Shown piece by piece: positions 1 through 64,000 of a DNA stretch of 64,000 bases. The first letter of the stretch is position 1; each line of letters opens with the position of its first letter. Source of the stretch: Bifidobacterium tissieri. GTDB taxonomy: Bacteria; Actinomycetota; Actinomycetes; Actinomycetales; Bifidobacteriaceae. Under the pieces are notes generated by a model that ran no database searches, was not told where the DNA came from, and saw nothing but the letters and a program-made list of their open reading frames with translations. The stretch spans positions 62,001 through 126,000 of the forward strand of contig NZ_MWWV01000002.1 in the NCBI RefSeq assembly GCF_002259645.1, written 5' to 3'. The translations under genes and the position numbers were made by a program.

Positions 1-184
1 CGGCGGTGCTGTTGCCCGGACCGCAGCCGATGTCAAGCACCCGCGTGACCGTACCGTCATCGGCGGGCAGTTGCATCGCCAGATCGCGCGACGGCTGCGT
101 GCGCTCGTTCCTGAACCGAAGATATTGCGCGGAATCCCAAGTGACCATGCGATTCACGCTAATCTTCCGCAGCACGATGTCCAT
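1..184 (-). CDS. Trans-aconitate 2-methyltransferase-like SAM methyltransferase (N-terminal part, runs off the window)
   Basis: Only the first 61 codons are present; the gene continues beyond base 1. Reading leftward from an ATG at 184, the protein has WDSAQYLRFRNERTQPSRDL, the block that opens trans-aconitate methyltransferases, and then VLDIGCGPGNST, the glycine-rich SAM-binding motif I of class I methyltransferases. Family members methylate trans-aconitate or related carboxylates with S-adenosylmethionine in the cytosol. The start lies 35 bp after the stop of the aminotransferase gene on the same strand, so the two are probably co-transcribed. No strong ribosome binding site precedes the ATG. 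The family assignment rests on the N-terminus alone; the exact substrate cannot be told. Confidence 0.75.
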   Translation of the reverse strand, partial: MDIVLRKISVNRMVTWDSAQYLRFRNERTQPSRDLAMQLPADDGTVTRVLDIGCGPGNSTA

Positions 185-218
185 AAATGCGTCCGCATTT
201 CGAGCATCGCCGTGTGGT

Positions 219-1547
219 TCATAATGCGGCGGCGATGCGACGGACGGCTTCGCGCAGTTCGGGTTCGGATTTGAGCAGACTGAGACGGATGTAGTCACGG
301 CCGACCGTGCCGAAACAGGTGCCCGGCAGCACGGCGACGGACGCGGCGGACAGCAGATGGTCGGCGAGACGCTCGCCCGTCCAGACGCGCTCGTTCTCGC
401 CGTCATGCCCAGCCCCAGCCGCGCCCGACCCAAACTCAGGCACACGGGCCCACACGTAAATCCCACCGGCCGAATCGAACACATCCAATCCCGCCGCACG
501 CAGACCGTCGGCGACGATACGCCGACGCGCCGCATACCGCTGCGCGAGCTCGGCGACGCACGACTGGTCGGAACGCAGCGCCACAACGCCGGCGTCCTGA
601 ATGCTGCCGGTGATCATGGATCCCATCTGATAGTGGTAGAGCTTCAGCCGTGCGATCACGGCCTCATTACCGGCCACGAATCCGGCACGCCAACCCGCCA
701 TCGCATACATCTTCGACAGCGAGCACACCTCCACCGCCACGTCGAACGCGCCAGGCACCTCAAGAATGCTGTACTGCTGCGCGCCCGGGGCATCACCACC
801 CACACCCAGCCCCGCGTAGGCGTAATCGTGCACGATAACGAAACGATGCTCATGCGCCAACTCAACAGCCCGCTGAAGGAACTGCAACGGAGCCTGCGCG
901 CCGGTGGGATTATTCGGATAGTTGAGCACCAGCATCTTGACACGATCCCACGTCGTCGCGGGCACGGCGTCAAGGTCGGGCAAGAAACCACGATCGGCGA
1001 GCGCGGGCAGCAGCACCTCATGCGCCCCATGCATCACGGCCATGCAATGGTAGGAGGGATAGTAGGGATCCACGAACGCGACGGCATCGCCACGATCCAC
1101 GAGAATCGCGTACAGTCCCGCCAGTCCGTCGACCGCGCCTTCCACGGCGAACAGCTGCGTGGGCCAGTCCAGCGCAACGCCATGCACGCGGCGGTACCAG
1201 TCCGCCGCCGCCTCAAGAAAGGCCGGTTTGCCGTCGAACGGAGTGTATCGGGCGTTGGCGGGATCATCGACGGCGCGTTTGGCTGCGTCGCGGATGAAGG
1301 CGGCCGGGTAGGCGTCGGGATTGCCCTTGGCGAGGTCGATCACGTCCGCACCCGAGGCCACGGCCTGCGCCACCTTGCGATCCATGACGGCGAACACGTT
1401 GGGTGGAATCGACTCGGCGATCGGCGCGAACGGCACCGGGCATTGGACCGTCTGGTCTGCGTAACTTACCTGGTCTGCGTGCCCGGCGCGGGGCGCGGGC
1501 TGGGATTGGAGCGGCGAGCGCTGCGACTCGTTCTGTGATACGGACAT
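219..1547 (-). CDS. PLP-dependent class I/II aminotransferase (aspartate/DapL/AlaT-like)
   Basis: A 442-residue fold-type I aminotransferase. Visible family landmarks are the substrate/PLP region LNYPNNPTG, HDYAYAGLG and the Schiff-base lysine block SLSKMYAMAGWRAGF, followed by a late arginine in YIRLSLL. These enzymes move an amino group between an amino acid and a 2-oxo acid in the cytosol; the primary sequence resembles the AlaT/LL-diaminopimelate aminotransferase branch more than classical AspC, but the substrate is not decidable by eye. I start it at the ATG at 1547 because GGGGAGGAAG sits just upstream; the frame stays open 21 codons further, without support. The first about 40 residues are polar and probably disordered. 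It is followed on the same strand by the methyltransferase. Confidence 0.85.
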   Translation of the reverse strand: MSVSQNESQRSPLQSQPAPRAGHADQVSYADQTVQCPVPFAPIAESIPPNVFAVMDRKVAQAVASGADVIDLAKGNPDAYPAAFIRDAAKRAVDDPANARYTPFDGKPAFLEAAADWYRRVHGVALDWPTQLFAVEGAVDGLAGLYAILVDRGDAVAFVDPYYPSYHCMAVMHGAHEVLLPALADRGFLPDLDAVPATTWDRVKMLVLNYPNNPTGAQAPLQFLQRAVELAHEHRFVIVHDYAYAGLGVGGDAPGAQQYSILEVPGAFDVAVEVCSLSKMYAMAGWRAGFVAGNEAVIARLKLYHYQMGSMITGSIQDAGVVALRSDQSCVAELAQRYAARRRIVADGLRAAGLDVFDSAGGIYVWARVPEFGSGAAGAGHDGENERVWTGERLADHLLSAASVAVLPGTCFGTVGRDYIRLSLLKSEPELREAVRRIAAAL

Positions 1548-1724
1548 GATGCTTCCTCCCCTACCGGCAAAACCGCGCTTGAATATACCCATTTCGACAG
1601 TATTTCGCATCGGCGTTGTTATAGGAATTGATTATTGGATGTGCAAAATCGTAGGCCGTTCCAATTCATCGCGCACTCAACGAATCGGTATTCGAAGAGC
1701 GTGCGGCACATGACCGGGAAGGAA

Positions 1725-1916
1725 CTATCTCTGCTCATCATCTTGATTTCGCACTCTCGCCGCAACCTTGGCGATGGCCTCGTCGTAGCCCGTGAGCGCG
1801 GCGAACGGCATGAACTGGGCCGCGCGGTTGTGCATCGACATGTGCGGGTGACGCGACGACTGGTGATGCGGCAGGTCGATGATGTCGTCGTAGCGATGGG
1901 TTTCGGCGAATGTCAT
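1725..1916 (-). CDS. Small conserved protein paired with the Y-family polymerase (YolD-like)
   Basis: A 63-residue protein whose ATG overlaps the stop of the polymerase gene in an ATGA arrangement, so the two are translationally coupled. It contains the segments [10 protein letters not shown] and [12 protein letters not shown], which I recognise from small proteins encoded next to UmuC/UvrX-type polymerases in Gram-positive bacteria and their phages (YolD-like). Its biochemical role is not known to me; position suggests an accessory of translesion synthesis. It would share the LexA box upstream of the polymerase. There is no obvious terminator in the 177 bp before the aminotransferase start. 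Confidence 0.7.
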
Positions 1917-3661
1917 GCCGCATGGCCTCCGATCTGACTGTTGCGCAGGCGACCGGTGGCCCCTTCCTCGAGGTTCATGGCCTTGATCACGGCGTTCTTG
2001 CCGAATTTGCGTTTGATATCCAACAATGATTGCTGGATGCTGCGCTCGCGGTCCTTGTCGGTTCCGGAACCTGTGCCTGTGGGTCCGGTTCCATCGGTTC
2101 CAGAGGTTCCATCGGCCCCGGCGTTAGTAACGATTACGCGTTCGTCGGCGGAATTGCGATCAACGGCATTGCGTGTATTCCCCGCCGGCGCATTACCGTC
2201 TTGCGCGTTCTCATCACCCATGGCCGAGAACAGATCCGGCTGCTCGTATCGGCGGCTTGCCGGCAGAGGCTCCCCGATCCGGTGCAGTCGTTCGACGACC
2301 ACGGTGATGCGTCGCACAGCAAGATTCGGGTCCACGATCCGCTCGAAGATGTCGGTCATGGCGGCGATGATGCGGCGCGTGGACGACGTGTATCCGCCGA
2401 GATCAGCGGAACCATGCACGGGTTTGGGAACGGTTCTGCCATATCGGTCGATTTTGGTGGGCCCACCGTTGATGGTGCGCTCTGCCGATTGCACTGGCAG
2501 TGACGACTGTGCCGACTGTGTCGACCGCTTCGGAGCCACGCCACTTACGTCGTATCCGATCGCCAATGTCACGTGGTCGGTTTCCAATCCCTTGCCCACC
2601 ATCTCAAGCACGAGCAGATCGGTCATCTCCTTGACCACCAGTCGCGCATGCGTGTAATCGTACGGCTGTTGCAGCACCTGACCGGAGCTCAGACTGGTGT
2701 CGGCCGGCTTGTACGCCTTGATGTCGGCGATGGTACATGGTTCCCATCCCCATGCGTGGTCGATGAGCAGTTCCGCGTTCACACCGAAGAGCCGGTAGAG
2801 CAGGTCCTCGTTGTAGTAGTCGGATGCACGGCCAAGCGAACATCGGGCGATGTCGCCCATGGTGTTGAGCCCGTGTGCTTCGAGTTTGCGCGCGTATCCT
2901 CGGCCTACTCGCCAGAAGTCGGTGAGCGGCGTGTGCGACCAGAGCAGTCGTCGGTATGAGTGCTCGTCAAGTTCGGCCACGCGCGCGCCGTCCCGGTCGG
3001 CGGGCATGTGTTTGGCGACGATGTCCATGGCAACCTTGGCGAGATACAGGTTGGTGCCGATGCCCGCGGTGGCTGTGATGCCGGTCTGTGCGAGGATGTC
3101 GCGCACGATGGTCATGGCCAGTTGATGCGCGGTCATGCCGGCGGCACGTAGGTAGCGGGTGGCGTCGATGAACACTTCGTCGATCGAATAGACGTGAATG
3201 TCCTCGGCCGCCGCGTATTGGAGATAGATGCCGTAGATCTTGGCACTGCAGTCGAGATAGTGGGCCATGCGCGGTTTGGCGGCGATGTATCCGGCGGCAA
3301 GATTCGGGTTCGCGGCGAGTTCGTTGGCGTTGACCGATTCGCCGACCAGTCGTTTTCCCGGCGCCTGAAGGCAACGATCCGCGTTGACCTGTCGCATTTT
3401 CTGCACGACCTCGAACAGTCGCGCACGACCGGGCAGCCCGTATGCCTTGAGCGACGGCGATACCGCCAGACAGATCGTCTTCTCGGTGCGCGACACGTCC
3501 GCCACCACCAGATTCGTGGTCAGCGGATCCAGTTTCCGCGCCACACACTCGACCGACGCATAAAACGACTTGAGATCAATGGCGATGTAGGTGTGTGAAC
3601 ATGCTTTCGATGATATGGACTTCGGAGAGTTGTCCATCATCGCATTCGCCGTCGCACGCAC
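1913..3661 (-). CDS. Y-family translesion DNA polymerase (UmuC/UvrX-type)
   Basis: A 582-residue error-prone polymerase. The catalytic palm is clear: [13 protein letters not shown] near the N-terminus carries the first metal-binding Asp, and [10 protein letters not shown] the Asp-Glu pair. A thumb/helix-hairpin region ([20 protein letters not shown]) and a little-finger domain follow. The C-terminus [24 protein letters not shown] is typical of the UvrX/YqjW branch. An insertion rich in Ser/Gln interrupts the little finger around residues 400-440, and a Gly/Thr/Asp-rich linker lies near 500-530, so the protein is longer than the usual about 420 residues. I choose the GTG at 3661 because GGAGG lies 7 nt upstream; a TTG seven codons earlier is possible. 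A perfect LexA-type box lies just upstream. Confidence 0.9.
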
Positions 3662-3679
3662 TACACCACCTCCGTTATT

Positions 3680-3693
3680 CAAACATATGTTCG
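3680..3693 (-). promoter_or_regulatory. LexA (SOS) box upstream of the Y-family polymerase
   Basis: Reading toward the polymerase the sequence is CGAACATATGTTTG, which fits the Gram-positive/actinobacterial LexA consensus CGAACRNRYGTTYG at every position. It ends 18 bp before the chosen GTG start and also touches the 3' end of the upstream gene. Damage-inducible expression of the polymerase and its small partner follows from this. Confidence 0.85.
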
Positions 3694-3694
3694 A

Positions 3695-5307
3695 TCATAT
3701 CACGGAGTCATAGATCAGCACGTCACCGTAGGAGTATCTACCGGTCGGGGTCTGACCGAGCTTGGGATCACGGTTGAATGAGATCAGCAGGCAACGGCGG
3801 CCGTCAGCGTCCTCCGATGAATCCGATGAATCCGGCAACGGCACCACCAAAGGCCACACACTTCTGCCGTCCGGCTCCTGATCGAGATGCAGGAATCCGA
3901 TCCTGCGCAGACCGTCATCCGGATCCATCGCAACGAATCGTCCGCTGTCGCCCAACCCGGCGAATACGTATCTCCGCCCGTCGACCGTTTGCAGGATCGG
4001 ACCGGTCTGCGCGTCAGCCGGACCGGCAATGTCGGTGTATGTTCCATTCCATGTATCGGAGCGGGCAAGGAAGGTCTCGTACTTGTCCAATTCGAGGTTT
4101 CTTCGCACATAGGTCATAAGCCATTCCCCGGTCCGTTGGTCACGGACAATATGCGAATCCTCCTCATTGCCGATGGATCGATAGTGCATTCGCGAGGCTT
4201 GAACCTCCATGAACCCGCCATCACGCGGATCACACGGCAGAGTCCCCTGCCACAGCCCATGATCATCTCCGTGCGAGGTGACTGTGAACAGCCACGCATC
4301 TTTGTCACGGTCATACAAAAGACTGGCAGCATGCCACTGACGATCGGTACTACTCAGGTCATGGCCATCGATCGGGTCATCGGGACTCGGGCGAAAAGCC
4401 AGAATGGAGACCAGCTTCAGACGGAAAGAACGCAGATCAAGTTCGTACACGCCCTGACAGCTGTCTTCGACACGCATGTAACCGCGAGTGGTCATGGACA
4501 GCCAGATGCGGTCACGGTCCACGATCGGCTCTCCGCCAACGGTTTGCAGCACACGAGGATCGGCCTGTCCCGTCCCGCAGGTCAGATACTGACGAACGGC
4601 ACGAACCGTGGCACGACCGCCGGCGGGGATTCGCACGCCCCCATAGAGACGAAAACGCGAACGCAACGCATTGTCACGGAGATCGAAGATGTCACCAATA
4701 TCAAGACTGCCGCAATAGTCATGCCCTGGTGTTTCAGACATCACCGATTCACTGGCACCTTCACCATCCATAACCTCCCGAGACGGAACATGCACGCTTA
4801 GACACCGTCCGTTGAGTCTCACCCGCAGTACTCTGGAACGGAGTCCCTCTGGCACCGGAAGATCCCCGGCAATCACGATCGTTCCTCCGCTGGCAATCTC
4901 CACATGAATGCCGGTGGCCGAATCACCACAATGACGCTGAATCACGTCGATGCGATCATTATTCCCATCACGAATCGACACGATCGCATCCACATTCGCG
5001 GACGATTCCGCAGTTCCGGCAACATCGACATCGATCACGCCGTACGGGCAGACATTCCCCCGTCCTGGCATCCACAACACACAGCATCGTCAGCCGAAGC
5101 GTTGTCGACTTCCACTCCCTCCGGCACCGCACGTAGAGACACACTATCGAGATCGCCGACGACAAGATCGAGCTGATACGGATCCCATTCATCGAGCGGC
5201 ACGGAGGAATCGAAGTAATGCCTGCGTCTGCTACGCAACGTCCACGTTCTCCGGGTCGTCACATCGTCGGGATTCCTCATATCGTTCATCGCATTCGCCT
5301 CGCTCAT
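3695..5307 (-). pseudogene. Beta-propeller glycosidase-like protein, frameshifted near its N-terminus
   Basis: Two overlapping frames together make one protein of about 535 residues. The N-terminal frame (from an ATG at 5307, just after the permease stop) ends at 5035; the C-terminal frame runs to 3695 and its first possible start, a GTG at 5080, has no ribosome binding site. The switch falls at a run of five G (minus strand) near 5055-5061; one extra G would restore a single frame. The C-terminal half has Trp/Asp-rich repeated blades such as RQWHAASLLYDRDKDAWLF and DSHIVRDQRTGEWLM, like five-bladed GH32/43/68-type propellers, but I cannot place a catalytic triad or a named family. It lies 8 bp downstream of gntP in probably one transcript. 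It may be a true pseudogene, a sequencing error or a slippage switch. Confidence 0.6.
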
Positions 5308-5314
5308 TGCATGC

Positions 5315-6637
5315 TCACACAAAAAGATCAATAACGAGGACGGCGAGCAGGCCGACCACGGAGTTGATCAGCTCCAGCAGACCCCACGTCTTGAACGTGT
5401 CCTTCATCGAAATGCCGAACGTCTCCTTGAACAGCAGGAAACCACCGTCGTACATCAACGTAATGGTGTTGGAGCCGCAAGCCACGCAAATCACCATCAG
5501 CGCCGGATCGAGTCCGAACTGGGTGACCAGCGGAGCAACCATGCCGGCAGCGGTGATGGCGGCCACGGCACCCTGACCGGTGAGCACACGAATGATTGCG
5601 GTGATGATCCATGCGATGATGAACGGCGACACCGGAATCGCGGACACCAGCTGCACGATGTGATCGGCGGCACCGGATTCGATGATGACCTCCTTGATGA
5701 TGCCGCCGGAGCAGATCACGATCAGCACGTTACCCACCTGACCGATGGCCTCCTCCATCTTGCCGGTCAGATCGGCGATGGTCTGTCCCCGGCTCCGCAT
5801 CAGCAGGAAGAACGCGGCGAACAGTGCAAGCAGCATGGAGATCTCGGCGGAGCCGATGAACCCGAACACCTTGTATACCGTGGACTTCTCGTCGAAGAAC
5901 TCCTTGACCACGGACGACGCGATCATCACCACCGCCGGCGTGAGCGGAATGGAGATAGAGGACGCGAACGACGGCAGCTGATCCTCCGGCATGGTCGGAG
6001 CCGGTTTGAGCATGGAGTTCAGCGGAATGCTTTTGATGCCGGGAAGGAACTTCGGCAGCAGCAGTCCGGCGCACAGCAACGCCGGGATGATGGCGAGAAT
6101 GCCGTAGATGTACACCTTGGAGATGTCGGCGTCGAACGCGGCGACCAGAGCCACCGGTCCAGGCTGCGGCGGGAACAGCGAATGACCCATCGTGCAACCG
6201 GTGACGATCGGAATGACCAGCTTCATGTACGGAACCTTGGCCTTCTTGGCCACGGCAAGCACCAGCGGCACGGAGATCAGGAAGGCGACCTCGTAGAACA
6301 TGGCAATGCCGAAAATCACACCGATGAACATCAGCCCCACAGGCAGGAATCTGGTGCCGCATTTTTCGATGACGGTGTCGGCGATGCGCTGGCTGGCGCC
6401 CGTATCGGTCATGATCTTGCCGATGATGGCACCGAACAGAATGATGATCGCCAGTTTGCCGAAGATGCCGCCCACGCCGGTTTCGACGGCGGTGATGATC
6501 TTGTCGATCGGAATGCCCGCCGTTAGAGCGATGAACAGGCCCACCAGCAGCAGCGACAGCATGTTGTGCATCTTGAATTTCAGATTCAGGACGACCAACA
6601 GGCAAATGCCCACCAGCACCCAGATAAGTTGAATCAT
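5315..6637 (-). CDS. gntP: GntP-family gluconate/organic acid:H+ permease
   Basis: A 440-residue, almost wholly hydrophobic inner-membrane protein with about 12-14 membrane segments. Family landmarks are the N-terminal LVVLNLKFKMHNMLSLLLVG, the GVGGIFGKLAIIILFGAIIG block, GHSLFPPQPGPVA and the C-terminal LTGQGAVAAITAAGMV and CGSNTITLMYDGGF. GntP proteins import gluconate or related sugar acids (also glycerate or sugar-acid analogues) by proton symport. The length matches the family. The ATG is preceded by GGAG at 8 nt. It is divergent from purF and followed after 8 bp by the propeller protein, so the pair could take up and process a sugar-acid-containing glycan; that link is an inference. Confidence 0.88.
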   Translation of the reverse strand: MIQLIWVLVGICLLVVLNLKFKMHNMLSLLLVGLFIALTAGIPIDKIITAVETGVGGIFGKLAIIILFGAIIGKIMTDTGASQRIADTVIEKCGTRFLPVGLMFIGVIFGIAMFYEVAFLISVPLVLAVAKKAKVPYMKLVIPIVTGCTMGHSLFPPQPGPVALVAAFDADISKVYIYGILAIIPALLCAGLLLPKFLPGIKSIPLNSMLKPAPTMPEDQLPSFASSISIPLTPAVVMIASSVVKEFFDEKSTVYKVFGFIGSAEISMLLALFAAFFLLMRSRGQTIADLTGKMEEAIGQVGNVLIVICSGGIIKEVIIESGAADHIVQLVSAIPVSPFIIAWIITAIIRVLTGQGAVAAITAAGMVAPLVTQFGLDPALMVICVACGSNTITLMYDGGFLLFKETFGISMKDTFKTWGLLELINSVVGLLAVLVIDLFV

Positions 6638-6958
6638 CTTCCCAACTCCGTTCAGTCGCGATTCCTAGGATCAGCGACATCTTGACTATTGCCCAACCTT
6701 GTGCGGCTCAACGGTGACGCCGACAACCTCATCAGCATCTTCGCCGAGCAGACGACACGGCGTCCCTGCTTGCCGTGCCTGTGCACAATTCGCCATTATT
6801 GTCGTTGCATCAGCGTCGAGAGCACCTGTTGCCATGTATTGCTCGACGCAACCCCCGTAGCGAGTCGCAAGGACGCGTGAACGGCGGAATGTAGCCCTTT
6901 GTTGGTAAAGTTTTATGAGCGATAAATCCCTTGACTTTTCCACGGAAGGAGCGGTTGC
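6638..6958. other. Intergenic region between divergent gntP and purF
   Basis: This 321-bp stretch carries the promoters of gntP and purF. I found no ORF with a ribosome binding site, no convincing riboswitch and no strong dyad. The part nearest purF is A/T-rich (about 6895-6935) and is the likely purF promoter region, but I could not pick a clear -35/-10 pair. Confidence 0.4.
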
Positions 6959-8509
6959 TTGTCCGCCGAACTGGAAGATATTCATGAAGAATGCGGCGTA
7001 TTCGGCGTCTGGGGACACCCCGATGCGTCACGCCTCACCTACTTCGGGCTCCACGCCCTGCAACACCGCGGTCAGGAAGGTGCCGGCATCGTCTCCAATG
7101 ACAACGGACATCTGATCGGCCACCGCGGACTCGGTCTGCTCACTCAGGTATTCGGCGACGAACGCGAGATCGCCCGACTCAAGGGCAACCGCGCCATCGG
7201 CCACGTGCGCTACGCCACCGCCGGCTCCGGCTCCACCGACAACATCCAGCCGTTCATCTTCCGCTTCCACGACGGCGACATGGCCCTGTGCCACAACGGC
7301 AACCTCACCAACTGCCGCACCCTGCGCCGCAATCTCGAGGATGAAGGCGCGATCTTCCACTCCAACTCCGACACCGAAGTGCTCATGCACCTGATCCGTC
7401 GCTCCAACCAGCGTACGTTCATGGACAAGCTCAAGGAATCCCTCAACACGGTGCACGGCGGATTCGCCTATCTGATCATGACCGAGGACGCCATGATCGG
7501 CGCGCTCGATCCGAATGGATTCCGTCCCCTGAGCCTCGGCAAGATGAAGAACGGCGCCTACGTGCTCGCCTCCGAAACGTGCGCGCTCGACGTGGTGGGC
7601 GCCGAGCTCGTGCGCAACATCCGCCCCGGCGAGATCGTCGTGGTCAACGATCACGGCTACAGGATCGTGCAGTACACGAACAAGACGCAGCTGGCGATCT
7701 GTTCCATGGAGTTCATCTACTTCGCCCGCCCCGACTCCGACATCTACGGCGTGAACGTGCATTCCGCACGCAAGCGCATGGGCGCCCGTCTCGCCCAGGA
7801 GTCCCCGGTGGATGCGGACATGGTGATCGGCGTGCCGAACTCCTCCCTGTCCGCCGCATCCGGCTACGCGGAAGCCAGCGGACTGCCCAACGAAATGGGT
7901 CTGATCAAGAACCAGTACGTGGCACGTACGTTCATCCAGCCCACGCAGGAATTGCGCGAGCAGGGCGTGCGTATGAAGCTGTCCGCCGTGCGCGGCGTGG
8001 TCAAGGGCAAACGCGTCGTCGTGATCGACGATTCGATCGTGCGCGGCACCACGTCGAAGCGCATCGTCCAGCTACTGCGTGAGGCCGGAGCCGCCGAAGT
8101 GCATATGCGCATCAGCTCGCCGCCGCTCAAGTACCCCTGCTTCTACGGCATCGACATCTCCACCACCAAGGAACTCATCGCCGGCAAGAAGAGCGTCGAG
8201 GAGATCCGCGAATACATCGGCGCCGACTCGCTGTCGTTCCTGTCGCTCGACGGACTGGTCGAATGCATCGGACTGAACACCGACGCCCCGTACGGCGGTC
8301 TGTGCGTCGCCTACTTCAACGGCGACTACCCCACCGCGCTCGACGACTACGAGCAGGACTTCCTCAAGTCGCTCACCGCGGAGGATCGCGTTCGCCTGCC
8401 GAAGTTCGCGCTGTACAAGAGCAAGTACATCGGCAACGAGTACTCCTGCCAGCGTGCCGGCGACGTCGAAGATCCCAACGAGACCAGCGCCGTATCGGAC
8501 GACGAGTAG
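6959..8509 (+). CDS. purF: Amidophosphoribosyltransferase (PurF)
   Basis: A 516-residue enzyme for the first committed step of purine synthesis: PRPP plus glutamine gives 5-phosphoribosylamine. The class II glutaminase domain begins at [10 protein letters not shown]; the Cys at about residue 12 is the nucleophile exposed after removal of the short propeptide. The catalytic Asn/Gly region HNGNLTN and the PRPP-binding loop [14 protein letters not shown] are intact. The start is a TTG at 6959, with GGAAGGAG 7 nt upstream. It heads a purF-purM-purD cluster on the plus strand, with 104 bp to purM. In contrast to its divergent neighbour gntP it is a core gene. Confidence 0.96.
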
Positions 8510-8613
8510 AACAGTCTCAATTCACAATCAATCCAATCAATTCAGGTAATCCAAGTTTTTCATAACATCGATCCCATCGATAAACCACTATTATCACCCA
8601 AGAAAGGTGCATC

Positions 8614-9660
8614 ATGCCCCAAGCGTATGAGAATGCTGGAGTCAGCGTCGAGGCCGGTTACGAGGTAGTCAACCGCATCAAGTCCCATGTGGCCCGCACC
8701 ATGCGTCCGGGCGCCGGCGGCATCGGCGGCTTCGGCGGTCTGTTCGACCTGTCCTCCCTCGGCTACAAGGAGCCGGTGCTGGTCTCCGGCACCGACGGCG
8801 TCGGCACCAAGCTCATGGTCGCCAAGATGGCGAACAAGCACGACACCATCGGTCAGGATTGCGTCGCCATGTGCGTCAACGACATCCTCGCCCAGGGTGC
8901 CGAACCGCTGTTCTTCCTCGACTACATCGCCTGCGGCAAGAACGATCCCGACCTGCTCGAGCAGGTCGTCAAGGGCGTGGCCGACGGCTGCGTGCAGGCC
9001 GGTGCCGCACTGGTCGGTGGCGAAACCGCCGAAATGCCCGACATGTACGACCCCGACGAGTACGATCTGGCCGGTTTCACCGTCGGCGTGGTCGAGAAGT
9101 CCAAGATCATCGACGGCAGCACCATTGCCGAAGGCGACGTCCTCATCGGTCTGCCGTCCTCCGGCATCCACTCCAACGGCTACTCGCTGGTGCGCAAGAT
9201 CCTGTTCAAGGACCACGACCTGAGCATCGACGCCAAGCTCCCCGAGCTGGAAGGCGAAACCCTCGGCGAGGAGATCCTCAAGCCCACCCGCATCTACGCG
9301 AAGGCGCTCAAGCCCCTGTTCGCGGAAGACGATCTGCTGCACGGCGTGGCCCACATCACCGGCGGTGCCTTCATCGAAAAGGTGCCCCGCATCATCCCCG
9401 AAGGCCTGGCCGCCGCGTTCGACATCACCAGCTGGGACGTGCCGCCGATCTTCCGCCTGCTCCAGCAGCTGGGCGAGATCGACGAGCTGGAAATGTACAA
9501 CATCTTCAACATGGGCATCGGCATGGTGCTGATCGTCTCCCCCGACAAGGTCGCCGACGTCGAACGCATCCTTGATGCCGAAGGCGAAGTGCACCACACC
9601 GTGGGCCGCATCGTCAAGGACATCGACGGCACGCGCGTCCAGCTGCACAAGGGTCTGTGA
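8614..9660 (+). CDS. purM: Phosphoribosylformylglycinamidine cyclo-ligase (AIR synthetase, PurM)
   Basis: A 348-residue ATP-dependent enzyme closing the imidazole ring of AIR from FGAM. Visible PurS/PurM-superfamily features: [17 protein letters not shown] at the N-terminus, [16 protein letters not shown] (ATP/metal loop), [34 protein letters not shown] and [16 protein letters not shown]. Length and motif order match the family. AGAAAGG lies 8 nt before the ATG. The 104-bp gap after purF holds no clear terminator, so co-transcription is likely. Confidence 0.96.
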
Positions 9661-9770
9661 GTCTCGTACCATCCCCACATCGAAATAGCTGAAATAGCGT
9701 CGAACACAGTTCGGCCGGCGACCGTTCCTCCGTCGTCGGCCGAACCCATTCCCGCAGAAAGGAACAGAAC

Positions 9771-11036
9771 ATGGGACAGAAAGTCCTCGTCATCGGCTCC
9801 GGCGCCCGCGAACACACCATCGCCCACACCCTCCTCAAGGGCGACACCGTCAGCGAAGTCTCCTGCGCACCCGGCAACCCCGGCATGCAGTCCGACGGCA
9901 TCACGATCGTCCAGATCGACGAATCCAACCACGCCGCCCTCATCGAATACGCCAAGCAAAACGCCATCGACTGGGTGTTCGTCGGCCCCGAAGTGCCGCT
10001 GATCGAAGGCCTCGTCGACGACTTCGAAGCCGCCGGCATCAAGGCGTTCGGCCCCAACAAGGTCGCCGCCCAGATCGAAGGCTCCAAGACCTTCGCCAAG
10101 GAACTCATGGAACGCCACAACGTTCCCACCGCCGCCTACGCCACCTTCGACAACCTCACCGACGCCCGCGCCTACGTCGCAGCCAAGGGCGCACCCATCG
10201 TCGTCAAGGCCGACGGACTCGCCGCCGGCAAGGGCGTCACCGTCGCCATGACCGAAGACGACGCCTACAAGGCCCTCGAAGACATCTTCGTCGACCACCG
10301 CTTCGGTGCCGCCGGTGCCTCCGTCGTCATCGAGGAATTCCTCGAAGGCCAGGAATTCTCCCTCATGAGCTTCGTCCGCGGCAAGGAATTCTGGGCCATG
10401 CCCATCTCCCAGGACCACAAGCGCGCCTACGACGGCGACAAGGGTCCCAACACCGGCGGCATGGGCGCCTACAGCCCCGTCCCCCAGATCCCCCAGAGCG
10501 TCATCGACCAGGCCATCGACACCATCGTCAAGCCCGTCACCTCCGCCATGGTCGACGAAGGCACCCCCTTCAACGGCATTCTCTACGCCGGCCTCATCGC
10601 CACCGCCGACGGCCCCAAGGTCATCGAATTCAACGCCCGCTTCGGCGACCCCGAAACCGAAGTCGTCCTCCCCAAGCTCACCTCCGACCTCGGTGCCGGC
10701 ATCTGGGCCCTCCTCAACGGCGACACCCCCACCTTCACTTGGGACGACCAGCGCGCCACCCTCGGCGTCGTCCTCGCCTCCGACGGCTACCCCGTCAACG
10801 TCATCAAGGGTGCCCCCGTCCCCACCATCCCCGTCGACCCCGACTCCCACGTCTACTACGCCGGCGTCAAGCAGGACGGCGACCGCCTCGTCGCCAACTC
10901 CGGCCGCGTCCTCCTCGTCGAAACCACTGCCGACACCCTCCAGGCCGCGCAAGACAAGGTCTATAAGATCATTGACGCACTCGAAACGCCGGGGATGTTT
11001 TATCGCCACGACATCGGTGCCAAAGCCCTGAAGTGA
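9771..11036 (+). CDS. purD: Phosphoribosylamine-glycine ligase (GAR synthetase, PurD)
   Basis: A 421-residue ATP-grasp ligase joining glycine to phosphoribosylamine, the step directly after PurF. The N-terminal VLVIGSGAREHTIAH and CAPGNPGM, ATP-grasp segments IVVKADGLAAGKGVTVA and EFLEGQEFSLMSF, and the metal-binding LIATADGPKVIEFNARFGDPE are all present. AGAAAGGAAC precedes the ATG. The codon use is extreme, with C in almost every third position, suggesting high expression. Its last codons are part of the left arm of the long hairpin described at 11028. Confidence 0.96.
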   Translation: MGQKVLVIGSGAREHTIAHTLLKGDTVSEVSCAPGNPGMQSDGITIVQIDESNHAALIEYAKQNAIDWVFVGPEVPLIEGLVDDFEAAGIKAFGPNKVAAQIEGSKTFAKELMERHNVPTAAYATFDNLTDARAYVAAKGAPIVVKADGLAAGKGVTVAMTEDDAYKALEDIFVDHRFGAAGASVVIEEFLEGQEFSLMSFVRGKEFWAMPISQDHKRAYDGDKGPNTGGMGAYSPVPQIPQSVIDQAIDTIVKPVTSAMVDEGTPFNGILYAGLIATADGPKVIEFNARFGDPETEVVLPKLTSDLGAGIWALLNGDTPTFTWDDQRATLGVVLASDGYPVNVIKGAPVPTIPVDPDSHVYYAGVKQDGDRLVANSGRVLLVETTADTLQAAQDKVYKIIDALETPGMFYRHDIGAKALK

Positions 11037-11132
11037 GATAACGGAGTGTCGTCGGCGTTACGGCAGACTCGACGTATTCATATACGCCTTCGTCTGCCGC
11101 GCCTTGACGACACACGCGTTATCTCACTTCAG
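11028..11132. repeat. Long hairpin repeat, copy 1 (overlaps the purD 3' end)
   Basis: A 105-nt imperfect palindrome. Outer arms CTGAAGTGAGATAACG and CGTTATCTCACTTCAG pair perfectly, and inner arms GTGTCGTC/GACGACAC and CGGCAGAC/GTCTGCCG continue the stem. The core at 11046-11124 (79 nt) is repeated exactly at 11150-11228. The left arm includes the purD stop codon. There is no T-run, so it is not a classical terminator, though it may protect or end the purD transcript. Confidence 0.8.
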
Positions 11133-11234
11133 AAACAAGAAAAACTGCAGTGTCGTCGGCGTTACGGCAGACTCGACGTATTCATATACGCCTTCGTCTG
11201 CCGCGCCTTGACGACACACGCGTTATCTTGTTTC
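11132..11234. repeat. Long hairpin repeat, copy 2 (tandem)
   Basis: The core (11150-11228) is identical to copy 1, but the outermost arms are a different complementary pair, GAAACAAGA and TCTTGTTTC. So each copy keeps its own self-complementary flank. Confidence 0.8.
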
Positions 11235-11247
11235 AGGTTTCTGGACA

Positions 11248-11282
11248 GGCGTGGTTGCGCTGAATGCCGGCGCAACCACGCC
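11248..11282. promoter_or_regulatory. 12-bp inverted repeat upstream of the LysR gene
   Basis: Arms GGCGTGGTTGCG and CGCAACCACGCC are perfect complements around an 11-nt centre and end 18 nt before the LysR ATG. There is no T-run behind it. It could be the autoregulatory site of the LysR protein or an mRNA hairpin close to the ribosome binding site. Confidence 0.5.
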
Positions 11283-11300
11283 ACAGGAAGGAACGGCATC

Positions 11301-12173
11301 ATGGAACTGCGCGTGCTGCGGTATTTTCTGGCGGTCGCCGAGGAAGGCAACATCACACGGGCCGCCCAACTCCTACGCCTCTCCCAGCCCACGCTCTCCC
11401 GGCAACTCAAACAACTCGAAGAGGAACTCGGCGTCACCCTCTTCCATCGCGGACCACACACCATCACCCTCACCGACGAAGGGCAACTCCTCCGCGAGCG
11501 CGCACAATCCATCGTCGCCCTCACCGACAAAACCGTCGGCGAACTCAAACGATCCGCCCACGAACTCACCGGCGAAATCGTCATCGGATGCGGCGAAGTA
11601 CGCGCCATGACCTACCTCTCCCAGCACATGAGCGCCTTCCGCGCCCTGCATCCCAACGTCAAATTCCACGTGACCAGCACCACATCCGACCTTATTCAGG
11701 AACGGATCGAACAAGGACTTATGGACTTCGGTCTGCTCACCGAACCAGTCGACGTCGACCAATACGACTATCTGCGTCCCGGAATCCCCGACCATTGGGG
11801 TGCGTTCGTGCCCGACGACCATCCATTGGCCACGCGAGAGACGGTCACGCCCGACGATCTGCGTGGTACACCGCTCATTCTGCCGTCACGTGCATCCGTA
11901 CGTCGACTGCTCATCAACTGGTTCGACGACAACGCCCACGACTCCCAATTCAACAGTCTCACCATCGCCGGCTACTGCAATCTCCCCGGCAACGGGGCGA
12001 ATATGGCGGCCAACGGCATGGGCATCTACCTGTGCTACGACCTCGGCAACACCTACCCCGGCGTACGCATGATCCCGCTGAGTCCGGCATTGGACTGCGA
12101 AACCGTGTTCGTCTGGAAAAAGCAGGGTATGCGATCACCTGCGGCCATTGAATTCGCGCGATATCTCGGATAA
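11301..12173 (+). CDS. LysR-family transcriptional regulator
   Basis: A 290-residue LysR-type regulator. The N-terminal winged helix-turn-helix is clear: MELRVLRYFLAVAEEGNITR, AAQLLRLSQPTLSRQLKQLE and EELGVTLFHR. An effector-binding domain of the periplasmic-binding-protein fold follows (GEIVIGCGEVRAM and LMDFGLLTEPVD). The ATG at 11301 is chosen because AGGAAGGA precedes it and it begins exactly at the family's start; the frame is open into the upstream hairpins, which is accidental. It is convergent with the DUF4432 gene, so its target is not obvious from position. The effector is unknown. Confidence 0.88.
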   Translation: MELRVLRYFLAVAEEGNITRAAQLLRLSQPTLSRQLKQLEEELGVTLFHRGPHTITLTDEGQLLRERAQSIVALTDKTVGELKRSAHELTGEIVIGCGEVRAMTYLSQHMSAFRALHPNVKFHVTSTTSDLIQERIEQGLMDFGLLTEPVDVDQYDYLRPGIPDHWGAFVPDDHPLATRETVTPDDLRGTPLILPSRASVRRLLINWFDDNAHDSQFNSLTIAGYCNLPGNGANMAANGMGIYLCYDLGNTYPGVRMIPLSPALDCETVFVWKKQGMRSPAAIEFARYLG

Positions 12174-12220
12174 CCACTCAAACGGCAAAACGGCAATTAT
12201 CCGCAATTATCCGGACGGCG

Positions 12221-12260
12221 GAAGGATGGCAGACGTATCCAGACGCGTCTGCCATCCTCC
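12221..12260. terminator. Bidirectional hairpin between convergent LysR and DUF4432 genes
   Basis: Perfect 12-bp arms GGATGGCAGACG and CGTCTGCCATCC with further pairing outside. It lies 50 bp after the LysR stop and 31 bp after the end of the opposite gene. No clear T-run on either side, so termination is inferred from position. Confidence 0.5.
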
Positions 12261-12290
12261 GCATATCCGCAATGCAGTTCCGCGCGTATT

Positions 12291-13430
12291 CTACGCAAGC
12301 AACGCGTCGCGGCGGGCGATCAGCGCGTCGATGGCGGCATCCCCTTCGATCACGGTGAAGGTGATCGTCTTGCGTTCGCTGGTCTGGGGCGCGATCATGT
12401 GCAGATCGCCACGCTGCTCATGCCAGCCGCGGCCATGCACGCTGGAGTTCGACGGTTCGAGACCGACCACGTAGTCGCCGGAGCCCATCGACTTCCACTC
12501 CATGAAATACGGGAAGTCCTTGGCCTCGAAGTCGATGACGACGCCCAGTCCAAGCCCACGGTTCACCACGGCGGCGAAGCTGCGACCGTCCTTGTCCGCG
12601 GCCAGATCATGCAGGTACACGCTTTCCGGCTTGTTCGCCTCCGGGGCACCGATCTCGTTCCACGGGGTGGTGTCCGCGGCTGTGGTGTCATCGCGCGGCG
12701 TGGCCTTGCGGCTGGGAATGATCACCTGCGCACCGTTGTTCAGCAGCGGCCAGCCGAAGTTGCAGTGATACATCCACATCAGCGGTTCGTTGCGGAAGCT
12801 TTCGTTGGTCACCTCATCCTCGACCGTGATCGACGGGGTGCCGTAGACGCTGGTGATGCGACGGCGCAGCACCATGTTCTCGCCGAACAGTTCGGCCTCG
12901 CGCATCTCGCCGCTCAGTTCCAGCACGTAGTCGCCATCAGTGGTCCAATGGGCGTCGGAGCAGACGTGCTCGGCGGGCGTGGTGCGGATACGGCCGTGCA
13001 TCGGATAGCTGCCGGCCGGGTAGTCGCTGCCCTCAGGCGTCACGTACGGGGCGCAGATGTTCTCGAATCCGCAGGTAAAGAACAGACCGCCCATAATCGA
13101 ACGCTGTGCCTCCAATCCGTTGGTGTCGAACTGGTTGCGGCCGTTGAGTCCCGGCTTGGACAGGAACGTGAGGTTCTCACCACGGTATTCGATCTGGGCC
13201 ACGTCCAGCGCACGATCCGCCATGGACATGAACCGCAGCGGACCGTTCTTCACCTCGATGGCGCGCAGCCCGTGGGCGCGTCCCTCCTGATACTCGATCG
13301 GACGCACGTAGGCGGCCTGCTGAATGCTGCCCATATGGGCGAGCATATCGACGCTGGTGGGCTTGCCGGCACTCGTTGAGGTTGCACTGTTCATTGAGGT
13401 TGCACTGTTCATTGAGTTCTCCGTTGGCAT
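12291..13430 (-). CDS. DUF4432 family protein (aldose 1-epimerase-like)
   Basis: A 379-residue cytosolic protein of the galactose-mutarotase-like beta-sandwich type. Segments that fit DUF4432 are the N-terminal RALDVAQIEYRGENLTFLSK, GGLFFTCGFENICAPY, PMHGRIRTTPAE and the C-terminal MEWKSMGSGDYVVGLEPSN. The His in PMHGR and the Glu in VGLEPSN match positions used by mutarotases, which suggests sugar binding; the actual substrate is unknown. I start it at the ATG at 13430 behind AGGCAGGATC; the frame is open 28 codons further. The N-terminus contains a tandem repeat MNSATSMNSATS produced by an exact 18-bp duplication. A GAAACCGGTTTC palindrome lies 89 bp upstream and may be a LacI-type operator. 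Confidence 0.8.
   Translation of the reverse strand: MPTENSMNSATSMNSATSTSAGKPTSVDMLAHMGSIQQAAYVRPIEYQEGRAHGLRAIEVKNGPLRFMSMADRALDVAQIEYRGENLTFLSKPGLNGRNQFDTNGLEAQRSIMGGLFFTCGFENICAPYVTPEGSDYPAGSYPMHGRIRTTPAEHVCSDAHWTTDGDYVLELSGEMREAELFGENMVLRRRITSVYGTPSITVEDEVTNESFRNEPLMWMYHCNFGWPLLNNGAQVIIPSRKATPRDDTTAADTTPWNEIGAPEANKPESVYLHDLAADKDGRSFAAVVNRGLGLGVVIDFEAKDFPYFMEWKSMGSGDYVVGLEPSNSSVHGRGWHEQRGDLHMIAPQTSERKTITFTVIEGDAAIDALIARRDALLA
13381..13416 (-). repeat. Exact 18-bp tandem duplication inside the DUF4432 N-terminus
   Basis: GTTGCACTGTTCATTGAG (plus strand) occurs twice head to tail and adds the residues MNSATS twice. In frame, so harmless; copy number may vary between strains. Confidence 0.9.
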
Positions 13431-14172
13431 GATCCTGCCTTTCATCTGATCATCTGGTGAAGCGCCGGTTCGTGGCTCGTACGGCATCCACGCCGGCGAA
13501 TCCAATTCCCACAATACTAGAAACCGGTTTCACAATCTGCCGGGAAATGAATGTCCACGCTTTTGACACCTATCCCTCGTTCACTAGGCAGATTCGGAGA
13601 ATCCTCGGGATCTACTACGCCTTCGCTGGGCACTCGCCATAATAGCCCGCGACAAGGAAACAGAGATTTCTGCTGGAACCTATCCCATGAAGCCAATACA
13701 CGGAGTAAATCACACAAGCCATAATTTCCCGACAACCTAGGGAAGCAAGGATAGATGCTTGCAAAGATCACAATCTGCCTAGGGAAAGCCATATAGACCG
13801 CCAGACCGGAGACCCCTCCCCCAAAAACGCGTTTGCCTCCAAATTCATCACCGAACACAGACAGCCGCCCTCCACCAGATTCCGCAGCAATTCATGGCCC
13901 AATACCCACCCTGATCCCCGTTCGGGCTTGTCCACAGCACCGATAGACTATTACGCGGATTTATGGGAATCCTCGCGGGGGCTACGTCATCAATCCGTGT
14001 CCGCGTCCGGCCAACAGAACCGGATTCCGCCGCGTCATCCGCTGTCCGTCCGTCATACGACACGGCACGCGGAATCGACATCGCACGGAGACACCAATGA
14101 CGACCGAAATCGGCTGGATTCCATTCATGCAATACGAATACGACACGATCCGAGATACCTGCGAGGTGCCCT
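13431..14172. other. Gene-poor region between divergent DUF4432 and MFS genes
   Basis: About 740 bp with no ORF I can defend. It holds a LacI-like dyad at 13520 and a motif AATCTGCC(G/T)(A)GGGAAA seen near 13534 and 13770, and in inverted partial form (CTAGGCAGATT) near 13603. Its composition is less GC-biased than the flanking genes, so it may contain remnants of a decayed gene or small element. Confidence 0.45.
13520..13531. promoter_or_regulatory. LacI-type operator candidate upstream of DUF4432 gene
   Basis: GAAACCGGTTTC is a perfect 12-bp palindrome with the central CCGG typical of LacI-family sugar-regulator sites. It lies 89 bp before the chosen start of the epimerase-like gene. The regulator is not encoded in this window. 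Confidence 0.5.
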
Positions 14173-15606
14173 ATGCCGACCACGTCAACGACCACGCCAA
14201 CAAACAGCCAGAAGACCAGCCAATCGAAAACCCCGATCCTTCCCATCATCATCATGATGGTCGGCTCGTTCGCCGCAATTCTCAATCAGACGCTCATGAC
14301 GTCAGCGCTGCCTCATCTGATGATCGAATTCAACATCACCAGCAACACGGCACAATGGCTGAGCACCGGTTTCATGCTCACCAACGGCATCATGATCCCG
14401 ATCACCGCCTTCCTGATCCAGCGGTTCACCACGCGTCAGCTGTTCTTCTATGCGGTGGGCATGTTCCTGTTCGGCACGATCGTCTGCACTGCGGCCCCCG
14501 GATTCTGGGTGCTGTTGGCCGGCCGAGTGCTGCAGGCGTGCGGGGCTGGCATTCTCATGCCGCTGCTGCAAACCGTGCTGTTCCTCACCTTCCCGCCAGA
14601 GAAGCGAGGCACGGCAATGGGCTGGTTCGGACTGGTCATCGCGTTCGCCCCGGCGCTGGGTCCCACATTGTCAGGTCTGATCATTGACTTCCTGCCATGG
14701 CGCTTCCTGTTCGTGCCGTTGATCGTGATCGCCGTAATCGTGCTGGCCGCCGCCATCCCCACGGTGCGGAACGTGACGGAACAGACCGATCCGAGCATTG
14801 ACATTCCGTCGATCATCCTGTCCACGCTTGGTTTCGGCGGTCTGCTGCTTGGCTTCAGTCTGGCCGGTCAGGCGGGATGGACGTCGCCCGAGACGCTGGG
14901 AACGCTGATCGTGGGCGTGGTGGCGCTGTGCGCGTTCATCTACCGACAGATGCATCTGAATCAGCCGATGCTCAACTTCCGCGTGTTCTCCCGACCGATG
15001 TTCAGTCTGTCGATGATCGTGGTGGTATTGGTATTCGTCACCTTCATCACCTCGATGAACATCCTGCCGATGTACATCCAGAACTCGCTCGGCATGACCG
15101 CCCTGCAATCCGGTCTGCTGCTGATGGGCGGCGGCGTGGCCGAAGGCGTGTTCAATCCGATCTCCGGCAGACTGTTCGACCGGTTCGGCATTCGCAGGCT
15201 CGCTCCGCCGGCAATCGCACTGGTCACGATCGCGGCGTTCGCCTTATCCCGTATGACCGCAGACACGCCGGCGTGGTATCCGGCGGTGTTCTTCACCCTG
15301 ATGATGGCCGGCGTGGCGTTCTGCCTGATGCCGTTGACCACCACTGCGCTCAACCAGCTGACCGGACCGCTCATCCCCCACGGCACCGCCATGAACAACA
15401 CGCTTCGTCAGACGATGGCCGCCATCGGCATCGCCCTGTATTTCACGATCATGACCATGAACACGCTGCCCGCATCGCAGGCGGGCTCGGCTCAGGCCGG
15501 ACTCGCGCATGGCGTGGATGCCGTGTTCACCGTGTCTACGATCGTGGCATTCACCGCGTTCGTGTTGTCGTTCTTCGTTCGGGAACGGCCGAAGACGAAC
15601 GCCTGA
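14173..15606 (+). CDS. MFS multidrug exporter (DHA2/EmrB-QacA type)
   Basis: A 477-residue membrane protein with about 14 hydrophobic segments. The first helix carries ILNQTLMTSALP, the drug:H+ antiporter motif D1, the second loop the MFS A region, and AFAPALGPTLSGLI is motif C of exporters. A hydrophilic, Thr/Ser-rich N-terminus of about 22 residues precedes the first helix. Proton-driven efflux of drugs or other amphiphiles is expected. GAGG lies before the ATG with fair spacing. It is followed by a 12-bp tandem repeat and the DedA gene. No regulator gene adjoins it. Confidence 0.87.
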   Translation: MPTTSTTTPTNSQKTSQSKTPILPIIIMMVGSFAAILNQTLMTSALPHLMIEFNITSNTAQWLSTGFMLTNGIMIPITAFLIQRFTTRQLFFYAVGMFLFGTIVCTAAPGFWVLLAGRVLQACGAGILMPLLQTVLFLTFPPEKRGTAMGWFGLVIAFAPALGPTLSGLIIDFLPWRFLFVPLIVIAVIVLAAAIPTVRNVTEQTDPSIDIPSIILSTLGFGGLLLGFSLAGQAGWTSPETLGTLIVGVVALCAFIYRQMHLNQPMLNFRVFSRPMFSLSMIVVVLVFVTFITSMNILPMYIQNSLGMTALQSGLLLMGGGVAEGVFNPISGRLFDRFGIRRLAPPAIALVTIAAFALSRMTADTPAWYPAVFFTLMMAGVAFCLMPLTTTALNQLTGPLIPHGTAMNNTLRQTMAAIGIALYFTIMTMNTLPASQAGSAQAGLAHGVDAVFTVSTIVAFTAFVLSFFVRERPKTNA

Positions 15607-15653
15607 ATTGCCTCTGGCAACCGTCGGCGAACTTCCTCCCCCTCGTCTACACC

Positions 15654-15687
15654 TACGCATACGTCTACGTATACGTCTACGTATACG
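15654..15687. repeat. Short tandem repeat TACGTCTACGTA
   Basis: The 12-bp unit TACGTCTACGTA, itself close to a palindrome, is repeated about 2.8 times with one changed base, between the MFS and DedA genes. It can fold into small hairpins and its copy number may vary. Confidence 0.75.
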
Positions 15688-15725
15688 CCACCCCCGTCGA
15701 GGGGTGTGCCGTATGGTGAGAAATT

Positions 15726-16391
15726 ATGACGTTGACTGGTACTTCATGCCCGGTTGATTCGGGCGGTTTCATTGGCGCCATCTCCCAGTGGCTGGTCGGT
15801 CTGATGAGCACGCTGGGAGGATTCGGCGCCGGATTCGCCGTATTTCTGGAAAACCTGTTCCCTCCGATCCCCAGCGAGGTGATTCTGCCGCTGGCCGGAC
15901 TCACCGCAGCGCAGGGTCACATGGGTCTGGCCGAGGCGATCATCGGCGCGACCTGCGGTTCGGTCGCCGGCGCACTGGTGCTGTACGGCATCGCCCGGGC
16001 GGTGGGCGCCGACCGCATCCGTCGCCTGTTCGACCGGATGCCGCTGACCGAGGCCTCCGACATCGACAAGGCGAACGCATGGTTCGACCGCTATGGATCC
16101 GTTTCGATTCTCGTGGGCCGCGTGATTCCGGTGGTGCGCAGCCTGATCTCCATTCCCGCCGGCATCGCCAAGACCAACCCGCTGCGATTCACCCTGCTCA
16201 CCGCGATCGGCTCGGCCGTGTGGAACACGTTCCTGGTGATGGCCGGATACCTGCTCGGTGGCCAGTGGTGCGGCATTCTCACGATTCTCGACCGATTCGA
16301 ATACGTGGTGATCATCGCCGCGGTCGTATTCGTAATCTGGTACGTGTCGCGCAAGCTGTTCACGCGACGAGGCCGGCACGCGCGCAAGTAG
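15726..16391 (+). CDS. DedA family membrane protein
   Basis: A 221-residue inner-membrane protein of the DedA/VTT family, some members of which act as flippases returning undecaprenyl phosphate or phosphatidylethanolamine across the membrane. Family signatures seen: AVFLENLFPPIPSEVILPLAG near the N-terminus (re-entrant segment with an acidic residue), GATCGSVAGALVLYGIARAVG, and ILVGRVIPVVRSLISIPAGIA with the conserved arginines. The C-terminus is basic (RRGRHARK). The ribosome binding site is weak, so the start could differ by a few codons. Convergent with the ABC permease gene; the palindromic repeat copy A sits between them. Confidence 0.88.
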   Translation: MTLTGTSCPVDSGGFIGAISQWLVGLMSTLGGFGAGFAVFLENLFPPIPSEVILPLAGLTAAQGHMGLAEAIIGATCGSVAGALVLYGIARAVGADRIRRLFDRMPLTEASDIDKANAWFDRYGSVSILVGRVIPVVRSLISIPAGIAKTNPLRFTLLTAIGSAVWNTFLVMAGYLLGGQWCGILTILDRFEYVVIIAAVVFVIWYVSRKLFTRRGRHARK

Positions 16392-16414
16392 CGTAGTGCT
16401 TCACAGCAAAAATG

Positions 16415-16522
16415 CGGGCTGAATAAGACGATTCCCGCGATTCGTAGTGCTTTACGGACGGATTTACCTCTAAAAACGTCCGCCAGACACTACGAATTGC
16501 CAATTTCGTCCTGTTCAGCCCG
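16415..16522. repeat. Palindromic intergenic repeat, copy A
   Basis: A 108-nt imperfect palindrome of the family CGGGCTGAA-AAGACG / ATTCGTAGTG / CGGACG with complementary right half ending CAGCCCG. This is the most diverged of five copies. It lies between two convergent genes (DedA and ABC permease), where it can act as a two-way terminator or RNA stabiliser. Confidence 0.85.
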
Positions 16523-16564
16523 TATTTCGTGGTTCGCCGCAGTTCTCCCGCGAACTGACTCGCA

Positions 16565-19390
16565 TCACTCGGGGCTCTTCAGCGCGCCCACCATGTCGAT
16601 GCGGTCAAGCGACTTGTTGGTCGCCCATTCGACCATGAGCGTGAACACGAGCGCGAGCAGCGCGGCCACCGCGTAGCAGTACCAGGCCACGTTCGGCACG
16701 ATGTTCATGCCCGGCAGATCAAGCTGGCTGAGCAGGAATCCGAGCAGCCCGCGTCCACACGGCAAGCCGATCGCAATGCCGATGACGCTGAGCAACAGCA
16801 GCTCCTTGTTCACGTAGCCGTGCACCTCTTTGCGTCGGAAACCCAGCACCTTGATGGTGGCGAGCTCACGCTCACGTTCGGAGATGTTCGTGGAAGCGAG
16901 CGTGTACAGCACCACAATGGCCAGGATCGCCGCCATGACCACAATGAAGCCGATCATCACGAAGAAGATCATGAAGCTCTTCGAGAAGTCGCGCGTCTGC
17001 TTGGCCGTGCTCACCACGGACAGGTATTCGTCTTGCTCAGCAAGCCGGTCGGCGAACGAGATCTGCGCATCATCATCGCCGTCCACGGTGATCAGATCGG
17101 CGTTGAGCTGCAGATCCCCGGAATCGCTACCGGCATCGGTCCCGGAGCCGCTGGCATCATCCGCCATGAACGCCTGCCTGTAAGCGCTTTCGGTCATGAC
17201 CACGACGTTGCCGGTGTAGTACTGCGCCACGCCGGTGACGGCGATATCAGCATCGTCCATCATGGCGTCGGCGAGGTTGACCGTACTGTTGTTCTGCAGT
17301 CCCAAGGTCTCCGCTGCGTTGGCGGTCACGATGGCCCCGGCCTTGCCGGAGGCGTCGCCGGTGCCGGAATCCTTGAGCGTCAACGGTTCGCCGTCCGTGG
17401 TGTGCAGATCGAGGTAGCCGTCGAGCGATTCCCCGTCGGGCACCACCATGAGCTGCACGGTGAGCTTCTCGCCGGAATCCGAAGACGAAGACGAAGACCC
17501 AGAAGACCCGGATTCCCCATCCGCAGCGGACAGCGTAGCGCTCTCGACATGCAGCGGCAGCGTGGACTTCACCGCGGAATCCTTGTCGAGATCGTCCTGC
17601 ACCTTGTCATGATCGGCCGGCTTGGTGACGGCCATCACATCGTAGGTGGCAATCTCACTGAACTGCCGTGGCATCAGCGTCAGCGCGGAGTTACCCATGC
17701 CGAAGCCCGCCGTCATAAGCGCGGTGCATCCCACCACGCCGATGATCACCATAAGCGCACGGCTCTTGTAGCGGAACAGATTACGCGCGGTCACCTTGCC
17801 AAGGAACGACAGATGGTTCCAGATGAATCCAATGCGCTGCAGCAGGATCGTCTTGCCGGCCTTCGGCGCCTTGGGCCGCATGAGTTCGGCCGGTTCGAGC
17901 CGCAGGGACCCTCCGCAGACCACCATCGCGCTGCCGGTGATAAGCACCAGGAACAGCAGGATGCCACCGATGCCGATCGTCCAATCGATGATCAGCGGGT
18001 AGGTGGGGATCACGTAGAGGATGTGCAGCATGCGTTTGGTGAACACGAACGGCAATCCCAACAGACCGATGAGATCACCGATCACACCGCCCACGATCAC
18101 CGCCGACGCCGAGTACAGCAGGTACTTGAGCATGGTTTCGTGCCGCGTGTAGCCGAGCGCCTTGTACGTGCCGATGAGCTGTCGGTCCTCCTCCACCATG
18201 CGCGCCACGGCCGTCAGGCTCACGAGGATCGCGATGACGAGGAACAGGATCGGGAACAGCTTGCCGAGACGGGAGATCATCTCGCTTTCGGTTTTCACAT
18301 CCGCGTAGCTGGCGAGCGCGTTGCGGTCGCGGATGATCCATTTGGCCGTGGGAATGGCGTCGAGCTTGCTGCTCAGCTGCGCTTCGGCGTCGGCGATCTT
18401 CTGTTCGGCGACGGCCTTGGCGGGGTTGGCGTCGGGCAGGGCGTCGATTGTCGCCTTCTGCTCGTTGAGCTTGTCTTCGATGGGCTGGCGGATGGCATCC
18501 TTGACCGTGTTCGTGCGTGCCTGTTCGCGTTCGGATTGGATGGTTTCGATGGCCTTCTGGGTATCGGCCACGCGGGTGGTGTAATCCTCGTGATACGTGT
18601 TCAGTTCCTTGGCACCAGACACGGATACGATCACGGATGTGTACGGGGATTCGGTATCGACGACCGCGTCGGAGGACACGAAGAGCGGGTATACGGTTTT
18701 GGCTCCGGATACGAGTGCCATCGGGCCGGACGGGTTGACGATGTCGTTCGGGTCGATGACCGTGCCGACGATCATGTAGTCGCCATCGTCGAAGGTGCCT
18801 GTCGTACTGTCCGTGTCGGACGTATCGAATTCGGACGAGTCGGTTGTCGTCGACGTATTGTCGGCAACGGCCGTCACCGCGGTCGCGGTCGTTTCGGGGG
18901 TGAAGGTCATCGTATCGCCGATGCGCTTGCCGCTGTCGTCGAGATACTGCTGCGTGACGGCGATCTCATGATCGCTCTTCGGCAGTCGTCCGTTCTGGAG
19001 ATACGGTTCGTCGAGGTGACGATCGTTGAGTGCGCTCACCGTGGCCGAGGCCTGTGCGCCATCGATTCTGGTGTAGGCGCTTTCGGTGCGCTGCCCGGCG
19101 GCGTCGGCCACGCCGTCCAAGTTGCGGATGGCGGCGATGTCGTCGTCATCGAATCCGAGGGTCGACACGATGGTGAGATCGTGCATGGACGTGCCGTCGA
19201 AGAAGTCGTCGAGGCCGCCGCGCAGATCGTTGCCGATGGACGACAGGGCGCCCATCATCATCACGCCGACCGCGCAGATCACCGCGATGGCGGCGAATCG
19301 TTTGCTGTTGCCGGCGATGGCCCGCCATGCGTCCTTCCACAGGGCGCCATGTCCGCCACGGCGCCGGGTGCGAGTATGAGTCTGTGCCAT
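16565..19390 (-). CDS. ABC transporter permease, FtsX/MacB type
   Basis: A 941-residue permease with one N-terminal membrane helix (after RAIAGNSKRFAAIAVICAVG), a large extracytoplasmic domain, three helices near residues 385-500, a second extracytoplasmic domain and three C-terminal helices. The duplicated FtsX-like cores each carry the usual LFPILFLVIAILVSLTAVAR and FMIFFVMIGFIVVMAAILAI blocks and an RQLIGTYKALGYTR or RELATIKVLGFRR coupling loop that contacts the ATPase. The second outer domain has a Ser-only stretch (SSGSSSSSSDSG). Such permeases move or release lipids, peptides or macrolides by mechanotransmission. It starts 10 bp after the ATPase stop, so the two form one operon. Confidence 0.9.
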   Translation of the reverse strand: MAQTHTRTRRRGGHGALWKDAWRAIAGNSKRFAAIAVICAVGVMMMGALSSIGNDLRGGLDDFFDGTSMHDLTIVSTLGFDDDDIAAIRNLDGVADAAGQRTESAYTRIDGAQASATVSALNDRHLDEPYLQNGRLPKSDHEIAVTQQYLDDSGKRIGDTMTFTPETTATAVTAVADNTSTTTDSSEFDTSDTDSTTGTFDDGDYMIVGTVIDPNDIVNPSGPMALVSGAKTVYPLFVSSDAVVDTESPYTSVIVSVSGAKELNTYHEDYTTRVADTQKAIETIQSEREQARTNTVKDAIRQPIEDKLNEQKATIDALPDANPAKAVAEQKIADAEAQLSSKLDAIPTAKWIIRDRNALASYADVKTESEMISRLGKLFPILFLVIAILVSLTAVARMVEEDRQLIGTYKALGYTRHETMLKYLLYSASAVIVGGVIGDLIGLLGLPFVFTKRMLHILYVIPTYPLIIDWTIGIGGILLFLVLITGSAMVVCGGSLRLEPAELMRPKAPKAGKTILLQRIGFIWNHLSFLGKVTARNLFRYKSRALMVIIGVVGCTALMTAGFGMGNSALTLMPRQFSEIATYDVMAVTKPADHDKVQDDLDKDSAVKSTLPLHVESATLSAADGESGSSGSSSSSSDSGEKLTVQLMVVPDGESLDGYLDLHTTDGEPLTLKDSGTGDASGKAGAIVTANAAETLGLQNNSTVNLADAMMDDADIAVTGVAQYYTGNVVVMTESAYRQAFMADDASGSGTDAGSDSGDLQLNADLITVDGDDDAQISFADRLAEQDEYLSVVSTAKQTRDFSKSFMIFFVMIGFIVVMAAILAIVVLYTLASTNISERERELATIKVLGFRRKEVHGYVNKELLLLSVIGIAIGLPCGRGLLGFLLSQLDLPGMNIVPNVAWYCYAVAALLALVFTLMVEWATNKSLDRIDMVGALKSPE

Positions 19391-19400
19391 CGTATGTCAC

Positions 19401-20102
19401 CTACCATTCGATGTCGGCGATGGGGGTCGGGGTCGGGTTGGCCGTGATCTCGGTGACCTTGCCCGACCGGAAGCGGATCAGACGGTCGCCCATGGGGGCG
19501 AGCGCGGAGTTGTGGGTGACGAGCGCCACGGTGATGCCGCGTTGGCGGCAGGAGTCCTGCAGGAGCTGGAGGATCTGCTTGCCGGTGTTGTAGTCGAGTG
19601 CGCCGGTCGGCTCGTCGCACAGCAGCAGCTTGGGGTTCTTGGCGAGGGCGCGGGCGATGGACACGCGCTGCTGTTCGCCGCCGGACAGCTGTGCCGGGAA
19701 GTTGGCGAGGCGCTCTCCGAGGCCGACCTTGTCGAGCGTTTCTCGTGCGTCGAGGGCGTTGGGGCAGATCTGCGACGCGAGTTCCACGTTTTCGAGTGCG
19801 GTGAGGTTGGGGACGAGGTTGTAGAACTGGAAGACGAAGCCGACGTCAAAGCGACGGTAGTCGGTCAGCTGCGCTTCGGTGGCCTTGGTGATGTCCATGC
19901 CGTCGAGGATCACGCTGCCGGATGTGGCGCGATCCATGCCGCCAAGGATGTTGAGTGCCGTGGATTTGCCGGCACCGGATGCGCCGAGGATGATGGCGAG
20001 TTCACCTTGTTCGATGTCGAAGGTGGCGTGGTTGAGCGCCTTGACCGCGGATTCCCCGGTGCCGTACTGCCGGATCACGTCATGGAATTGCAGAAATGCC
20101 AT
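19401..20102 (-). CDS. ABC transporter ATP-binding protein, LolD/MacB type
   Basis: A 233-residue ATPase with every motif of the family: Walker [11 protein letters not shown]-loop [12 protein letters not shown], signature [15 protein letters not shown], Walker [13 protein letters not shown] and the H-loop in LVTHNSA. It is the partner of the downstream FtsX-type permease. AGGAAAGGAAC precedes the ATG. A dyad GTGTA-N8-TACAC lies about 110 bp upstream and could control the operon; no regulator gene adjoins. Confidence 0.94.
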
Positions 20103-20209
20103 GATGTTCCTTTCCTTTGTAAATGCTTCATGAATCTGAATGTCTATTCGCTTGTCGCCGATTGGAAAATCGATTTGTTCGGCACCAAACGTCAGATTAA
20201 TTCAACATT

Positions 20210-20227
20210 GTGTATAGTAAAATACAC
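20210..20227. promoter_or_regulatory. Dyad upstream of the ABC operon
   Basis: GTGTA and TACAC arms around an A/T-rich 8-bp centre; on the minus strand the region includes TATACA, a plausible -10. Possibly an operator overlapping the promoter of the ATPase-permease operon. Confidence 0.35.
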
Positions 20228-20311
20228 ACTTTGCAGGAAAGTGTCGAGTTTACGGCCACGCTCTCCGACGACGAACAGACAATCACCATCAGCCCGGCGC
20301 ACGGCGACAAC

Positions 20312-20350
20312 GCAAAAGGGTGGCGACCGCACCATCACGATCGCCACCCT
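20312..20350 (-). terminator. Rho-independent terminator ending the 12-gene minus-strand cluster
   Basis: On the minus strand AGGGTGGCGA (as its complement) pairs across a 14-nt loop and is followed by TTTT. It lies about 75 bp beyond the stop of the last cluster gene, so it most likely ends the transcript that starts near 39.9 kb. Confidence 0.75.
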
Positions 20351-20425
20351 CCGGCCCTCGCTTCAGGGGAATTCCCCAGAGGAATCACAAGGAATTGAAT
20401 AATACCCCCGAACCAAGCAATGGAA

Positions 20426-21295
20426 TCAGGGGACTATCCTCGCATCGGCGGGATAGCCTTGCATCAGTTCCTCCGTGGTGAGCGTGTACTCGGTGTAGGG
20501 GATTCCCTCAGACGACGCGGAACCGCCCCAAGCCTGTTGCACCATGCCAATCAACTGGGTTCCGTCGATCAGATGCACCCTTTCCCGCTGGCCCAGTGCG
20601 ATGGCCTGCGAGGAGTATCCTCCCGTGGTCATGTACATGAGTTCCTGCGTGCCCGCCAATACGTTCGCATCAACGAGTTTACGCACCGCCGGCAGACCCA
20701 CGTTGGAATGCACGTTCAGACATGCGCAGGCCACCAGACCTTCCACGCCGCCGAGTTCGGCGGTGAAGTCGAACCCGGGCTCCTGATATTCAGTCACCTC
20801 ATATCCCTGCTGGCGGCACAGATCGGCGCAGAAATGGCTGAACAGGTCAGGCTTGCCATAGAACGTCTGAATCAGCTCGGCCAGACTGGTCGCATGACGT
20901 GCCTGTGACATGACCGAGCCTTGGTTCATCTTCGTCTGCTCCTGCGGAATCAGACTGATATCGGTCCCCTTGGAACGCAACTCGGTGATCAGCGAATACA
21001 GATGTACCGGATTGGGACACCTGACCTCCCACGCACCGACGGACAGCGTGCTGTCTCCCCCGATCAATGAGTTCGAGCTCCTTCGTGCGTCCTTGGTTCC
21101 ATCGGCCTTGGCATACTCCCAGTGCGGATAAACAAGAGTGAACTCGTTGACCGCCACCGGCTGACCGCGTTTTTTCAGCTTGAATTTTCCTACCGGGAAA
21201 ACAATGTTGAATTCACTTGCGAAATCACTGCGCTTCTTTCTGCCATACGCCCAGATGCCGATGACGATGACGGCGATGATGATGATTGCTTCCAT
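20426..21295 (-). CDS. Membrane-anchored protein with a degenerate Mrr-like (PD-(D/E)XK) domain
   Basis: A 289-residue protein: an N-terminal helix (AIIIIAVIVIGIWAYG), a middle region without recognised fold, and from about residue 145 an Mrr/restriction-endonuclease-like domain. The order FCADLCRQQGYEV, then PGFDFTAELGGVEGLVACACLN, then MTTGGYSSQAIALGQRERVHLIDGTQL follows the Mrr pattern of helix, D-strand, Q/E-X-K strand and the late 'G.fs..A...A....i.lidg..L' block. The Asp survives, but the E/Q-X-K strand reads VACACLN, with no Lys, so cleavage looks lost and a binding role is more likely. It is the last gene of the 12-gene cluster, 41 bp after its neighbour, with AGAGGA before the ATG. 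Confidence 0.65.
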   Translation of the reverse strand: MEAIIIIAVIVIGIWAYGRKKRSDFASEFNIVFPVGKFKLKKRGQPVAVNEFTLVYPHWEYAKADGTKDARRSSNSLIGGDSTLSVGAWEVRCPNPVHLYSLITELRSKGTDISLIPQEQTKMNQGSVMSQARHATSLAELIQTFYGKPDLFSHFCADLCRQQGYEVTEYQEPGFDFTAELGGVEGLVACACLNVHSNVGLPAVRKLVDANVLAGTQELMYMTTGGYSSQAIALGQRERVHLIDGTQLIGMVQQAWGGSASSEGIPYTEYTLTTEELMQGYPADARIVP

Positions 21296-21336
21296 GGCTT
21301 CCTCTCATTGATTGGAATGATTGATCGCGATCCAGA

Positions 21337-22119
21337 TCACACGGCCGCCAGCGACCGGTTATGAATGAAGAATCCATCCGTATCGGTATAGACGACCATC
21401 CACGCCATGAACACGAGCAACGTGATGGCGATCTGTCCGATGGACGGACCTGCGGTAATGGATGCGACGACGGCGATGATGCAGACGTTCGTGATGAACG
21501 CGTACAGGCAGCTCTGCGCGAAGTTGCCCAGCATACGGAGCATGAGGTCATGCACGGTCTGCGAGGTAACCACGAACGGCACCACCACGATGGCGGCGAC
21601 CACGGCCACGATGGCGATGTATATCAACACCCGCCAGACGATCATCTGGGCATTCACCCACCCAAGCGCATAATCCACCATCCATGCGGAGAACAGTGCG
21701 ATGCAGATGGTGGCAATCAATGATCCCAACAGCTTCCAGACCTTCGACATCAGCTTGTTCTTCGTGCGCTCATAGTCGGAATCACCTACGATCGAATATC
21801 CTCCCCGCTGATAGGGGGAGAACAGGAACGGGCCGAACAGCATGTTGAGCATCATCATGAGCGGTGACTGAATGGCTCCCTGCACGATGAGCACAAGGAT
21901 GCTCATCAGGACAAACGGACTGGTCGTGATATTGAACAGACCGGTATCAACGTGCATGAACGCGTTGAGCAGAGCAAATATGCCGCCCGAGAACGGCAGG
22001 GCGCTCAGCCCCTGCGCGAATTCCGCGCCGGTCTCCGGATCAATGCTGGTGCGGATCATGACCGCGATCAGCCAGAATCCGACAATGAACCCGACAAGCA
22101 GGTATATCTTCTTTTGCAT
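21337..22119 (-). CDS. Polytopic membrane protein of the chaperone/GTPase cluster
   Basis: A 260-residue protein with about six or seven hydrophobic segments (for example KKIYLLVGFIVGFWLIAVMI, FVLMSILVLIVQGAIQSPLM and VWRVLIYIAIVAVVAAIVVV) and short loops. A cytoplasmic-looking loop near the middle holds SPYQRGGYSIVGDSDYERTKNKLMSK written here only in part: YSIVGDSDYERTK. I do not recognise a family. The ATG at 22119 is preferred; a GTG eight codons upstream is possible. It is tightly spaced with its neighbours in the cluster, so it is probably the membrane part of the same machine. Confidence 0.6.
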   Translation of the reverse strand: MQKKIYLLVGFIVGFWLIAVMIRTSIDPETGAEFAQGLSALPFSGGIFALLNAFMHVDTGLFNITTSPFVLMSILVLIVQGAIQSPLMMMLNMLFGPFLFSPYQRGGYSIVGDSDYERTKNKLMSKVWKLLGSLIATICIALFSAWMVDYALGWVNAQMIVWRVLIYIAIVAVVAAIVVVPFVVTSQTVHDLMLRMLGNFAQSCLYAFITNVCIIAVVASITAGPSIGQIAITLLVFMAWMVVYTDTDGFFIHNRSLAAV

Positions 22120-22170
22120 AGTCTCATCTCGTTTCCAGTTCACATACGGCTATCTGAAGGAAGCCGGCTA

Positions 22171-23328
22171 TCAGCCGATGGCGGAAAGCGCGATCACGCC
22201 GGAGGCACCAATCATCACGATCGCGCCCAGCACATACACCGCAACGCGCTTCACCCTTGCGGTATCCGGAACATTATCGGCAACGTTCAGCAGCAAGGCA
22301 CCAACGAACAGCACCGCAGCAGGCACCAAGGCGGACATCATGGCCTGCCACGGCAGGAGCCCTCCCGTCAGAGTGAGCCCGCTGGTACCGACGGCATTCG
22401 AAACGGCATTGTCCATCCCGCCGATTCGTGACAGCAGGAACGTGGCCACACCCGTCATGACGATGTAGCAGATTCCGCTTTGGAATCGATCACCTGCCGT
22501 CAGGACGCGAACATATTTCGTGCTCAGATACAGTGCGATGAACGTGCAGAAAACCACAAACGAGAACAGCGCTCCCCTGCCCGGCGTCATGGCTGTCATG
22601 GTATAGCCGTCGGGTAGCTGGCCCATAAGCTTGGCGACCACCTGAGTCTGCACGATGGCGACAAAAGGCCCGAACAACAAACTGCAGATGAGTCCCAGAC
22701 CGAGGGACAGGAAGGTGATTGGCGTAACGTGCAGCGACTGGGATGACGCGGCCGTTGCGGCGGAGGTCGGTGCGGGGGCGGCGGCGAATTGTGCGGACGT
22801 ACCGGCAGCGTTTCCTCCGGCAGAGCCGGCACCATACGGGCTGCCTGCCCCCTGCGCTGGCGTGCCCCATGACGATGCGGATGACGACGATGGCGAACCG
22901 CCGGAATATGACGTCGCGGCACCGGAAGGATTCATTGTCCCCCAGCCGGATGACGCTCCCGCCGGCTGTGGCGTAGGAGCCGGAGCGGGCGAGGGACTAG
23001 GACTAGGACTAGGACTACCCCAGGCGGAACCGTTCGAGGCGGAGGACGAAGGACCCGGTGCCGGAGCGGGGCTACCCCATGGGGATGCGTTCGACGCAGA
23101 GGACGAGGGAGACGGAGCGGGAGCGGGGCTACCCCATGCAGAACCGCTCGAGGATGCTGACGAGGGAGCCGGAGCGGGCGAACCCCATGCAGATGAGGAT
23201 TTACCCTGCGCGCTGTGGCTCTGTTGCGATTTCGATGACGTCTTGGAGGTATTCGCCTTGTTCGGATTCGGGGTCCCCCATCCTCCAGCATTCGACGTAT
23301 ACGGACTGGACTGGTTATTGCGTGGCAT
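22171..23328 (-). CDS. Membrane protein with a disordered N-terminus of WG(S/T)P repeats
   Basis: A 385-residue protein in two halves. Residues 1 to about 200 are low-complexity Ser/Pro/Ala sequence punctuated by seven Trp-Gly motifs (GWGTPNP, AWGSPAP twice, PWGSPAP, AWGSPSP, GWGTMNP, SWGTPAQ). From about 205 there are five hydrophobic segments (such as FLSLGLGLICSLLFGPFVAI and LFSFVVFCTFIALYLS). The repeats are encoded by a degenerate minisatellite around 22980-23210. WG(S/T) also occurs in the disordered parts of the GrpE-like and DO-GTPase2-like proteins of this cluster, so it may be a docking motif. No family name; AAGGAG lies upstream of the ATG. Confidence 0.65.
   Translation of the reverse strand: MPRNNQSSPYTSNAGGWGTPNPNKANTSKTSSKSQQSHSAQGKSSSAWGSPAPAPSSASSSGSAWGSPAPAPSPSSSASNASPWGSPAPAPGPSSSASNGSAWGSPSPSPSPSPAPAPTPQPAGASSGWGTMNPSGAATSYSGGSPSSSSASSWGTPAQGAGSPYGAGSAGGNAAGTSAQFAAAPAPTSAATAASSQSLHVTPITFLSLGLGLICSLLFGPFVAIVQTQVVAKLMGQLPDGYTMTAMTPGRGALFSFVVFCTFIALYLSTKYVRVLTAGDRFQSGICYIVMTGVATFLLSRIGGMDNAVSNAVGTSGLTLTGGLLPWQAMMSALVPAAVLFVGALLLNVADNVPDTARVKRVAVYVLGAIVMIGASGVIALSAIG
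22980..23210 (-). repeat. Minisatellite coding for the WG(S/T)P repeats
   Basis: Imperfect units of roughly 50-60 bp containing GGGGCTACCCCATG (plus strand) and GACGGAGCGGGAGC-like stretches, plus GGACTA triplets near 23000. All differences keep the reading frame, so the number of WG motifs may vary between strains. Confidence 0.65.
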
Positions 23329-23418
23329 GGCGTACGCTCCTTATCTCCTTAACTCCCCGCTGCGCCACCGGGCACAGCGCTCATTCTGCCTTCGGCCGAC
23401 AGACGCTCTCGCATCGGA

Positions 23419-26259
23419 TCAGTGCCGACCGAACGGCAGGAATTTCTTCATCTTGTCGATTACGCTCGGGTTGGCCGCCTCGTAAGCAGCCAAGCCGTCG
23501 ATGATCATGCCGAACAACGCGGTGAAATGGCCCTTGGGAAACGCGGTACCGTAGGTCTGCGAGAATCTGACGGCCACATGCTTGTCGAATTTGCGTTCAT
23601 CCTCCACGTACTTCGTCAGTTCGGAGGACTTCATATGCATACCGGTCAGCTGGCTCGTCAGGAACCGTGCCAGATCGATCGCCATGGCGTTCTGGTGAAG
23701 CTGGTCGGCGGATGCCCCGAAGCAACACGAATCCAAGGCCATCAGCAGCAGAATGTCATCGATCCGCTTGGAGCTGACCACGTTGCCGGCCACCTGCTTC
23801 ATCACGGTCATGTCATACGTTGACGGCACCGCTTTCAATTGCAACGTGGCACCCGATTTCGACGTAAGCACCACCGGGGTGATGGCGTCACCGACGGAGG
23901 CGACGAAGGCATTGACCTGATTCCCGGCCGCGCTCAACGGCAGACGCGGCCCAGTCTGCATAAGCGCATTGCACAGACCGTCGATGACCATGGGATCGGG
24001 ATTCCGCTGGGCATATGCGTTCGCCAGATTCGTTATGTGGAATTGATAGTCGATCAGTGTCAGACGCGCAGGCAACGGCAACGACACGTCCTTGCACAAT
24101 GCGACGATGGCGCGATAGTCATCGTATACGCGGTTGTCCACACGCAGGATGGGAAGCATCGCACTGGCCTGATCGATCTTGGTACGGTACCAGGTAAGGG
24201 GCATCGGAACCATACTGCGCACCGTCTGCGCGCAGACGCACAGCAGCGCGGCGGAAGGGGTGTTTCCGATCGTCCGCTCGCATACGGCAACGACGTCCCT
24301 GGCATGGTCCTGCCAAAAATCCTTCGGCAAATACGGCCCCGTTGTTTTCAGGAAGGCAAGAAATGCTCCCGGATCGTGGGAAGTCCGCGCCTGCTCCGCG
24401 AGCAGCGACACAACCAGCGATTGCAGACCGCTGGCGTAGCAGGACTGCAGATACCCGATTCGCGTCCGGGAGCCTTCCCCATCGGAGGACATGTACAACG
24501 TGTGGAACGCCGTGTACGCCATCGTCACACTGGACGGCAGACCGGAGGCGGCGGAACCGCCCATAGCGCCCGCACCGGTCGGGTCTCCCTCCAGAATGAT
24601 CAGCAGATCGACCATGCATCCCAACCGCGGGTCGGCACTGAGGGAACCCGCGAAATCGGTGACCAGACGGCGCGTGCCATTACCATCCGGATGATGCACC
24701 ACAACCTTGATGATCTTGTCGAGCGCCGTCGCATTACGCGTCCCCAATGCGGCTTTCATCTGCGCTGCGGACATGCCCGGTCGCAGATCAATGCCCTTCG
24801 CCACGGCGTCAAGCACCGCCTGTGATGTCCATTGCGCGTAAGCGTGCACGGTCCACGGCAGCGATGTTCCGGTGCCGCCGCTGAGTCCAAGATTCACATC
24901 CGGATTGCCGGTCAGCTCGTCGAACAGCACCACGTCGACCTTCTCGCCCAGCTGGGCGAGCACCGTATCGGCGAGCGCGTGCGACTGCGCATACATGTCC
25001 TGGCTCGGTGCCGCATTGGTGAACACACCGAACAGCAGATCCAGCGCACGCTCCCGCGCGGTCAGCGCATACGTCTTGTCGCTTCTGGTCGCATACCCGA
25101 ACACGTCGGCGAGCAACGTGCGCTTGTCCTCGGGGAACACCGTCGTGCGGCATTCGTCGAAGAGACGATCGGACACCTTGCGGAGTACGTCGCCGCCGCA
25201 GTGGTCCCTCATGAAGACCAGTGCCCGTTCGGCAGCGGATGTGTCGAGCTCATCGAAGGCGGTCAGTCCCTGCACCAGTTGGAACAACGTATAGGCGTCG
25301 GCGATCACGATGTCGGCCGTCGTATGGTCGGTGGCGTTGAGGAAGTCGTGGAATCGATGCAGGCTGTCCGGTACGGTCTGCATGGCGTCCACGAGGAAAT
25401 CGCACAGCTGCCGAACGGTTTCGTCGACCATAGGGTTCGGCAGAGGTACTTCGCCGCGTTCGTCGAATACGTAGTTGCTCATGGCGAGCTGCGGCAGCGA
25501 GCCGTTCATGCCGTCCACGCCACGCATGATGTGCGCATCGGCGGCCATGGGGTCGTATTCGTAGGTGGAGAATGAGTAGGTGTACGCCTGCCGCAGCGGC
25601 AATGCCATCTGCAGCGCGGCGACCCACAGGTTGAAGTTTTCGGCGCTGTCCCGGATGATGATGCGACGCAACGCTCCTCCCTGCTCACGGTTGAGGAAGC
25701 AGGCAAGCATGAGCTTGAGCATCTCGTCACGGTCATCATCCATGAGGAAGTCCTGCACCGCATCGAAGGTGATCTCGTCGTTGGGTTCGATGTCGAGCGT
25801 GCCCAACATCGCGGGACGTTCGTCGCTGCGCGCCTTGGTGATGTCCATGGTGCGTTGGAAGCTCGGCGATTCAAGGTACTCGCACGGATAGGTGCCGGTC
25901 TGCATCATCGTCGCCAGCGGCAATGCGACGGCGTGGGCGATGAAGTTTCCGCCACGGATGGATCCCTCCGGGTAATCCCGTCCGATATAAGTGGATAGCG
26001 CCATGCCGTAGAGCGCGTCCGGACCGGACAATGGTCCGCTGTAATCGCGCTTGGGATAGCATTCCTCGATCTGTTCGGGGGTGGGCAACGGCGGGTACTG
26101 GTCTCCCACGGGTGCCTTGTACTGTTCGAGGACGCCGATGGCGTTGCGGTTGGCGATCCACTGTCGCATGCCCGGCGAGTACGAGTACACCTGATAGCCG
26201 GATGATTGTCCCTCGATGCCCTGTCTGCATGAGGTGTAGATGATCTGTTCGGTTTTCAT
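23419..26259 (-). CDS. GTPase-associated protein 1 (GAP1)-like protein
   Basis: A 946-residue soluble protein. The N-terminus, IIYTSCRQGIEGQSSGYQVY followed by SYSPGM, is what I know as the start of the GAP1-N2 domain of 'GTPase-associated protein 1'; the middle section contains the expected GNFIAHAVALP block, and the long alpha-helical remainder fits the GAP1-M and GAP1-C regions. GAP1 proteins are encoded beside double-GTPases (DO-GTPases) in conflict-type operons and are thought to be their partners; no biochemistry is known to me. Here it begins 16 bp after the stop of the DO-GTPase1-like gene, with GGAAGG before the ATG. No signal peptide or membrane helix. Confidence 0.75.
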   Translation of the reverse strand: MKTEQIIYTSCRQGIEGQSSGYQVYSYSPGMRQWIANRNAIGVLEQYKAPVGDQYPPLPTPEQIEECYPKRDYSGPLSGPDALYGMALSTYIGRDYPEGSIRGGNFIAHAVALPLATMMQTGTYPCEYLESPSFQRTMDITKARSDERPAMLGTLDIEPNDEITFDAVQDFLMDDDRDEMLKLMLACFLNREQGGALRRIIIRDSAENFNLWVAALQMALPLRQAYTYSFSTYEYDPMAADAHIMRGVDGMNGSLPQLAMSNYVFDERGEVPLPNPMVDETVRQLCDFLVDAMQTVPDSLHRFHDFLNATDHTTADIVIADAYTLFQLVQGLTAFDELDTSAAERALVFMRDHCGGDVLRKVSDRLFDECRTTVFPEDKRTLLADVFGYATRSDKTYALTARERALDLLFGVFTNAAPSQDMYAQSHALADTVLAQLGEKVDVVLFDELTGNPDVNLGLSGGTGTSLPWTVHAYAQWTSQAVLDAVAKGIDLRPGMSAAQMKAALGTRNATALDKIIKVVVHHPDGNGTRRLVTDFAGSLSADPRLGCMVDLLIILEGDPTGAGAMGGSAASGLPSSVTMAYTAFHTLYMSSDGEGSRTRIGYLQSCYASGLQSLVVSLLAEQARTSHDPGAFLAFLKTTGPYLPKDFWQDHARDVVAVCERTIGNTPSAALLCVCAQTVRSMVPMPLTWYRTKIDQASAMLPILRVDNRVYDDYRAIVALCKDVSLPLPARLTLIDYQFHITNLANAYAQRNPDPMVIDGLCNALMQTGPRLPLSAAGNQVNAFVASVGDAITPVVLTSKSGATLQLKAVPSTYDMTVMKQVAGNVVSSKRIDDILLLMALDSCCFGASADQLHQNAMAIDLARFLTSQLTGMHMKSSELTKYVEDERKFDKHVAVRFSQTYGTAFPKGHFTALFGMIIDGLAAYEAANPSVIDKMKKFLPFGRH

Positions 26260-26275
26260 CGATCAATCCTTCCGG

Positions 26276-27520
26276 TCAGAGTACCTTGTTGAGGTGCAGC
26301 AGCCAGAACATGGCGTCCTCGATGCGCTTGGGAATCGGCGGGGCGATAGTGCCGTCGCTCGCGGGTTCGCGACCGTATGCGGAGAACGCGAAGCAGTGGT
26401 TGGTGGCGTAGTTCATGTCAAGGGTGTTGATGAAGCTGCCATAGTCCCATCGGTCGAGCATCGACCTCACTTCCTGATTCACCGAGTCGGCGTCGGTGTC
26501 GTCGAACATGCCGCGCTGCACGTGCGGTGACGGCTGGGACAGTCTTCCTCCCGGAGGCAGCAGATTCTTGTCTTCAAGCACATCGAGCTTGGAGAATGCC
26601 GCAGCCACGGGGATGGCGATCTTCTGGCTTTCCTTCAACCCGTTCTGGTCGCGGATGAGCCTGGCAACGTCATTGATCACCTTCGTGGGGTCGGAGTCCG
26701 GCTCGTAGTCGGCGGAGATGGACGCGCGGATGGACGCATCGTCACTAATGGCATCACGGACATGCTGATTGGCCAGTGGATCGATAAGGAACACGATGCC
26801 GGATGACTTGGCCACGTATTTGGCCACGACCTGGATGGTATCCATATTGGTCCAATCCTCACCGGCGGAATCGAAGAACACCAGCATCTTCGGCTTCACC
26901 TTGCCGAAGAACCCACTGGACTGCATTTTCAGCATGCCAAGGATGGGCCTGTTCTCCGTCATGGTGTTGCCGGTTAGATGTGTTGTGGTCTGCGGGATAG
27001 GCTGCCCCTTGTACAGGTAGTCCTCGAACCGCGTGCGGTATTCACGCTGGTCCTCGCTGCCGTACAGCTGGAATGTGCCATGGAACGGGCCGAACAGGTG
27101 CTTCATCATCTCATGGATGAGCACGCCCACGTAGGTGCTCTTGCCCGAGCCTCGGGTACCGATCAGGGAGATGATCATGGCCTCGTCATTGTCGATGGTG
27201 GACGGCAACGTGTTATGGCATGACGGGCATACCCTTGTGCGACTGACCTGACGGCACCAGTCGCAGACCGCGCTATCCGGCATGGAGAATTTAGGCGTCT
27301 TGTGAGCGCGGAAATGATGAGGTCCAAGCGGGGCCTGACTCAGATGCTTGTATTCCTGCATCTTCTTGTCGGGCTCACCAGCACCGGGAACACCCACGAT
27401 CTTCCCGCTGGGGTCGCGCTGGGCGCAGATCATACGGGAGTCGCAGGCGAACTCCACGTCACCAATGGCATGCTCGGCGAAACAGAATGGGCATACATAC
27501 TTCAATTTCATGGTGATCAT
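26276..27520 (-). CDS. Zinc-ribbon GTPase, DO-GTPase1-like
   Basis: A 414-residue protein. Two zinc ribbons open it (KYVCPFCFAEH, and CDWCRQ with CPSCHNTLP around residues 86-104), followed by a P-loop GTPase: Walker A GTRGSGKSTY at about residue 120, G3-like FFDSAGED near 222, and G4-like FSKLD near 310. It resembles the double-GTPase 1 (DO-GTPase1) domain found next to GAP1 proteins. The ATG overlaps the stop of the preceding gene (ATGA), so translation is coupled. All nucleotide-binding motifs look intact. A nucleotide-controlled switch acting with the GAP1-like protein is the natural reading. Confidence 0.75.
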   Translation of the reverse strand: MITMKLKYVCPFCFAEHAIGDVEFACDSRMICAQRDPSGKIVGVPGAGEPDKKMQEYKHLSQAPLGPHHFRAHKTPKFSMPDSAVCDWCRQVSRTRVCPSCHNTLPSTIDNDEAMIISLIGTRGSGKSTYVGVLIHEMMKHLFGPFHGTFQLYGSEDQREYRTRFEDYLYKGQPIPQTTTHLTGNTMTENRPILGMLKMQSSGFFGKVKPKMLVFFDSAGEDWTNMDTIQVVAKYVAKSSGIVFLIDPLANQHVRDAISDDASIRASISADYEPDSDPTKVINDVARLIRDQNGLKESQKIAIPVAAAFSKLDVLEDKNLLPPGGRLSQPSPHVQRGMFDDTDADSVNQEVRSMLDRWDYGSFINTLDMNYATNHCFAFSAYGREPASDGTIAPPIPKRIEDAMFWLLHLNKVL

Positions 27521-30500
27521 CCAATCTCCGGACTGGTTCCGGCGGCTTGTGTGAGTGATGATGTCTGATAGATGCTGAGGTCCTTGAAGAACAATTTGGC
27601 GAACATGCCCTTATTGAGCGAGCCCGCCGGCAGTTCGATACGATGCGTGCCGCCGCCGTTCTGCGCCGGAATGGACGCAACGAGCAGTCCTTGATTGCTG
27701 TACGCCGGTATCACGCCCATCTGTGCGCGGAGTTCCATCTCCGGGAGGCTGTCCGTGGATTCGATGACCAGCGTGGCGCTTTTGATCTTGCCGAGCAGGC
27801 TTTTGCGCACCTCCACGTGATAGGTGGCCTTACTGGCCTTCCCGAAGGAGAACATCCTGTTGCTGCCGGCCGAGTAGGAGGCGGAGTCGCCGCTGCCGAG
27901 CCTGGCAAACAGACTGAAATAATAGGGGACGTTGGGCTGGATTCCCTTGACAATGATCGCCTTATGCAGATCGTAGGTTCTGCGGTTCACGCTTGTGACC
28001 GTGGCACCACGCTCCTCCGCCGAGGCGGGATATCGATCGGTACGCCATGCCAGCAGCACACGGTCGGATTCCTCGGGCCAGTCGAACAGCACCACGGCGT
28101 TCGCACCACTGGCCGTAATGTTCGTGATCTCCACCGCACGTCTGCTTGACACCGTGGCGCTGGCGCCGATCACGGCCTGACCGTTCTTCACGGTGGCGGC
28201 GACGATATGGTAGATGGAGTCATCCGGCAGGGTGAACGTACCGGTGTCGTCCCCGGTCGCGGTGATCGGCAGCGGCATGGTCTGCGCGTTCAGCTCGCTT
28301 TCCGCGACGATATCGCCGTCCTTGAAGGAAAGGTCTCCCGTGGTGTAGGAGAACCGGGCCTCGCCGCCCTCGGGCACCTCCCATTCCAGCGTGAACGAAC
28401 CATCGGCCTGCAGCTGGGCGAACAGGAAGTCGATGGGCTCGGGCGGAGCGGCGGGAATACCGGAGCATTGCACGCCCTGCGAATAGACGGTTCGGCCGTT
28501 CGCGAGACGATAGCTCACGAAGATCGCGTAGTAATAGGTGACGTCGTTCCTCAGCCCCTGATCAAGCAATCCGGAGCTCACGACATTCGTCACCTGTTCG
28601 CCGTCCCCGGGCCGGGTCGGCGCATGATCGGTGCGACGCCATACCGCCACCACCCCGGTACCCGGTATTCCATTCCATGTGATCTGAATCGTCGATTGGC
28701 TGGGCGACACCTTGACGTTGGCCACGTCGAACAGCACGGTGACGGTTTTCGACGCCGTAAGTGCGGATGACAATGGCCCGAGTTTCACCACGACCGCATA
28801 TCCGTATGGCTCGCCCGCCTCAACCGTACGATCCACGAAGCTCGTACCGGACGTTTCCGTAAGGCGCTCGCCGTCATGCTCGTCCAGAGGATGGCTTCCC
28901 TGCTTGCGCAGCAGCACATAGCTGACCTCTTTGCTCGACGATGCGGGCCACGACACATACATGCAGTGGGCGGTGCCATCCGGGCGCACGGTGACATCGG
29001 CAACGGGTTTCGGCGGGTTAGCCGCCAAGGCTGCGGCCAATCCCGGATAATCGTGACAGGCGTTGTACGCTTCCAACACGCTGGAGATCGTGCGCGGAGC
29101 AGCCTCCATGGCGGCCTTCGCACGGGCCACACCGGCGTCGATCGCGTCCCGGAGTTCCCGGTTTTCGAATTTGGGAGAACGTCGACGGATGCCGTCGTAT
29201 AGTTTGCCTGCCTCGATGAGATTCAGTGCCTTCACGGCGTCGGTAAGACGCTGCGCGGACGGCCCGACCAAGGTGCGCTGTTGGGCGATGGTCTGTTTGA
29301 CGGCCTTCGCCTCGGCGAACCCCGGCCATAGATTCGCCGCCTGGTCGACAAGCTGATCGGCGTCGTCGAACCGCAGTGCCCCGGCCAGCGATTTCGCCTC
29401 GTCGCACATGGCGGATGCCTGGGCGAGGTTGGTATAGTCGAATCCGCACTGGCCGCAGTAGTGCACGTCTGCACGGTTGGTATGGTGGCACTGGGGGCAG
29501 TTTTCGAGAATCCTGCCTCCGCAGGATGAGCAGTTCACCGCATCGGGATCCGCCAATGCGCCACACCACGGACACGGCTCCGGCAGCGTCGATTCGTCGG
29601 CATGCTCGGCCGGCGGCATATAGAGGATGCTGCTCTTGCCACAGAACCACAGCAGATAGCCACTGGCCTCGTCTCGGGTGATCGGATGACCGTTCTTCGC
29701 ACCGGCCTCATACAGACGGTCGATATACTGTTCGGCGAGCGCGGAATCGAGCTTCTTGGTGACGCTCGTGACCTCCTTGACCTCGTCGAGGATGGACATC
29801 AGGGATTCGTATGCCAGGTATTCGTCATAGGCGGCACGACTGGTGTCGTCCTTGAACGCGGTGCCGATGCACAGGTTGTACAGCTTCTGGTGATCGGAAA
29901 CCTCCATGTTCACCTTGTTGGGCAGCGCCTTTTTGGCCGCCTCGGCTTTGGCTCGCCATGTGGCCGTGGGTACGCTTCTCACCTTGGTGTTGCCCGGATC
30001 GAGCATGTCGTAGAGGTTGGCGTGGCCGTAGACCTTGAGTTTGGACTCCTGACCGTGGTATTTGCTATATGACTTGGGTCTGGCCAGCTCAGTGCCCTTG
30101 GGCCCTTCCTCCTGCTCCTTGACGGGTACGCCATGCACGCGGCTGCGCACATCGGCGTCGGAGATGGCGCAGTTGCATTGTTTGCTCACCTTCTGCGCGA
30201 TCTTGGTGATCTCCCCGGTAAGGATGTATCCTCGGGCGGCATACAGTTTCACCTGCTTGGTGATGGACTTCTCCACGATGTTCTTGGCCTCGAGAAACAC
30301 CTGCTGGCGTTGTTCCGGCATGTTCAGCGTATTAACTGTCTTGAGCAGTTCAAGAGCCCGCTGGGCGGCCGGGTCGCCGCCTGCACGGTTGGCGCGCTGC
30401 GACAGTTTAGGCCGCACTGCGGCGACCGCCTGAGCGATGCGCTGTTCCGGCGCCGGGTCGGATTCAAGACTGTTGGAGAAATCGAACAGTCCGAGGATCA

Positions 30501-30522
30501 GATAGAGGTTGTCCTGTGCCAA
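27517..30522 (-). CDS. Large zinc-ribbon and FnIII-repeat protein with J-like N-terminal regions
   Basis: A 1001-residue soluble protein. Residues 1-90 (NLYLILGL, then a helix pair ending MPEQRQQVFLEAK) and again about 170-250 (NLYDMLDPGN, ending KDDTSRAAYDEYL) have the length and the LGL/R-x-x-Y-D pattern of J-domains but no HPD tripeptide. Residues about 320-370 hold Cys-X2-Cys pairs (CPWCGAL, CSSCGG, CPQCHH, CGQCGFD) forming tandem zinc ribbons. From about 510 on, several beta-sandwich repeats of about 90 residues (for example VSWPASSSKEVSYVLLRKQG and ITWNGIPGTGVVAVWRRTDH) look like fibronectin type III modules. It starts at a TTG behind GGAG. A scaffold linking Hsp70 with client recognition is an inference. 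Confidence 0.6.
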   Translation of the reverse strand: MAQDNLYLILGLFDFSNSLESDPAPEQRIAQAVAAVRPKLSQRANRAGGDPAAQRALELLKTVNTLNMPEQRQQVFLEAKNIVEKSITKQVKLYAARGYILTGEITKIAQKVSKQCNCAISDADVRSRVHGVPVKEQEEGPKGTELARPKSYSKYHGQESKLKVYGHANLYDMLDPGNTKVRSVPTATWRAKAEAAKKALPNKVNMEVSDHQKLYNLCIGTAFKDDTSRAAYDEYLAYESLMSILDEVKEVTSVTKKLDSALAEQYIDRLYEAGAKNGHPITRDEASGYLLWFCGKSSILYMPPAEHADESTLPEPCPWCGALADPDAVNCSSCGGRILENCPQCHHTNRADVHYCGQCGFDYTNLAQASAMCDEAKSLAGALRFDDADQLVDQAANLWPGFAEAKAVKQTIAQQRTLVGPSAQRLTDAVKALNLIEAGKLYDGIRRRSPKFENRELRDAIDAGVARAKAAMEAAPRTISSVLEAYNACHDYPGLAAALAANPPKPVADVTVRPDGTAHCMYVSWPASSSKEVSYVLLRKQGSHPLDEHDGERLTETSGTSFVDRTVEAGEPYGYAVVVKLGPLSSALTASKTVTVLFDVANVKVSPSQSTIQITWNGIPGTGVVAVWRRTDHAPTRPGDGEQVTNVVSSGLLDQGLRNDVTYYYAIFVSYRLANGRTVYSQGVQCSGIPAAPPEPIDFLFAQLQADGSFTLEWEVPEGGEARFSYTTGDLSFKDGDIVAESELNAQTMPLPITATGDDTGTFTLPDDSIYHIVAATVKNGQAVIGASATVSSRRAVEITNITASGANAVVLFDWPEESDRVLLAWRTDRYPASAEERGATVTSVNRRTYDLHKAIIVKGIQPNVPYYFSLFARLGSGDSASYSAGSNRMFSFGKASKATYHVEVRKSLLGKIKSATLVIESTDSLPEMELRAQMGVIPAYSNQGLLVASIPAQNGGGTHRIELPAGSLNKGMFAKLFFKDLSIYQTSSLTQAAGTSPEIG

Positions 30523-30584
30523 GGTTCATTCACTCCGTGTGATGTCGTGTGCTTCCATGTGATGTGTGCTTATGCGGCCAACGG

Positions 30585-32684
30585 TCAGCTGATGGCTCGC
30601 GCGATCTTGGAGAAGCTTTCGCTCAGGTGGCTGAGATCGGTTAATCCGGAAAGATCCTGGATCGAGGAGATCTTCTGGAGGAATTGCTCATCAGCCTCGC
30701 CGATGCCGATGCCGATGGTGTCGATTCCCATATCGTTGCACCGCTGTGCTTCGCTCACTGCGGATCTAGCATCGAACCAGATGCCGTCCGTGAGGATGAT
30801 GATCAGCTTGGCCCCGTCGAATTCGGAAAGCAACGGAGGCATATGGCCCAAGGGACTCTCCGTGCCGTATCCGGTCTCGCGTCCCACTTTCAGACGGTTG
30901 ATGCAGTCACGAAGAGCACGCTCGTCGTGTGTGGGTGAACAGAAGTTCGCGAATTCATCGCCGAATCCTCCCACACCGATGGCGAATATCGAAAGGTCGA
31001 GCTGGCCGACAAAATCGTTTGCCGCCCTGATCGCCTCCTGTAATGGATGTCCACTCATGCTGCCGGACAGATCGATCAGCAGATACACCGTTCCCGGTTC
31101 CGCCACGGATTCGGGCTGGTTGTCCGCCGGACTGCCGTCGGTCCAGCTCATATCCTCCGGAATGGGTTCGCGGTGCATGACCAGTTGACGACCGGTCTCC
31201 TGCTGGACCGCGGACACCTGGATCACACCGTTTTCGTCGTACCGGTAGCTGACGTTGATTATGGTCCGGCCACCTTGCACGTACGGAATGTCTGAGAACA
31301 CGTACTTGCCGGCCACCTCGTTGTCAAGCGGTCTGGTCTCGGCCCCCTGCAGCAGATACACCTCCAGTTCACCACCGGAACGGGGCACACGCAGCTCGGC
31401 GGAACGCGTGTTCTCCGCCGGAATCGACGAGTTCTTCGGGATGAGCACGCCATTGACATATCGACTTCTATCCGTCGACTCCAGAATCATGCCGAGAGCG
31501 TGCGACGTGGCATCGGAAATGCGTTTGCCGCCGATGAGCATCCGCGGGGCCGCAGCCGTTCCCCCGCCTGTGGTCGCACGTCGGCCAGCACCGATCGTCA
31601 GCATCGGCGACGCGTGACCAGCCGCGTCCTGATTGGCGCGGATGGCCGCACCAAGGGCCACGGCCTCGTCCACGTTCACGCCTCCCAGCGGTGGCTTGCC
31701 CGACATGCGCGTGATGTAGTCGCGCACCTGCAACATGCGGGTGGAACCGCCCACCAGAATGGCACCGTCAACGTCGGCCCATGTGACTCTGGGCCTGACG
31801 CTCGCAAACAGGCGGTCGACGATATCCGAGGTCTCCTGCAGCATGAAGCTCGTCACATCGTCGAAGGTCTCGCGATCCAGCACGTATTTGCCACGGTGTC
31901 CTTCGAAGTTTACGGCGATCGTGGCGGACGGCGCCTTGGTCAGGCGCTTTTTCGCGCTTTCCGCCATCACCGTGAGCCGGGCGAGTTCCTCATCGTTGTC
32001 GGTCAGATCGATGTCGAACTCGTCCGAGAACTGTTCGATGATCCATCTGGCCACGGCATCGTCCCAGTCCTTGCCGCCCAGGATGTGACTGCCATCGGAG
32101 CCGAGCACGCGGATGGAGTCGCCGTCCACCTCGGCCAGTGTGACGTCGAATGTGCCACCGCCCAGATCGTAGATCAGCACCTTCTGATGCGTGTCTTTAC
32201 CGTTGAGACCATAGGCGAATGCGGCTGCGGTCGGTTCGTTGAGAATGCCGAGCACATTGATGCCGGCACGGCGGCCGGCCTCGATCGTGGCTTCGCGTTC
32301 GGAGTTGCGGAAGTATGCCGGCACGGTGATGTATGCGCCGTCGATCTTCTCTCCGCCCACCTGTTCGGCCTGTCGGACAAGCCCCTGCAACAGCATGCCG
32401 GACAAGTCAATGGGAGTATAGTCACGGCCGGCCATGCGGATGGTGTAATCCGACTGCCCCATATACCGCTTGAAGAACGCGGCGGTGTTGGTATCGCCGA
32501 GCTCCTGCTGCTCCTTGGCTTCCGTTCCGAACAGGATTCGCCCGTCGGGGGCGATGCCAACCACGGATGGTGTCACGGCACCGCCTTCGACATTCGGAAT
32601 CACCTCGGCGCGCCCTGTCTGAGGATTGATACGAGCCACCGCCGAATAGGTGGTACCCAGATCGATGCCAACCGCAATACCCAT
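30585..32684 (-). CDS. Hsp70-vWA fusion protein
   Basis: A 699-residue protein. Residues 1 to about 370 are an Hsp70 ATPase domain with all phosphate and adenosine motifs (GIDLGTTYSAVA, YDLGGGTFDVTL, AILVGGSTRMLQVRDYI) and the EPTAAAFAYG hinge. Residues about 390-510 form a substrate-binding beta-domain. In place of the alpha-helical lid there is a von Willebrand factor A domain (about 527-699) with an intact MIDAS: DLSGSMS, a middle Thr and LTDG. vWA domains bind ligands through a metal ion, so this looks like an Hsp70 whose lid was exchanged for an adhesion module. AGGAGAG precedes the ATG. It follows the separate DnaK-like gene by 55 bp. Confidence 0.9.
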   Translation of the reverse strand: MGIAVGIDLGTTYSAVARINPQTGRAEVIPNVEGGAVTPSVVGIAPDGRILFGTEAKEQQELGDTNTAAFFKRYMGQSDYTIRMAGRDYTPIDLSGMLLQGLVRQAEQVGGEKIDGAYITVPAYFRNSEREATIEAGRRAGINVLGILNEPTAAAFAYGLNGKDTHQKVLIYDLGGGTFDVTLAEVDGDSIRVLGSDGSHILGGKDWDDAVARWIIEQFSDEFDIDLTDNDEELARLTVMAESAKKRLTKAPSATIAVNFEGHRGKYVLDRETFDDVTSFMLQETSDIVDRLFASVRPRVTWADVDGAILVGGSTRMLQVRDYITRMSGKPPLGGVNVDEAVALGAAIRANQDAAGHASPMLTIGAGRRATTGGGTAAAPRMLIGGKRISDATSHALGMILESTDRSRYVNGVLIPKNSSIPAENTRSAELRVPRSGGELEVYLLQGAETRPLDNEVAGKYVFSDIPYVQGGRTIINVSYRYDENGVIQVSAVQQETGRQLVMHREPIPEDMSWTDGSPADNQPESVAEPGTVYLLIDLSGSMSGHPLQEAIRAANDFVGQLDLSIFAIGVGGFGDEFANFCSPTHDERALRDCINRLKVGRETGYGTESPLGHMPPLLSEFDGAKLIIILTDGIWFDARSAVSEAQRCNDMGIDTIGIGIGEADEQFLQKISSIQDLSGLTDLSHLSESFSKIARAIS

Positions 32685-32739
32685 ATCTCGTCTCTCCTAA
32701 CTTGCCCGACTATCGCTCAACGAACCGATGTGCCATCGA

Positions 32740-34401
32740 TCACATGGTCATCTGCAGACCAGTGCTCACACGGGCCTTGGCCTCTTCGATCTCCTCCTGT
32801 GTCATCACGTTCTCGCTCTTGAAGACGGCGTCGACCTTCTCGCCCGTGTCAGGCTTCTGCGCGTGCAGGTTGATGGTGCCGTCCTCCTGCAGGTCGAGGG
32901 TGATCTCAATCGGCGAGTTGGCGGGCGTGTTCGGCGGCAGGATCAGCTCGGCGTCACCCAGCTTGAGATCCTCGTCCACCTCATAGGAATCCACCTTCTC
33001 CGGGGTTTCGTACAGCTCGATCGCGGCGAGGGGCTGATTGTCCTCCTGAGTGGCGAAGGTCTGCGTGGCGCGGGCGGGCAGCTCATCGTTCTTCTTGATG
33101 ATGTTGAAGATGAGAAGCTGATTCGTCTCGGGGTTGAGCGCCTTGATGCCGAAGCTCTTGGTGGAGACGGAGATCACCTTGGTATCAGCCGTGATGTTGG
33201 TGGGCATGACGGAGCCGCCACCGATGGTGGGCAGGATACGGGTTTCGCCGGTGGTGGTGTCACGGGCCACATCGTTGCCTTCGGCGTCCTGTTCCTTGAC
33301 CTCGTTCTCCTTGACCTCGCTCTGCTTGGTGGCCTGCAAGATCGCGAAGATTGCGGCGCCCTTGGCCACGGCCTCGTCCGGCTCGAAGTTCTTGGTCTCG
33401 ATGTCGAACTCGCGCTTGATCATCTCCTGCACCTGCGGCATCTTGGTGGAGCCGCCCACGAGCAGGATCTCGTCCACCTTCACGCCTTCGGCCTCGGCAT
33501 CGGCCATGGCCTTGCGTGTAAGGGAGACGGTGGTATCGAGCAGATCCTTGGTGACATCCTCGAATTCCTCGCGGGACACCTCAATGCGGGCGTGGTTGCC
33601 ATTGTAATCAAGGATGGTCTTGGCGGTGGTCCTGTTCGACAGCGCCTGCTTCATCTTCTCGGCCTTGAGCGCCAGATCCTGCAGGAACTCATTATTGTCC
33701 TCATCGGTGAACGGATCGCCATCATAGCCGCTGCTCTCCAGGAACTTGTCGACCATGACGCCGGAAAGCGCATCATCCCAGTTCTTGCCGCCCAGATCAT
33801 GATCACCTTCCGTGGTGATCACGCGGATCTCACCGTTGGTGATCTTCATCACGGTGATATCGAAGGTGCCACCACCCAGATCGTAGATCAGCACGTTCTT
33901 GTCCTCATCGGCGCGGGTCACGCCGTAGCAGATGGCGGCGGCCGTGGGCTCCTCGATGATCGCCAGCACATTGAGTCCGGCGATCTCGCCGGCCTGCTTC
34001 GTGGCAGTACGCTCGGCCTCGCCGAAGTACGCCGGGCAGGTGATCACCACGTCCTTGACCTCGTCGTCCAGCTGCGCGCCAGCCTGCTTGGCAAGCTCAC
34101 GCAACGTATACGACGACACCTCCGTGGGGGAAATGTCCTTGCCGTCGATGGTGATGGCGACCGGGCTCTTGCCGATCAGGCGCTTGACGAAGGCCGACGT
34201 GCGTTCCGGTTCGAGCACGGCGGTGTCCTTGGCCTCCTGGCCGACGATGACCGTGCCGTCCTCGCCCCACTGCACCACGGAGGGCGTGGTGTCGGAGTTC
34301 GTATCCATGTTCTTCACCACGGTCGGGCGGCCATCCTCATCCTGATAGGCGATGCAGGAGTACGTGGTACCAAGATCGATGCCGTATACATACTTGGACA
34401 T
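32740..34401 (-). CDS. DnaK-like Hsp70 chaperone (non-housekeeping paralogue)
   Basis: A 553-residue Hsp70. The ATPase domain is complete (YGIDLGTTYSCIAY, IIEEPTAAAICYG, YDLGGGTFDITV, LLVGGSTKMPQVQEMI). The link to the substrate-binding part is unusual: about 45 acidic/polar residues (SEVKENEVKEQDAEGND and on) stand where DnaK has VLLLDVTP, and the helical lid is cut to about 40 residues ending QMTM, without the EEVD-like tail. So it is shorter than the about 620-residue housekeeping DnaK and is probably dedicated to this cluster. A GrpE-like gene precedes it and an Hsp70-vWA gene follows. Confidence 0.9.
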   Translation of the reverse strand: MSKYVYGIDLGTTYSCIAYQDEDGRPTVVKNMDTNSDTTPSVVQWGEDGTVIVGQEAKDTAVLEPERTSAFVKRLIGKSPVAITIDGKDISPTEVSSYTLRELAKQAGAQLDDEVKDVVITCPAYFGEAERTATKQAGEIAGLNVLAIIEEPTAAAICYGVTRADEDKNVLIYDLGGGTFDITVMKITNGEIRVITTEGDHDLGGKNWDDALSGVMVDKFLESSGYDGDPFTDEDNNEFLQDLALKAEKMKQALSNRTTAKTILDYNGNHARIEVSREEFEDVTKDLLDTTVSLTRKAMADAEAEGVKVDEILLVGGSTKMPQVQEMIKREFDIETKNFEPDEAVAKGAAIFAILQATKQSEVKENEVKEQDAEGNDVARDTTTGETRILPTIGGGSVMPTNITADTKVISVSTKSFGIKALNPETNQLLIFNIIKKNDELPARATQTFATQEDNQPLAAIELYETPEKVDSYEVDEDLKLGDAELILPPNTPANSPIEITLDLQEDGTINLHAQKPDTGEKVDAVFKSENVMTQEEIEEAKARVSTGLQMTM

Positions 34402-34446
34402 GATGATTCTCTTTCTTTCTGTGTGTTGTGATTGGTATGGTTGGAG

Positions 34447-35430
34447 TCACTCGCCGGCGGTCGTGACCGTCGGCGCCGCAGCTTGAACAGCCGGAGCGGC
34501 CGGAGCGACGACCTTGTACACGACGACCTTCTCCTTGAACAGTGCGGTCTTGCCGAACAGGTAACCGGGAGCGAGCGAGCGTACGACGGTCTTGCGCTTG
34601 GCTGGATCATCGGTCTCCTCGTACCTGACCATGCGCTGGCGTGACGCGTTGAACGCGTCTCCGGGCTCGCTCGCCACTTCCTCGACATCGTTCTTTTCGA
34701 GGATGTCCAGCAGCATGTATTCGATGTCCTCGAACGCACGATCCGTCTTCTCGCCTTCCGCTGACAGGTCGGCACGCATCTTGCGCACGGTGTCCAGAGC
34801 TTCGGCCACGTCGTATAGCACCGGCTGGATAAGGTTGTCCTTGAGTCCCTCACGCAGCTTGAGCAGTTCCGAATGCTGACGATCGATGATCGTTTCTTTC
34901 GTATCGTCATACTGGAGTCGCTTGGTGAACTGCTGTGACAGTGCGTCCAGGGATTCCTTGATATCGGTAAGTTCCGTTGCAGTGCTCTGCGCGGTCTGCA
35001 ATACCTCCTGAACGGTGTTCAGCACCTGTTCGTCGGCGACCCTCTGTACGGGGACTTCCTGTGCAGACTCCGGCGTATCGGAGGATTCCGCTTCGGAAAC
35101 GGATGGTGTCTCCTCGACGGGAGTTTCCTGTTCGACCGCGTCCGGCAACGGCATCGTCCGTTCCTCGGATTCGGTGGTCACCGATGGGGCAGCCGCCGGA
35201 GGCGTTGGCGGTACCGGAGGAAGTTCCGTGGATTGCGGCATTGCGCTGAATGTGGACGGACTGCCGTCGTATGACGGTTCCACCAGAACATCGTCGGCTC
35301 GTCCGGACTGCGGCGCGATGCTCGGAGGCATGGAACCCCACTGCGCGTTCTGGGGAGCGACCGGCTGCTGTGGCTGCTGTGGTACGGCCCCGAGCGGGGA
35401 TGGCCAACCTTGATTGGTGTCAGTACTCAT
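34447..35430 (-). CDS. GrpE-like nucleotide exchange factor with a long disordered N-terminus
   Basis: A 327-residue protein. The first about 130 residues are Pro/Gln/Ser/Glu-rich and disordered and contain WPSP and WGSMPPS. Then comes a long coiled-coil helix (VLNTVQEVLQTAQSTATELT to YDDTKETIIDRQHSELLKLR) and a beta-domain whose pattern (LDILEKNDVEEVAS..GDAFNASRQRM..., VRSLAPGYLFGKTALFKEKV, VVYKVVAP) follows GrpE. GrpE proteins release ADP from DnaK. Its place directly before the DnaK-like gene supports this. Compared with GrpE the N-terminal tail is far longer. AAAGGA precedes the ATG. Confidence 0.75.
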   Translation of the reverse strand: MSTDTNQGWPSPLGAVPQQPQQPVAPQNAQWGSMPPSIAPQSGRADDVLVEPSYDGSPSTFSAMPQSTELPPVPPTPPAAAPSVTTESEERTMPLPDAVEQETPVEETPSVSEAESSDTPESAQEVPVQRVADEQVLNTVQEVLQTAQSTATELTDIKESLDALSQQFTKRLQYDDTKETIIDRQHSELLKLREGLKDNLIQPVLYDVAEALDTVRKMRADLSAEGEKTDRAFEDIEYMLLDILEKNDVEEVASEPGDAFNASRQRMVRYEETDDPAKRKTVVRSLAPGYLFGKTALFKEKVVVYKVVAPAAPAVQAAAPTVTTAGE

Positions 35431-35469
35431 ATGCTGTCCTTTGCATGGTGAGAGGAAATGTGGACCGGA

Positions 35470-37380
35470 TCAGTGCCGCTTACGCGGCTGGGGGCGACGG
35501 GGAGCCAGCGGGGAGACCGGACGCTTTGGTTTCGCCGGAGGGGTTTCCAGTTGCGCTGGGCTGGGACTGGAACCAGCAGGTTCGACAGTCCGGGCAGGCT
35601 GGGGCTGAGAAGCCGGTTCGGGCTGCGGATTGGGAGCGGTCTGGCTCTGGGCATAAGACGAGCCCCATGCCGACGGTGTTGGAGTAGCTGTCGTCGGCTG
35701 CTCCGGCACGCCCGTAGTAGCCGACGAGGATTGAGTGGGAGTTGGCATCGGCTGTGGCGTCGCCTGCGAAGGAGCGGCCTGAGGCTGCGACGCCGCCTGA
35801 GCCTGAGCCGCGGCCTGGACCCTGGCATTCTCCAGAATCTGGTCGAACAGGCCATATACCGGTTCCTTGACAGGAAGATCCGCCTTGGCATACGTCCGGG
35901 CCCCAAGGGCCTTGCCGAGGGCTGGGTCCTGAATGTCCAGAATCCAATCGACGACGTCGGTCACGTTATATGGCTCAAACCCCTTGCCATTGCCGGCGGT
36001 GTGGCCTATGGAGCTTACGGCGAAGAACCTGGATGTCGCAAAGTCCTGTTCGATGTGAGCCACCACATCACCCATGTCATAATCCATAAGGAACTGCCGA
36101 CACAGGAAATCGGTGGTGTTCGCCGGGTCGGTGAAGGTTTCGGGATCGGCCGCCATGACTGCATTCACGGCTTTGCTACCGATCCGCTCCTCCAACAACG
36201 GTGTGGAGTCGATCTTGTTGATCACCACGGCGAGAGGAGTGCGGATCCTACCGTTTCGGTCGGTGTCCGAGACGTTCTGCAGCTTGATGTGCAACGCGCT
36301 TCTCACATCCTCAAGAGGGGCATTGCTGATCGATCCACTGTCCCCGGGATCAAGGCTGTCTTTGCATTTCGCGGCAAAGTCCCGAATACTCAACGGGTCG
36401 ATGACGAGGACAATGCCTTCGCAATGCTCATACTGGTTCTGCCCCTCATTCTCGGCTCCATTCACGAATGTCTCACCGGCGATGTCGAGGATCTGCATGA
36501 GTCGGGACGGCACAAGTCCATCACCTTCAAGGAAGAAGCTGAACGAGATCGTACTGCTACGATCCTGCTCGGTCACCGTCGCGGTCTTCTCCACTATGCC
36601 ACTGCGATAGGCGGCGGTCATGGACTGATACATGCGCTCGCGATCATTGTCGTAGAACCGTACGTGCAAGCCGTTCTTCGGCGCGATGTCATCGATGACG
36701 GATTGCGCATACGCGGTAATGAACGCGCTCTTGCCGGCCGATGCTCCACCGACCACGGGAATGCAGATGGCACGGCTATTGCTGGAAAGGACGGACTCCT
36801 CACGACCGGCCTTGTAGCAGAACGGGCACAGGGCCTGCAAATCCCGTCGGGGATGCTTGCGGTCGAGCACACTGCATGCAAGTTTCTGCCCGCATGTGCA
36901 GGTGTGATGCAGAATACCGTACTTGCCAGGTAGCAGAGCGAGATGCTTGGCTCCGCATTGGTCGCACACGTAGACAGGCAAAGCGAATCGGTTGTGGCAT
37001 GTGTCGCAGACATTCGACACCTTGCGGATCTGGAAGTACAGCAGGTCGAACAATCGCGCAATCTGACTGAGCACTATGCCGATGATGTCGATCAGCACGA
37101 AGCCGATCACATGAGGCAACAGCATGGCCAGACAGATGAACGCCGAGGCGATCACCATCGAACCCGCGGAGAACAGCCAGTAGATGTAGCGGAGCGCCAC
37201 CTGAGGCACCATGATGATGAGTGAGGGCACGATCGGCTTGCTTGCTGCCTTGGCGGTGATATCCTCAATCGATTTGCCGATGTTCGCTTTGGTGGTAGTG
37301 ATGACCCTGACGATATCGCCGAACCCCGGACCGTAGAAATACGATGTCCGGGAAGGTTCCTGTTCCTTCGTGTTGCCCAT
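35470..37380 (-). CDS. Membrane zinc-ribbon GTPase, DO-GTPase2-like
   Basis: A 636-residue protein with two or three hydrophobic segments near residues 50-115 (PSLIIMVPQVALRYIYWLFS, VLIDIIGIVLSQIARL), Cys-X2-Cys zinc ribbons at about 125-195 (CDTCHNRF, VCDQCGAKH, CTCGQKLAC, CPFCYKAG), then a GTPase: Walker A GGASAGKSAF near 211, G3-like DIAGE near 290 and G4 NKID near 390. This order matches the double-GTPase 2 type. From about 500 the C-terminus is a Pro/Gln/Ala/Thr-rich disordered tail with SAWGSSYAQ and a basic end (RRPQPRKRH). All nucleotide-binding motifs are intact. It probably anchors the machine at the membrane. AGAGGA precedes the ATG. Confidence 0.75.
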   Translation of the reverse strand: MGNTKEQEPSRTSYFYGPGFGDIVRVITTTKANIGKSIEDITAKAASKPIVPSLIIMVPQVALRYIYWLFSAGSMVIASAFICLAMLLPHVIGFVLIDIIGIVLSQIARLFDLLYFQIRKVSNVCDTCHNRFALPVYVCDQCGAKHLALLPGKYGILHHTCTCGQKLACSVLDRKHPRRDLQALCPFCYKAGREESVLSSNSRAICIPVVGGASAGKSAFITAYAQSVIDDIAPKNGLHVRFYDNDRERMYQSMTAAYRSGIVEKTATVTEQDRSSTISFSFFLEGDGLVPSRLMQILDIAGETFVNGAENEGQNQYEHCEGIVLVIDPLSIRDFAAKCKDSLDPGDSGSISNAPLEDVRSALHIKLQNVSDTDRNGRIRTPLAVVINKIDSTPLLEERIGSKAVNAVMAADPETFTDPANTTDFLCRQFLMDYDMGDVVAHIEQDFATSRFFAVSSIGHTAGNGKGFEPYNVTDVVDWILDIQDPALGKALGARTYAKADLPVKEPVYGLFDQILENARVQAAAQAQAASQPQAAPSQATPQPMPTPTQSSSATTGVPEQPTTATPTPSAWGSSYAQSQTAPNPQPEPASQPQPARTVEPAGSSPSPAQLETPPAKPKRPVSPLAPRRPQPRKRH

Positions 37381-37430
37381 GGTTTCCTCTCAACGCTTCC
37401 GACTGGTGAATATCCGCATCCGATGAAGGG

Positions 37431-37781
37431 TCAGCTCATCTGCGAGACGGTCTGTGACAGTTGCTGGTATTGCTCGATCAGGCCAAGTATCGCCATGCGG
37501 CCGAGGAATACGATGACGCCGATCCAGACAAGGGTCAACACCACGCCGATAATCTTGCCCGCCCGGGTTCCGTACACGTCGGTCAATGTCGAGTAGTATT
37601 CCTTGAACCCTTGAGCCAAGCCCCTGATAACGCCGAACGCCAACGCAAGTGCCATAAGGCCGACGAAAAGCGTCATAATGGTTCCCGCGATCATCGGGAC
37701 GAGTGACAGCAACCAGATGATCAGCTTGATGATCAACCAGATCGCTATACCTATGAGGATCAAAGCAATGATATATTGCAT
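37431..37781 (-). CDS. Small membrane protein of the cluster
   Basis: A 116-residue protein with two N-terminal hydrophobic segments (YIIALILIGIAIWLIIKLII, MIAGTIMTLFVGLMALALAF) and one near residue 80-100 (IIGVVLTLVWIGVIVFLG), and a polar C-terminus ending in QLSQTVSQMS. No family recognised. Located between the NERD-FtsK-like and DO-GTPase2-like genes, it may help assemble the membrane complex. AAGGG lies before the ATG with wide spacing. Confidence 0.6.
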   Translation of the reverse strand: MQYIIALILIGIAIWLIIKLIIWLLSLVPMIAGTIMTLFVGLMALALAFGVIRGLAQGFKEYYSTLTDVYGTRAGKIIGVVLTLVWIGVIVFLGRMAILGLIEQYQQLSQTVSQMS

Positions 37782-37878
37782 GGTCGTGTTTCCCTTCTTT
37801 CCCCTACTATTCCCTGTGTCTCATTCTTCTTTCAAAGTCTGTATTCGCCATACTCGCGGCAGACCCGATTCCGTCATG

Positions 37879-39915
37879 TCAGCCGCCAAACGGATATCGC
37901 TCCTTGATGGCTTCGGCATTCAGCGCATGGAACCGGATGTTCTCGCGCAATCCATCCGCTGTGATCATGACTGCCGTGCCGAAATCCGTCTCCCCTATGG
38001 CGAGCGCCGCCGCTGTTGCCTTCCGTGCCAAAGCGGCGTCCACTCCGTGTAGCATCGCCGCGGACTGCCCCTTCACCCCGATGCGGTAGAGGATTCGGGT
38101 CTGCGCGGATTCCACCAGATCGGCGGGAAACGCCTTGGCCGATGGGTTCTGTGTGGACAGCACCACGCAGCATCCGGCTTTGGCACCCTCATCGATGATC
38201 TTGCGCAGGTATCGTCGGATATCGGAAAGCTGCTCGGCCTCCGTTTCGTCGACGTCCGATTCACCGTCGGCACTGAACTTGTCGAACAGATCTTCACAGC
38301 CATGAAACACCATAACGTCAAGCGGCATTCCGGCATGATCCGGAACGGACCAGTAGTCCGAGACCCCCGTCTTGCGGAGTTTTCTCAGACGCGAATTGAG
38401 CGACGTATAGGCATCCTGCACTGTTCCACTGACCAGATCCAGCCCATCGCCCAAACGGGCATAGGAATGGGCGTGCTCGGCAAACGCGGAAAACTGCGAG
38501 GTCCGTTTGCAGTCAATGATTCGCAGATCCACGTCATCGGACTGATCAAGTGCCGCCACCAGCGCAAAGGTACGCCCCACTTCGCCGGATCGGTTGGCAC
38601 CGGCAATCGTCATGCAGGAGACTCCGCTGAAGGACACCTCTACAGGATTGCCGTCGGCGTCCTCTCCACAGGTGACGGACATCGTAGCGGGATCGACCGT
38701 GGGAATGGACGACAGGTTGGATGCCTTACGACGGGTTGTTGACTTGCCGCGGCTGGATGAGGGGGAACCCTCAACAGTGGAACCCCGCTTCGTCGCCGGT
38801 TTCCGTGTCTTGGTTGTCGCAGCCGATGACGACGAGGATGATTCGCCACGGGTATCGTCGTGACGACGACTTGCACCGGCCTTCCCCTTAGCGGACTTGC
38901 CGGTGCCGCTTTTGGCCTTGCCCGCGCGTTTGGGGTTCGGGTATTCGATGCCCTGTGCCCTGTCGCAGGTGGGTCGCGGCCATAGGGTCCGGTCACGCGC
39001 CTCATCCGGAGAGAGTGTGGTCTGGTGCTCGTATAGCTTCACCAGAGACGCAAGATATCCTTCCTCCCATGTCGGCTCAGTCGACGCATAGGAGGGGTCC
39101 GTGGAAAACCGCTGCTGGATCATCGCCACGAACGAGGAATACGACATGGCGGGAATGCCACCCGGCCAGCAGATGTCGGCATCGAGCGTGGCCTCGCCCG
39201 CCTGACCGGGGACCAGAACCACATAGGATTCCACGGTGCAGTCGGATCCGCTGTCGGACAGGTACTCGCTCATGTGCTCCTGCGCGATGCCCATGTTGCA
39301 GCTGAACACATAGGGGTCGTTCGCCACCACACGTGCCACCGGATATACACAGAACATGGCGTGCCCTGGAATCAGTGTGTGGTAATCAAGACCCGCACGA
39401 TAGTTTTTCACATCCACCAGAAAGATGTGGGATCCGAACTTCAATACACAGTCGATGTCGGTGCCATAGTCGTTTTTACTGCCATCGTCTTCGATGTTCC
39501 AGACGGACCAGAATGATACGCAACGGTCGAGCACGCCATCCCATGTCAGCAGTTTGGCGAATACCTCCTCGCCGCGGGAGCCGCTACGCACCTGCCTGCT
39601 GCCGAAGCCGGACTCGGACAGTCCTGAACCGGGATGACCATAGATACGTTCGCCGTGGATATCATGACCGAGTGTACTGCGATATGCCTTCACCCACTTC
39701 TGCTCGGCTTTGGGCAGTAGATCGGCGGTGATGACCGGAGTGCCATCAGGATTCGTCTGCAGACCATATTGTGCAATTGCCGCAGGCCATGCTGCGGCAA
39801 TCTCCTCATCGGTGGCTCGGCGCAGACGATTGACATCCATGGAAACAGGACGCGGAGAGACTTGAGATGACGGCGCGGAAGGCTGGCCTCTGAAACGCGA
39901 AAACACGTTAGCCAT
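37879..39915 (-). CDS. NERD nuclease-like domain fused to an FtsK/EccC-like domain with lost Walker motifs
   Basis: A 678-residue protein, first of the cluster. Residues about 85-270 resemble NERD (nuclease-related) domains: GSRGEEVFAKLL, then GTDIDCVLKFGSHIFLVDVK with the D...D-X-K pattern of PD-(D/E)XK enzymes. A Lys/Ser/Thr-rich basic linker (about 330-400) follows. The C-terminal part has the course of an FtsK/SpoIIIE motor (IIDCKRTSQFSAF, VVLSTQNPSAKAFPADLVES, TRILYRIGVKGQSAAML), but the P-loop reads GANRSGEVGRT, without the Lys, and the Walker B reads VMVFHGCEDLF, without the Asp-Glu pair. So the motor part is probably a pseudo-ATPase that binds a partner, as the degenerate EccC domains do. 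I start at the ATG at 39915. Confidence 0.7.
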   Translation of the reverse strand: MANVFSRFRGQPSAPSSQVSPRPVSMDVNRLRRATDEEIAAAWPAAIAQYGLQTNPDGTPVITADLLPKAEQKWVKAYRSTLGHDIHGERIYGHPGSGLSESGFGSRQVRSGSRGEEVFAKLLTWDGVLDRCVSFWSVWNIEDDGSKNDYGTDIDCVLKFGSHIFLVDVKNYRAGLDYHTLIPGHAMFCVYPVARVVANDPYVFSCNMGIAQEHMSEYLSDSGSDCTVESYVVLVPGQAGEATLDADICWPGGIPAMSYSSFVAMIQQRFSTDPSYASTEPTWEEGYLASLVKLYEHQTTLSPDEARDRTLWPRPTCDRAQGIEYPNPKRAGKAKSGTGKSAKGKAGASRRHDDTRGESSSSSSAATTKTRKPATKRGSTVEGSPSSSRGKSTTRRKASNLSSIPTVDPATMSVTCGEDADGNPVEVSFSGVSCMTIAGANRSGEVGRTFALVAALDQSDDVDLRIIDCKRTSQFSAFAEHAHSYARLGDGLDLVSGTVQDAYTSLNSRLRKLRKTGVSDYWSVPDHAGMPLDVMVFHGCEDLFDKFSADGESDVDETEAEQLSDIRRYLRKIIDEGAKAGCCVVLSTQNPSAKAFPADLVESAQTRILYRIGVKGQSAAMLHGVDAALARKATAAALAIGETDFGTAVMITADGLRENIRFHALNAEAIKERYPFGG

Positions 39916-40108
39916 GTTCGTGTCACACCTTCCTTCCCACCAATCACACACCGATGCGCGATCAATACCAACAAGCTAACCCCCCCCATAGACACTGGCA
40001 CAATTCTGCCGTCACATCGCCATCATCGAACCGACGAACGAAAGGATCAAAATTTCGATACACTGTTGAATTATTGAATTCCATCAGCACACAACGAAGG
40101 AGCAGCCC
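39916..40108. promoter_or_regulatory. Divergent promoter region of the 12-gene cluster and a TetR gene, with an 8-C tract
   Basis: This 193-bp region is the only gap from which the whole minus-strand cluster can be transcribed. It has a run of eight C at 39980-39987 (eight G in the direction of the cluster). On that strand TTGTGC and TTAGCT flank the run with 18 bp between them, so changes in tract length could alter promoter spacing. Near the TetR gene, TTGAATTATTGAATTC is a possible operator. Confidence 0.4.
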
Positions 40109-40768
40109 ATGGCACGGCCGAAAGCCGCCGAGCAACCGGCAACCATAAAGATGCAGAACGCGTTCTGGGAACTGCTGGAGGAGAAGCCATACGCCAAGAT
40201 CACCGTCAGCGATGTCACCCGAGTCAGCGAGCTCAACCGCACGGCGTTCTACTATCACTACACGAACATCACCGAACTGGCCGACGACGCCATCGCATCC
40301 ATCTATCAGGATCAGGACATCATAGGATACGTCACTCGACTGATCCGCCAGCCGGACGACATCGATTTCCGTAACGAATACACCAGATTTATCGATATAC
40401 CCCGATACCTGACCAGCGCCCATCGAATCTCACTGATCACCGGACCACACGGGTCCACAAGCCTTTCCAAGCAGCTCAGGGAATTCGTCATCGACATCTG
40501 GCTGGATCTGATCGGACTCGACCGGCAGAACCTCAATCCCGGCCAGAGGCTCGTTCTGGAATTCGCTTCGAACGGCGTCCTTGGCGTGCTGTCGAACGCC
40601 ACCGCGATATTCAATGCCGATGGCGCCCAGTGGATCGCCAGGACCAGGCTTCCCGAAACCGTATCACACCTGATCAATTCGATCCCCGATATCATCGATG
40701 ACGTCACGCCGGATCAGGCGACCCCCACCCTCGAACCATACCTTTCCCCAAACGGGCGCAATGCATAG
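40109..40768 (+). CDS. TetR-family transcriptional regulator
   Basis: A 219-residue regulator. The DNA-binding helix-turn-helix is ITVSDVTRVSELNRTAFYYHY with the family's Phe-Tyr-Tyr-His, preceded by an amphipathic helix; a C-terminal helical domain for ligand and dimer contacts follows (AHRISLITGPHG onward, like the TetR_C_33/AcrR-type group). GAAGGAG precedes the ATG. It is divergent from the chaperone/GTPase cluster (193 bp) and 99 bp upstream of a flavodoxin gene, so it may control either or both. Effector unknown. Confidence 0.85.
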   Translation: MARPKAAEQPATIKMQNAFWELLEEKPYAKITVSDVTRVSELNRTAFYYHYTNITELADDAIASIYQDQDIIGYVTRLIRQPDDIDFRNEYTRFIDIPRYLTSAHRISLITGPHGSTSLSKQLREFVIDIWLDLIGLDRQNLNPGQRLVLEFASNGVLGVLSNATAIFNADGAQWIARTRLPETVSHLINSIPDIIDDVTPDQATPTLEPYLSPNGRNA

Positions 40769-40867
40769 CAGAGTACGGCCGATATATATGCCGATATATA
40801 AGGAACGCATGCAAGTAGATTGACAATTGACAGATAGGTCGGATCACAGCCAGTACAAGGAGGGGTC

Positions 40868-41428
40868 ATGCGGTCGGTCATCGTCTATTTTTCACGCGCT
40901 GACGAAAACTACGAGGTGGGAACGGTCACGGAGGGCAACACCGCGAAGGTGGCCCACGAGATCGCCCGGCAGACCGGAGCTCCCATGATCGAGATCCTGC
41001 CCGCCAAGCCATACCCGACAAGCTACGACGGCACCGTGGACCGTGCCAAACTGGAACTGGCCGAAAACGCACGCCCTGACATCGTCACACATGGCGACAT
41101 GGAGGCGTTCACAGCGGCAGACATCATATATCTGGGATATCCGATCTGGTGCGGCGAGCCGCCGCTGGCCCTGATCACGTTCATCGAATCCCACGATTGG
41201 AACGGCAAGACGATTCTGCCGTTCATCACGCACGGCGGGAGCGGATTCAAGGAAACGCCGGCGCATATCGCCACCGCTGCTGGTGCCGGCGTTCGCATCG
41301 ACAACGGACTCGCGGTACTGGGCACTACGGCGCAGTGCGATCCGGAAGCCACCGCTCAGGCCGTCCGACACTGGCTGAGCGGCACTGCGACGTCATGCAG
41401 GTACGGTGCGCAAACGGCAGCGCAATAA
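40868..41428 (+). CDS. Flavodoxin-like protein
   Basis: A 186-residue FMN-binding protein of the flavodoxin_4 group. The N-terminal VIVYFSRADENYEVG...GNTAKVAHEIA is the phosphate-binding loop; IIYLGYPIWCGEPPLALITF and FITHGGSGF are the two isoalloxazine-contacting loops. Such proteins transfer electrons or act as small FMN-dependent reductases in the cytosol. GGAGGGG precedes the ATG. Its last 73 bp overlap the 3' end of the convergent SDR gene. Upstream, GCCGATATATA is repeated directly (40778-40800). Confidence 0.88.
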   Translation: MRSVIVYFSRADENYEVGTVTEGNTAKVAHEIARQTGAPMIEILPAKPYPTSYDGTVDRAKLELAENARPDIVTHGDMEAFTAADIIYLGYPIWCGEPPLALITFIESHDWNGKTILPFITHGGSGFKETPAHIATAAGAGVRIDNGLAVLGTTAQCDPEATAQAVRHWLSGTATSCRYGAQTAAQ

Positions 41429-42279
41429 TCCCAGATCCGTCGCTCCCCATCCGTCGAAACCCATCGAGGGTCAATGCGCTTGGGCCTGCAATTGCCCCAG
41501 AATTCGCCAGACACGCCTTCGACCTTGGGAGAGGATGCCATATATACGCTGGTCCGGGCGCCATGGCGTGCAGTGCGCATGAACGGCAGCCACAGTATCA
41601 CCAGCGGAAGCATGAACGGCGATTTGCGCAGCGATTCGCGCTGCAGTCCGGTGACGGCCGAACCGGGTTCCACGGTGTTCACGGTGATGTTCGTCACACC
41701 GGCTGCCTTGAGCCGTGCATCGAACTGCCGCATCAGCCACCAGACGTACAGTTTCGAGAATCCGTAGGCGCGTATCAGGGAATAGCCATGCTTAAGTTCG
41801 ATGTCGTCGAGCAGCGGCCGCCCCGCCTGTCGATATGATTCGCTGGATACGGTGACAATACGGGCAGAGGGACTTTCGCACAGCTTCGGCAGCAGAAGAT
41901 TCGTCAGCAGAAATGGCGCCAACGTATTGATCGCGAACGTCTTCTCATGGCCTTCCTCCGTGGTCTCGCGACTGGAACCGAACTGGCCGCCGGCATTATT
42001 CACCAGCACATCGAGCGACTCATATGATTCCCGAATCTCCGCGGCGAAACGCACTACCTCGCTCATCAACGACAGATCGGCCACATGGGCGTGCACGTTG
42101 TGATTGCCACTGTGTTCGATCACCCATGCGCAGGCGCTGCTGGTTTTGTCGGGGTTGCGTCCATGCATGATCACCGTATGCCCTTGGACGGCGAGCGTCA
42201 GTGCGGTCTGTTTGCCGATGCCGCCCGAGGCGCCGGTGACAAGGATGGTTTTCGGTTCGGTCGTTACGCTGCGCGTCAT
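41356..42279 (-). CDS. Short-chain dehydrogenase/reductase
   Basis: A 307-residue NAD(P)-dependent oxidoreductase of the retinol-dehydrogenase/WWOX-like SDR group. Motifs: ILVTGASGGIGKQTAL (cofactor), LVNNAGG, IVTVSSESY (catalytic Ser) and YGFSK (YxxxK). Ala-Asp-Leu (VADLSLMSEV) after the third strand contacts adenine. Substrate unknown; the C-terminus is longer than minimal SDRs and overlaps the flavodoxin gene end. I prefer the ATG at 42279 with GGAG at 5 nt; a GTG two codons upstream is also possible. Divergent from a TetR gene 140 bp away, which probably controls it. Confidence 0.87.
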   Translation of the reverse strand: MTRSVTTEPKTILVTGASGGIGKQTALTLAVQGHTVIMHGRNPDKTSSACAWVIEHSGNHNVHAHVADLSLMSEVVRFAAEIRESYESLDVLVNNAGGQFGSSRETTEEGHEKTFAINTLAPFLLTNLLLPKLCESPSARIVTVSSESYRQAGRPLLDDIELKHGYSLIRAYGFSKLYVWWLMRQFDARLKAAGVTNITVNTVEPGSAVTGLQRESLRKSPFMLPLVILWLPFMRTARHGARTSVYMASSPKVEGVSGEFWGNCRPKRIDPRWVSTDGERRIWDYCAAVCAPYLHDVAVPLSQCRTA

Positions 42280-42419
42280 GTTCACTCCATCACTCCATTG
42301 GTAGGCGACGAATGCGGCACGGTGCCGCCTCCGCTATGGATGTAACATGTGTATCATCCTTTTCGACACCACCACAAGGCCATTCGACTCGGATATGACA
42401 ATTGGAAGGAAACTGTGAC

Positions 42420-43115
42420 ATGGCATTCAATTGCACCCACGAACCGGACCGCGCAAAAAACCTCAGACGCACCGGTCTCACCGATGACGCCGACCGACGT
42501 CTGGCCACGCTACGCCGCAATAACGAGGAGTCAAACGCATTCGTCAGAGCGTGCATCGAGTCGGCACTCATCCAACTCATGGAATCGAAGCCGTTCTCGT
42601 CGATCACCGTGACGGACATCGCCCGTCGGGCCGGCGTCTCACGCAACGCCTACTACCGCAACTACGATTCCAAGGAGGCGATCCTCGCCGAATATCTCAA
42701 TGGCCTCATCGCCACCGTCGACACGACACTGACCACCTATGATCCGCTGACGCAGACCCGTGAAGCATGGATCGCACTGCTGGGCGAAGTGCGCGGCATC
42801 GCATCGCAGTATCGATTGCTGCTGGAAGCCGGATATGGCGAACGCATCGTGGATGCAATACAGCGGAACATGAATCGAGGAACAGCTGCGTCCGAAGCCG
42901 GGCCGCGCTATGCGAGCCGATACTGGGCCGGGGCGATCTGCGCGGTGCTGGAGCAGTGGGTAAAGGACGGCATGGCGGTCCCGGAATCCGAACTCGCCGA
43001 CATCATGACCGCGCTGATGCACCGGGGCATCGACACCGCCGTCGAGTTCGACACCAGCTGCGCGACGCCGACGCCGACGCCGAAACAGTCACCGAAACAG
43101 TCACCGAAACAGTAA
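42420..43115 (+). CDS. TetR-family transcriptional regulator with a repeat-rich tail
   Basis: A 231-residue regulator. The helix-turn-helix is ITVTDIARRAGVSRNAYYRNY with a following DSKEAIL helix. The C-terminal domain has YWAGAICAVLEQWVKDGM, common in TetR regulators of short-chain-dehydrogenase modules. The protein ends in short tandem repeats, TPTPTP and KQSPKQSPKQ, encoded by CCGACG and 12-bp units, whose number may vary. The ATG at 42420 lies behind GGAAGGAAAC; a TTG six codons earlier is less likely. Divergent from the SDR gene, its likely target. Confidence 0.85.
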   Translation: MAFNCTHEPDRAKNLRRTGLTDDADRRLATLRRNNEESNAFVRACIESALIQLMESKPFSSITVTDIARRAGVSRNAYYRNYDSKEAILAEYLNGLIATVDTTLTTYDPLTQTREAWIALLGEVRGIASQYRLLLEAGYGERIVDAIQRNMNRGTAASEAGPRYASRYWAGAICAVLEQWVKDGMAVPESELADIMTALMHRGIDTAVEFDTSCATPTPTPKQSPKQSPKQ

Positions 43116-43150
43116 AATCCGCAGGAGCCAACAAACGACGAAAACCAACA

Positions 43151-43264
43151 ATACGGGCCGAAAAAGACGATTCCGGAAATTCGTAGTGGTTTGCGGACGT
43201 TTCGAAACTCAGAAACGTCCGCAAACCACTACGAATCACGGATTACGTCCTATTCAGCCCGTAT
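43151..43264. repeat. Palindromic intergenic repeat, copy B
   Basis: ATACGGGC and GCCCGTAT close the hairpin; inside, TTCGTAGTGGTTTGCGGACG pairs almost perfectly with its complement. It sits between the convergent TetR and Pip/YhgE-like genes. Confidence 0.9.
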
Positions 43265-43313
43265 TTCACGTAGGTGTCGCGCCATCACTATCATGCAACG
43301 GCACGCGTGATCA

Positions 43314-44624
43314 CTATGCCTCGTCGCCGGCCTTCGCCGCGTGACGACCGATCGGCAACAGTCCGGCGCATACGAAGATCACCAAACCAATGCACAGGAT
43401 GATGAGCATGGGTTCGGATCCGGCGTTCCACCAACCCTCGCCGCGGTACAGCACCGCACGCACACCGTCGCCGATGAACCGCTGCGGAGCCCAACCATAG
43501 ATCCAGTCGCGCCAGAAGTCGGGCAGCAGCTCATACGGGAACAGACCGCTGGTCATGCCCAGTCCCAGTCCCAGCACCGCGCAGATCAAGCCCAGCGGGC
43601 GGCTGATGTTCATCAGTCCCATGAACACGGTCATCAGCGCAAAGCTCGCCAGCCACAGGAACAGAACCATGGAACCAGGCAGCCATCCGGAGCCGAGCAT
43701 GGCGAAAATGCAATCAGCGCCGAGCGCCACGCACAGCGACCAGACCAGACCCGTGCCGAGTTGCACGCCGAATACCGTCCATCGCTGCGTGCGGCTGTCA
43801 TACGACTTGCGTCCGATAGTCATCACACATAGCAGCGACACGATCATCGACAGCATGTACGTCGGCATGATGAGCACGTTCTGTCCCATCATGGCGGCCG
43901 TCGGCAGGGAGCTGTTGGTCTTCACGTCTCCTTCGTTGAGCGTGGTGGTCTTCACCGTGGCGCCGGTTTTCTCCAGCATGGCGGGCAGACTCTGCTTGAG
44001 CAGATTGGCCAGCATCGGGCTCTTGGCGTTGTCGATGGTCAGTTCGACGGTCGGCGCATTCTTGGAATCCGCGACGGACGACGTCGACGCACCGGACGCA
44101 GCACCAGACGCCGTCTGCTGTTCGGCGAGCGCCTTCTGCATGGCGGCCTGCACGAAAGCCTGCGCCGCATCACCGGTCAGCCCCTGGGCCTGCGCCTGAG
44201 TCTGGGCCTGCGCCATGACCTGAGCCAGCTTGGTGGCGGACTCGATGCTCGACTTGGCCTCGGCCTGCTTGACAGCCACCTGCTTGGCGGTGAAGTCCTT
44301 GGGGATCACGATCGCCGCATAGTACTCGTGGTTGTCGAATCCTTCGTCAAGCTGTTCGCGACTGTCCACCTTGTGCCACGAGATCGCCTGAGTCTCGTCG
44401 GAGTCGGCCGACGCGGAGGTCATCTTGTCGACGAGCGTGTCGCCGATATTCGTAGTTCCCTGTGCGGTCTGTGCGCCTTCGTCAAGCGACAGTATGGCGA
44501 CGGGCACCTCCTTGATGTTGGCGTTCATCATCGGATAGAACATCAGCGCCATCAGGCACGACACCGCGGCGATGGCCACCAGCGGAACGATGTATTTGGC
44601 GTATTGCTGTATCTGCGCACGCAT
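43314..44624 (-). CDS. YhgE/Pip-type (ABC-2 superfamily) membrane protein
   Basis: A 436-residue membrane protein with one N-terminal helix (YIVPLVAIAAVSCLMALMFYP), an extracytoplasmic domain of about 210 residues, rich in Ala/Gln with a coiled-coil-like stretch (QAQTQAQAQGL), and about five C-terminal helices (MLSMIVSLLCVMTIG, GLICAVLGLGLGMTSG, ILCIGLVIFVCAGLLPIG). The start NIKEVPVAILSLDEG is the 'new value' strand common to the YhgE/Pip and ABC-2 permease families, involved in export or secretion (in some relatives of type VII or phage-receptor function). No ATPase gene adjoins. The specific role is unknown. Confidence 0.75.
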   Translation of the reverse strand: MRAQIQQYAKYIVPLVAIAAVSCLMALMFYPMMNANIKEVPVAILSLDEGAQTAQGTTNIGDTLVDKMTSASADSDETQAISWHKVDSREQLDEGFDNHEYYAAIVIPKDFTAKQVAVKQAEAKSSIESATKLAQVMAQAQTQAQAQGLTGDAAQAFVQAAMQKALAEQQTASGAASGASTSSVADSKNAPTVELTIDNAKSPMLANLLKQSLPAMLEKTGATVKTTTLNEGDVKTNSSLPTAAMMGQNVLIMPTYMLSMIVSLLCVMTIGRKSYDSRTQRWTVFGVQLGTGLVWSLCVALGADCIFAMLGSGWLPGSMVLFLWLASFALMTVFMGLMNISRPLGLICAVLGLGLGMTSGLFPYELLPDFWRDWIYGWAPQRFIGDGVRAVLYRGEGWWNAGSEPMLIILCIGLVIFVCAGLLPIGRHAAKAGDEA

Positions 44625-44873
44625 GTTTCCCTCTTTTCCGATTACGGTTCACGACTCGCATTACCCGCGATTCGCTTCATGCACGCACTGAGTTTATTCA
44701 TCACTCTGTTGAATAAAAATCATCAATATGCAATACGGTGTCGAGTTATTAATGATGCGCACGCAACCGCACGACGAGAGTACGATGAATCAGCAACGAT
44801 CAGAATCAATCGTGCGCCCATCATTCCCACCCAGATGAACGCACACGAACGCAGTAGAAATGGAACCGCAACG

Positions 44874-45398
44874 ATGCAGACCACTATAGTGATGACAGCT
44901 CCGTTTATTCTTACCGGTCTTCCTCTGATCATCGTGGGACTCGTCATCATCGCGCACCAGCGCAACAAGATACAGCGATGCGTTGCCGTCACCACCGGCT
45001 GGGTGGTCGACTACAAATACGGCAACGATTGCGTCTGCCCCATACTGGGCTATCAGGCGAACGGCCGAAACTACAAGATCACACGCAAATTCCGGGGCAT
45101 CATCACCACAACCAAGATCACGCCGACGAATCCCTACGTGGACTCGGGAGCCTATGTATCAGACAAGGACGTATTGCATCTCAAAGCCGGCATGGTCACC
45201 AACTACAGGGCCGTGGCGGAACGTCTATGGCCGAAAGGCACCGCGATGCCGGTGTACTACGATCCGGAGAACCCCTCTCGGGCGTTCGCGCAGCGCATTC
45301 CGAACTACACACCCATCCTCGCCATCATCCTGCTGGCGATCGGCGCGGTCGAACTGGCGGCCGCCTTCGCCATCGGCATTGCACTGACGTTCCTCTGA
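44874..45398 (+). CDS. DUF3592-type membrane protein
   Basis: A 174-residue protein with an N-terminal helix (APFILTGLPLIIVGLVIIAH), a soluble domain with the DUF3592 course (VAVTTGWVVDYKYGND, PILGYQANGRNYKIT, GTAMPVYYDPENPSRAF) and a C-terminal helix pair (ILAIILLAIGAVELAAAFAI). The function of the family is unknown. The ATG at 44874 is my choice; an ATG 13 codons upstream is possible, and neither has a strong ribosome binding site. Longer starts would run over the divergent neighbour and are accidental. Confidence 0.7.
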   Translation: MQTTIVMTAPFILTGLPLIIVGLVIIAHQRNKIQRCVAVTTGWVVDYKYGNDCVCPILGYQANGRNYKITRKFRGIITTTKITPTNPYVDSGAYVSDKDVLHLKAGMVTNYRAVAERLWPKGTAMPVYYDPENPSRAFAQRIPNYTPILAIILLAIGAVELAAAFAIGIALTFL

Positions 45399-45426
45399 TC
45401 GTGACCGCTGCAGGCATACCAGGACT

Positions 45427-46845
45427 TCAGCGGTCACCCCAACGCAATAGCTCGAAAACGAGAATACACGCAAGCAGCGCGGCCGACGCCAGAAACACCG
45501 CCCTCAGAGCCAGTGTGAGCGACGGCAGAAACGTGGCGACGACACCGAACACCGCCACGCCGACCGAACCGCCGACCTGACGGAACGTGTTGAACATGGC
45601 CGACGCGATGCCAGCCTGTGCCGCATCCACGCTCTTGAGCACCACACCGGCCGCGGCGGGCGTGGTGATCGCCGCGCCGAATCCGACTACACTCAGACCA
45701 GTCGCGATCACCCACACGGGAATGGGCGCAGGATAGAGGAATTCGAACAGGAATCCGACGATCATGATCGAAAGTCCCATCGTGATCGAAAACTTCGAAC
45801 CATGCGCGGTGATGATCCGACCGCCGATGAGGTTGCCGAAGATCGTGACGAACGCACTCGGCACGAACACAAGACCTGCTGCGAACGCGCCCATGCCGAG
45901 TTCGGTCTGCAGAAACATCGTGCAGATGAACACCATGCCATACCAGTTGAAGATCATCACAAAACCGATCATCAATGCCACCTGCATGCCACGAATGCGG
46001 AACAGTCGCAATGGCATCATTGGCGCACGAACTCGAGCCTGGGAGATCACAAACGCCACCAATGCGACCACGCCGGCCCCAAACAGCCCCCACGCACGGA
46101 GTGACGAAACGCCGAGCGAGCCGATCTCGATAATCCCGGCAATGAACAGCACGAAACCGAGCAACGCCAACGTCTGCCCCACCCAATCGAACGGTTTGAT
46201 TCGACGCGGCGAAGGCGCGATGCGTACTGCGAGCACCAACACAAGCAGGCAGAACGGCACGTTGATCGCAAAGACCAGACTCCAATGGATCGGCGTCAAC
46301 AGACCTCCGAGCAACGGCCCCACAGCGGAGGCGCTCGCTCCGCCGGCACCCCATAGGGCGAGCGCCCATGCGCGACGTCTCGGTTCGGGATTCGCTTCGT
46401 TGATCAGCGCCATCGATGCCGGCAGAATCAGCGCGGATGCCACGCCAAGCAGACAGCGTCCAACAACAAGCACCATCATCGACCAGGCAAATGAGCTGAA
46501 CAGCGATGCGGCGGCAAACAGCGTCGCGCCGAACACAAACACACGTTTGGCACCCCAGCGATCGGAAAGATTGCCGCACAACAGCAGCAATGCGGCGAAC
46601 AGCAGACTGTAGCCGTCAACCACCCACTGCTGGGTGGCCATGTCCCCGCCGAGATCACGCGCGATGGTCGGCAACGCCACGTTCACGATGAGCACGTCCA
46701 TGCCGACGAGGAACGACGCGACCGACGCCGCAACCGTGGTCGCCAGCGCCGAGCCTCCCGCCCGTGTCCCCATACCAGTCATCGTCTTCATACCGTCTCT
46801 CGACTCCATCGTTTCCCTCGCCTCCATCATTGCCGCAGCACTCAC
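45427..46845 (-). CDS. MFS drug exporter (DHA2 type)
   Basis: A protein of up to 472 residues with 14 expected helices. MDVLIVNVALPTIARDLGGD is motif D1 of drug:H+ antiporters and QQWVVDGYSLLFAALLLLCG the following helix; GNLSDRWGAKRVF is motif A and GGASASAVGPLLGGLL motif C. It exports toxic compounds by proton antiport. The first about 30 residues are unusually Met-rich (six Met), so the start is uncertain; the GTG at 46845 and an ATG at about residue 13, which follows GGAGG, are both possible. Divergent from a LysR gene 144 bp away, its likely regulator. Confidence 0.87.
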   Translation of the reverse strand: MSAAAMMEARETMESRDGMKTMTGMGTRAGGSALATTVAASVASFLVGMDVLIVNVALPTIARDLGGDMATQQWVVDGYSLLFAALLLLCGNLSDRWGAKRVFVFGATLFAAASLFSSFAWSMMVLVVGRCLLGVASALILPASMALINEANPEPRRRAWALALWGAGGASASAVGPLLGGLLTPIHWSLVFAINVPFCLLVLVLAVRIAPSPRRIKPFDWVGQTLALLGFVLFIAGIIEIGSLGVSSLRAWGLFGAGVVALVAFVISQARVRAPMMPLRLFRIRGMQVALMIGFVMIFNWYGMVFICTMFLQTELGMGAFAAGLVFVPSAFVTIFGNLIGGRIITAHGSKFSITMGLSIMIVGFLFEFLYPAPIPVWVIATGLSVVGFGAAITTPAAAGVVLKSVDAAQAGIASAMFNTFRQVGGSVGVAVFGVVATFLPSLTLALRAVFLASAALLACILVFELLRWGDR

Positions 46846-46954
46846 CCCTCGCCCTTCGGCATCGTATATTCATCTGGTTATCGCAGCAGATATACTATGA
46901 CGCAAGAACCGCGGAAAACAGCCATTAGTAAACGGTTTTGGTTGACGGATCATA

Positions 46955-46965
46955 AACCATTGGTT
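46955..46965. promoter_or_regulatory. Dyad between divergent MFS and LysR genes
   Basis: AACCATTGGTT is a perfect palindrome with a single central base, 24 bp before the LysR ATG. GGTTTTGGTT just upstream (46934-46943) is a second half-site-like match. Position fits a LysR autoregulatory site that also serves the exporter. Confidence 0.45.
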
Positions 46966-46989
46966 CATGGAGGATATTCAGGAGGCAAC

Positions 46990-47889
46990 ATGTACGATCG
47001 ACGACTCGACGCGGTGATCGCCGCCGCGGAACTCGGCAGCTTCGCCAGGGCGGGCCGTCAGCTGCATATCTCCACGCCGGCGGTGGTCAAACAGGTGAAC
47101 ACCTTCGAGCAGGAATATGGCATCACACTGTTCGATCGGTCACGAAGCGGCGTCAGGCTCACCGCCGCAGGCGAGGGGTTCGTAGCGGATGCATTGCCGA
47201 TCATCGACCGATGTCGGGAGATTCTGCGTCGGGTCCGCAATCGCGCTGAATCAGCGTCCGACCCTATTCGTCTCGGCGTATCGATGCTCCGTTCCGGACG
47301 CCGCATCCTCGATCTGTGGCAACGCGACGCCCGACGGCACCCGCAGATCCGTCTGGAACTCGTCTCCATGCCCGACGATCGCCAGTCCATCGACGACATC
47401 ATCACGCATCTCGGCGAACAGGTCGATATGATCTCCACCGCGTTCGACGCCGAATCATGGCACGGTGTCTGCAATACGCTGACGCTTGCCGTCGAGCCGC
47501 TATGCATCGCCGTTCCGCGCGAGCATCGGCTCGCAAGACTCCCCCGCGTCACACTCGACGATCTTCAAGGCGAACGAGTTCGCATCATCCGACGTCATCA
47601 TGGCGGCAATGATCACGCCCGGGACATGCTCGAACGGCATTCCGGCATCGAACTCGTGGATATCGACCATTACGACCTTGACGTGTCCAACCAGTGCGCG
47701 CAGATCGGCGATCTGCTCATCACCAAACCGATGTGGGACGGTGTGCATCCGCAACTTGTCAATGTCGCCGTGGACTGGCCGGAACCCGTCGAATTATCGT
47801 ATGGACTGCTGTACGCACTCCATCCCGAACCGCAGGTGCGCGACTTCGTCGAGCGCATCCGCGAGCTCAATGGCATGCGCGGCGCGTAG
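46990..47889 (+). CDS. LysR-family transcriptional regulator
   Basis: A 299-residue regulator. The N-terminus MYDRRLDAVIAAAELGSFAR, AAGRQLHISTPAVVKQVNTF and GITLFDRSRSGVRLTAAGEG is a textbook LysR helix-turn-helix and linker. The effector domain (PIRLGVSMLRSGR on) is intact to the end. The ATG at 46990 is preceded by GGAGG at 5 nt; the frame is open 31 codons upstream by chance. Divergent from the MFS exporter. Confidence 0.88.
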   Translation: MYDRRLDAVIAAAELGSFARAGRQLHISTPAVVKQVNTFEQEYGITLFDRSRSGVRLTAAGEGFVADALPIIDRCREILRRVRNRAESASDPIRLGVSMLRSGRRILDLWQRDARRHPQIRLELVSMPDDRQSIDDIITHLGEQVDMISTAFDAESWHGVCNTLTLAVEPLCIAVPREHRLARLPRVTLDDLQGERVRIIRRHHGGNDHARDMLERHSGIELVDIDHYDLDVSNQCAQIGDLLITKPMWDGVHPQLVNVAVDWPEPVELSYGLLYALHPEPQVRDFVERIRELNGMRGA

Positions 47890-47951
47890 TGGTGCATAGG
47901 AGAGGCGGATCAATCCCGGACAGGATTCGACTCCGCCGCCAGCCGCCAGTT

Positions 47952-48290
47952 TTAGTCGAGTTCGGCGGCGAGCCGCTCCTTATACTGTTCTCCCCACTGC
48001 CACATGGCGTCCACCACGAGCTTCAGACTGCGACCGGTGTCGGTGAGCGAATATTCCACCCTCGGAGGCACTTCGGCGTAGACCCTGCGATTCACCAGAC
48101 CGTCCTCCTCCATCTGCCGCAGATTCGACGTCAGTACCTTCTGCGAGATATTGCCGATGGATCGGCGGAGTTCGCCGAACCGCTTGGTGCCGTCCAGCAG
48201 ATCACGCACGATAAGCATCTTCCATTTGTCGGAGATCAGCGTGAGCGTGGTTTCCACGGGACACGCCGGAAGCTGTTCCAAAGTCGGCAT
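47952..48290 (-). CDS. HxlR-family transcriptional regulator
   Basis: A 112-residue one-domain winged helix protein. PACPVETTLTLISDKWKMLI carries the single family Cys near the N-terminus and the DKWKxLIxRxL core; RFGELRRSIGNISQKVLTSN and LRQMEEDGLV form the recognition and wing region; the end (MWQWGEQY) is the dimer helix. HxlR proteins often sense electrophiles or formaldehyde through the Cys. The ATG at 48290 has GGGAGG at the right distance. Divergent from an NAD(P)-binding oxidoreductase gene, its probable target. Confidence 0.9.
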   Translation of the reverse strand: MPTLEQLPACPVETTLTLISDKWKMLIVRDLLDGTKRFGELRRSIGNISQKVLTSNLRQMEEDGLVNRRVYAEVPPRVEYSLTDTGRSLKLVVDAMWQWGEQYKERLAAELD

Positions 48291-48345
48291 TGTCAACCTC
48301 CCGATAATCGTTGCAATCATTCAATGGTTTCCAAAAGGTAACTAT

Positions 48346-48361
48346 GGCACTTTATGGTGCC
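48346..48361. promoter_or_regulatory. Dyad between HxlR and NAD(P)-binding protein genes
   Basis: GGCAC and GTGCC arms around TTTATG. It lies in the 188-bp divergent region and may be the HxlR operator. Confidence 0.35.
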
Positions 48362-48478
48362 TTCTTCCTTTATGAACCATATATCAATAATCTACTGAAT
48401 TGTCGACGGAAACACCACCGTCATACGGAAAGCAAACAACGAACGAATACCCATGAAGTAACCGTAAAGGAGAATCCC

Positions 48479-49117
48479 ATGACCCGAATCGCAGTCATCG
48501 CAGCCAACGGCAAGGCCGGACGCCTCATCGTCAAGGAGGCCGTGGATCGCGGTCTCGACGTCACCGCGGTCGTGCGCGGCGAGAACCGCACCGTCGCACA
48601 GCACGCCATCGTCAAGGATCTGTTCGACCTGACCGCCGCCGATCTCGCCGACTTCGACGTAGTCGTAGACGCCTTCGGCGCATGGACGCCGGACACGCTC
48701 GACCAGCATTCCACGTCGATCAACCATCTGGCCGATATCCTCTCCGGAACGGACACCCGACTGATCGTCGTTGGAGGCGCCGGCAGCCTGTACGTCAATC
48801 CGGAGCATACGCTGCAGCTGTTCGACACCCCGGAATTCCCCGACGAATACGTGCCGCTGTCGAAGGCGCAGGGTGCCGCACTCGACGAGATCCGCAAGCG
48901 CGATGATGTGCGCTGGACGTTCGTCTCCCCCGCCGCCGAGTTCCTCGCCGACGGCGATCGCACGGGCAGCTACGTGCTGACCGGCGAGGAGCTGACGACG
49001 GATGAGGACGGAAAGAGCGAGATCAGCTACGCCGACTACGCCATCGCCATCATCGACGAGGCGACCGCGGATGCCGATCACGCCCACGTCGGCGAGCGCA
49101 TCTCCGTCCGCTGGTAG
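48479..49117 (+). CDS. NAD(P)-binding protein (NmrA/atypical SDR type)
   Basis: A 212-residue Rossmann-fold protein. MTRIAVIAANGKAGRLIVKE is the dinucleotide-binding start of atypical SDRs (a variant of GATGxxG), followed by VTAVVRGENRT, DVVVDAFGAW and LIVVGGAGSLYV. The set is like YwnB/NmrA-type reductases induced by electrophile stress. AAAGGAGA precedes the ATG. Divergent from the HxlR gene and followed by palindromic repeat copy C. Confidence 0.87.
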   Translation: MTRIAVIAANGKAGRLIVKEAVDRGLDVTAVVRGENRTVAQHAIVKDLFDLTAADLADFDVVVDAFGAWTPDTLDQHSTSINHLADILSGTDTRLIVVGGAGSLYVNPEHTLQLFDTPEFPDEYVPLSKAQGAALDEIRKRDDVRWTFVSPAAEFLADGDRTGSYVLTGEELTTDEDGKSEISYADYAIAIIDEATADADHAHVGERISVRW

Positions 49118-49148
49118 CGACAGCGACAAGCCGATTCGCCGCCCAACC

Positions 49149-49260
49149 TACGGGCTGAAAAAGACGAAATCCGTAATTCGTAGTGGTTTGCGGACGTTTC
49201 TACGCCTCAAAACGTCTGTACACCACTACGAATCGGCAAAACCGTCTTTTTCGGCCCGTA
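49149..49260. repeat. Palindromic intergenic repeat, copy C
   Basis: TACGGGC...GCCCGTA arms with AATTCGTAGTGGTTTGCGGA inside. It fills the gap between the convergent oxidoreductase and AbiEi-like genes and ends 2 bp before the stop of the latter. Confidence 0.9.
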
Positions 49261-49262
49261 AT

Positions 49263-50228
49263 TTACCCTGCACCTCCGCGAACAGGTATCCGGGCATCAT
49301 CCAATTTGCGGATCAACGCCGATGGATTGTTGAGTTCGTTGTAGTAGAAGCGGATCGTGTCAACGCCCTGTCTTGCAAGGCACTGCTGACGCCGCCGCTC
49401 CTCATCCACCACCTCACGAATTGTCTTCCGCCCCGTCATGTTCGGATCCACGTACTTTCTTGTGCCGTCGAATTCACCGGCGACTTTCGTACCATCATCA
49501 CGAATCCATAGGAAATCCACGCGATGCGTACGATTTGCAACATCCAGACAGGGGAAAACAGCCTGCACATCCTGTACGGGGCGGCCCACCATATCGAACA
49601 CAGCCCTCGCCTCCGATTCGCCTCCATTCTCACTTCGACCATCCGCACGATCGAACGCATGCCGCACCGCGCTACGCCTTCTCGTATATTTCACTGACTC
49701 AGGATAGGCATTCAGCACATTCTGCTCTACCAGACCAATGCGCAGAGCGCAGTCCAATGGGGCAACGGCATCGCGAAGCGGCAGACGGGCGGCGCAATCA
49801 AACAGCGTACGCAACACATCGGTCACCTGTACGCCATCGACGATAACGATATCGGGATGCGCCATGGGATAGTGGGCCAGACGATTCGTATTGCGATAAT
49901 GCGTCCCGGGTTTGGCAACGATGCAAATCGGGAGCAACAATCGATAGGAGCAATCCAGCCTATGCATAATGGCTGCGGTGGGACCGCAGAACACCCACGT
50001 CGGATGCTTCTTGGCCAACGCACGAACCACATGACGAGTCTTGTCATGTCCACTCAACTTTTCCCAATATTCGGTCTCGGCATATAGGCCACGGTCCACC
50101 CGTACAATATCGCCGGTCAGCACACGACGAGACACCGCTTTGATGTCCGCGTCACTGAGCGGCATTGCGCATCGTTGCTCTTGTCGGGCGGCGGCGAAGA
50201 GCTTTTCCAGCGACTGATGGTTCCTCAT
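49263..50228 (-). CDS. AbiEi-like winged-helix protein with a C-terminal Vsr/DUF559-type nuclease-like domain
   Basis: A 321-residue protein. The N-terminal about 90 residues (IKAVSRRVLTGDIVRVDRGL, YAETEYW, THPTWVFCGPTAAIMH-like stretch KKHPTWVFCGPTAAIMH) follow the AbiEi antitoxin-type winged helix; the middle has the AbiEi_4-like VTDVLRTLFDCAARLPLRDA. The C-terminal about 110 residues (SEARAVFDMVG, VDFLWIRDDGTKVAGEFDGT, RRRQQCLARQGVDTIRFYYN) have the E-D-E-X-(D) layout of very-short-patch-repair/DUF559 nucleases. Such solitary proteins are common in Actinobacteria and their role is unclear; no partner AbiEii toxin adjoins. There is no ribosome binding site before the ATG, so the mRNA may be leaderless. 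Confidence 0.72.
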   Translation of the reverse strand: MRNHQSLEKLFAAARQEQRCAMPLSDADIKAVSRRVLTGDIVRVDRGLYAETEYWEKLSGHDKTRHVVRALAKKHPTWVFCGPTAAIMHRLDCSYRLLLPICIVAKPGTHYRNTNRLAHYPMAHPDIVIVDGVQVTDVLRTLFDCAARLPLRDAVAPLDCALRIGLVEQNVLNAYPESVKYTRRRSAVRHAFDRADGRSENGGESEARAVFDMVGRPVQDVQAVFPCLDVANRTHRVDFLWIRDDGTKVAGEFDGTRKYVDPNMTGRKTIREVVDEERRRQQCLARQGVDTIRFYYNELNNPSALIRKLDDARIPVRGGAG

Positions 50229-50302
50229 ATATCGAGATTAGAGGCATTCGGGAAATCAACTCGCCGCCCAATTCCCCCGTTGACCCCCGTACTCGGCATT
50301 TT

Positions 50303-50412
50303 ACTGGCCAAAAAAGACGGTTTTGGCAATTCGTAGTGGTGTACGGACGTTTTGAAGCGCAGAAACGTCCGGAAACCACTACGAATCGGCGAGAACGTCT
50401 TTTTCAGCCCGT
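50303..50412. repeat. Palindromic intergenic repeat, copy D
   Basis: Left end ACTGGCCAAAAAAGACGG, right end CGTCTTTTTCAGCCCGT, and the shared AATTCGTAGTGGTGTACGGA centre. The left closing arm has mutated (TGGCC for CGGGC). It lies between two genes on the minus strand (AbiEi-like start, PadR end). Confidence 0.88.
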
Positions 50413-50433
50413 GATGTCATTCCGCCGGCGCTG

Positions 50434-50967
50434 TCAGATCGAGCTCAGATCGAGTTCGCCACGCAGCCAGTCGAGTTCGGCGGCGATCTCGGCGTCGTGC
50501 ACGCGGATAATGCCTCGACGGTAGGGGTCGTCGATCTGATCGATCGATAGCGGGTTGCCAGCGTCGCAGTAGAAGAAGTGGACATCCTGACGGCTCAGCA
50601 GGTCGTATCGACGACGAAGCACGGCATCGCGGTCAGCTTTATCGGGCACCACGGAGAGGAACGTGAGCACGACCGTCCATCGCGTGATATCGGTGAGGTT
50701 GAAACCACTGGTGTTCTTCAGCTCCTCGATCAGCCGATCGCGGCCGGCATCCAGCAGTGTGAACACGCGACGCTGACGCCCATCGCGAGGCTCCGACCGT
50801 TCCGAAATCAGACCGGCCTTGGTCAGCCTCGCCGTCGCGGGGTAGATTGCGCCATCGCTGAATTTTCTCGCGTACCCCTGCAGTTGTTCCATTTTTTTGC
50901 GCAGTTCGTATCCGCACATGGATTTCTCCGAAAGAAACCCCAGAATCATCATTTCTATCAGGCTCAT
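50434..50967 (-). CDS. PadR-family transcriptional regulator
   Basis: A 177-residue regulator. MILGFLSEKSMCGYELRKKM and FSDGAIYPATARLTKAGLIS are the PadR winged helix; the C-terminal helices (about 95-177) are the Vir_act_alpha_C-like dimerisation part. PadR proteins repress stress or detoxification genes. It is divergent from an F420-reductase-like gene and the gap has a long near-perfect inverted repeat, its likely operator. Confidence 0.9.
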   Translation of the reverse strand: MSLIEMMILGFLSEKSMCGYELRKKMEQLQGYARKFSDGAIYPATARLTKAGLISERSEPRDGRQRRVFTLLDAGRDRLIEELKNTSGFNLTDITRWTVVLTFLSVVPDKADRDAVLRRRYDLLSRQDVHFFYCDAGNPLSIDQIDDPYRRGIIRVHDAEIAAELDWLRGELDLSSI

Positions 50968-51002
50968 GACTTCATAATACCTCGTTTCGACACGCCGCGT
51001 TT

Positions 51003-51071
51003 CGACATATCTCTATTCGAGGTATATAGTCATAACCAACACTTCGAAATACCTCGATTAGAGATATGTCG
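51003..51071. promoter_or_regulatory. PadR operator candidate: 23-bp inverted repeat plus half-sites
   Basis: The arms 51003-51025 (beginning CGACATATCTCTA, ending CGAGGTAT) and 51049-51071 are complementary with one mismatch across a 23-bp centre. Further partial matches (AATACCTCGTTTCGACA near 50976 and TTTCGACAT near 51000) extend the array toward padR. The arrangement covers the promoters of both divergent genes. Confidence 0.7.
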
Positions 51072-51126
51072 AAGCGAGATACAAGCTGTTGACTCAATAC
51101 ACACAACATGTGGAAAGGAACACATC

Positions 51127-51747
51127 ATGAGCACCATCACCATCTTCGGCGCAGGCAACATCGGATCCGCAGTGGCGGGCATCGCGGTCAAGGCCGGAGC
51201 AACTGTGCAGGTCATCGACCGCAATCCCGACAAGGCCTCCGCAGCGGCGGAGGGCGTTACCGGCGCGAAGTTCGGCACCGCCGAGATCGCCGGCGACATC
51301 GTCGTGCTCGCCCTGCCGTTCCCCGCATACGACGACGTCATCGCCGCCTACGGCGACCAGCTGGCCGGTAAGACCATCGTCGATCCGTCGAACCCGATCG
51401 ACTTCGGTACCTTCGACTTGGCCCTGCCGAAGGGCGCACAGTCCGCCGCCGAATACCTGGCCGGCAAGCTTCCGCAGTCCACGATCGTCAAGGCGTTCAA
51501 CACCAACTTCGCCGCCACGCTGGCCGCCGGCGTCATCGACGGCGCACCGACCGTGGCACAGCTGGCCTCCGACGACGAAAACGCCAAGAAGGCCGTCGCC
51601 GCATTCATTGAGGGCGCCGGTCTGAAGACCGTGGACGCCGGCCCGCTCAAGCGCGCCCAGTACCTCGAAGGCTACGGCGCCCTGCAGATCATCCTCGGCG
51701 TGACCGAGCAGACCCCGTGGACCGGCGGCTTCAAGGTTGTGAAGTAA
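51127..51747 (+). CDS. NADPH-dependent F420 reductase-like (NADP oxidoreductase) protein
   Basis: A 206-residue Rossmann protein. MSTITIFGAGNIGSAVAGIA is the dinucleotide-binding start and VIDRNPDKA the 2'-phosphate region suggesting NADP. VLALPFPAYDDVIAAYGDQL, DPSNPIDFG and STIVKAFNTNFA follow the F420:NADP oxidoreductase family. Bifidobacteria are not known to make F420, so another electron partner is likely. GGAAAGGAAC precedes the ATG. Divergent from PadR. Confidence 0.85.
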   Translation: MSTITIFGAGNIGSAVAGIAVKAGATVQVIDRNPDKASAAAEGVTGAKFGTAEIAGDIVVLALPFPAYDDVIAAYGDQLAGKTIVDPSNPIDFGTFDLALPKGAQSAAEYLAGKLPQSTIVKAFNTNFAATLAAGVIDGAPTVAQLASDDENAKKAVAAFIEGAGLKTVDAGPLKRAQYLEGYGALQIILGVTEQTPWTGGFKVVK

Positions 51748-51837
51748 TAGCTGACCATGGCCGGATCAGCGTTCCCTCTTCGGAGATCAAGATAAGGGTA
51801 TTCGGGAAACAACTCGATGCCCCGTACCGAGCATTTG

Positions 51838-51947
51838 ACGGGCTGAAAAAGACGGTTCCGACAATTCGTAGTGGTTTACGGACGCTTTGAGACACAGAAA
51901 CTTCCGTAAACCACTACGAATTACAGATTTCGTCTTTTCCAGCCCGT
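51838..51947. repeat. Palindromic intergenic repeat, copy E
   Basis: ACGGGCTGAAAAAGACGG at the left and CGTCTTTTCCAGCCCGT at the right, with ATTCGTAGTGGTTTACGGAC between. It lies between two plus-strand genes. Confidence 0.9.
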
Positions 51948-51989
51948 TATTTCACGTGGACGAACCGTTTCGTCCATGCAGCGCGAATA

Positions 51990-52003
51990 TGTACGTTCGT
52001 ACA
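51990..52003. promoter_or_regulatory. Small dyad upstream of the acetyltransferase gene
   Basis: TGTACG and CGTACA around TT, about 57 bp before the start of the acetyltransferase gene. It could be an operator; no regulator is assigned. Confidence 0.3.
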
Positions 52004-52059
52004 CATTCCGCGTTATCATGATCGACATGAGCGAACACATCACACGCAACGGAGCGAGC

Positions 52060-52644
52060 ATGAAGGAACTTATGCTCGTCGGCGAGTATTACACCAGCAT
52101 CGATCCCGAACTCGACGCCGAGCGGGAACGCGCCAAGGACCTGTTGTACGACTTCAATATGATGCGTCCCACCAAGCGCGCCGAACGCGAACGTATCATT
52201 CGTGAACTCTTCGGCCATGCAGGCAAGAACTGTTGGATCGAATCCGTATTCAACTGCGATTACGGCTACAACATCTCCGTGGGCGACAATTTCTATGCCA
52301 ACACTGGCTGCTGCATCCTCGATTGCGCACGGGTGACCATCGGCGACAACGTATGGTTCGGCCCGAACATCGGCATCTATACCCCCGAGCACGTCTTCGA
52401 CGCGGAGGAGCGCACGGCGGGATGGGAGCATTCGCTGCCCGTGACGATCGGCGACAACGTGTGGGTATGCGGCGGCGCGACCATCGTCGGCGGCGTGACG
52501 ATCGGTTCGAACAGCATCATCGCAGCGGGTGCCGTGGTGGTCAGAGACGTGCCAGACAGCGTGATCGTCGGTGGAGTGCCGGCCCGCGTGATTCGCCAGA
52601 TCACCGAGGCGGACCGACTGAATCTCGGTCCCGGCGCACGCTGA
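52060..52644 (+). CDS. Maltose/galactoside O-acetyltransferase-like protein (hexapeptide repeat)
   Basis: A 194-residue left-handed beta-helix acyltransferase. The N-terminal MKELMLVGEYYTSIDPELDA is the Mac domain; hexapeptide coils follow (VGDNFYANTGCCILDCARVT, IGDNVWFGPNIGIYTPEHVF, with the catalytic His in TPEH), ending VPARVIRQI. It moves an acetyl group from acetyl-CoA to a sugar. The ATG at 52060 is chosen for GGAG at 6 nt and for its fit with the family start; ATG codons at 52018 and 52027 are possible. Convergent with the MerR gene. Confidence 0.9.
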   Translation: MKELMLVGEYYTSIDPELDAERERAKDLLYDFNMMRPTKRAERERIIRELFGHAGKNCWIESVFNCDYGYNISVGDNFYANTGCCILDCARVTIGDNVWFGPNIGIYTPEHVFDAEERTAGWEHSLPVTIGDNVWVCGGATIVGGVTIGSNSIIAAGAVVVRDVPDSVIVGGVPARVIRQITEADRLNLGPGAR

Positions 52645-52650
52645 CCGCCA

Positions 52651-53142
52651 TCAGCGCCCGACGCCGCCACTGGCCTTGCCCTCGGCCTGCAAATGCTTGA
52701 CCTTGTCCACGATGTCGGAGTTCTCCTCCAACAGACGGCGGGCGTCGTCATCCCTCCCCTCCGCAATGGCCCGCCAGTACAGCGTCTTGAACGACACGTA
52801 CGCCTGCTGCATGCGAATGACCTCGGCCCTGGCCGCCAGTCGCAGGGCCTGCGCATCAAGCAGTTCCATCTGGCGACGGGCACCGGCGGCCCCCTCGGTG
52901 GCATTGGCGAGATACTCTCGCATGGCGTCGAGCGGCATGCCCGTGGACGCCAGACACGAAATCGTGGTCAGTCGTTCGATATCGGCGTTGGAATATGCAC
53001 GATGTCCGGAACTCGGATCCCGAGCGATCGGCGGAATGATGCCGACCTGTTCGTAATAGCGCAACGTGGACTCCGGCAGTCCCGAAATCAACGACGCCTC
53101 GCGGATGGTATGCCATGCGGTTGTGTTGTTCACGGTGCTCAT
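52651..53142 (-). CDS. MerR-family transcriptional regulator
   Basis: A 163-residue regulator. TIREASLISGLPESTLRYYE, QVGIIPPIARDPSSGHRAYS and NADIERLTTISCLASTGMPL are the winged helix of MerR proteins; a coiled-coil dimer helix follows, without the metal-binding Cys set, so it belongs to the organic-ligand or stress branch. The start at 53142 is supported by the family alignment. Its promoter has the MerR layout and the transcript is nearly leaderless. It lies 44 bp behind the MATE gene on the same strand. Confidence 0.88.
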   Translation of the reverse strand: MSTVNNTTAWHTIREASLISGLPESTLRYYEQVGIIPPIARDPSSGHRAYSNADIERLTTISCLASTGMPLDAMREYLANATEGAAGARRQMELLDAQALRLAARAEVIRMQQAYVSFKTLYWRAIAEGRDDDARRLLEENSDIVDKVKHLQAEGKASGGVGR

Positions 53143-53150
53143 ACCTTTTG

Positions 53151-53180
53151 AATGTAGGGACTTCGAGCGCTTGAAGTCAA
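53151..53180 (-). promoter_or_regulatory. MerR-type promoter with dyad in the spacer
   Basis: On the minus strand, TTGACT (-35) and TACATT (-10) are 18 bp apart and the spacer holds the near-perfect dyad CTTCAAGCGCTCGAAG. That is how MerR regulators overlap their own promoters. The -10 ends 8 bp before the ATG, which makes the transcript almost or entirely leaderless. Confidence 0.7.
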
Positions 53181-53186
53181 TCACGT

Positions 53187-54545
53187 TTACCGCAGCGACT
53201 TGAGGATGACCCGCTGAATGGGAATGGTGACCGCAAACGTGAGAATATCGGACACGGACTGCGCCATCTCCACGCCCAGTACGCCGAGGAAATGCGGCAA
53301 AATCAACACGGCGGGAGCAAGGAACAGGCCTGTGCGGCAGACGGCCAGGAAGGATGCGATGCCGGTCTTGCCCAACGTCTGACTCATCATGTTGCCCATC
53401 ATGTTCACGCCGTTGGTCACCACCGTGGCGCATTGGAAATGCAACGCGGCCACGCCCACCGCCACCACGGCGGGATCGGAACGGAAGACCTCCACCAGCT
53501 GCGGCGCGAACGACCAGATCAGCACGGCGAGCGCCAGCAGCACGCCGGTGGCGAGTTTCACGCAGAACCAGTAGGCCTGACGCACGCGATCGAATTTGCC
53601 GGCACCGTAGTTGTATCCGCAGACGGGCTGGAATCCCTGACCGAGTCCGATGATGATCGAGTTCGCGCCGAGCATGATGCGCATGACGATGGCCATGCCC
53701 GCGATGGCCGCATCCCCGAACGGATTGGCCGCGATGTTCACGCAGGTGGCGGCTATCGAACCGGCGCTCTGCCGAACCAGCGACGGCAGTCCGCCTCCGA
53801 TGATCTCGCGCAGCAGCAGTACGTTCGGCCGGCAGTTGCGCAACGACAGACGGATCACACCAAAACGGCGACTCATCGTCGTGAGGATGAGGAAGCTCAC
53901 CGTCTGGCAAATGCCCGTGGCCAGGCCGGCACCGAAGATACCCAGACCCAACACAAAGATGAACAAGGGTGCCAGCAGGAAATTCAGCAGCGCGCCGGTC
54001 ACCAGGCCCATCATGCCGAACGCCGACTGCCCCTGGTACCGCAGCAGGCCGTTGAGCGAGAACGAGCCGCACACGCAGGGGGCGGCGATGAGGATCGGCG
54101 TGAGATACTGCACGGCGTACGGCGCGATGGTTGCGGTGGAGCCGAGCATCATCACCAATGATCGCAATGTCAACAGTCCGATGATCGTCACGGTCAGTCC
54201 GCAGAGCACCGAACCGACGAACCCGATCGCCAGCAGCCGTGATGCACGTTCGTTGTTGCGTTTGCCCAGCTCACGGCTCATGGAATTGCCCGCGCCGTTG
54301 CCGAAGAAGAATCCGATGGCCTGCAGCACGGTCATGATCGAGAACGCGATGCCGATCGCACCCGACTGCGAGGTACCCAGCTGACCGATGAAGAACGTGT
54401 CGGTGAGATTGTAGGCCGTGGTGACCAGATTGGAGATCACGGCGGGCAGACACAGTCGCAGGATCAGCGGCCTGATCGGGCTGGCGGTCATCTCGCGGTA
54501 TTTGTCGTCGGCACTCGCCCGTTTCATCGTATGCATGCGAACCAC
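53187..54545 (-). CDS. MATE-family multidrug efflux protein
   Basis: A protein of up to 452 residues with twelve expected helices. SPIRPLILRLCLPAVISNLV, NLTDTFFIGQLGTSQSGAIG and the later GGGLPSLVRQSAGSIAATCV and GLGQGFQPVCGYNYGAGKFD belong to the DinF/NorM-type MATE transporters, which export cationic drugs with Na+ or H+ exchange. The start is uncertain: a GTG at 54545 and ATG codons at 54536 and 54527, none with a good ribosome binding site. Followed by MerR on the same strand. Confidence 0.9.
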   Translation of the reverse strand: MVRMHTMKRASADDKYREMTASPIRPLILRLCLPAVISNLVTTAYNLTDTFFIGQLGTSQSGAIGIAFSIMTVLQAIGFFFGNGAGNSMSRELGKRNNERASRLLAIGFVGSVLCGLTVTIIGLLTLRSLVMMLGSTATIAPYAVQYLTPILIAAPCVCGSFSLNGLLRYQGQSAFGMMGLVTGALLNFLLAPLFIFVLGLGIFGAGLATGICQTVSFLILTTMSRRFGVIRLSLRNCRPNVLLLREIIGGGLPSLVRQSAGSIAATCVNIAANPFGDAAIAGMAIVMRIMLGANSIIIGLGQGFQPVCGYNYGAGKFDRVRQAYWFCVKLATGVLLALAVLIWSFAPQLVEVFRSDPAVVAVGVAALHFQCATVVTNGVNMMGNMMSQTLGKTGIASFLAVCRTGLFLAPAVLILPHFLGVLGVEMAQSVSDILTFAVTIPIQRVILKSLR

Positions 54546-54848
54546 GGAATGTCACTGTACTCCACACTCGTGCCTCGCGGACGCTACTGCCGTCCATCTT
54601 TCCCCCCCCCCGTATCGATTGCGTATCGATTGTGCCAATCGCCTGTCAATTGCCTGTATTATGGTGCAATCGTTCGCATTGTGTAATTTCCATAAGGAAA
54701 CTCCACGCGTCACTCTCTGTACATTCATTGTTTACCCATGCGTCATATTCATAGCCCCCGTACGCCATGTGAACGATCGACAATAGGAATATGGATATGT
54801 GTCTTTCCTGCGAATGGACGACAGGAAGACCTCAGCAGGGGAGATGAG
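54546..54848. promoter_or_regulatory. Divergent promoter region with a 10-C tract and tandem 11-bp repeats
   Basis: The region between the MATE gene and the SBP-vWA operon holds a run of ten C at 54602-54611, immediately followed by CGTATCGATTG twice (54611-54632) and then CAATCGCCTGT plus CAATTGCCTGT (54636-54657). TATTAT at 54657-54662 is a plausible -10 for the operon. The repeats look like a row of binding sites. Confidence 0.5.
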
Positions 54849-56600
54849 ATGTTCGGACCACAGACCGCATCGATAACACACATGTTGAAAGCCCGTATGG
54901 CTCCGGTGGTGGCGCTGATGATCGCCATGGCCATGTTGCTGACCGGTTGCGCGGCCGGCAACAATAACTCGAACACGAACGGGCAGTCAAACTCTTCGGT
55001 CAACGTCGACGGATACTCCTCCGATCCAACCTCGGGAGACGTCAAGACCCAGGAGTTCAAGCCGAAGTCCGGCTCCCCGACCGCCACGTTGAAGATCGCA
55101 TCCGGTTCCGAGAACCGTGAGGTGGCCGGCGCAATCCAGAAGGCCGTCGACGATTCCAAGGTGGCCGTGACGCTCGACTACATGGGTTCGCTCGACATCA
55201 TGAACACCCTCTCGAACGGCGGCGGTGACTACGATGCCGTCTGGCCGGCGTCGAGCATGTGGATCTCGATGGGCGACACCAAGCACATCGTCAAGAACGC
55301 GCAGAGCACGTCGACCACGCCGATCGTGTTCGGCATTGAGAAGAAGACCGCGCAAAGCCTCGGTTGGGCGGACAACGACGGCAAGACCAAGGCCGTCGCC
55401 ACCACCGACCTCATCGACGCTGTGAAGGCGGGTCAGCTGAAGTTCTCGATGACCAGCGCGACCCAGTCGAACTCTGGCGCATCCGCCTATCTGGCGTTCC
55501 TGACCGCCATCGCCAAGACCGGCCAGGCGCTCACCAAGGATGATCTCAACAACGCGAACGTGCAGAATTCGGTGAAGACGCTGCTGTCGGGCGTGGACCG
55601 CTCATCCGGATCCTCCGACTGGCTCAAGGACATGGTCGTGGCCAACCCCGACCGCTTCGACGCCATGGTCAACTACGAATCGCTGGTGATCCAGGCCAAC
55701 AAGCAGCTCACCAAGAACGGCAAGGATCCGCTGGTGGCCATCTACCCCGCCGACGGCATCGCCGTCTCCGATTCGCCGCTCGGCTACGTGGATCGCGGCC
55801 AGAAGAACGATACGGCGTTCGGCGACTTCAGCAAGGCCCTGCAGTCCAAGGAGGCCAAGCTTCTGTTCGAGCAGGCCGGCCGTCGCACCGGTCTCGGTGG
55901 CGTGCTCACGTACGCCAGCGACGCCAAGGTGAAGGATTCCTTCCGCTCCGAATGGGGCATCAACACCACATCGGAAGCGCTCAAGACCATCCCCATGCCT
56001 GCGGCTGACGTCATCAACGCGTCGCTGGACATCTACCAGAGCATCCTCAGGAAGCCCAGCTGGACCGTATGGGTGGTGGACTACTCGGGTTCGATGACCG
56101 GCACCGGCAAGGACGGCGTGGTGAAGGGACTCAACGCGGCGCTCAACCCCGATCAGGCCAAGCAGGCTCACATCGAGCCCGGCAATGAGGATGTGAACGT
56201 ATTCATCCCGTTCTCCTCCGACGCATTCAGCCCCACCAAGACCACCGGCACCGACACGAGCGCCATCCTCAATAAGGGATCGGACACCATGCCCACCGGC
56301 GGCACCGACATCTATGCGGGTCTTCAGGCGGCATTGCAGAGCAACATGCCCGATGACTTTTCCAAGTACACCACGGCGATCGTGCTGATGACCGACGGCC
56401 AGTCCCAGACCAGCAACAAGGACGCCTTCACGGCCGACTACAAGTCCAATGGCCATGAGGTGCCGATCTTCTCGATCATGTTCGGCGAGGCCGATCCCAG
56501 CCAGCTTCAGGAACTGGCCTCCCTGTCGAACGCCAAGGTGTTCGACGGACGCAGCGAGGATCTCGCCACCGTGTTCCGTCAGGTGAAGGGATACAACTGA
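54849..56600 (+). CDS. Lipoprotein with substrate-binding-protein-like and vWA domains
   Basis: A 583-residue exported lipoprotein. The signal peptide ends in the lipobox LTGC (about residue 39), followed by an Asn/Ser-rich linker. Residues about 75-370 look like an extracellular solute-binding protein (VTLDYMGSLDIMNTLSNGGG, TPIVFGIEKKTAQSLG), and about 390-583 are a vWA domain with a full MIDAS (VVDYSGSMTG, PTGGTDIYAGL, LMTDGQS). GGGGAG precedes the ATG at 54849; the frame is open 37 codons upstream by chance. First gene of a four-gene operon with an XpaC-like protein, a second SBP-like protein and TelA. Confidence 0.82.
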   Translation: MFGPQTASITHMLKARMAPVVALMIAMAMLLTGCAAGNNNSNTNGQSNSSVNVDGYSSDPTSGDVKTQEFKPKSGSPTATLKIASGSENREVAGAIQKAVDDSKVAVTLDYMGSLDIMNTLSNGGGDYDAVWPASSMWISMGDTKHIVKNAQSTSTTPIVFGIEKKTAQSLGWADNDGKTKAVATTDLIDAVKAGQLKFSMTSATQSNSGASAYLAFLTAIAKTGQALTKDDLNNANVQNSVKTLLSGVDRSSGSSDWLKDMVVANPDRFDAMVNYESLVIQANKQLTKNGKDPLVAIYPADGIAVSDSPLGYVDRGQKNDTAFGDFSKALQSKEAKLLFEQAGRRTGLGGVLTYASDAKVKDSFRSEWGINTTSEALKTIPMPAADVINASLDIYQSILRKPSWTVWVVDYSGSMTGTGKDGVVKGLNAALNPDQAKQAHIEPGNEDVNVFIPFSSDAFSPTKTTGTDTSAILNKGSDTMPTGGTDIYAGLQAALQSNMPDDFSKYTTAIVLMTDGQSQTSNKDAFTADYKSNGHEVPIFSIMFGEADPSQLQELASLSNAKVFDGRSEDLATVFRQVKGYN

Positions 56601-57313
56601 TGCTCAGCATCATCGTCAGCTTCGTAGCGGGTCTGCTGCTCGCCCTGCTGGGATTCTGGATCTGCGGGGGCGGGATCCCCGGCATCATCGTGGCGGTCAT
56701 TCTGGCCGCGGCCGGATACGTGGGCGTGAGCTTTCTCACCCAGCCCGAGCGCAAGCTCGGTCAGGTGCTGGCCTCCGCGATCCCCAACGGCCAGAAGGCC
56801 GTGGAGGCCATCGACGCAGCCAACGCGAACCTCAGCACCATCGGCGGACTGCGCTCCCAGGTACGCGACCAGCTCGTAGGCAAGGAGGTCGACGACTTCG
56901 CCGTGGCCACGCGTGCGCTCGTGCAGTTCGTGGAATCCAATCCCCAGTCGTACGACACGCTGCGCCACTACGTCAACGTGTACGGTGTGCAGACCGAAAA
57001 GCTGCTGCGCGGATACGTGGAGGTCGAGCAGTCCGGCGCCACCGATCAGATCGCCAAGGCACGATCCGAAACCATCGAGGCGCTGCAGGTGCTTGAACAG
57101 ACCGCGGCCGGCGAACTGTCACGCGCCGTGGAGTCCAAGACGCTCGCGCTGTCCGCCGATTCCGACGCGATCGTGCGTCTGGCCAGTCTGGATGGATACA
57201 CGCAGAATTCGCAGAATGATATGGACGCGGTCGGTAATAGCGGTGCCGGTGGCGCCGGTAGTGCGAATAACGGCTTTGCAGGCAACGGCAATGCGCAGGG
57301 AGGGAATCGTTGA
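56600..57313 (+). CDS. XpaC-like membrane protein
   Basis: A 237-residue protein with an N-terminal pair of helices (IIVSFVAGLLLALLGFWICG and IPGIIVAVILAAAGYVGVSF) and a helical cytoplasmic domain that follows XpaC-type proteins (YDTLRHYVNVYGVQTEKLLR, ETIEALQVLEQTAAGELSRA). In other bacteria xpaC lies next to telA. The end is a Gly/Asn-rich tail. Its ATG overlaps the stop of the previous gene by one base (TGATG), so translation is coupled. Confidence 0.72.
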   Translation: MLSIIVSFVAGLLLALLGFWICGGGIPGIIVAVILAAAGYVGVSFLTQPERKLGQVLASAIPNGQKAVEAIDAANANLSTIGGLRSQVRDQLVGKEVDDFAVATRALVQFVESNPQSYDTLRHYVNVYGVQTEKLLRGYVEVEQSGATDQIAKARSETIEALQVLEQTAAGELSRAVESKTLALSADSDAIVRLASLDGYTQNSQNDMDAVGNSGAGGAGSANNGFAGNGNAQGGNR

Positions 57314-58410
57314 AACTCGGAAAAACAAAGATCATAGGTCTCGCCGCACTTCTGGTCGTGGTGCTGGTCATCTGCGGTGCCGTGGCATTCCGCGGATGGC
57401 AGCAGAAGAACGCTCCGCAGCCGGTCAAGACCGAAACGGTGACCGGATACCTCGGCGGTGAGAAGATCAGCCTGTTCGAGGATCAGAAGTTCACCGAGCT
57501 GGCGAAGAAGAACGGACTCGACGTCGACTATCGCAAGGCCGGATCGCTTGACATGATGACCGCCGACCGCAACGGCATGAGCTATCTGTTCCCCTCGTCC
57601 AAGGTGGCCGTGGAATACGGCAAGGCCCAGAACATCGACACATCCAGCGCGGACATCGTGTTCAACAGCCCGATCGTGATCTACACGCACAAGCAGGTGG
57701 CCGACGCGCTGGTCGGCAGCGGCATGATGAGTCAGGAGAACGGCGTCTACCACATCGACATGGCCAAGGCCGTGGACGCCATGAAGAACAACAAGACCTG
57801 GGCCGATGTCGGCTGGAACGGCGGATACGGCTCCTTCCGCATCGACTCCACCGACCCTGTGAAGTCGAATTCGGGCAACGAATACGCGGCGCTCGTGGCC
57901 ACCGTCCTCAACGGAGGACAGCCCGCCACCACCGATTCGGTACAGCGCGATAGCGCCACGCTCCAGACCATCTTCGGCAAGTCCGGCTGGATGGATTCGA
58001 GCTCGGAGGACAGCTTCAACCAGTTCCTGACGCTCGGCGTGGGATCGAAGCCCATGATGATCGGCTACGAGAATCAGGTCCTCGACCTTGCGGTCAACCA
58101 GCCCGACGCATGGAAGCAGGTGAAGGACGACATCGTGATCGTCTACCCCACCCCCACCGTGTGGAGCACGCATATGCTGATTCCGCTCGACGACAAGGGT
58201 CGCAAGCTGCTCACGCTGCTGAAGAGCGATGATGTGCAGAAGCTCGCATGGCAGCAGCACGGATTCCGTTCCGCCAACTTCAGCGGCACCGACGGCATCA
58301 AGCGCTTCGGCGTGCCCGGAACCGTGGATCAGGTGACCTCGGTGACCGAACTGCCGAGCAGCGACGCCATGCAGGCGATCATCGGCATACTGCAAAAGCA
58401 GCAGGGCTGA
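57310..58410 (+). CDS. Membrane-anchored substrate-binding-protein-like protein
   Basis: A 366-residue protein with one N-terminal helix (IIGLAALLVVVLVICGAVAF, no lipobox) and an outward domain of the SBP fold. It is a paralogue of the SBP part of the first gene: GSLDMM, SPIVIYTHKQVADAL and FLTLGVGSKPMMIGYENQVL parallel its GSLDIM, TPIVFGIEKKTAQSL and MVNYESLVI. The start is a TTG overlapping the previous stop, with GGGAGGG upstream. No permease or ATPase adjoins, so a sensing rather than a transport role is likely. Confidence 0.7.
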   Translation: MKLGKTKIIGLAALLVVVLVICGAVAFRGWQQKNAPQPVKTETVTGYLGGEKISLFEDQKFTELAKKNGLDVDYRKAGSLDMMTADRNGMSYLFPSSKVAVEYGKAQNIDTSSADIVFNSPIVIYTHKQVADALVGSGMMSQENGVYHIDMAKAVDAMKNNKTWADVGWNGGYGSFRIDSTDPVKSNSGNEYAALVATVLNGGQPATTDSVQRDSATLQTIFGKSGWMDSSSEDSFNQFLTLGVGSKPMMIGYENQVLDLAVNQPDAWKQVKDDIVIVYPTPTVWSTHMLIPLDDKGRKLLTLLKSDDVQKLAWQQHGFRSANFSGTDGIKRFGVPGTVDQVTSVTELPSSDAMQAIIGILQKQQG

Positions 58411-58514
58411 CGCGAGGCCGATATCCAATACCGATATACCGATCCGAATGATCGTTCCACGATGCTGTGGTTGTTGGGACTCGATGACTCGGACTTGATG
58501 AAAGGAAACACGAC

Positions 58515-59657
58515 ATGAAGGAAATATCCCTGAGCGATCTCGCCGGCTCCAGCCAGTCGACAAGCGCCGATCTGACCACCAGCACCCCGGCCGACGAGAA
58601 CCTCGCCGTCACCCCCGATTCGCAGATCGCCCGGCTGAGCGAAGCCGATCAGGCACGTGTCGTCCAGTTGGCGGAGTCGCTTGATCTGACGCGCTCGGGC
58701 ATCGAGTCCTCCTATGGCAAGGATGTGCAGCGCGCCACCTCGACCTTCGCCGACGACATTCTCTCACGCACCCGTTCCAAGGACGCCGGGCAGGCCGGCG
58801 AACTGCTGCAGGGTCTGCTGACCACTGTGGACGAGGCCGAACTCAGTGGCGTGAAGAAGGTTCCGATCCTCGGTACCATCGCCGTGAACATCGCCAAGCT
58901 TCGTCGCCGGTACGAGAAGGTGTCGTCGCAGATCGACGACATCGTCAGCCAGCTCGAGCGCGCACAGAGCCAGCTGACCAGCGACATCAGCATGTTCAAC
59001 ACCATGTACGACCGCAACGCCGAGCAGTACCGCGATCTCAAGATCACCGTGCTCGCCGGCAAGAAAGCCCTCGACGACTTCAACACGAACCAGCTGCCCA
59101 AGCTCGAGGAGCAGGCCAAGGCGTCGCAGGACCCGATGCAGGCGCAGATCCTTTCCGACTTCAAGGCCAAGCTGGAGCGGTTCGCCAAGCGTCTGGACGA
59201 TCTCGACCGCGTGAGCGTGATCTGCCTGCAGACCGCACCGCAGATCAAGATCATCCAGAATGCCGATCAGATGGTGTGCGACAAGATCGACACGACGATC
59301 TCCACCACGATCCCGGTGTGGAAGAGCCAGATGGTGATCGCGCTCGGTCTGGAGAACCAGCGTCAGGCGCTTGAGCTGCAGAAGAAGACCGATGATTTGA
59401 CCAACCGCCTCATTCAGTCCAACGCCCGCGCCTTGCATCAGGGCGCGGTGGAGGCCGAGAAGGCAAACCAGCGTTCCGTGGTGGATATCGAAACACTCGA
59501 GAAGGTGAACTCGGAGCTGATCGCCACACTGCGCGAGACCGTGCAGATCCAGCGCGAAGGCAAGGCCAACCGTGAGGCCGCCGAGGTGAAGATGCGCCAG
59601 CTTGAGGGCGATCTGAAGACCGCGCTGATCGAGAACGCCCAGTCCCTGGGGCGGTAA
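58515..59657 (+). CDS. telA: TelA/KlaA-family toxic-anion-resistance protein
   Basis: A 380-residue helical cytoplasmic protein. The family blocks are plain: the N-terminal region with KKVPILGTIAVNIAKLRRRY, the LKITVLAGKKALDDFNTNQL stretch, and WKSQMVIALGLENQRQALEL followed by TNRLIQSNARALHQGAVEAE. TelA proteins are linked to tellurite, bacteriocin and envelope-stress tolerance; the mechanism is not known. GAAAGGAAAC precedes the ATG. It is the last gene of the SBP-vWA operon and is closed by a strong terminator. Confidence 0.9.
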   Translation: MKEISLSDLAGSSQSTSADLTTSTPADENLAVTPDSQIARLSEADQARVVQLAESLDLTRSGIESSYGKDVQRATSTFADDILSRTRSKDAGQAGELLQGLLTTVDEAELSGVKKVPILGTIAVNIAKLRRRYEKVSSQIDDIVSQLERAQSQLTSDISMFNTMYDRNAEQYRDLKITVLAGKKALDDFNTNQLPKLEEQAKASQDPMQAQILSDFKAKLERFAKRLDDLDRVSVICLQTAPQIKIIQNADQMVCDKIDTTISTTIPVWKSQMVIALGLENQRQALELQKKTDDLTNRLIQSNARALHQGAVEAEKANQRSVVDIETLEKVNSELIATLRETVQIQREGKANREAAEVKMRQLEGDLKTALIENAQSLGR

Positions 59658-59670
59658 GCATATTAGTCTC

Positions 59671-59727
59671 ATTGCCGCACAGAACGACGATCAACCATGA
59701 TCGGTTCTGTGCGGCAATGTTGTTTTT
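59671..59727 (+). terminator. Rho-independent terminator after telA
   Basis: Perfect 15-bp arms ATTGCCGCACAGAAC and GTTCTGTGCGGCAAT, then GTTGTTTTT. It starts 13 bp after the telA stop. Confidence 0.9.
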
Positions 59728-59760
59728 GGGGACGGCGCGCGTCCTTCTCCTAAAAGAACA

Positions 59761-59843
59761 ATCACACAAGTCGAAAGTACCCTCGAGAAACCATTGCAAT
59801 TGCAAGGGTCGATTTTCGGTACTTTCGACTTGTGTGATTTTTA
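59761..59843. terminator. Long bidirectional hairpin between telA and the ZnuA-like gene
   Basis: Arms of 21 bp (59761-59781, beginning ATCACACAAGTCG, and 59818-59838) are perfectly complementary; TTTTTA follows on the plus strand. The 36-nt centre has further pairing (GAAAACC-like / GG-TTTTC). It lies between convergent genes. Confidence 0.75.
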
Positions 59844-59896
59844 TAGGGATGGATTGATTTCTACCGCGTTATCACCGGCCGAACATTCCTGATCGA

Positions 59897-60811
59897 TCAC
59901 TTCACCGCATTGGCGAAATCGTCGACCAGCGCACCCATCCAGTCAGTGAGGTCATCGTATTCCTGCGGCATCTGCTCGGTGAGGTCGACCGTGGGCACGC
60001 TGCCCTTGTTGGCGGCGTCGATCAGCTGCTTGGTGGTGGAGTCCTCCTCCTGGGTGTTCAGCACGAACACCTTGATGGATCCCGATTCCAGAGCGTCAGA
60101 GAACTGCTTGATGTCGGCGGGCGACGGTTCGCTCTCGTTGGCGCTGGCATTCTTGTAGCCGTCCGTCGTGGAGTCGGTCATGCCGAGATCATCGGCGAGG
60201 TACCATGCCACGGACTCGCTTGCCGCGTACGGCACGCCCTGAGTCTTGGACTTGGCGGATTCGATCTTGTCCTCGACCGCCTTCTCCTTCTCCTCCCATG
60301 CCTTGTGCTGCTGCTCGAAGTAGTCCTTCTGGTCGGGCATGGCCTTTTCATAGGCGGCGGTGATGGCGTCGGCGGTCTTTTCGCGCACATCCTTGGAGAA
60401 CCAGACGTGCGGGTTATCGCCTTCCTTCTTACCTGCGGTTTCGGCGGCATCGACCACCGTGGCCTTGGTGGCGTCGGCGGCCTTGCTGGCCCACGGGTCG
60501 TAGTCGGCACCGTTGACCACGGCCACCTGCGCCTTGTTGAACGAGGCAACATCGGCGGAGGTCGGTTCGTAGTCATGCGCCTCGACGTTCGTGGCCTTCA
60601 TGATGGATTCGACGTTCACCTTGTCACCGCCAAGATCCTTGGCGACGGACCCCCACTGGTTGATGCTCGCCACCACGGTGATCTTGTCATCGGCGCCCTG
60701 CGACGACGAAGCACCGCCGGCGTTCGAGTTACCACAGGCCGCAAGCCCTGCGACCATCACCAATGCGGCCGCACCGGCCGCAACACGCTTGACCATGGCT
60801 GTCATATTCAT
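59897..60811 (-). CDS. Zinc/manganese ABC transporter substrate-binding lipoprotein (ZnuA-like)
   Basis: A 304-residue lipoprotein with signal peptide and lipobox LAAC near residue 25. The metal-site layout of cluster 9 SBPs is visible: first ligand in NVEAHDYEPT (His), second in NPHVWFS (His), third in the Glu/Asp-rich stretch (about 205, SEPSPADI) and the Asp at TVDLTEQM. The His-rich loop of high-zinc ZnuA is absent. GGAG precedes the ATG at 60811 by 7 nt. Two Zur-like dyads lie upstream. The permease and ATPase are not in this window. Confidence 0.87.
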   Translation of the reverse strand: MNMTAMVKRVAAGAAALVMVAGLAACGNSNAGGASSSQGADDKITVVASINQWGSVAKDLGGDKVNVESIMKATNVEAHDYEPTSADVASFNKAQVAVVNGADYDPWASKAADATKATVVDAAETAGKKEGDNPHVWFSKDVREKTADAITAAYEKAMPDQKDYFEQQHKAWEEKEKAVEDKIESAKSKTQGVPYAASESVAWYLADDLGMTDSTTDGYKNASANESEPSPADIKQFSDALESGSIKVFVLNTQEEDSTTKQLIDAANKGSVPTVDLTEQMPQEYDDLTDWMGALVDDFANAVK

Positions 60812-60857
60812 CTGATGCTCCATTTTTCGTGATGTACAGAAGACCTTCATATCGCTA

Positions 60858-60874
60858 TTGATATCCGTTATCAA
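60858..60874. promoter_or_regulatory. Dyad upstream of the ZnuA-like gene (second Zur-like site)
   Basis: TTGATATCCGTTATCAA has 6-bp arms TTGATA/TATCAA around a 5-bp centre. It shares the GATA/TATC arms with the stronger Zur-like box 28 bp further upstream. Confidence 0.5.
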
Positions 60875-60888
60875 CAGTTCCGGCGATC

Positions 60889-60918
60889 AGTATACATCGC
60901 AAATGAGATTCATTATCA
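60889..60918 (-). promoter_or_regulatory. Zur-like box and -10 of the ZnuA-like gene
   Basis: On the minus strand TGATAATGAATCTCATT (60902-60918) matches the box in front of L28 at 16 of 17 positions. TATACT (60889-60894) is a good -10 just downstream, so a bound Zur protein would cover the -35 region. Confidence 0.72.
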
Positions 60919-60930
60919 TCAGCGTGTCGT

Positions 60931-62223
60931 TCATCGGCTTCCCGACACACTCCACAACGTGAATTCATCAGTCTGGTCAAACCAGGACGCGGCCGGCACG
61001 CGCATTTCCTCATCGGTCAGCAGCAGCCATTCCAGCTGCAACGGAATATCGGTATGATTCTCGGACACCACCTGCAATACGGTCATGCACGGCAGATCAC
61101 CATCGGCGTTATCCAATTCCTCGATGGAGACCCCACCCGGACCGCCGTCCCATACGAACACCGAGAACGGACGCGTCGGCACGGTGAAATGACCGCGAAT
61201 ATGCACACGGGCCGCCGATCCGGATTCCCCGAATCCGGCGAGCAAAGCGGACAACCGTCCGGGATGAATGGGCCGGGCCGAGTGAACCATCGTCGACTCG
61301 AATCCATCCGATGTGCACATCAGCCGCACCGGCTCATGCACCCGACTCGCCTCGCCACATTCCGCATGCAACGTCAGCGCATCAAGACGTTGCTGCTCGG
61401 CATCGGCATCATACCGGCCGCCCGCAATGACACCCCAGTCAGCATCACAGGCACGTTCGACACTCATGTCCTCACCTCCACGAATCTGGGCGATCAGCTC
61501 CTCCATCCATGTAAGTCCGCAATCCACGTAGGTCTCCCCCGAACCGACGGAGACGACAAGCAACCGATCCGCCTCACGCAGTAGCGTCGCCTGAATCTCT
61601 CCGACACTACGACCGTCATCGATCGGCTCATCCACATCCCCATCACCATCGGCCCGCACGGAGAACGGCGCATCATCAAACAGACAGGCTCGCAACCCCA
61701 CCTCATCCACTGTGGAGACGACAGAAGACACACGCGGAGTCGGCACCACCTCACCATGACTCCCGATGTCGTCGGCGAACGCGAAGCAGTCCTCCATGTA
61801 TCGAGCGATCGGAAACGCTTGCAATCCGATCGGCAGTGCCACGACAAACGTGACACCCGATCGCACACCGCACCGGCGAATGGCCTTGCCCAAACCGACG
61901 ACCATGCGTTCGGCATCGGATTTGATGGCACAGGTGACGCAGCATTCGCGCATCGGCAAACGTTCCTCGCCGCGCGGCACCAGACCGCAACCCTGCACTG
62001 ATCGCACGATGCAGAGATCACCATCCGCATCATTCATACCATTCACACCGTTCGTATCCCCAACACGCTCCACGCGATAGCGGATAACGCACACATCCTT
62101 CTCGTTTTCAGCGCAGAACGCCGACAGGTCCCGCGGCAGCCGCTCCGCTCCGGTCAGCAGAATCACACGATCCGGCAGCGGCGCGTCCCCCTGCGTATTG
62201 CGATCGACATCATTGTTGTACAT
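60931..62223 (-). CDS. COG0523/CobW-like protein lacking the GTPase P-loop
   Basis: A 430-residue protein that follows CobW/COG0523 zinc-allocation GTPases in outline. Where they have the P-loop GxxGxGKT it reads ILLTGAERLPRD; the metal-binding CxCC is represented by ECCVTCAIKSDAERM, SVVSTVDEVG parallels the family's VVDA strand, and the C-terminal half (RLSALLAGFG, VHIRGHFTVPTRPFSVFVWD) fits the CobW C-domain with its R..G..W..R pattern. The NKxD motif is missing too. So GTP hydrolysis is unlikely, although the Cys cluster remains. An equivalent gene adjoins rpmB in mycobacteria (Rv0106). AAAAGGA precedes the ATG. Divergent from L28. Confidence 0.72.
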   Translation of the reverse strand: MYNNDVDRNTQGDAPLPDRVILLTGAERLPRDLSAFCAENEKDVCVIRYRVERVGDTNGVNGMNDADGDLCIVRSVQGCGLVPRGEERLPMRECCVTCAIKSDAERMVVGLGKAIRRCGVRSGVTFVVALPIGLQAFPIARYMEDCFAFADDIGSHGEVVPTPRVSSVVSTVDEVGLRACLFDDAPFSVRADGDGDVDEPIDDGRSVGEIQATLLREADRLLVVSVGSGETYVDCGLTWMEELIAQIRGGEDMSVERACDADWGVIAGGRYDADAEQQRLDALTLHAECGEASRVHEPVRLMCTSDGFESTMVHSARPIHPGRLSALLAGFGESGSAARVHIRGHFTVPTRPFSVFVWDGGPGGVSIEELDNADGDLPCMTVLQVVSENHTDIPLQLEWLLLTDEEMRVPAASWFDQTDEFTLWSVSGSR

Positions 62224-62357
62224 ATCGTCCTTTTCTACGGCACGATCGGAGTCACATTGGAGCGATAGTCAGACCGGCACCTGTGTCGACACGCCGAAGC
62301 GCATCCGTCGCAAAGCGCTGTCACCATTGCCCAACCGAATGGTTTCCAATCACCAAT

Positions 62358-62386
62358 TTGTGATAATGATTCTCATTAGCTATGAT
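62358..62386 (+). promoter_or_regulatory. Promoter of the zinc-free ribosomal protein L28 gene with Zur-like box
   Basis: TTGTGA (-35, 62358-62363) and TATGAT (-10, 62381-62386) are 17 bp apart and the spacer is the Zur-like box TGATAATGATTCTCATTA (62361-62378). The expected transcription start, about 7 bp beyond the -10, falls on the ATG at 62394, so the mRNA is probably leaderless, in line with the absence of a ribosome binding site. Confidence 0.75.
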
Positions 62387-62393
62387 GGCAGTC

Positions 62394-62633
62394 ATGAGCA
62401 AATATTGTCAAGTCACGGGGCGTCACGCGGGAGTCGGCAACAGCATCTCCCACTCGCACCGCAAAACACGCAGACGCTTCAACGTGAATCTGCAGCGCAA
62501 GACCTACTGGGTGCCATCACTCGATCGCCGCGTCACGCTCACCGTGTCAGCACGCGGCATCAAGACCATCGACCGTCGCGGCATCAACTCCGTGATCGCC
62601 GAACTCATCCGCATCGGAGAAATCAAACCCTAA
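62394..62633 (+). CDS. rpmB: 50S ribosomal protein L28, zinc-free form
   Basis: A 79-residue L28. [20 protein letters not shown], then [20 protein letters not shown] and [20 protein letters not shown] are family signatures. It keeps one Cys where the zinc-binding form has CxxC, so this is the C-minus version that replaces the zinc form in zinc starvation. It is the first gene of the C-minus ribosomal set, and the first transcript seems to be ended by the hairpin at 62722. Confidence 0.93.
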
Positions 62634-62649
62634 CTCCTCCACCCCCATA

Positions 62650-62669
62650 CTTAGTGTGATCACACTAAG
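62650..62669. promoter_or_regulatory. Perfect 20-bp palindrome after L28
   Basis: CTTAGTGTGATCACACTAAG, no mismatch, 16 bp after the L28 stop. It may be an operator for a second promoter in front of L33 or an RNA hairpin. Confidence 0.5.
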
Positions 62670-62721
62670 AAGAGAGCTCCGGATCCGAAGCACCATTCCG
62701 GACCCGGGAAGCATCACAGAC

Positions 62722-62766
62722 TTGCCGGTCGCCCTTTCCATCTTCAGCGGCCGGCAACCTTCTTTT
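62722..62766 (+). terminator. Terminator or attenuator between L28 and L33
   Basis: TTGCCGGTCGC pairs with GCGGCCGGCAA (one G-T pair) and is followed by CCTTCTTTT. It could end the L28 transcript or act as an attenuator for the L33-S14-L31-L36-L32 genes. Confidence 0.6.
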
Positions 62767-62909
62767 GGCGAACGTCATCGAATCAGCACCGGAACCCGTG
62801 TAACTGAATCACCTACGACAGTGGTCGGTACAGCTACCAGCCGCGTCGTTGCGCGCCGACCCGCCGCCCAGCATCATCCATCATCATTCAAGAAAGAACG
62901 AACCGCATC

Positions 62910-63080
62910 ATGGCCGGGAAATCATCAGAGATCCGTCCGGTGATCACACTGCGATCCACCGCAGGCACCGGATTCACCTACACCACACGCAAGAACCGAC
63001 GCAATACGCCGGACCGACTGGAACTGTTGAAATACGATCCGATCGTCAAGCGCAAAGTCGTATTCCGAGAAACGCGATAA
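62910..63080 (+). CDS. rpmG: 50S ribosomal protein L33, zinc-free form
   Basis: A 56-residue L33: [40 protein letters not shown] and a basic end. There is no cysteine at all; the zinc form has two CxxC pairs. It follows a 276-bp leader after L28. The ribosome binding site is weak (AAAGAA). Confidence 0.92.
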
Positions 63081-63163
63081 ACGCCCACTCCCACATAACA
63101 GGGAACACATACAACCCCATACGCCCCACATACCCCCTACAACCCATACCAAGGAACATAGCA

Positions 63164-63469
63164 ATGGCAAAGACCAGCGCAATGGCCAAACAGCGCCAAC
63201 GCGAGCGCACCGTAGCGAAATATGCCGAACGCCGCGCCAAGCTGAAGGCAATCAGTGTGAATCCGCATGTCAGCGCAGAAGAGCGGGAGGCCGCCATGAA
63301 GGCGTTGCACGCGCTGCCCCGTGACGCCAGCCCCACCAGACTACGCAACCGTGATTCCATTGACGGACGCCCACGAGGATACCTTCGCAAATTCGGCGTA
63401 TCGCGCGTCCGCATGCGCGAGCTCGCCCACGCCGGCAATCTGCCCGGCATCGTCAAATCAAGCTGGTAA
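63164..63469 (+). CDS. rpsN: 30S ribosomal protein S14, zinc-free long form
   Basis: A 101-residue S14 of the long C-minus type: [20 protein letters not shown] at the start, [20 protein letters not shown] and [20 protein letters not shown] at the end. The zinc-binding short form is only about 61 residues. The ATG at 63164 follows CCAAGGAAC. Longer starts in this frame run over L33 and are accidental. Confidence 0.95.
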
Positions 63470-63555
63470 CCGTTACCGTCACGACGACCCGACGGCCCAA
63501 CGCCACCGGAAAACCCACACACCAAGAGAGCAAGAAAACAAGAAAGCAAAAACTT

Positions 63556-63831
63556 ATGAGACACGACATTCATCCCGTCTACGGACCGATTGTGGTACGC
63601 GACAACTCATGCGGCAGGATGTTCCTCACTCGTTCCACCCTTGCCGGCAATGCGCAGACACTGCCGACCATCGAATGGGATGACGGCAACACCTACCCAC
63701 TCGTCGTCACGGAGATCACTTCCTACAGTCACCCCTTCTACACCGGCAAAAACGTGGTGTTGGACACCGCCGGCCAAGTGCAGAAGTTCAACGCCCGATA
63801 CGGGCGCAGAACCGGAAAGGAGCAAGCATGA
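63556..63831 (+). CDS. rpmE2: 50S ribosomal protein L31 type B
   Basis: A 91-residue L31B (zinc-free form): [60 protein letters not shown]. The zinc form has a CxxC and a different length. The stop overlaps the L36 start (ATGA). Confidence 0.95.
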
Positions 63832-63950
63832 AAGTCAAGGCATCGATCCGATCCATGGCCAACAAGCCAGGATCCGTGGTCGTACATAGGCGCGGGCACA
63901 CCTATGTGATCAATAAGAAGAATCCGCGCTGGAAAGCGAGGCAGGGCTGA
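63828..63950 (+). CDS. rpmJ: 50S ribosomal protein L36, zinc-free form
   Basis: A 40-residue L36 ([20 protein letters not shown], then [20 protein letters not shown]). The three Cys and one His that bind zinc in the usual form are absent. It overlaps L31B by four bases and L32 by one. Confidence 0.93.
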
Positions 63951-64000
63951 TGGCACATCCGAAAGTCAGGAAATCACGTGCGAATACGCATTCACGCCGC
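63950..64000 (+). CDS. rpmF: 50S ribosomal protein L32 (start only, runs off the window)
   Basis: The first 17 codons, [17 protein letters not shown], match the L32 start (usually MAVPKRKMSRANTRSRR). The ATG overlaps the L36 stop (TGATG). Whether it is the zinc-free form depends on the part outside the window. Confidence 0.85.
   Translation, partial: MAHPKVRKSRANTHSRR

Follow-up and report, generated by a model that had tools for sequence, protein, structure and literature searches.

The window, the whole 64,000-nucleotide stretch of Bifidobacterium tissieri DNA analysed here, carries twelve same-strand, tightly packed open reading frames on the minus strand at 20426-39915 (Table 1). In order, genes A to L encode a NERD-FtsK protein, a small membrane protein, a membrane GTPase, a GrpE-like protein, an Hsp70, an Hsp70-vWA protein, a J-like/zinc-ribbon/FnIII protein, a zinc-ribbon GTPase, a GAP1 protein, two membrane proteins and an anchored Mrr-like protein. 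The intergenic gaps from A to L are 97, 50, 39, 45, 55, 62, -4, 16, 90, 51 and 41 bp (with the start of K set at an internal ATG, 22119), the 16-bp gap being that between H and the GAP1 gene, I. ORF calls and gaps bear out the twelve closely spaced genes of a preliminary description, which had also proposed one promoter and one terminator: a terminator-like hairpin does lie 3' of L, but the promoter scan gave 4 promoter-like matches against a shuffled mean of 7.5 and lends the operon promoter no support. Simple hydropathy predicts transmembrane (TM) segments in B, C, J, K and L.

Table 1. Genes and other features of the locus, in window coordinates.
Feature	Position	Strand	Basis
A: NERD (PD-(D/E)xK-type), basic Ser-rich linker, degenerate FtsK domain; 678 aa	37879..39915	-	
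B: small membrane protein, about 3 TM; 116 aa	37431..37781	-	hydropathy
C: membrane-anchored DO-GTPase2, zinc-ribbon-like cysteines, TM near N-terminus; 636 aa	35470..37380	-	Pfam DO-GTPase2 32.2 bits (cut-off 27)
D: GrpE-like, low-complexity N-terminus; 327 aa	34447..35430	-	
E: Hsp70, ATPase motifs intact; 553 aa	32740..34401	-	Pfam HSP70 355.8 bits
F: Hsp70 with C-terminal vWA (MIDAS-type motif); 699 aa	30585..32684	-	Pfam HSP70 327.4, VWA 48.6 bits
G: J-like N-terminus without HPD, double zinc ribbon (DZR), TPR-like stretch, FnIII repeats; 1001 aa	27517..30522	-	
H: zinc-ribbon DO-GTPase; 414 aa	26276..27520	-	DO-GTPase2 26.7, DO-GTPase1 25.2 bits, both below 27
I: GAP1 (GAP1-N2, GAP1-M, long remainder); 946 aa	23419..26259	-	GAP1-N2 62.8, GAP1-M 31.4 bits (cut-offs 24)
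J: low-complexity N-terminus, 4 TM; 385 aa	22171..23328	-	hydropathy
K: membrane protein, about 6 TM	21337..22119	-	hydropathy
L: N-terminal TM anchor, Mrr-like domain without catalytic lysine; variable tail gene; 289 aa	20426..21295	-	Mrr_cat 54.4 bits (cut-off 21)
Terminator-like hairpin, 3' of L	20311..20360	-	-32.8 kcal/mol, then UUUU; not listed by a simple terminator scan
Acquired block	20118..40096	.	missing at the same site in five same-genus genomes

The GTPase and GAP1 assignments of the preliminary description hold in profile searches, with C and I above the cut-offs and H just below. The P-loops of both window GTPases are intact, and their Walker B motifs read FFDSAGE and DIAGE. 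The P-loop is likewise present in 43/43 C-type and 52/52 H-type ORFs of at least 250 aa. A PDB profile search found no meaningful solved relative of H and only weak, untrusted matches for the GAP1 fold (helical designs, an EF-hand and others); among plasmid records, H has two Rhodococcus matches of about 25%. Of the membrane proteins, B has homologs beside C in 3/4 window-type Bifidobacteriaceae relatives (tblastn), the fourth (L059) giving a 35-bit profile match, and inspection by eye shows look-alikes of about 70 aa ahead of C in five Bacillota loci. The J profile matches all 4 of these relatives (three were in the profile and the fourth reaches only 22 bits), while a K homolog was found only in B. 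criceti (39%) in the neighbourhoods of five relatives.

The chaperone genes may form a less complete set than the "full Hsp70 set" first proposed: the Hsp70s and the GrpE-like protein stand, and the J-like part lacks the HPD motif. Pfam GrpE matches 28/32 members of the D alignment, window D alone matching nothing in Pfam, and F contains two HSP70 stretches in addition to its vWA domain. In G, residues 164-236 weakly match the SIS1 J domain (E 0.008) and residues 369-502 are TPR-like, both by profile; HPD occurs in 0/38 long homologous ORFs, and Pfam DnaJ matches 0/30 G-type N-terminal stretches. The family profile of the FnIII part matches titin and fibronectin (E 1.7e-12), Pfam fn3 on window G alone falling below the cut-off. 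We propose G as a scaffold or sensor.

Genes A and L are a NERD-FtsK protein and an Mrr-like anchor, as previously described. NERD in A scores 17.5 bits in Pfam (E 0.006), below the cut-off of 22.1, and the FtsK relation comes from a profile match to solved FtsK 2ius (E 9e-7). Residues E116, D153, D155, D168 and K170 of the NERD domain are invariant in 7/7 orthologs and the Walker A lysine of the FtsK domain is lost in 7/7; to judge from these residues, the FtsK domain is dead and the NERD domain live-looking, and A is the proposed effector. Full-length A occurs in 5/6 family genomes with GAP1-N2 against 2/183 others (p 6.6e-8), is missing from B. stellenboschense, and is conserved rather than polymorphic across relatives. 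In genomes G056 and G087, an A-type NERD-FtsK gene adjoins a different Hsp70-DnaJ-GrpE-FtsK cluster. A closer relation of A's FtsK to either Clostridial HerA or the G056/G087 FtsK ATPase could not be demonstrated (hhalign probability <1%, from very shallow profiles), and a WXG100-like identity of a small protein in G056 found no Pfam support. Phage records gave no match to A. In L the catalytic lysine is missing, as seen in a hand alignment with E. coli K-12 Mrr; no homolog was found in the neighbourhoods of five relatives, nor any solved structure at E up to 1 in a PDB profile search. PADLOC, applied to 10/12 of the proteins, matched L to PDC-S02 (2.5e-8) and two weaker models, A weakly, and none of the others.

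The twelve-gene block was gained as one unit, probably by horizontal transfer. Where the window has about 20 kb, genome G006 (locus L128) has 141 bp; in G001, G002 and G008 the ABC-2 gene adjoins the ABC-FtsX pair at the empty site, and in G007 the stretch corresponding to 40857-41296 does so. No target-site duplication was found at the block ends, the longest shared word being 8 bp. GAP1-N2 is sporadic (1/9 genus genomes, 6/189 family genomes), and the window gene order is kept, with some losses, in B. criceti, Gardnerella PSS_7772B, P. radai and B. stellenboschense. Two findings take the grouping of the twelve genes beyond chance: their order is seen again elsewhere, and the block is missing from five sister genomes. 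The order D-E-(F)-G-H-I, with C at either or both ends, is found across many phyla: the 49 loci found through H include GAP1 in 45, G in 45, Hsp70 in 38, C in 38, a GrpE-like gene in 35 and Hsp70-vWA in 25. Since the genes travel together in other genomes, the earlier reading of the DO-GTPases, GAP1 and Hsp70 set as a single system is upheld. Clades were defined by a tree of H; a split into types I and II by the place of C alone was rejected, as C flanks the core on both sides in several loci and L085, which has C first, does not belong to the window's clade.

Some related loci carry toxin-type genes beside this core. Pfam-supported toxin-type domains occur in at least 7/49 related loci, a lower bound from a non-random choice of 43/145 accessory ORFs: colicin DNase (3e-31, L062), LHH (2e-21 and 1e-16, L066 and L068), Endonuclea_NS_2 (2e-24, L092), TNT (5e-11) and DUF6782 (6e-7 and 7e-7, L084 and L088). 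A SUKH immunity gene follows the LHH or colicin-DNase gene in 3/3 cases (L062, L066, L068). The L066 pair lies beside an H-type GTPase only, at a contig end with no GAP1 found, and 645 bp separate the L068 LHH gene from the preceding gene. In one clade, a toxin-type or acidic gene directly precedes grpE in 6/6 loci with upstream sequence; L083, L091 and L096 share the gene order of this clade, but have no toxin-type gene before grpE. The acidic N-termini are alike beyond composition in L062-L066 and among L084, L088 and L092 (0/1000 shuffles each), 12/21 pairs exceeding 20 of 1000 in the shuffle test, and similar N-termini precede different toxin domains (DUF6782 in L084/L088, Endonuclea_NS_2 in L092; colicin DNase in L062, LHH in L066), a pattern not seen in the window. 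From one clade to the other the N-termini resemble each other weakly, and the L068 LHH protein shows no such resemblance. HerA/FtsK ATPases with intact P-loops accompany some toxin-type loci. Among the sampled ORFs, toxins were found only in Clostridia and one Fermentimonas (Bacteroidota). Across a sample of 391 genomes of the L088 host's class, matches fell in six (the query's own, G853, G720, G783, G833 and G891), the G853 match being probably L104, already counted; G833 and G783 hold several core genes and no toxin gene noticed by eye. No toxin-immunity pair was recognised in the window, nor an immunity gene beside A, and the four window-type Bifidobacteriaceae relatives showed no such pair in their neighbourhoods either (Pfam being run on the tail genes of one).

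Toxin and immunity genes beside some of the closest relatives of this machinery suggest that the chaperones may hold and release toxic proteins. The locus probably came in by horizontal transfer and is probably a conflict system of the GAP1-N2/DO-GTPase kind, HSP70 theme, with a chaperone complex, gated by GTPases, that would hold exchangeable toxic cargo and deploy it. A membrane-linked switch would be formed by the two GTPases together with GAP1, and G would sense or scaffold. The Hsp70, Hsp70-vWA and GrpE proteins would bind a toxic client and remodel it, and its release would come at a threshold set by the GTP and ATP cycles. The most likely client in the window would be the NERD nuclease A, with its dead FtsK as a docking or DNA-binding part; the inactive Mrr-like L may serve in DNA binding or as a decoy. 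Toxin-type proteins with acidic N-termini would take the client's place in some Clostridia and in one Bacteroidota. Against this reading, Hsp70 and FnIII fit envelope upkeep too, A is conserved, the window shows no recognised toxin-immunity pair, and the toxins found are confined to Clostridia and one Fermentimonas.

Such a chaperone/GTPase system could act in two ways. Quite possibly the complex senses invasion near the membrane and frees the nuclease in its own cell, as in intracellular suicide or abortive infection; patchy gain as a block fits this, although no sensor of phage parts was identified and three related loci carry SUKH immunity genes, which are commoner with toxins that pass from cell to cell. 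Suicide also matches the published reading of the family, and a live-looking NERD beside dead FtsK and Mrr would fit its theme of inactive modules, as far as the available text of that study goes (Kaur et al., 2020, PMC7159879). Toxin delivery is rather doubtful: membrane GTPases, Hsp70s and HerA/FtsK-type ATPases would export tagged toxins into rivals, with SUKH protecting kin and the NERD-FtsK protein as window cargo. The toxin-type domains and the SUKH genes behind them, the shared acidic N-termini, the intact HerA/FtsK ATPases and the second Hsp70-DnaJ-GrpE-FtsK neighbourhood of NERD-FtsK all point to export, but no export channel or signal was identified, in the six loci of one clade the toxin-type gene is followed by grpE rather than an immunity gene, and the N-terminal tag is neither strongly alike between clades nor present in the L068 LHH protein. 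In addition, the available text of Kaur et al. (2020, PMC7159879) reports no features indicating secretion of primary effectors for most systems. Somewhat less likely still, the core could be an undescribed multi-phylum machine for handling and delivering toxins: Hsp70s gated by GTPases would, together with HerA/FtsK-type ATPases, carry polymorphic toxins that bear a tag. The Bifidobacteriaceae would use a NERD nuclease that is fixed and sits on a dead FtsK domain for docking, and this nuclease would also serve the second Hsp70-DnaJ-GrpE-FtsK machine. An envelope-stress or proteostasis module with no conflict role is improbable: the Hsp70, the GrpE-like protein, five proteins with predicted membrane segments and a DO-GTPase in some psp operons (2024 phage-shock-protein paper, in the part available) would suit it. 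Against it, related loci carry toxin-type genes, nuclease and FtsK modules are inactive, the distribution is patchy and the gain at one site is clean. The envelope-surveillance role first suggested found no direct support in the present analysis.

The twelve-gene block is a variant of the GAP1-N2/DO-GTPase systems with HSP70, GrpE and DnaJ-FNIII described by Kaur et al. (2020, PMC7159879), so that the preliminary statement that no described system joins DO-GTPase and GAP1 to an Hsp70 set does not hold. Shared with that theme are GAP1-N2 and GAP1-M, further membrane proteins, mobility, two zinc-ribbon DO-GTPases with a Walker B glutamate (one with a TM), HSP70, GrpE, a second HSP70 and an FNIII protein with a J-like part. 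The window's second HSP70 carries a vWA domain absent from the theme's text; a subset of the theme has a second HSP70-domain gene without the peptide-binding domain, and F shows two HSP70 stretches together with its vWA domain. In the theme the FNIII protein is fused to DnaJ or TPR; G has a TPR-like stretch and a weak J-domain match, and its J-like part lacks HPD. NERD-dead-FtsK and dead Mrr are the likely effectors here; in the portion of Kaur et al. available, FtsK (predicted inactive) and Mrr-like domains are named only among VMAP-system effectors, NERD nowhere, and LHH, SUKH and TNT do not appear in the main text. The present core also spans more phyla than their "predominantly actinobacteria and firmicutes". 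New here are the kept NERD and dead FtsK of A, the Mrr-like L without its catalytic lysine and the toxin and SUKH genes in relatives.

In the literature searched by their names, DO-GTPase/GAP1 systems appear in the 2020 prediction and a passing mention, with no experiments; the available part of the 2024 phage-shock-protein paper predicts a role in membrane-related stress for the DO-GTPase of psp operons. The toxin and SUKH genes beside the core make the machine's target testable: whether a toxin is held and released, and whether it acts inside or outside the cell. Gating of an Hsp70 set by two GTPases would, if true, be a new way of controlling a toxin. With polymorphic toxin systems (2012, PMC3482391), relatives of the window share kinds of toxin domain, SUKH immunity and nearby HerA/FtsK ATPases, as in the T7SS-type route; the portion of that survey considered contains neither an Hsp70/GTPase route nor the word "chaperone". 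Type III-A CoCoNuTs (PMC11090510), in the text available, share Hsp70-like, vWA, FtsK/EssC-type ATPase and inactive PD-(D/E)xK parts with the window. They have a McrB-type GTPase, McrC and HEPN, with DO-GTPase and GAP1 not named in that text, and their Hsp70-like motifs are degenerate, whereas those of the window are intact.

Genes and other features of the operon, its flanks and related loci (window coordinates unless a locus, L-number, is named)
Feature	Coordinates	Place	Assignment	Support and remarks
Operon	20426-39915, minus strand		genes A to L	
Acquired block	20118-40096		~20 kb with the operon	
A		first gene	NERD-FtsK	NERD domain under Pfam cut-off; FtsK by profile match, E 9e-7
B		second gene	small membrane protein	
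C		third gene	membrane DO-GTPase2	Pfam over cut-off
D		fourth gene	GrpE-like	Pfam GrpE in 28/32 members of the D alignment; no Pfam match for the window protein alone
E		fifth gene	Hsp70	Pfam over cut-off
F		sixth gene	Hsp70-vWA	Pfam over cut-off
G		seventh gene	J-like/zinc-ribbon/FnIII	31-member profile
H		eighth gene	zinc-ribbon DO-GTPase	Pfam 26.7 against cut-off 27 bits
I		ninth gene	GAP1	Pfam over cut-off
J, K		tenth and eleventh genes	membrane proteins	
L		last gene	anchored Mrr-like	Pfam over cut-off
L062, Ruminococcus flavefaciens Y1		core C-D-E-F-G-H-H-I, four genes beyond GAP1	colicin-type DNase	SUKH gene follows, E 1e-16
L066		H-type GTPase alone, near contig end	LHH nuclease	SUKH gene follows, 7e-11
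L068		645 bp from preceding gene	LHH nuclease	SUKH gene follows, 2e-18
L084, L088			DUF6782 putative metallopeptidase	
L092			Endonuclea_NS_2	
L104			TNT	
Flank words	20192-20222, 40054-40073			TTCAACA / TGTTGAA-like by eye
Stretch matched in G007	40857-41296			
Dehydrogenase gene	41356-42285		short-chain dehydrogenase	
Second TetR-type gene	42402-43115			
L132, B. jacchi	2-775, minus strand		acidic ORF	no Pfam match
L060, B. stellenboschense	15106-16977	beyond GAP1 and J	second G-like protein	214 bits to G profile
L059, P. radai	15178-17331	variable tail gene of operon	718-aa protein, by eye a coiled coil	no Pfam match over cut-off
L079, Aminicenantes MAG	16352-19132	near D-E-F-G-H-I-C core	TPR-CHAT protein	CHAT 209 bits

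An ORF check in the window bore out the twelve genes, A to L in transcription order, at the positions proposed in the preliminary description; intergenic gaps range from -4 to 97 bp. The same description gave the operon one promoter and one terminator: at the operon end there is a -32.8 kcal/mol hairpin with U's after it, and the promoter was not borne out. The 31-member profile of G matches FnIII domains (E 1.7e-12) and, weakly, the SIS1 J domain (E 0.008, residues 164-236); it also matches a TPR-like stretch. None of 30 N-terminal stretches of G-type proteins (homologs of G) matches Pfam DnaJ, and 38/38 long homologous G-type ORFs lack the HPD motif in their first 300 residues. Regular expressions applied to ORFs of at least 250 aa found the P-loop in 52/52 H-type and 43/43 C-type ORFs, Walker B (D-x-A-G-E type) in 50/52 and 32/43, and a G4-type motif in 45/52 and 25/43. 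Among the 38 E-type ORFs, 35 to 38 carry the Hsp70 motifs, as do 23/25 F-type ORFs; a MIDAS-type motif occurs in 22/25 F-type ORFs. Because the window proteins have every one of these motifs, the GTPases and chaperones look live, and the scan confirms the intact P-loops claimed earlier for both GTPases.

The gene order of the window is kept in B. criceti, Gardnerella PSS_7772B, P. radai and B. stellenboschense, apart from the loss of A in B. stellenboschense and of F in P. radai. Among these window-type relatives K occurs in B. criceti only, and no homolog of L was found in any of the four neighbourhoods. The tail gene seen in P. radai and the second G-like protein of B. stellenboschense, whose C-terminal end resembles Sel1/TPR repeats by eye, are listed in the table. 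With an H alignment and one genome scanned per species, 49 loci were found in many phyla, one of them in an archaeal MAG. Besides H, these hold I and G in 45 each, E and C in 38 each, D in 35 and F in 25, as counted with Bifidobacteriaceae-built profiles in loci many of which are truncated by the end of a contig; each of the 301 matched ORFs lies on the same strand as the query. The genes do travel together across genomes. Their usual order is D-E-(F)-G-H-I; C precedes D, follows I or does both. In the H tree, the window-type Bifidobacteriaceae (five rows) group in one clade at 100/100, next to 15 rows from Bacillota and Treponema; the 20 rows are jointly supported at 96/89. B. jacchi groups instead with Clostridia and a Fermentimonas in a clade of 9 rows (100/100); rows L072, L092 and L101 have less than half of the columns filled. 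The tree is taken as reflecting at least two putative inter-phylum transfers.

The operon was gained as one block. GAP1-N2 is present in 1/9 searched genomes of the genus and 6/189 of the family, and the 20-kb block is missing in all five same-genus genomes with both searched flanking genes on one contig. The ABC ATPase gene is 141 bp from the TetR gene in G006; the ABC-2 gene comes after the ABC pair in G001, G002 and G008, and the stretch shared with the window does so in G007. The block ends share no word longer than 8 bp. Short words at the two flanks align with the short spacer of the sister genomes; they may be traces of an operator that the insertion split or duplicated. The dehydrogenase gene and the second TetR-type gene are matched elsewhere in 3/5 sister stretches, some 4-9 kb away from the first TetR gene; the rearrangement therefore extends beyond the block.

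Around the 49 cores, 145 accessory ORFs were picked by strand, length and distance, and Pfam was run on a chosen 43 of them and on a few ORFs outside the 145. A Pfam-supported toxin-type domain is present in 7/49 loci, and the DUF6782 protein would be a toxin judging by its position and N-terminus. The loci L062, L066 and L068 are in the clade of 15 rows adjoining the window's. In the 9-row clade, in 6/6 loci with sequence upstream of grpE (L084, L088, L090, L092, L100 and L104; B. jacchi left out) the gene immediately preceding grpE encodes a toxin-domain or acidic protein, in L090 and L100 one with a C-terminus without assigned domain; L083, L091 and L096, of the same order and outside this clade, have no toxin-type or acidic gene before grpE. 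The acidic N-termini were compared over the first 60 residues in 21 pairs with 1000 shuffles. Those of L084-L088, L084-L092, L088-L092 and L062-L066 are alike beyond composition (0/1000 each), and nine between-clade pairs, the L068 LHH protein excluded, gave 4 to 472 of 1000; the pairs of that protein gave 16 to 820, and the 202-aa acidic protein of L068 gave 147 and 199 within the window-side clade, to which it belongs. The very acidic, low-complexity B. jacchi ORF runs up to a contig end and is oriented divergently to the NERD-FtsK gene; by eye it is like the acidic N-terminal parts of toxin-type proteins from Clostridia.

HerA/FtsK-type ATPases of ~1050 aa, with an intact P-loop in the copies checked, adjoin the core in L062, L063, L064 and L068 and lie upstream of the toxin-type genes in L084, L088 and L092, with more relatives in L094 and L102. 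A cluster of transglutaminase-like proteins spans 7 loci, two of them checked by Pfam; the remaining scanned ORFs are ordinary flanking genes, have other domains or lack an assignment. The TPR-CHAT protein of L079 is another possible effector.

In A, residues E116, D153, D155, D168 and K170 are retained in 7/7 orthologs and read as putatively catalytic from the PD-(D/E)xK pattern, the Walker A lysine is lost in 7/7 and Walker B is degenerate. L matches E. coli K-12 Mrr (blastp E 4.8e-5), and the catalytic Q-x-K of Mrr is replaced by A-x-L in a hand alignment anchored on VGxP words, at a site where the automatic alignment opens a gap. At E <=0.001, some match to A, mostly to one domain only, occurs in 27/189 Bifidobacteriaceae genomes, and a full-length ortholog in 7/189 (by manual count of the score list). 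Full-length A is found in 5/6 genomes with GAP1-N2 vs 2/183 without (Fisher p 6.6e-8, related genomes being non-independent); the contig with the B. jacchi copy is 3.9 kb long. In the two genomes without GAP1-N2, G056 and G087, A is divergent from another chaperone cluster, which in G087 encodes an Hsp70 (425.8 bits), a DnaJ-TPR protein (DnaJ 1.8e-8), GrpE (8.5e-20) and an FtsK ATPase (5e-24) whose P-loop is intact, and which by sequence has the same layout in G056. The order in G056 C1 (L142/L143) and G087 C252 (L140) is Hsp70 - DnaJ-TPR - GrpE - FtsK/SpoIIIE ATPase - coiled-coil membrane protein, the ATPase having by eye three possible domains and one intact P-loop, in the middle one. A thus goes with two different chaperone clusters, the one with GAP1-N2 and this second Hsp70 cluster.

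From their families and transmembrane segments, the membrane-linked GTPase pair and GAP1 would form a switch. The FnIII-repeat protein G would be a sensor or scaffold. Taken with the toxin-type genes, the intact Hsp70 set suggests that the Hsp70s hold a client whose release is gated. By place, conservation and association, this client may be the toxin-type protein in Clostridia and NERD-FtsK in Bifidobacteriaceae. Action of the client inside its own cell can be argued for from the lack of a recognised export route and from the reading of the family in Kaur et al. 2020 (PMC7159879); the immunity (SUKH) genes of related loci point to exchange between cells.

DO-GTPases and GAP1 are named in Kaur et al. 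2020 (PMC7159879); in the literature searched, these names recur only in a passing mention. In Kaur et al. 2020, the HSP70 theme makes up ~14% of GAP1-N2 neighbourhoods and comprises HSP70, GrpE, sometimes a second HSP70, and an FNIII protein that is typically a DnaJ or TPR fusion (PMC7159879). The second G-like protein of B. stellenboschense, with its apparent TPR-type end, resembles this TPR fusion. The window operon fits the theme in the tested features, the FNIII-DnaJ/TPR fusion and second-HSP70 architecture set aside, so the preliminary description was wrong that no described system joins these parts. Beyond the published description of the HSP70 theme lie the toxin-type genes by the core and the NERD-FtsK protein A.
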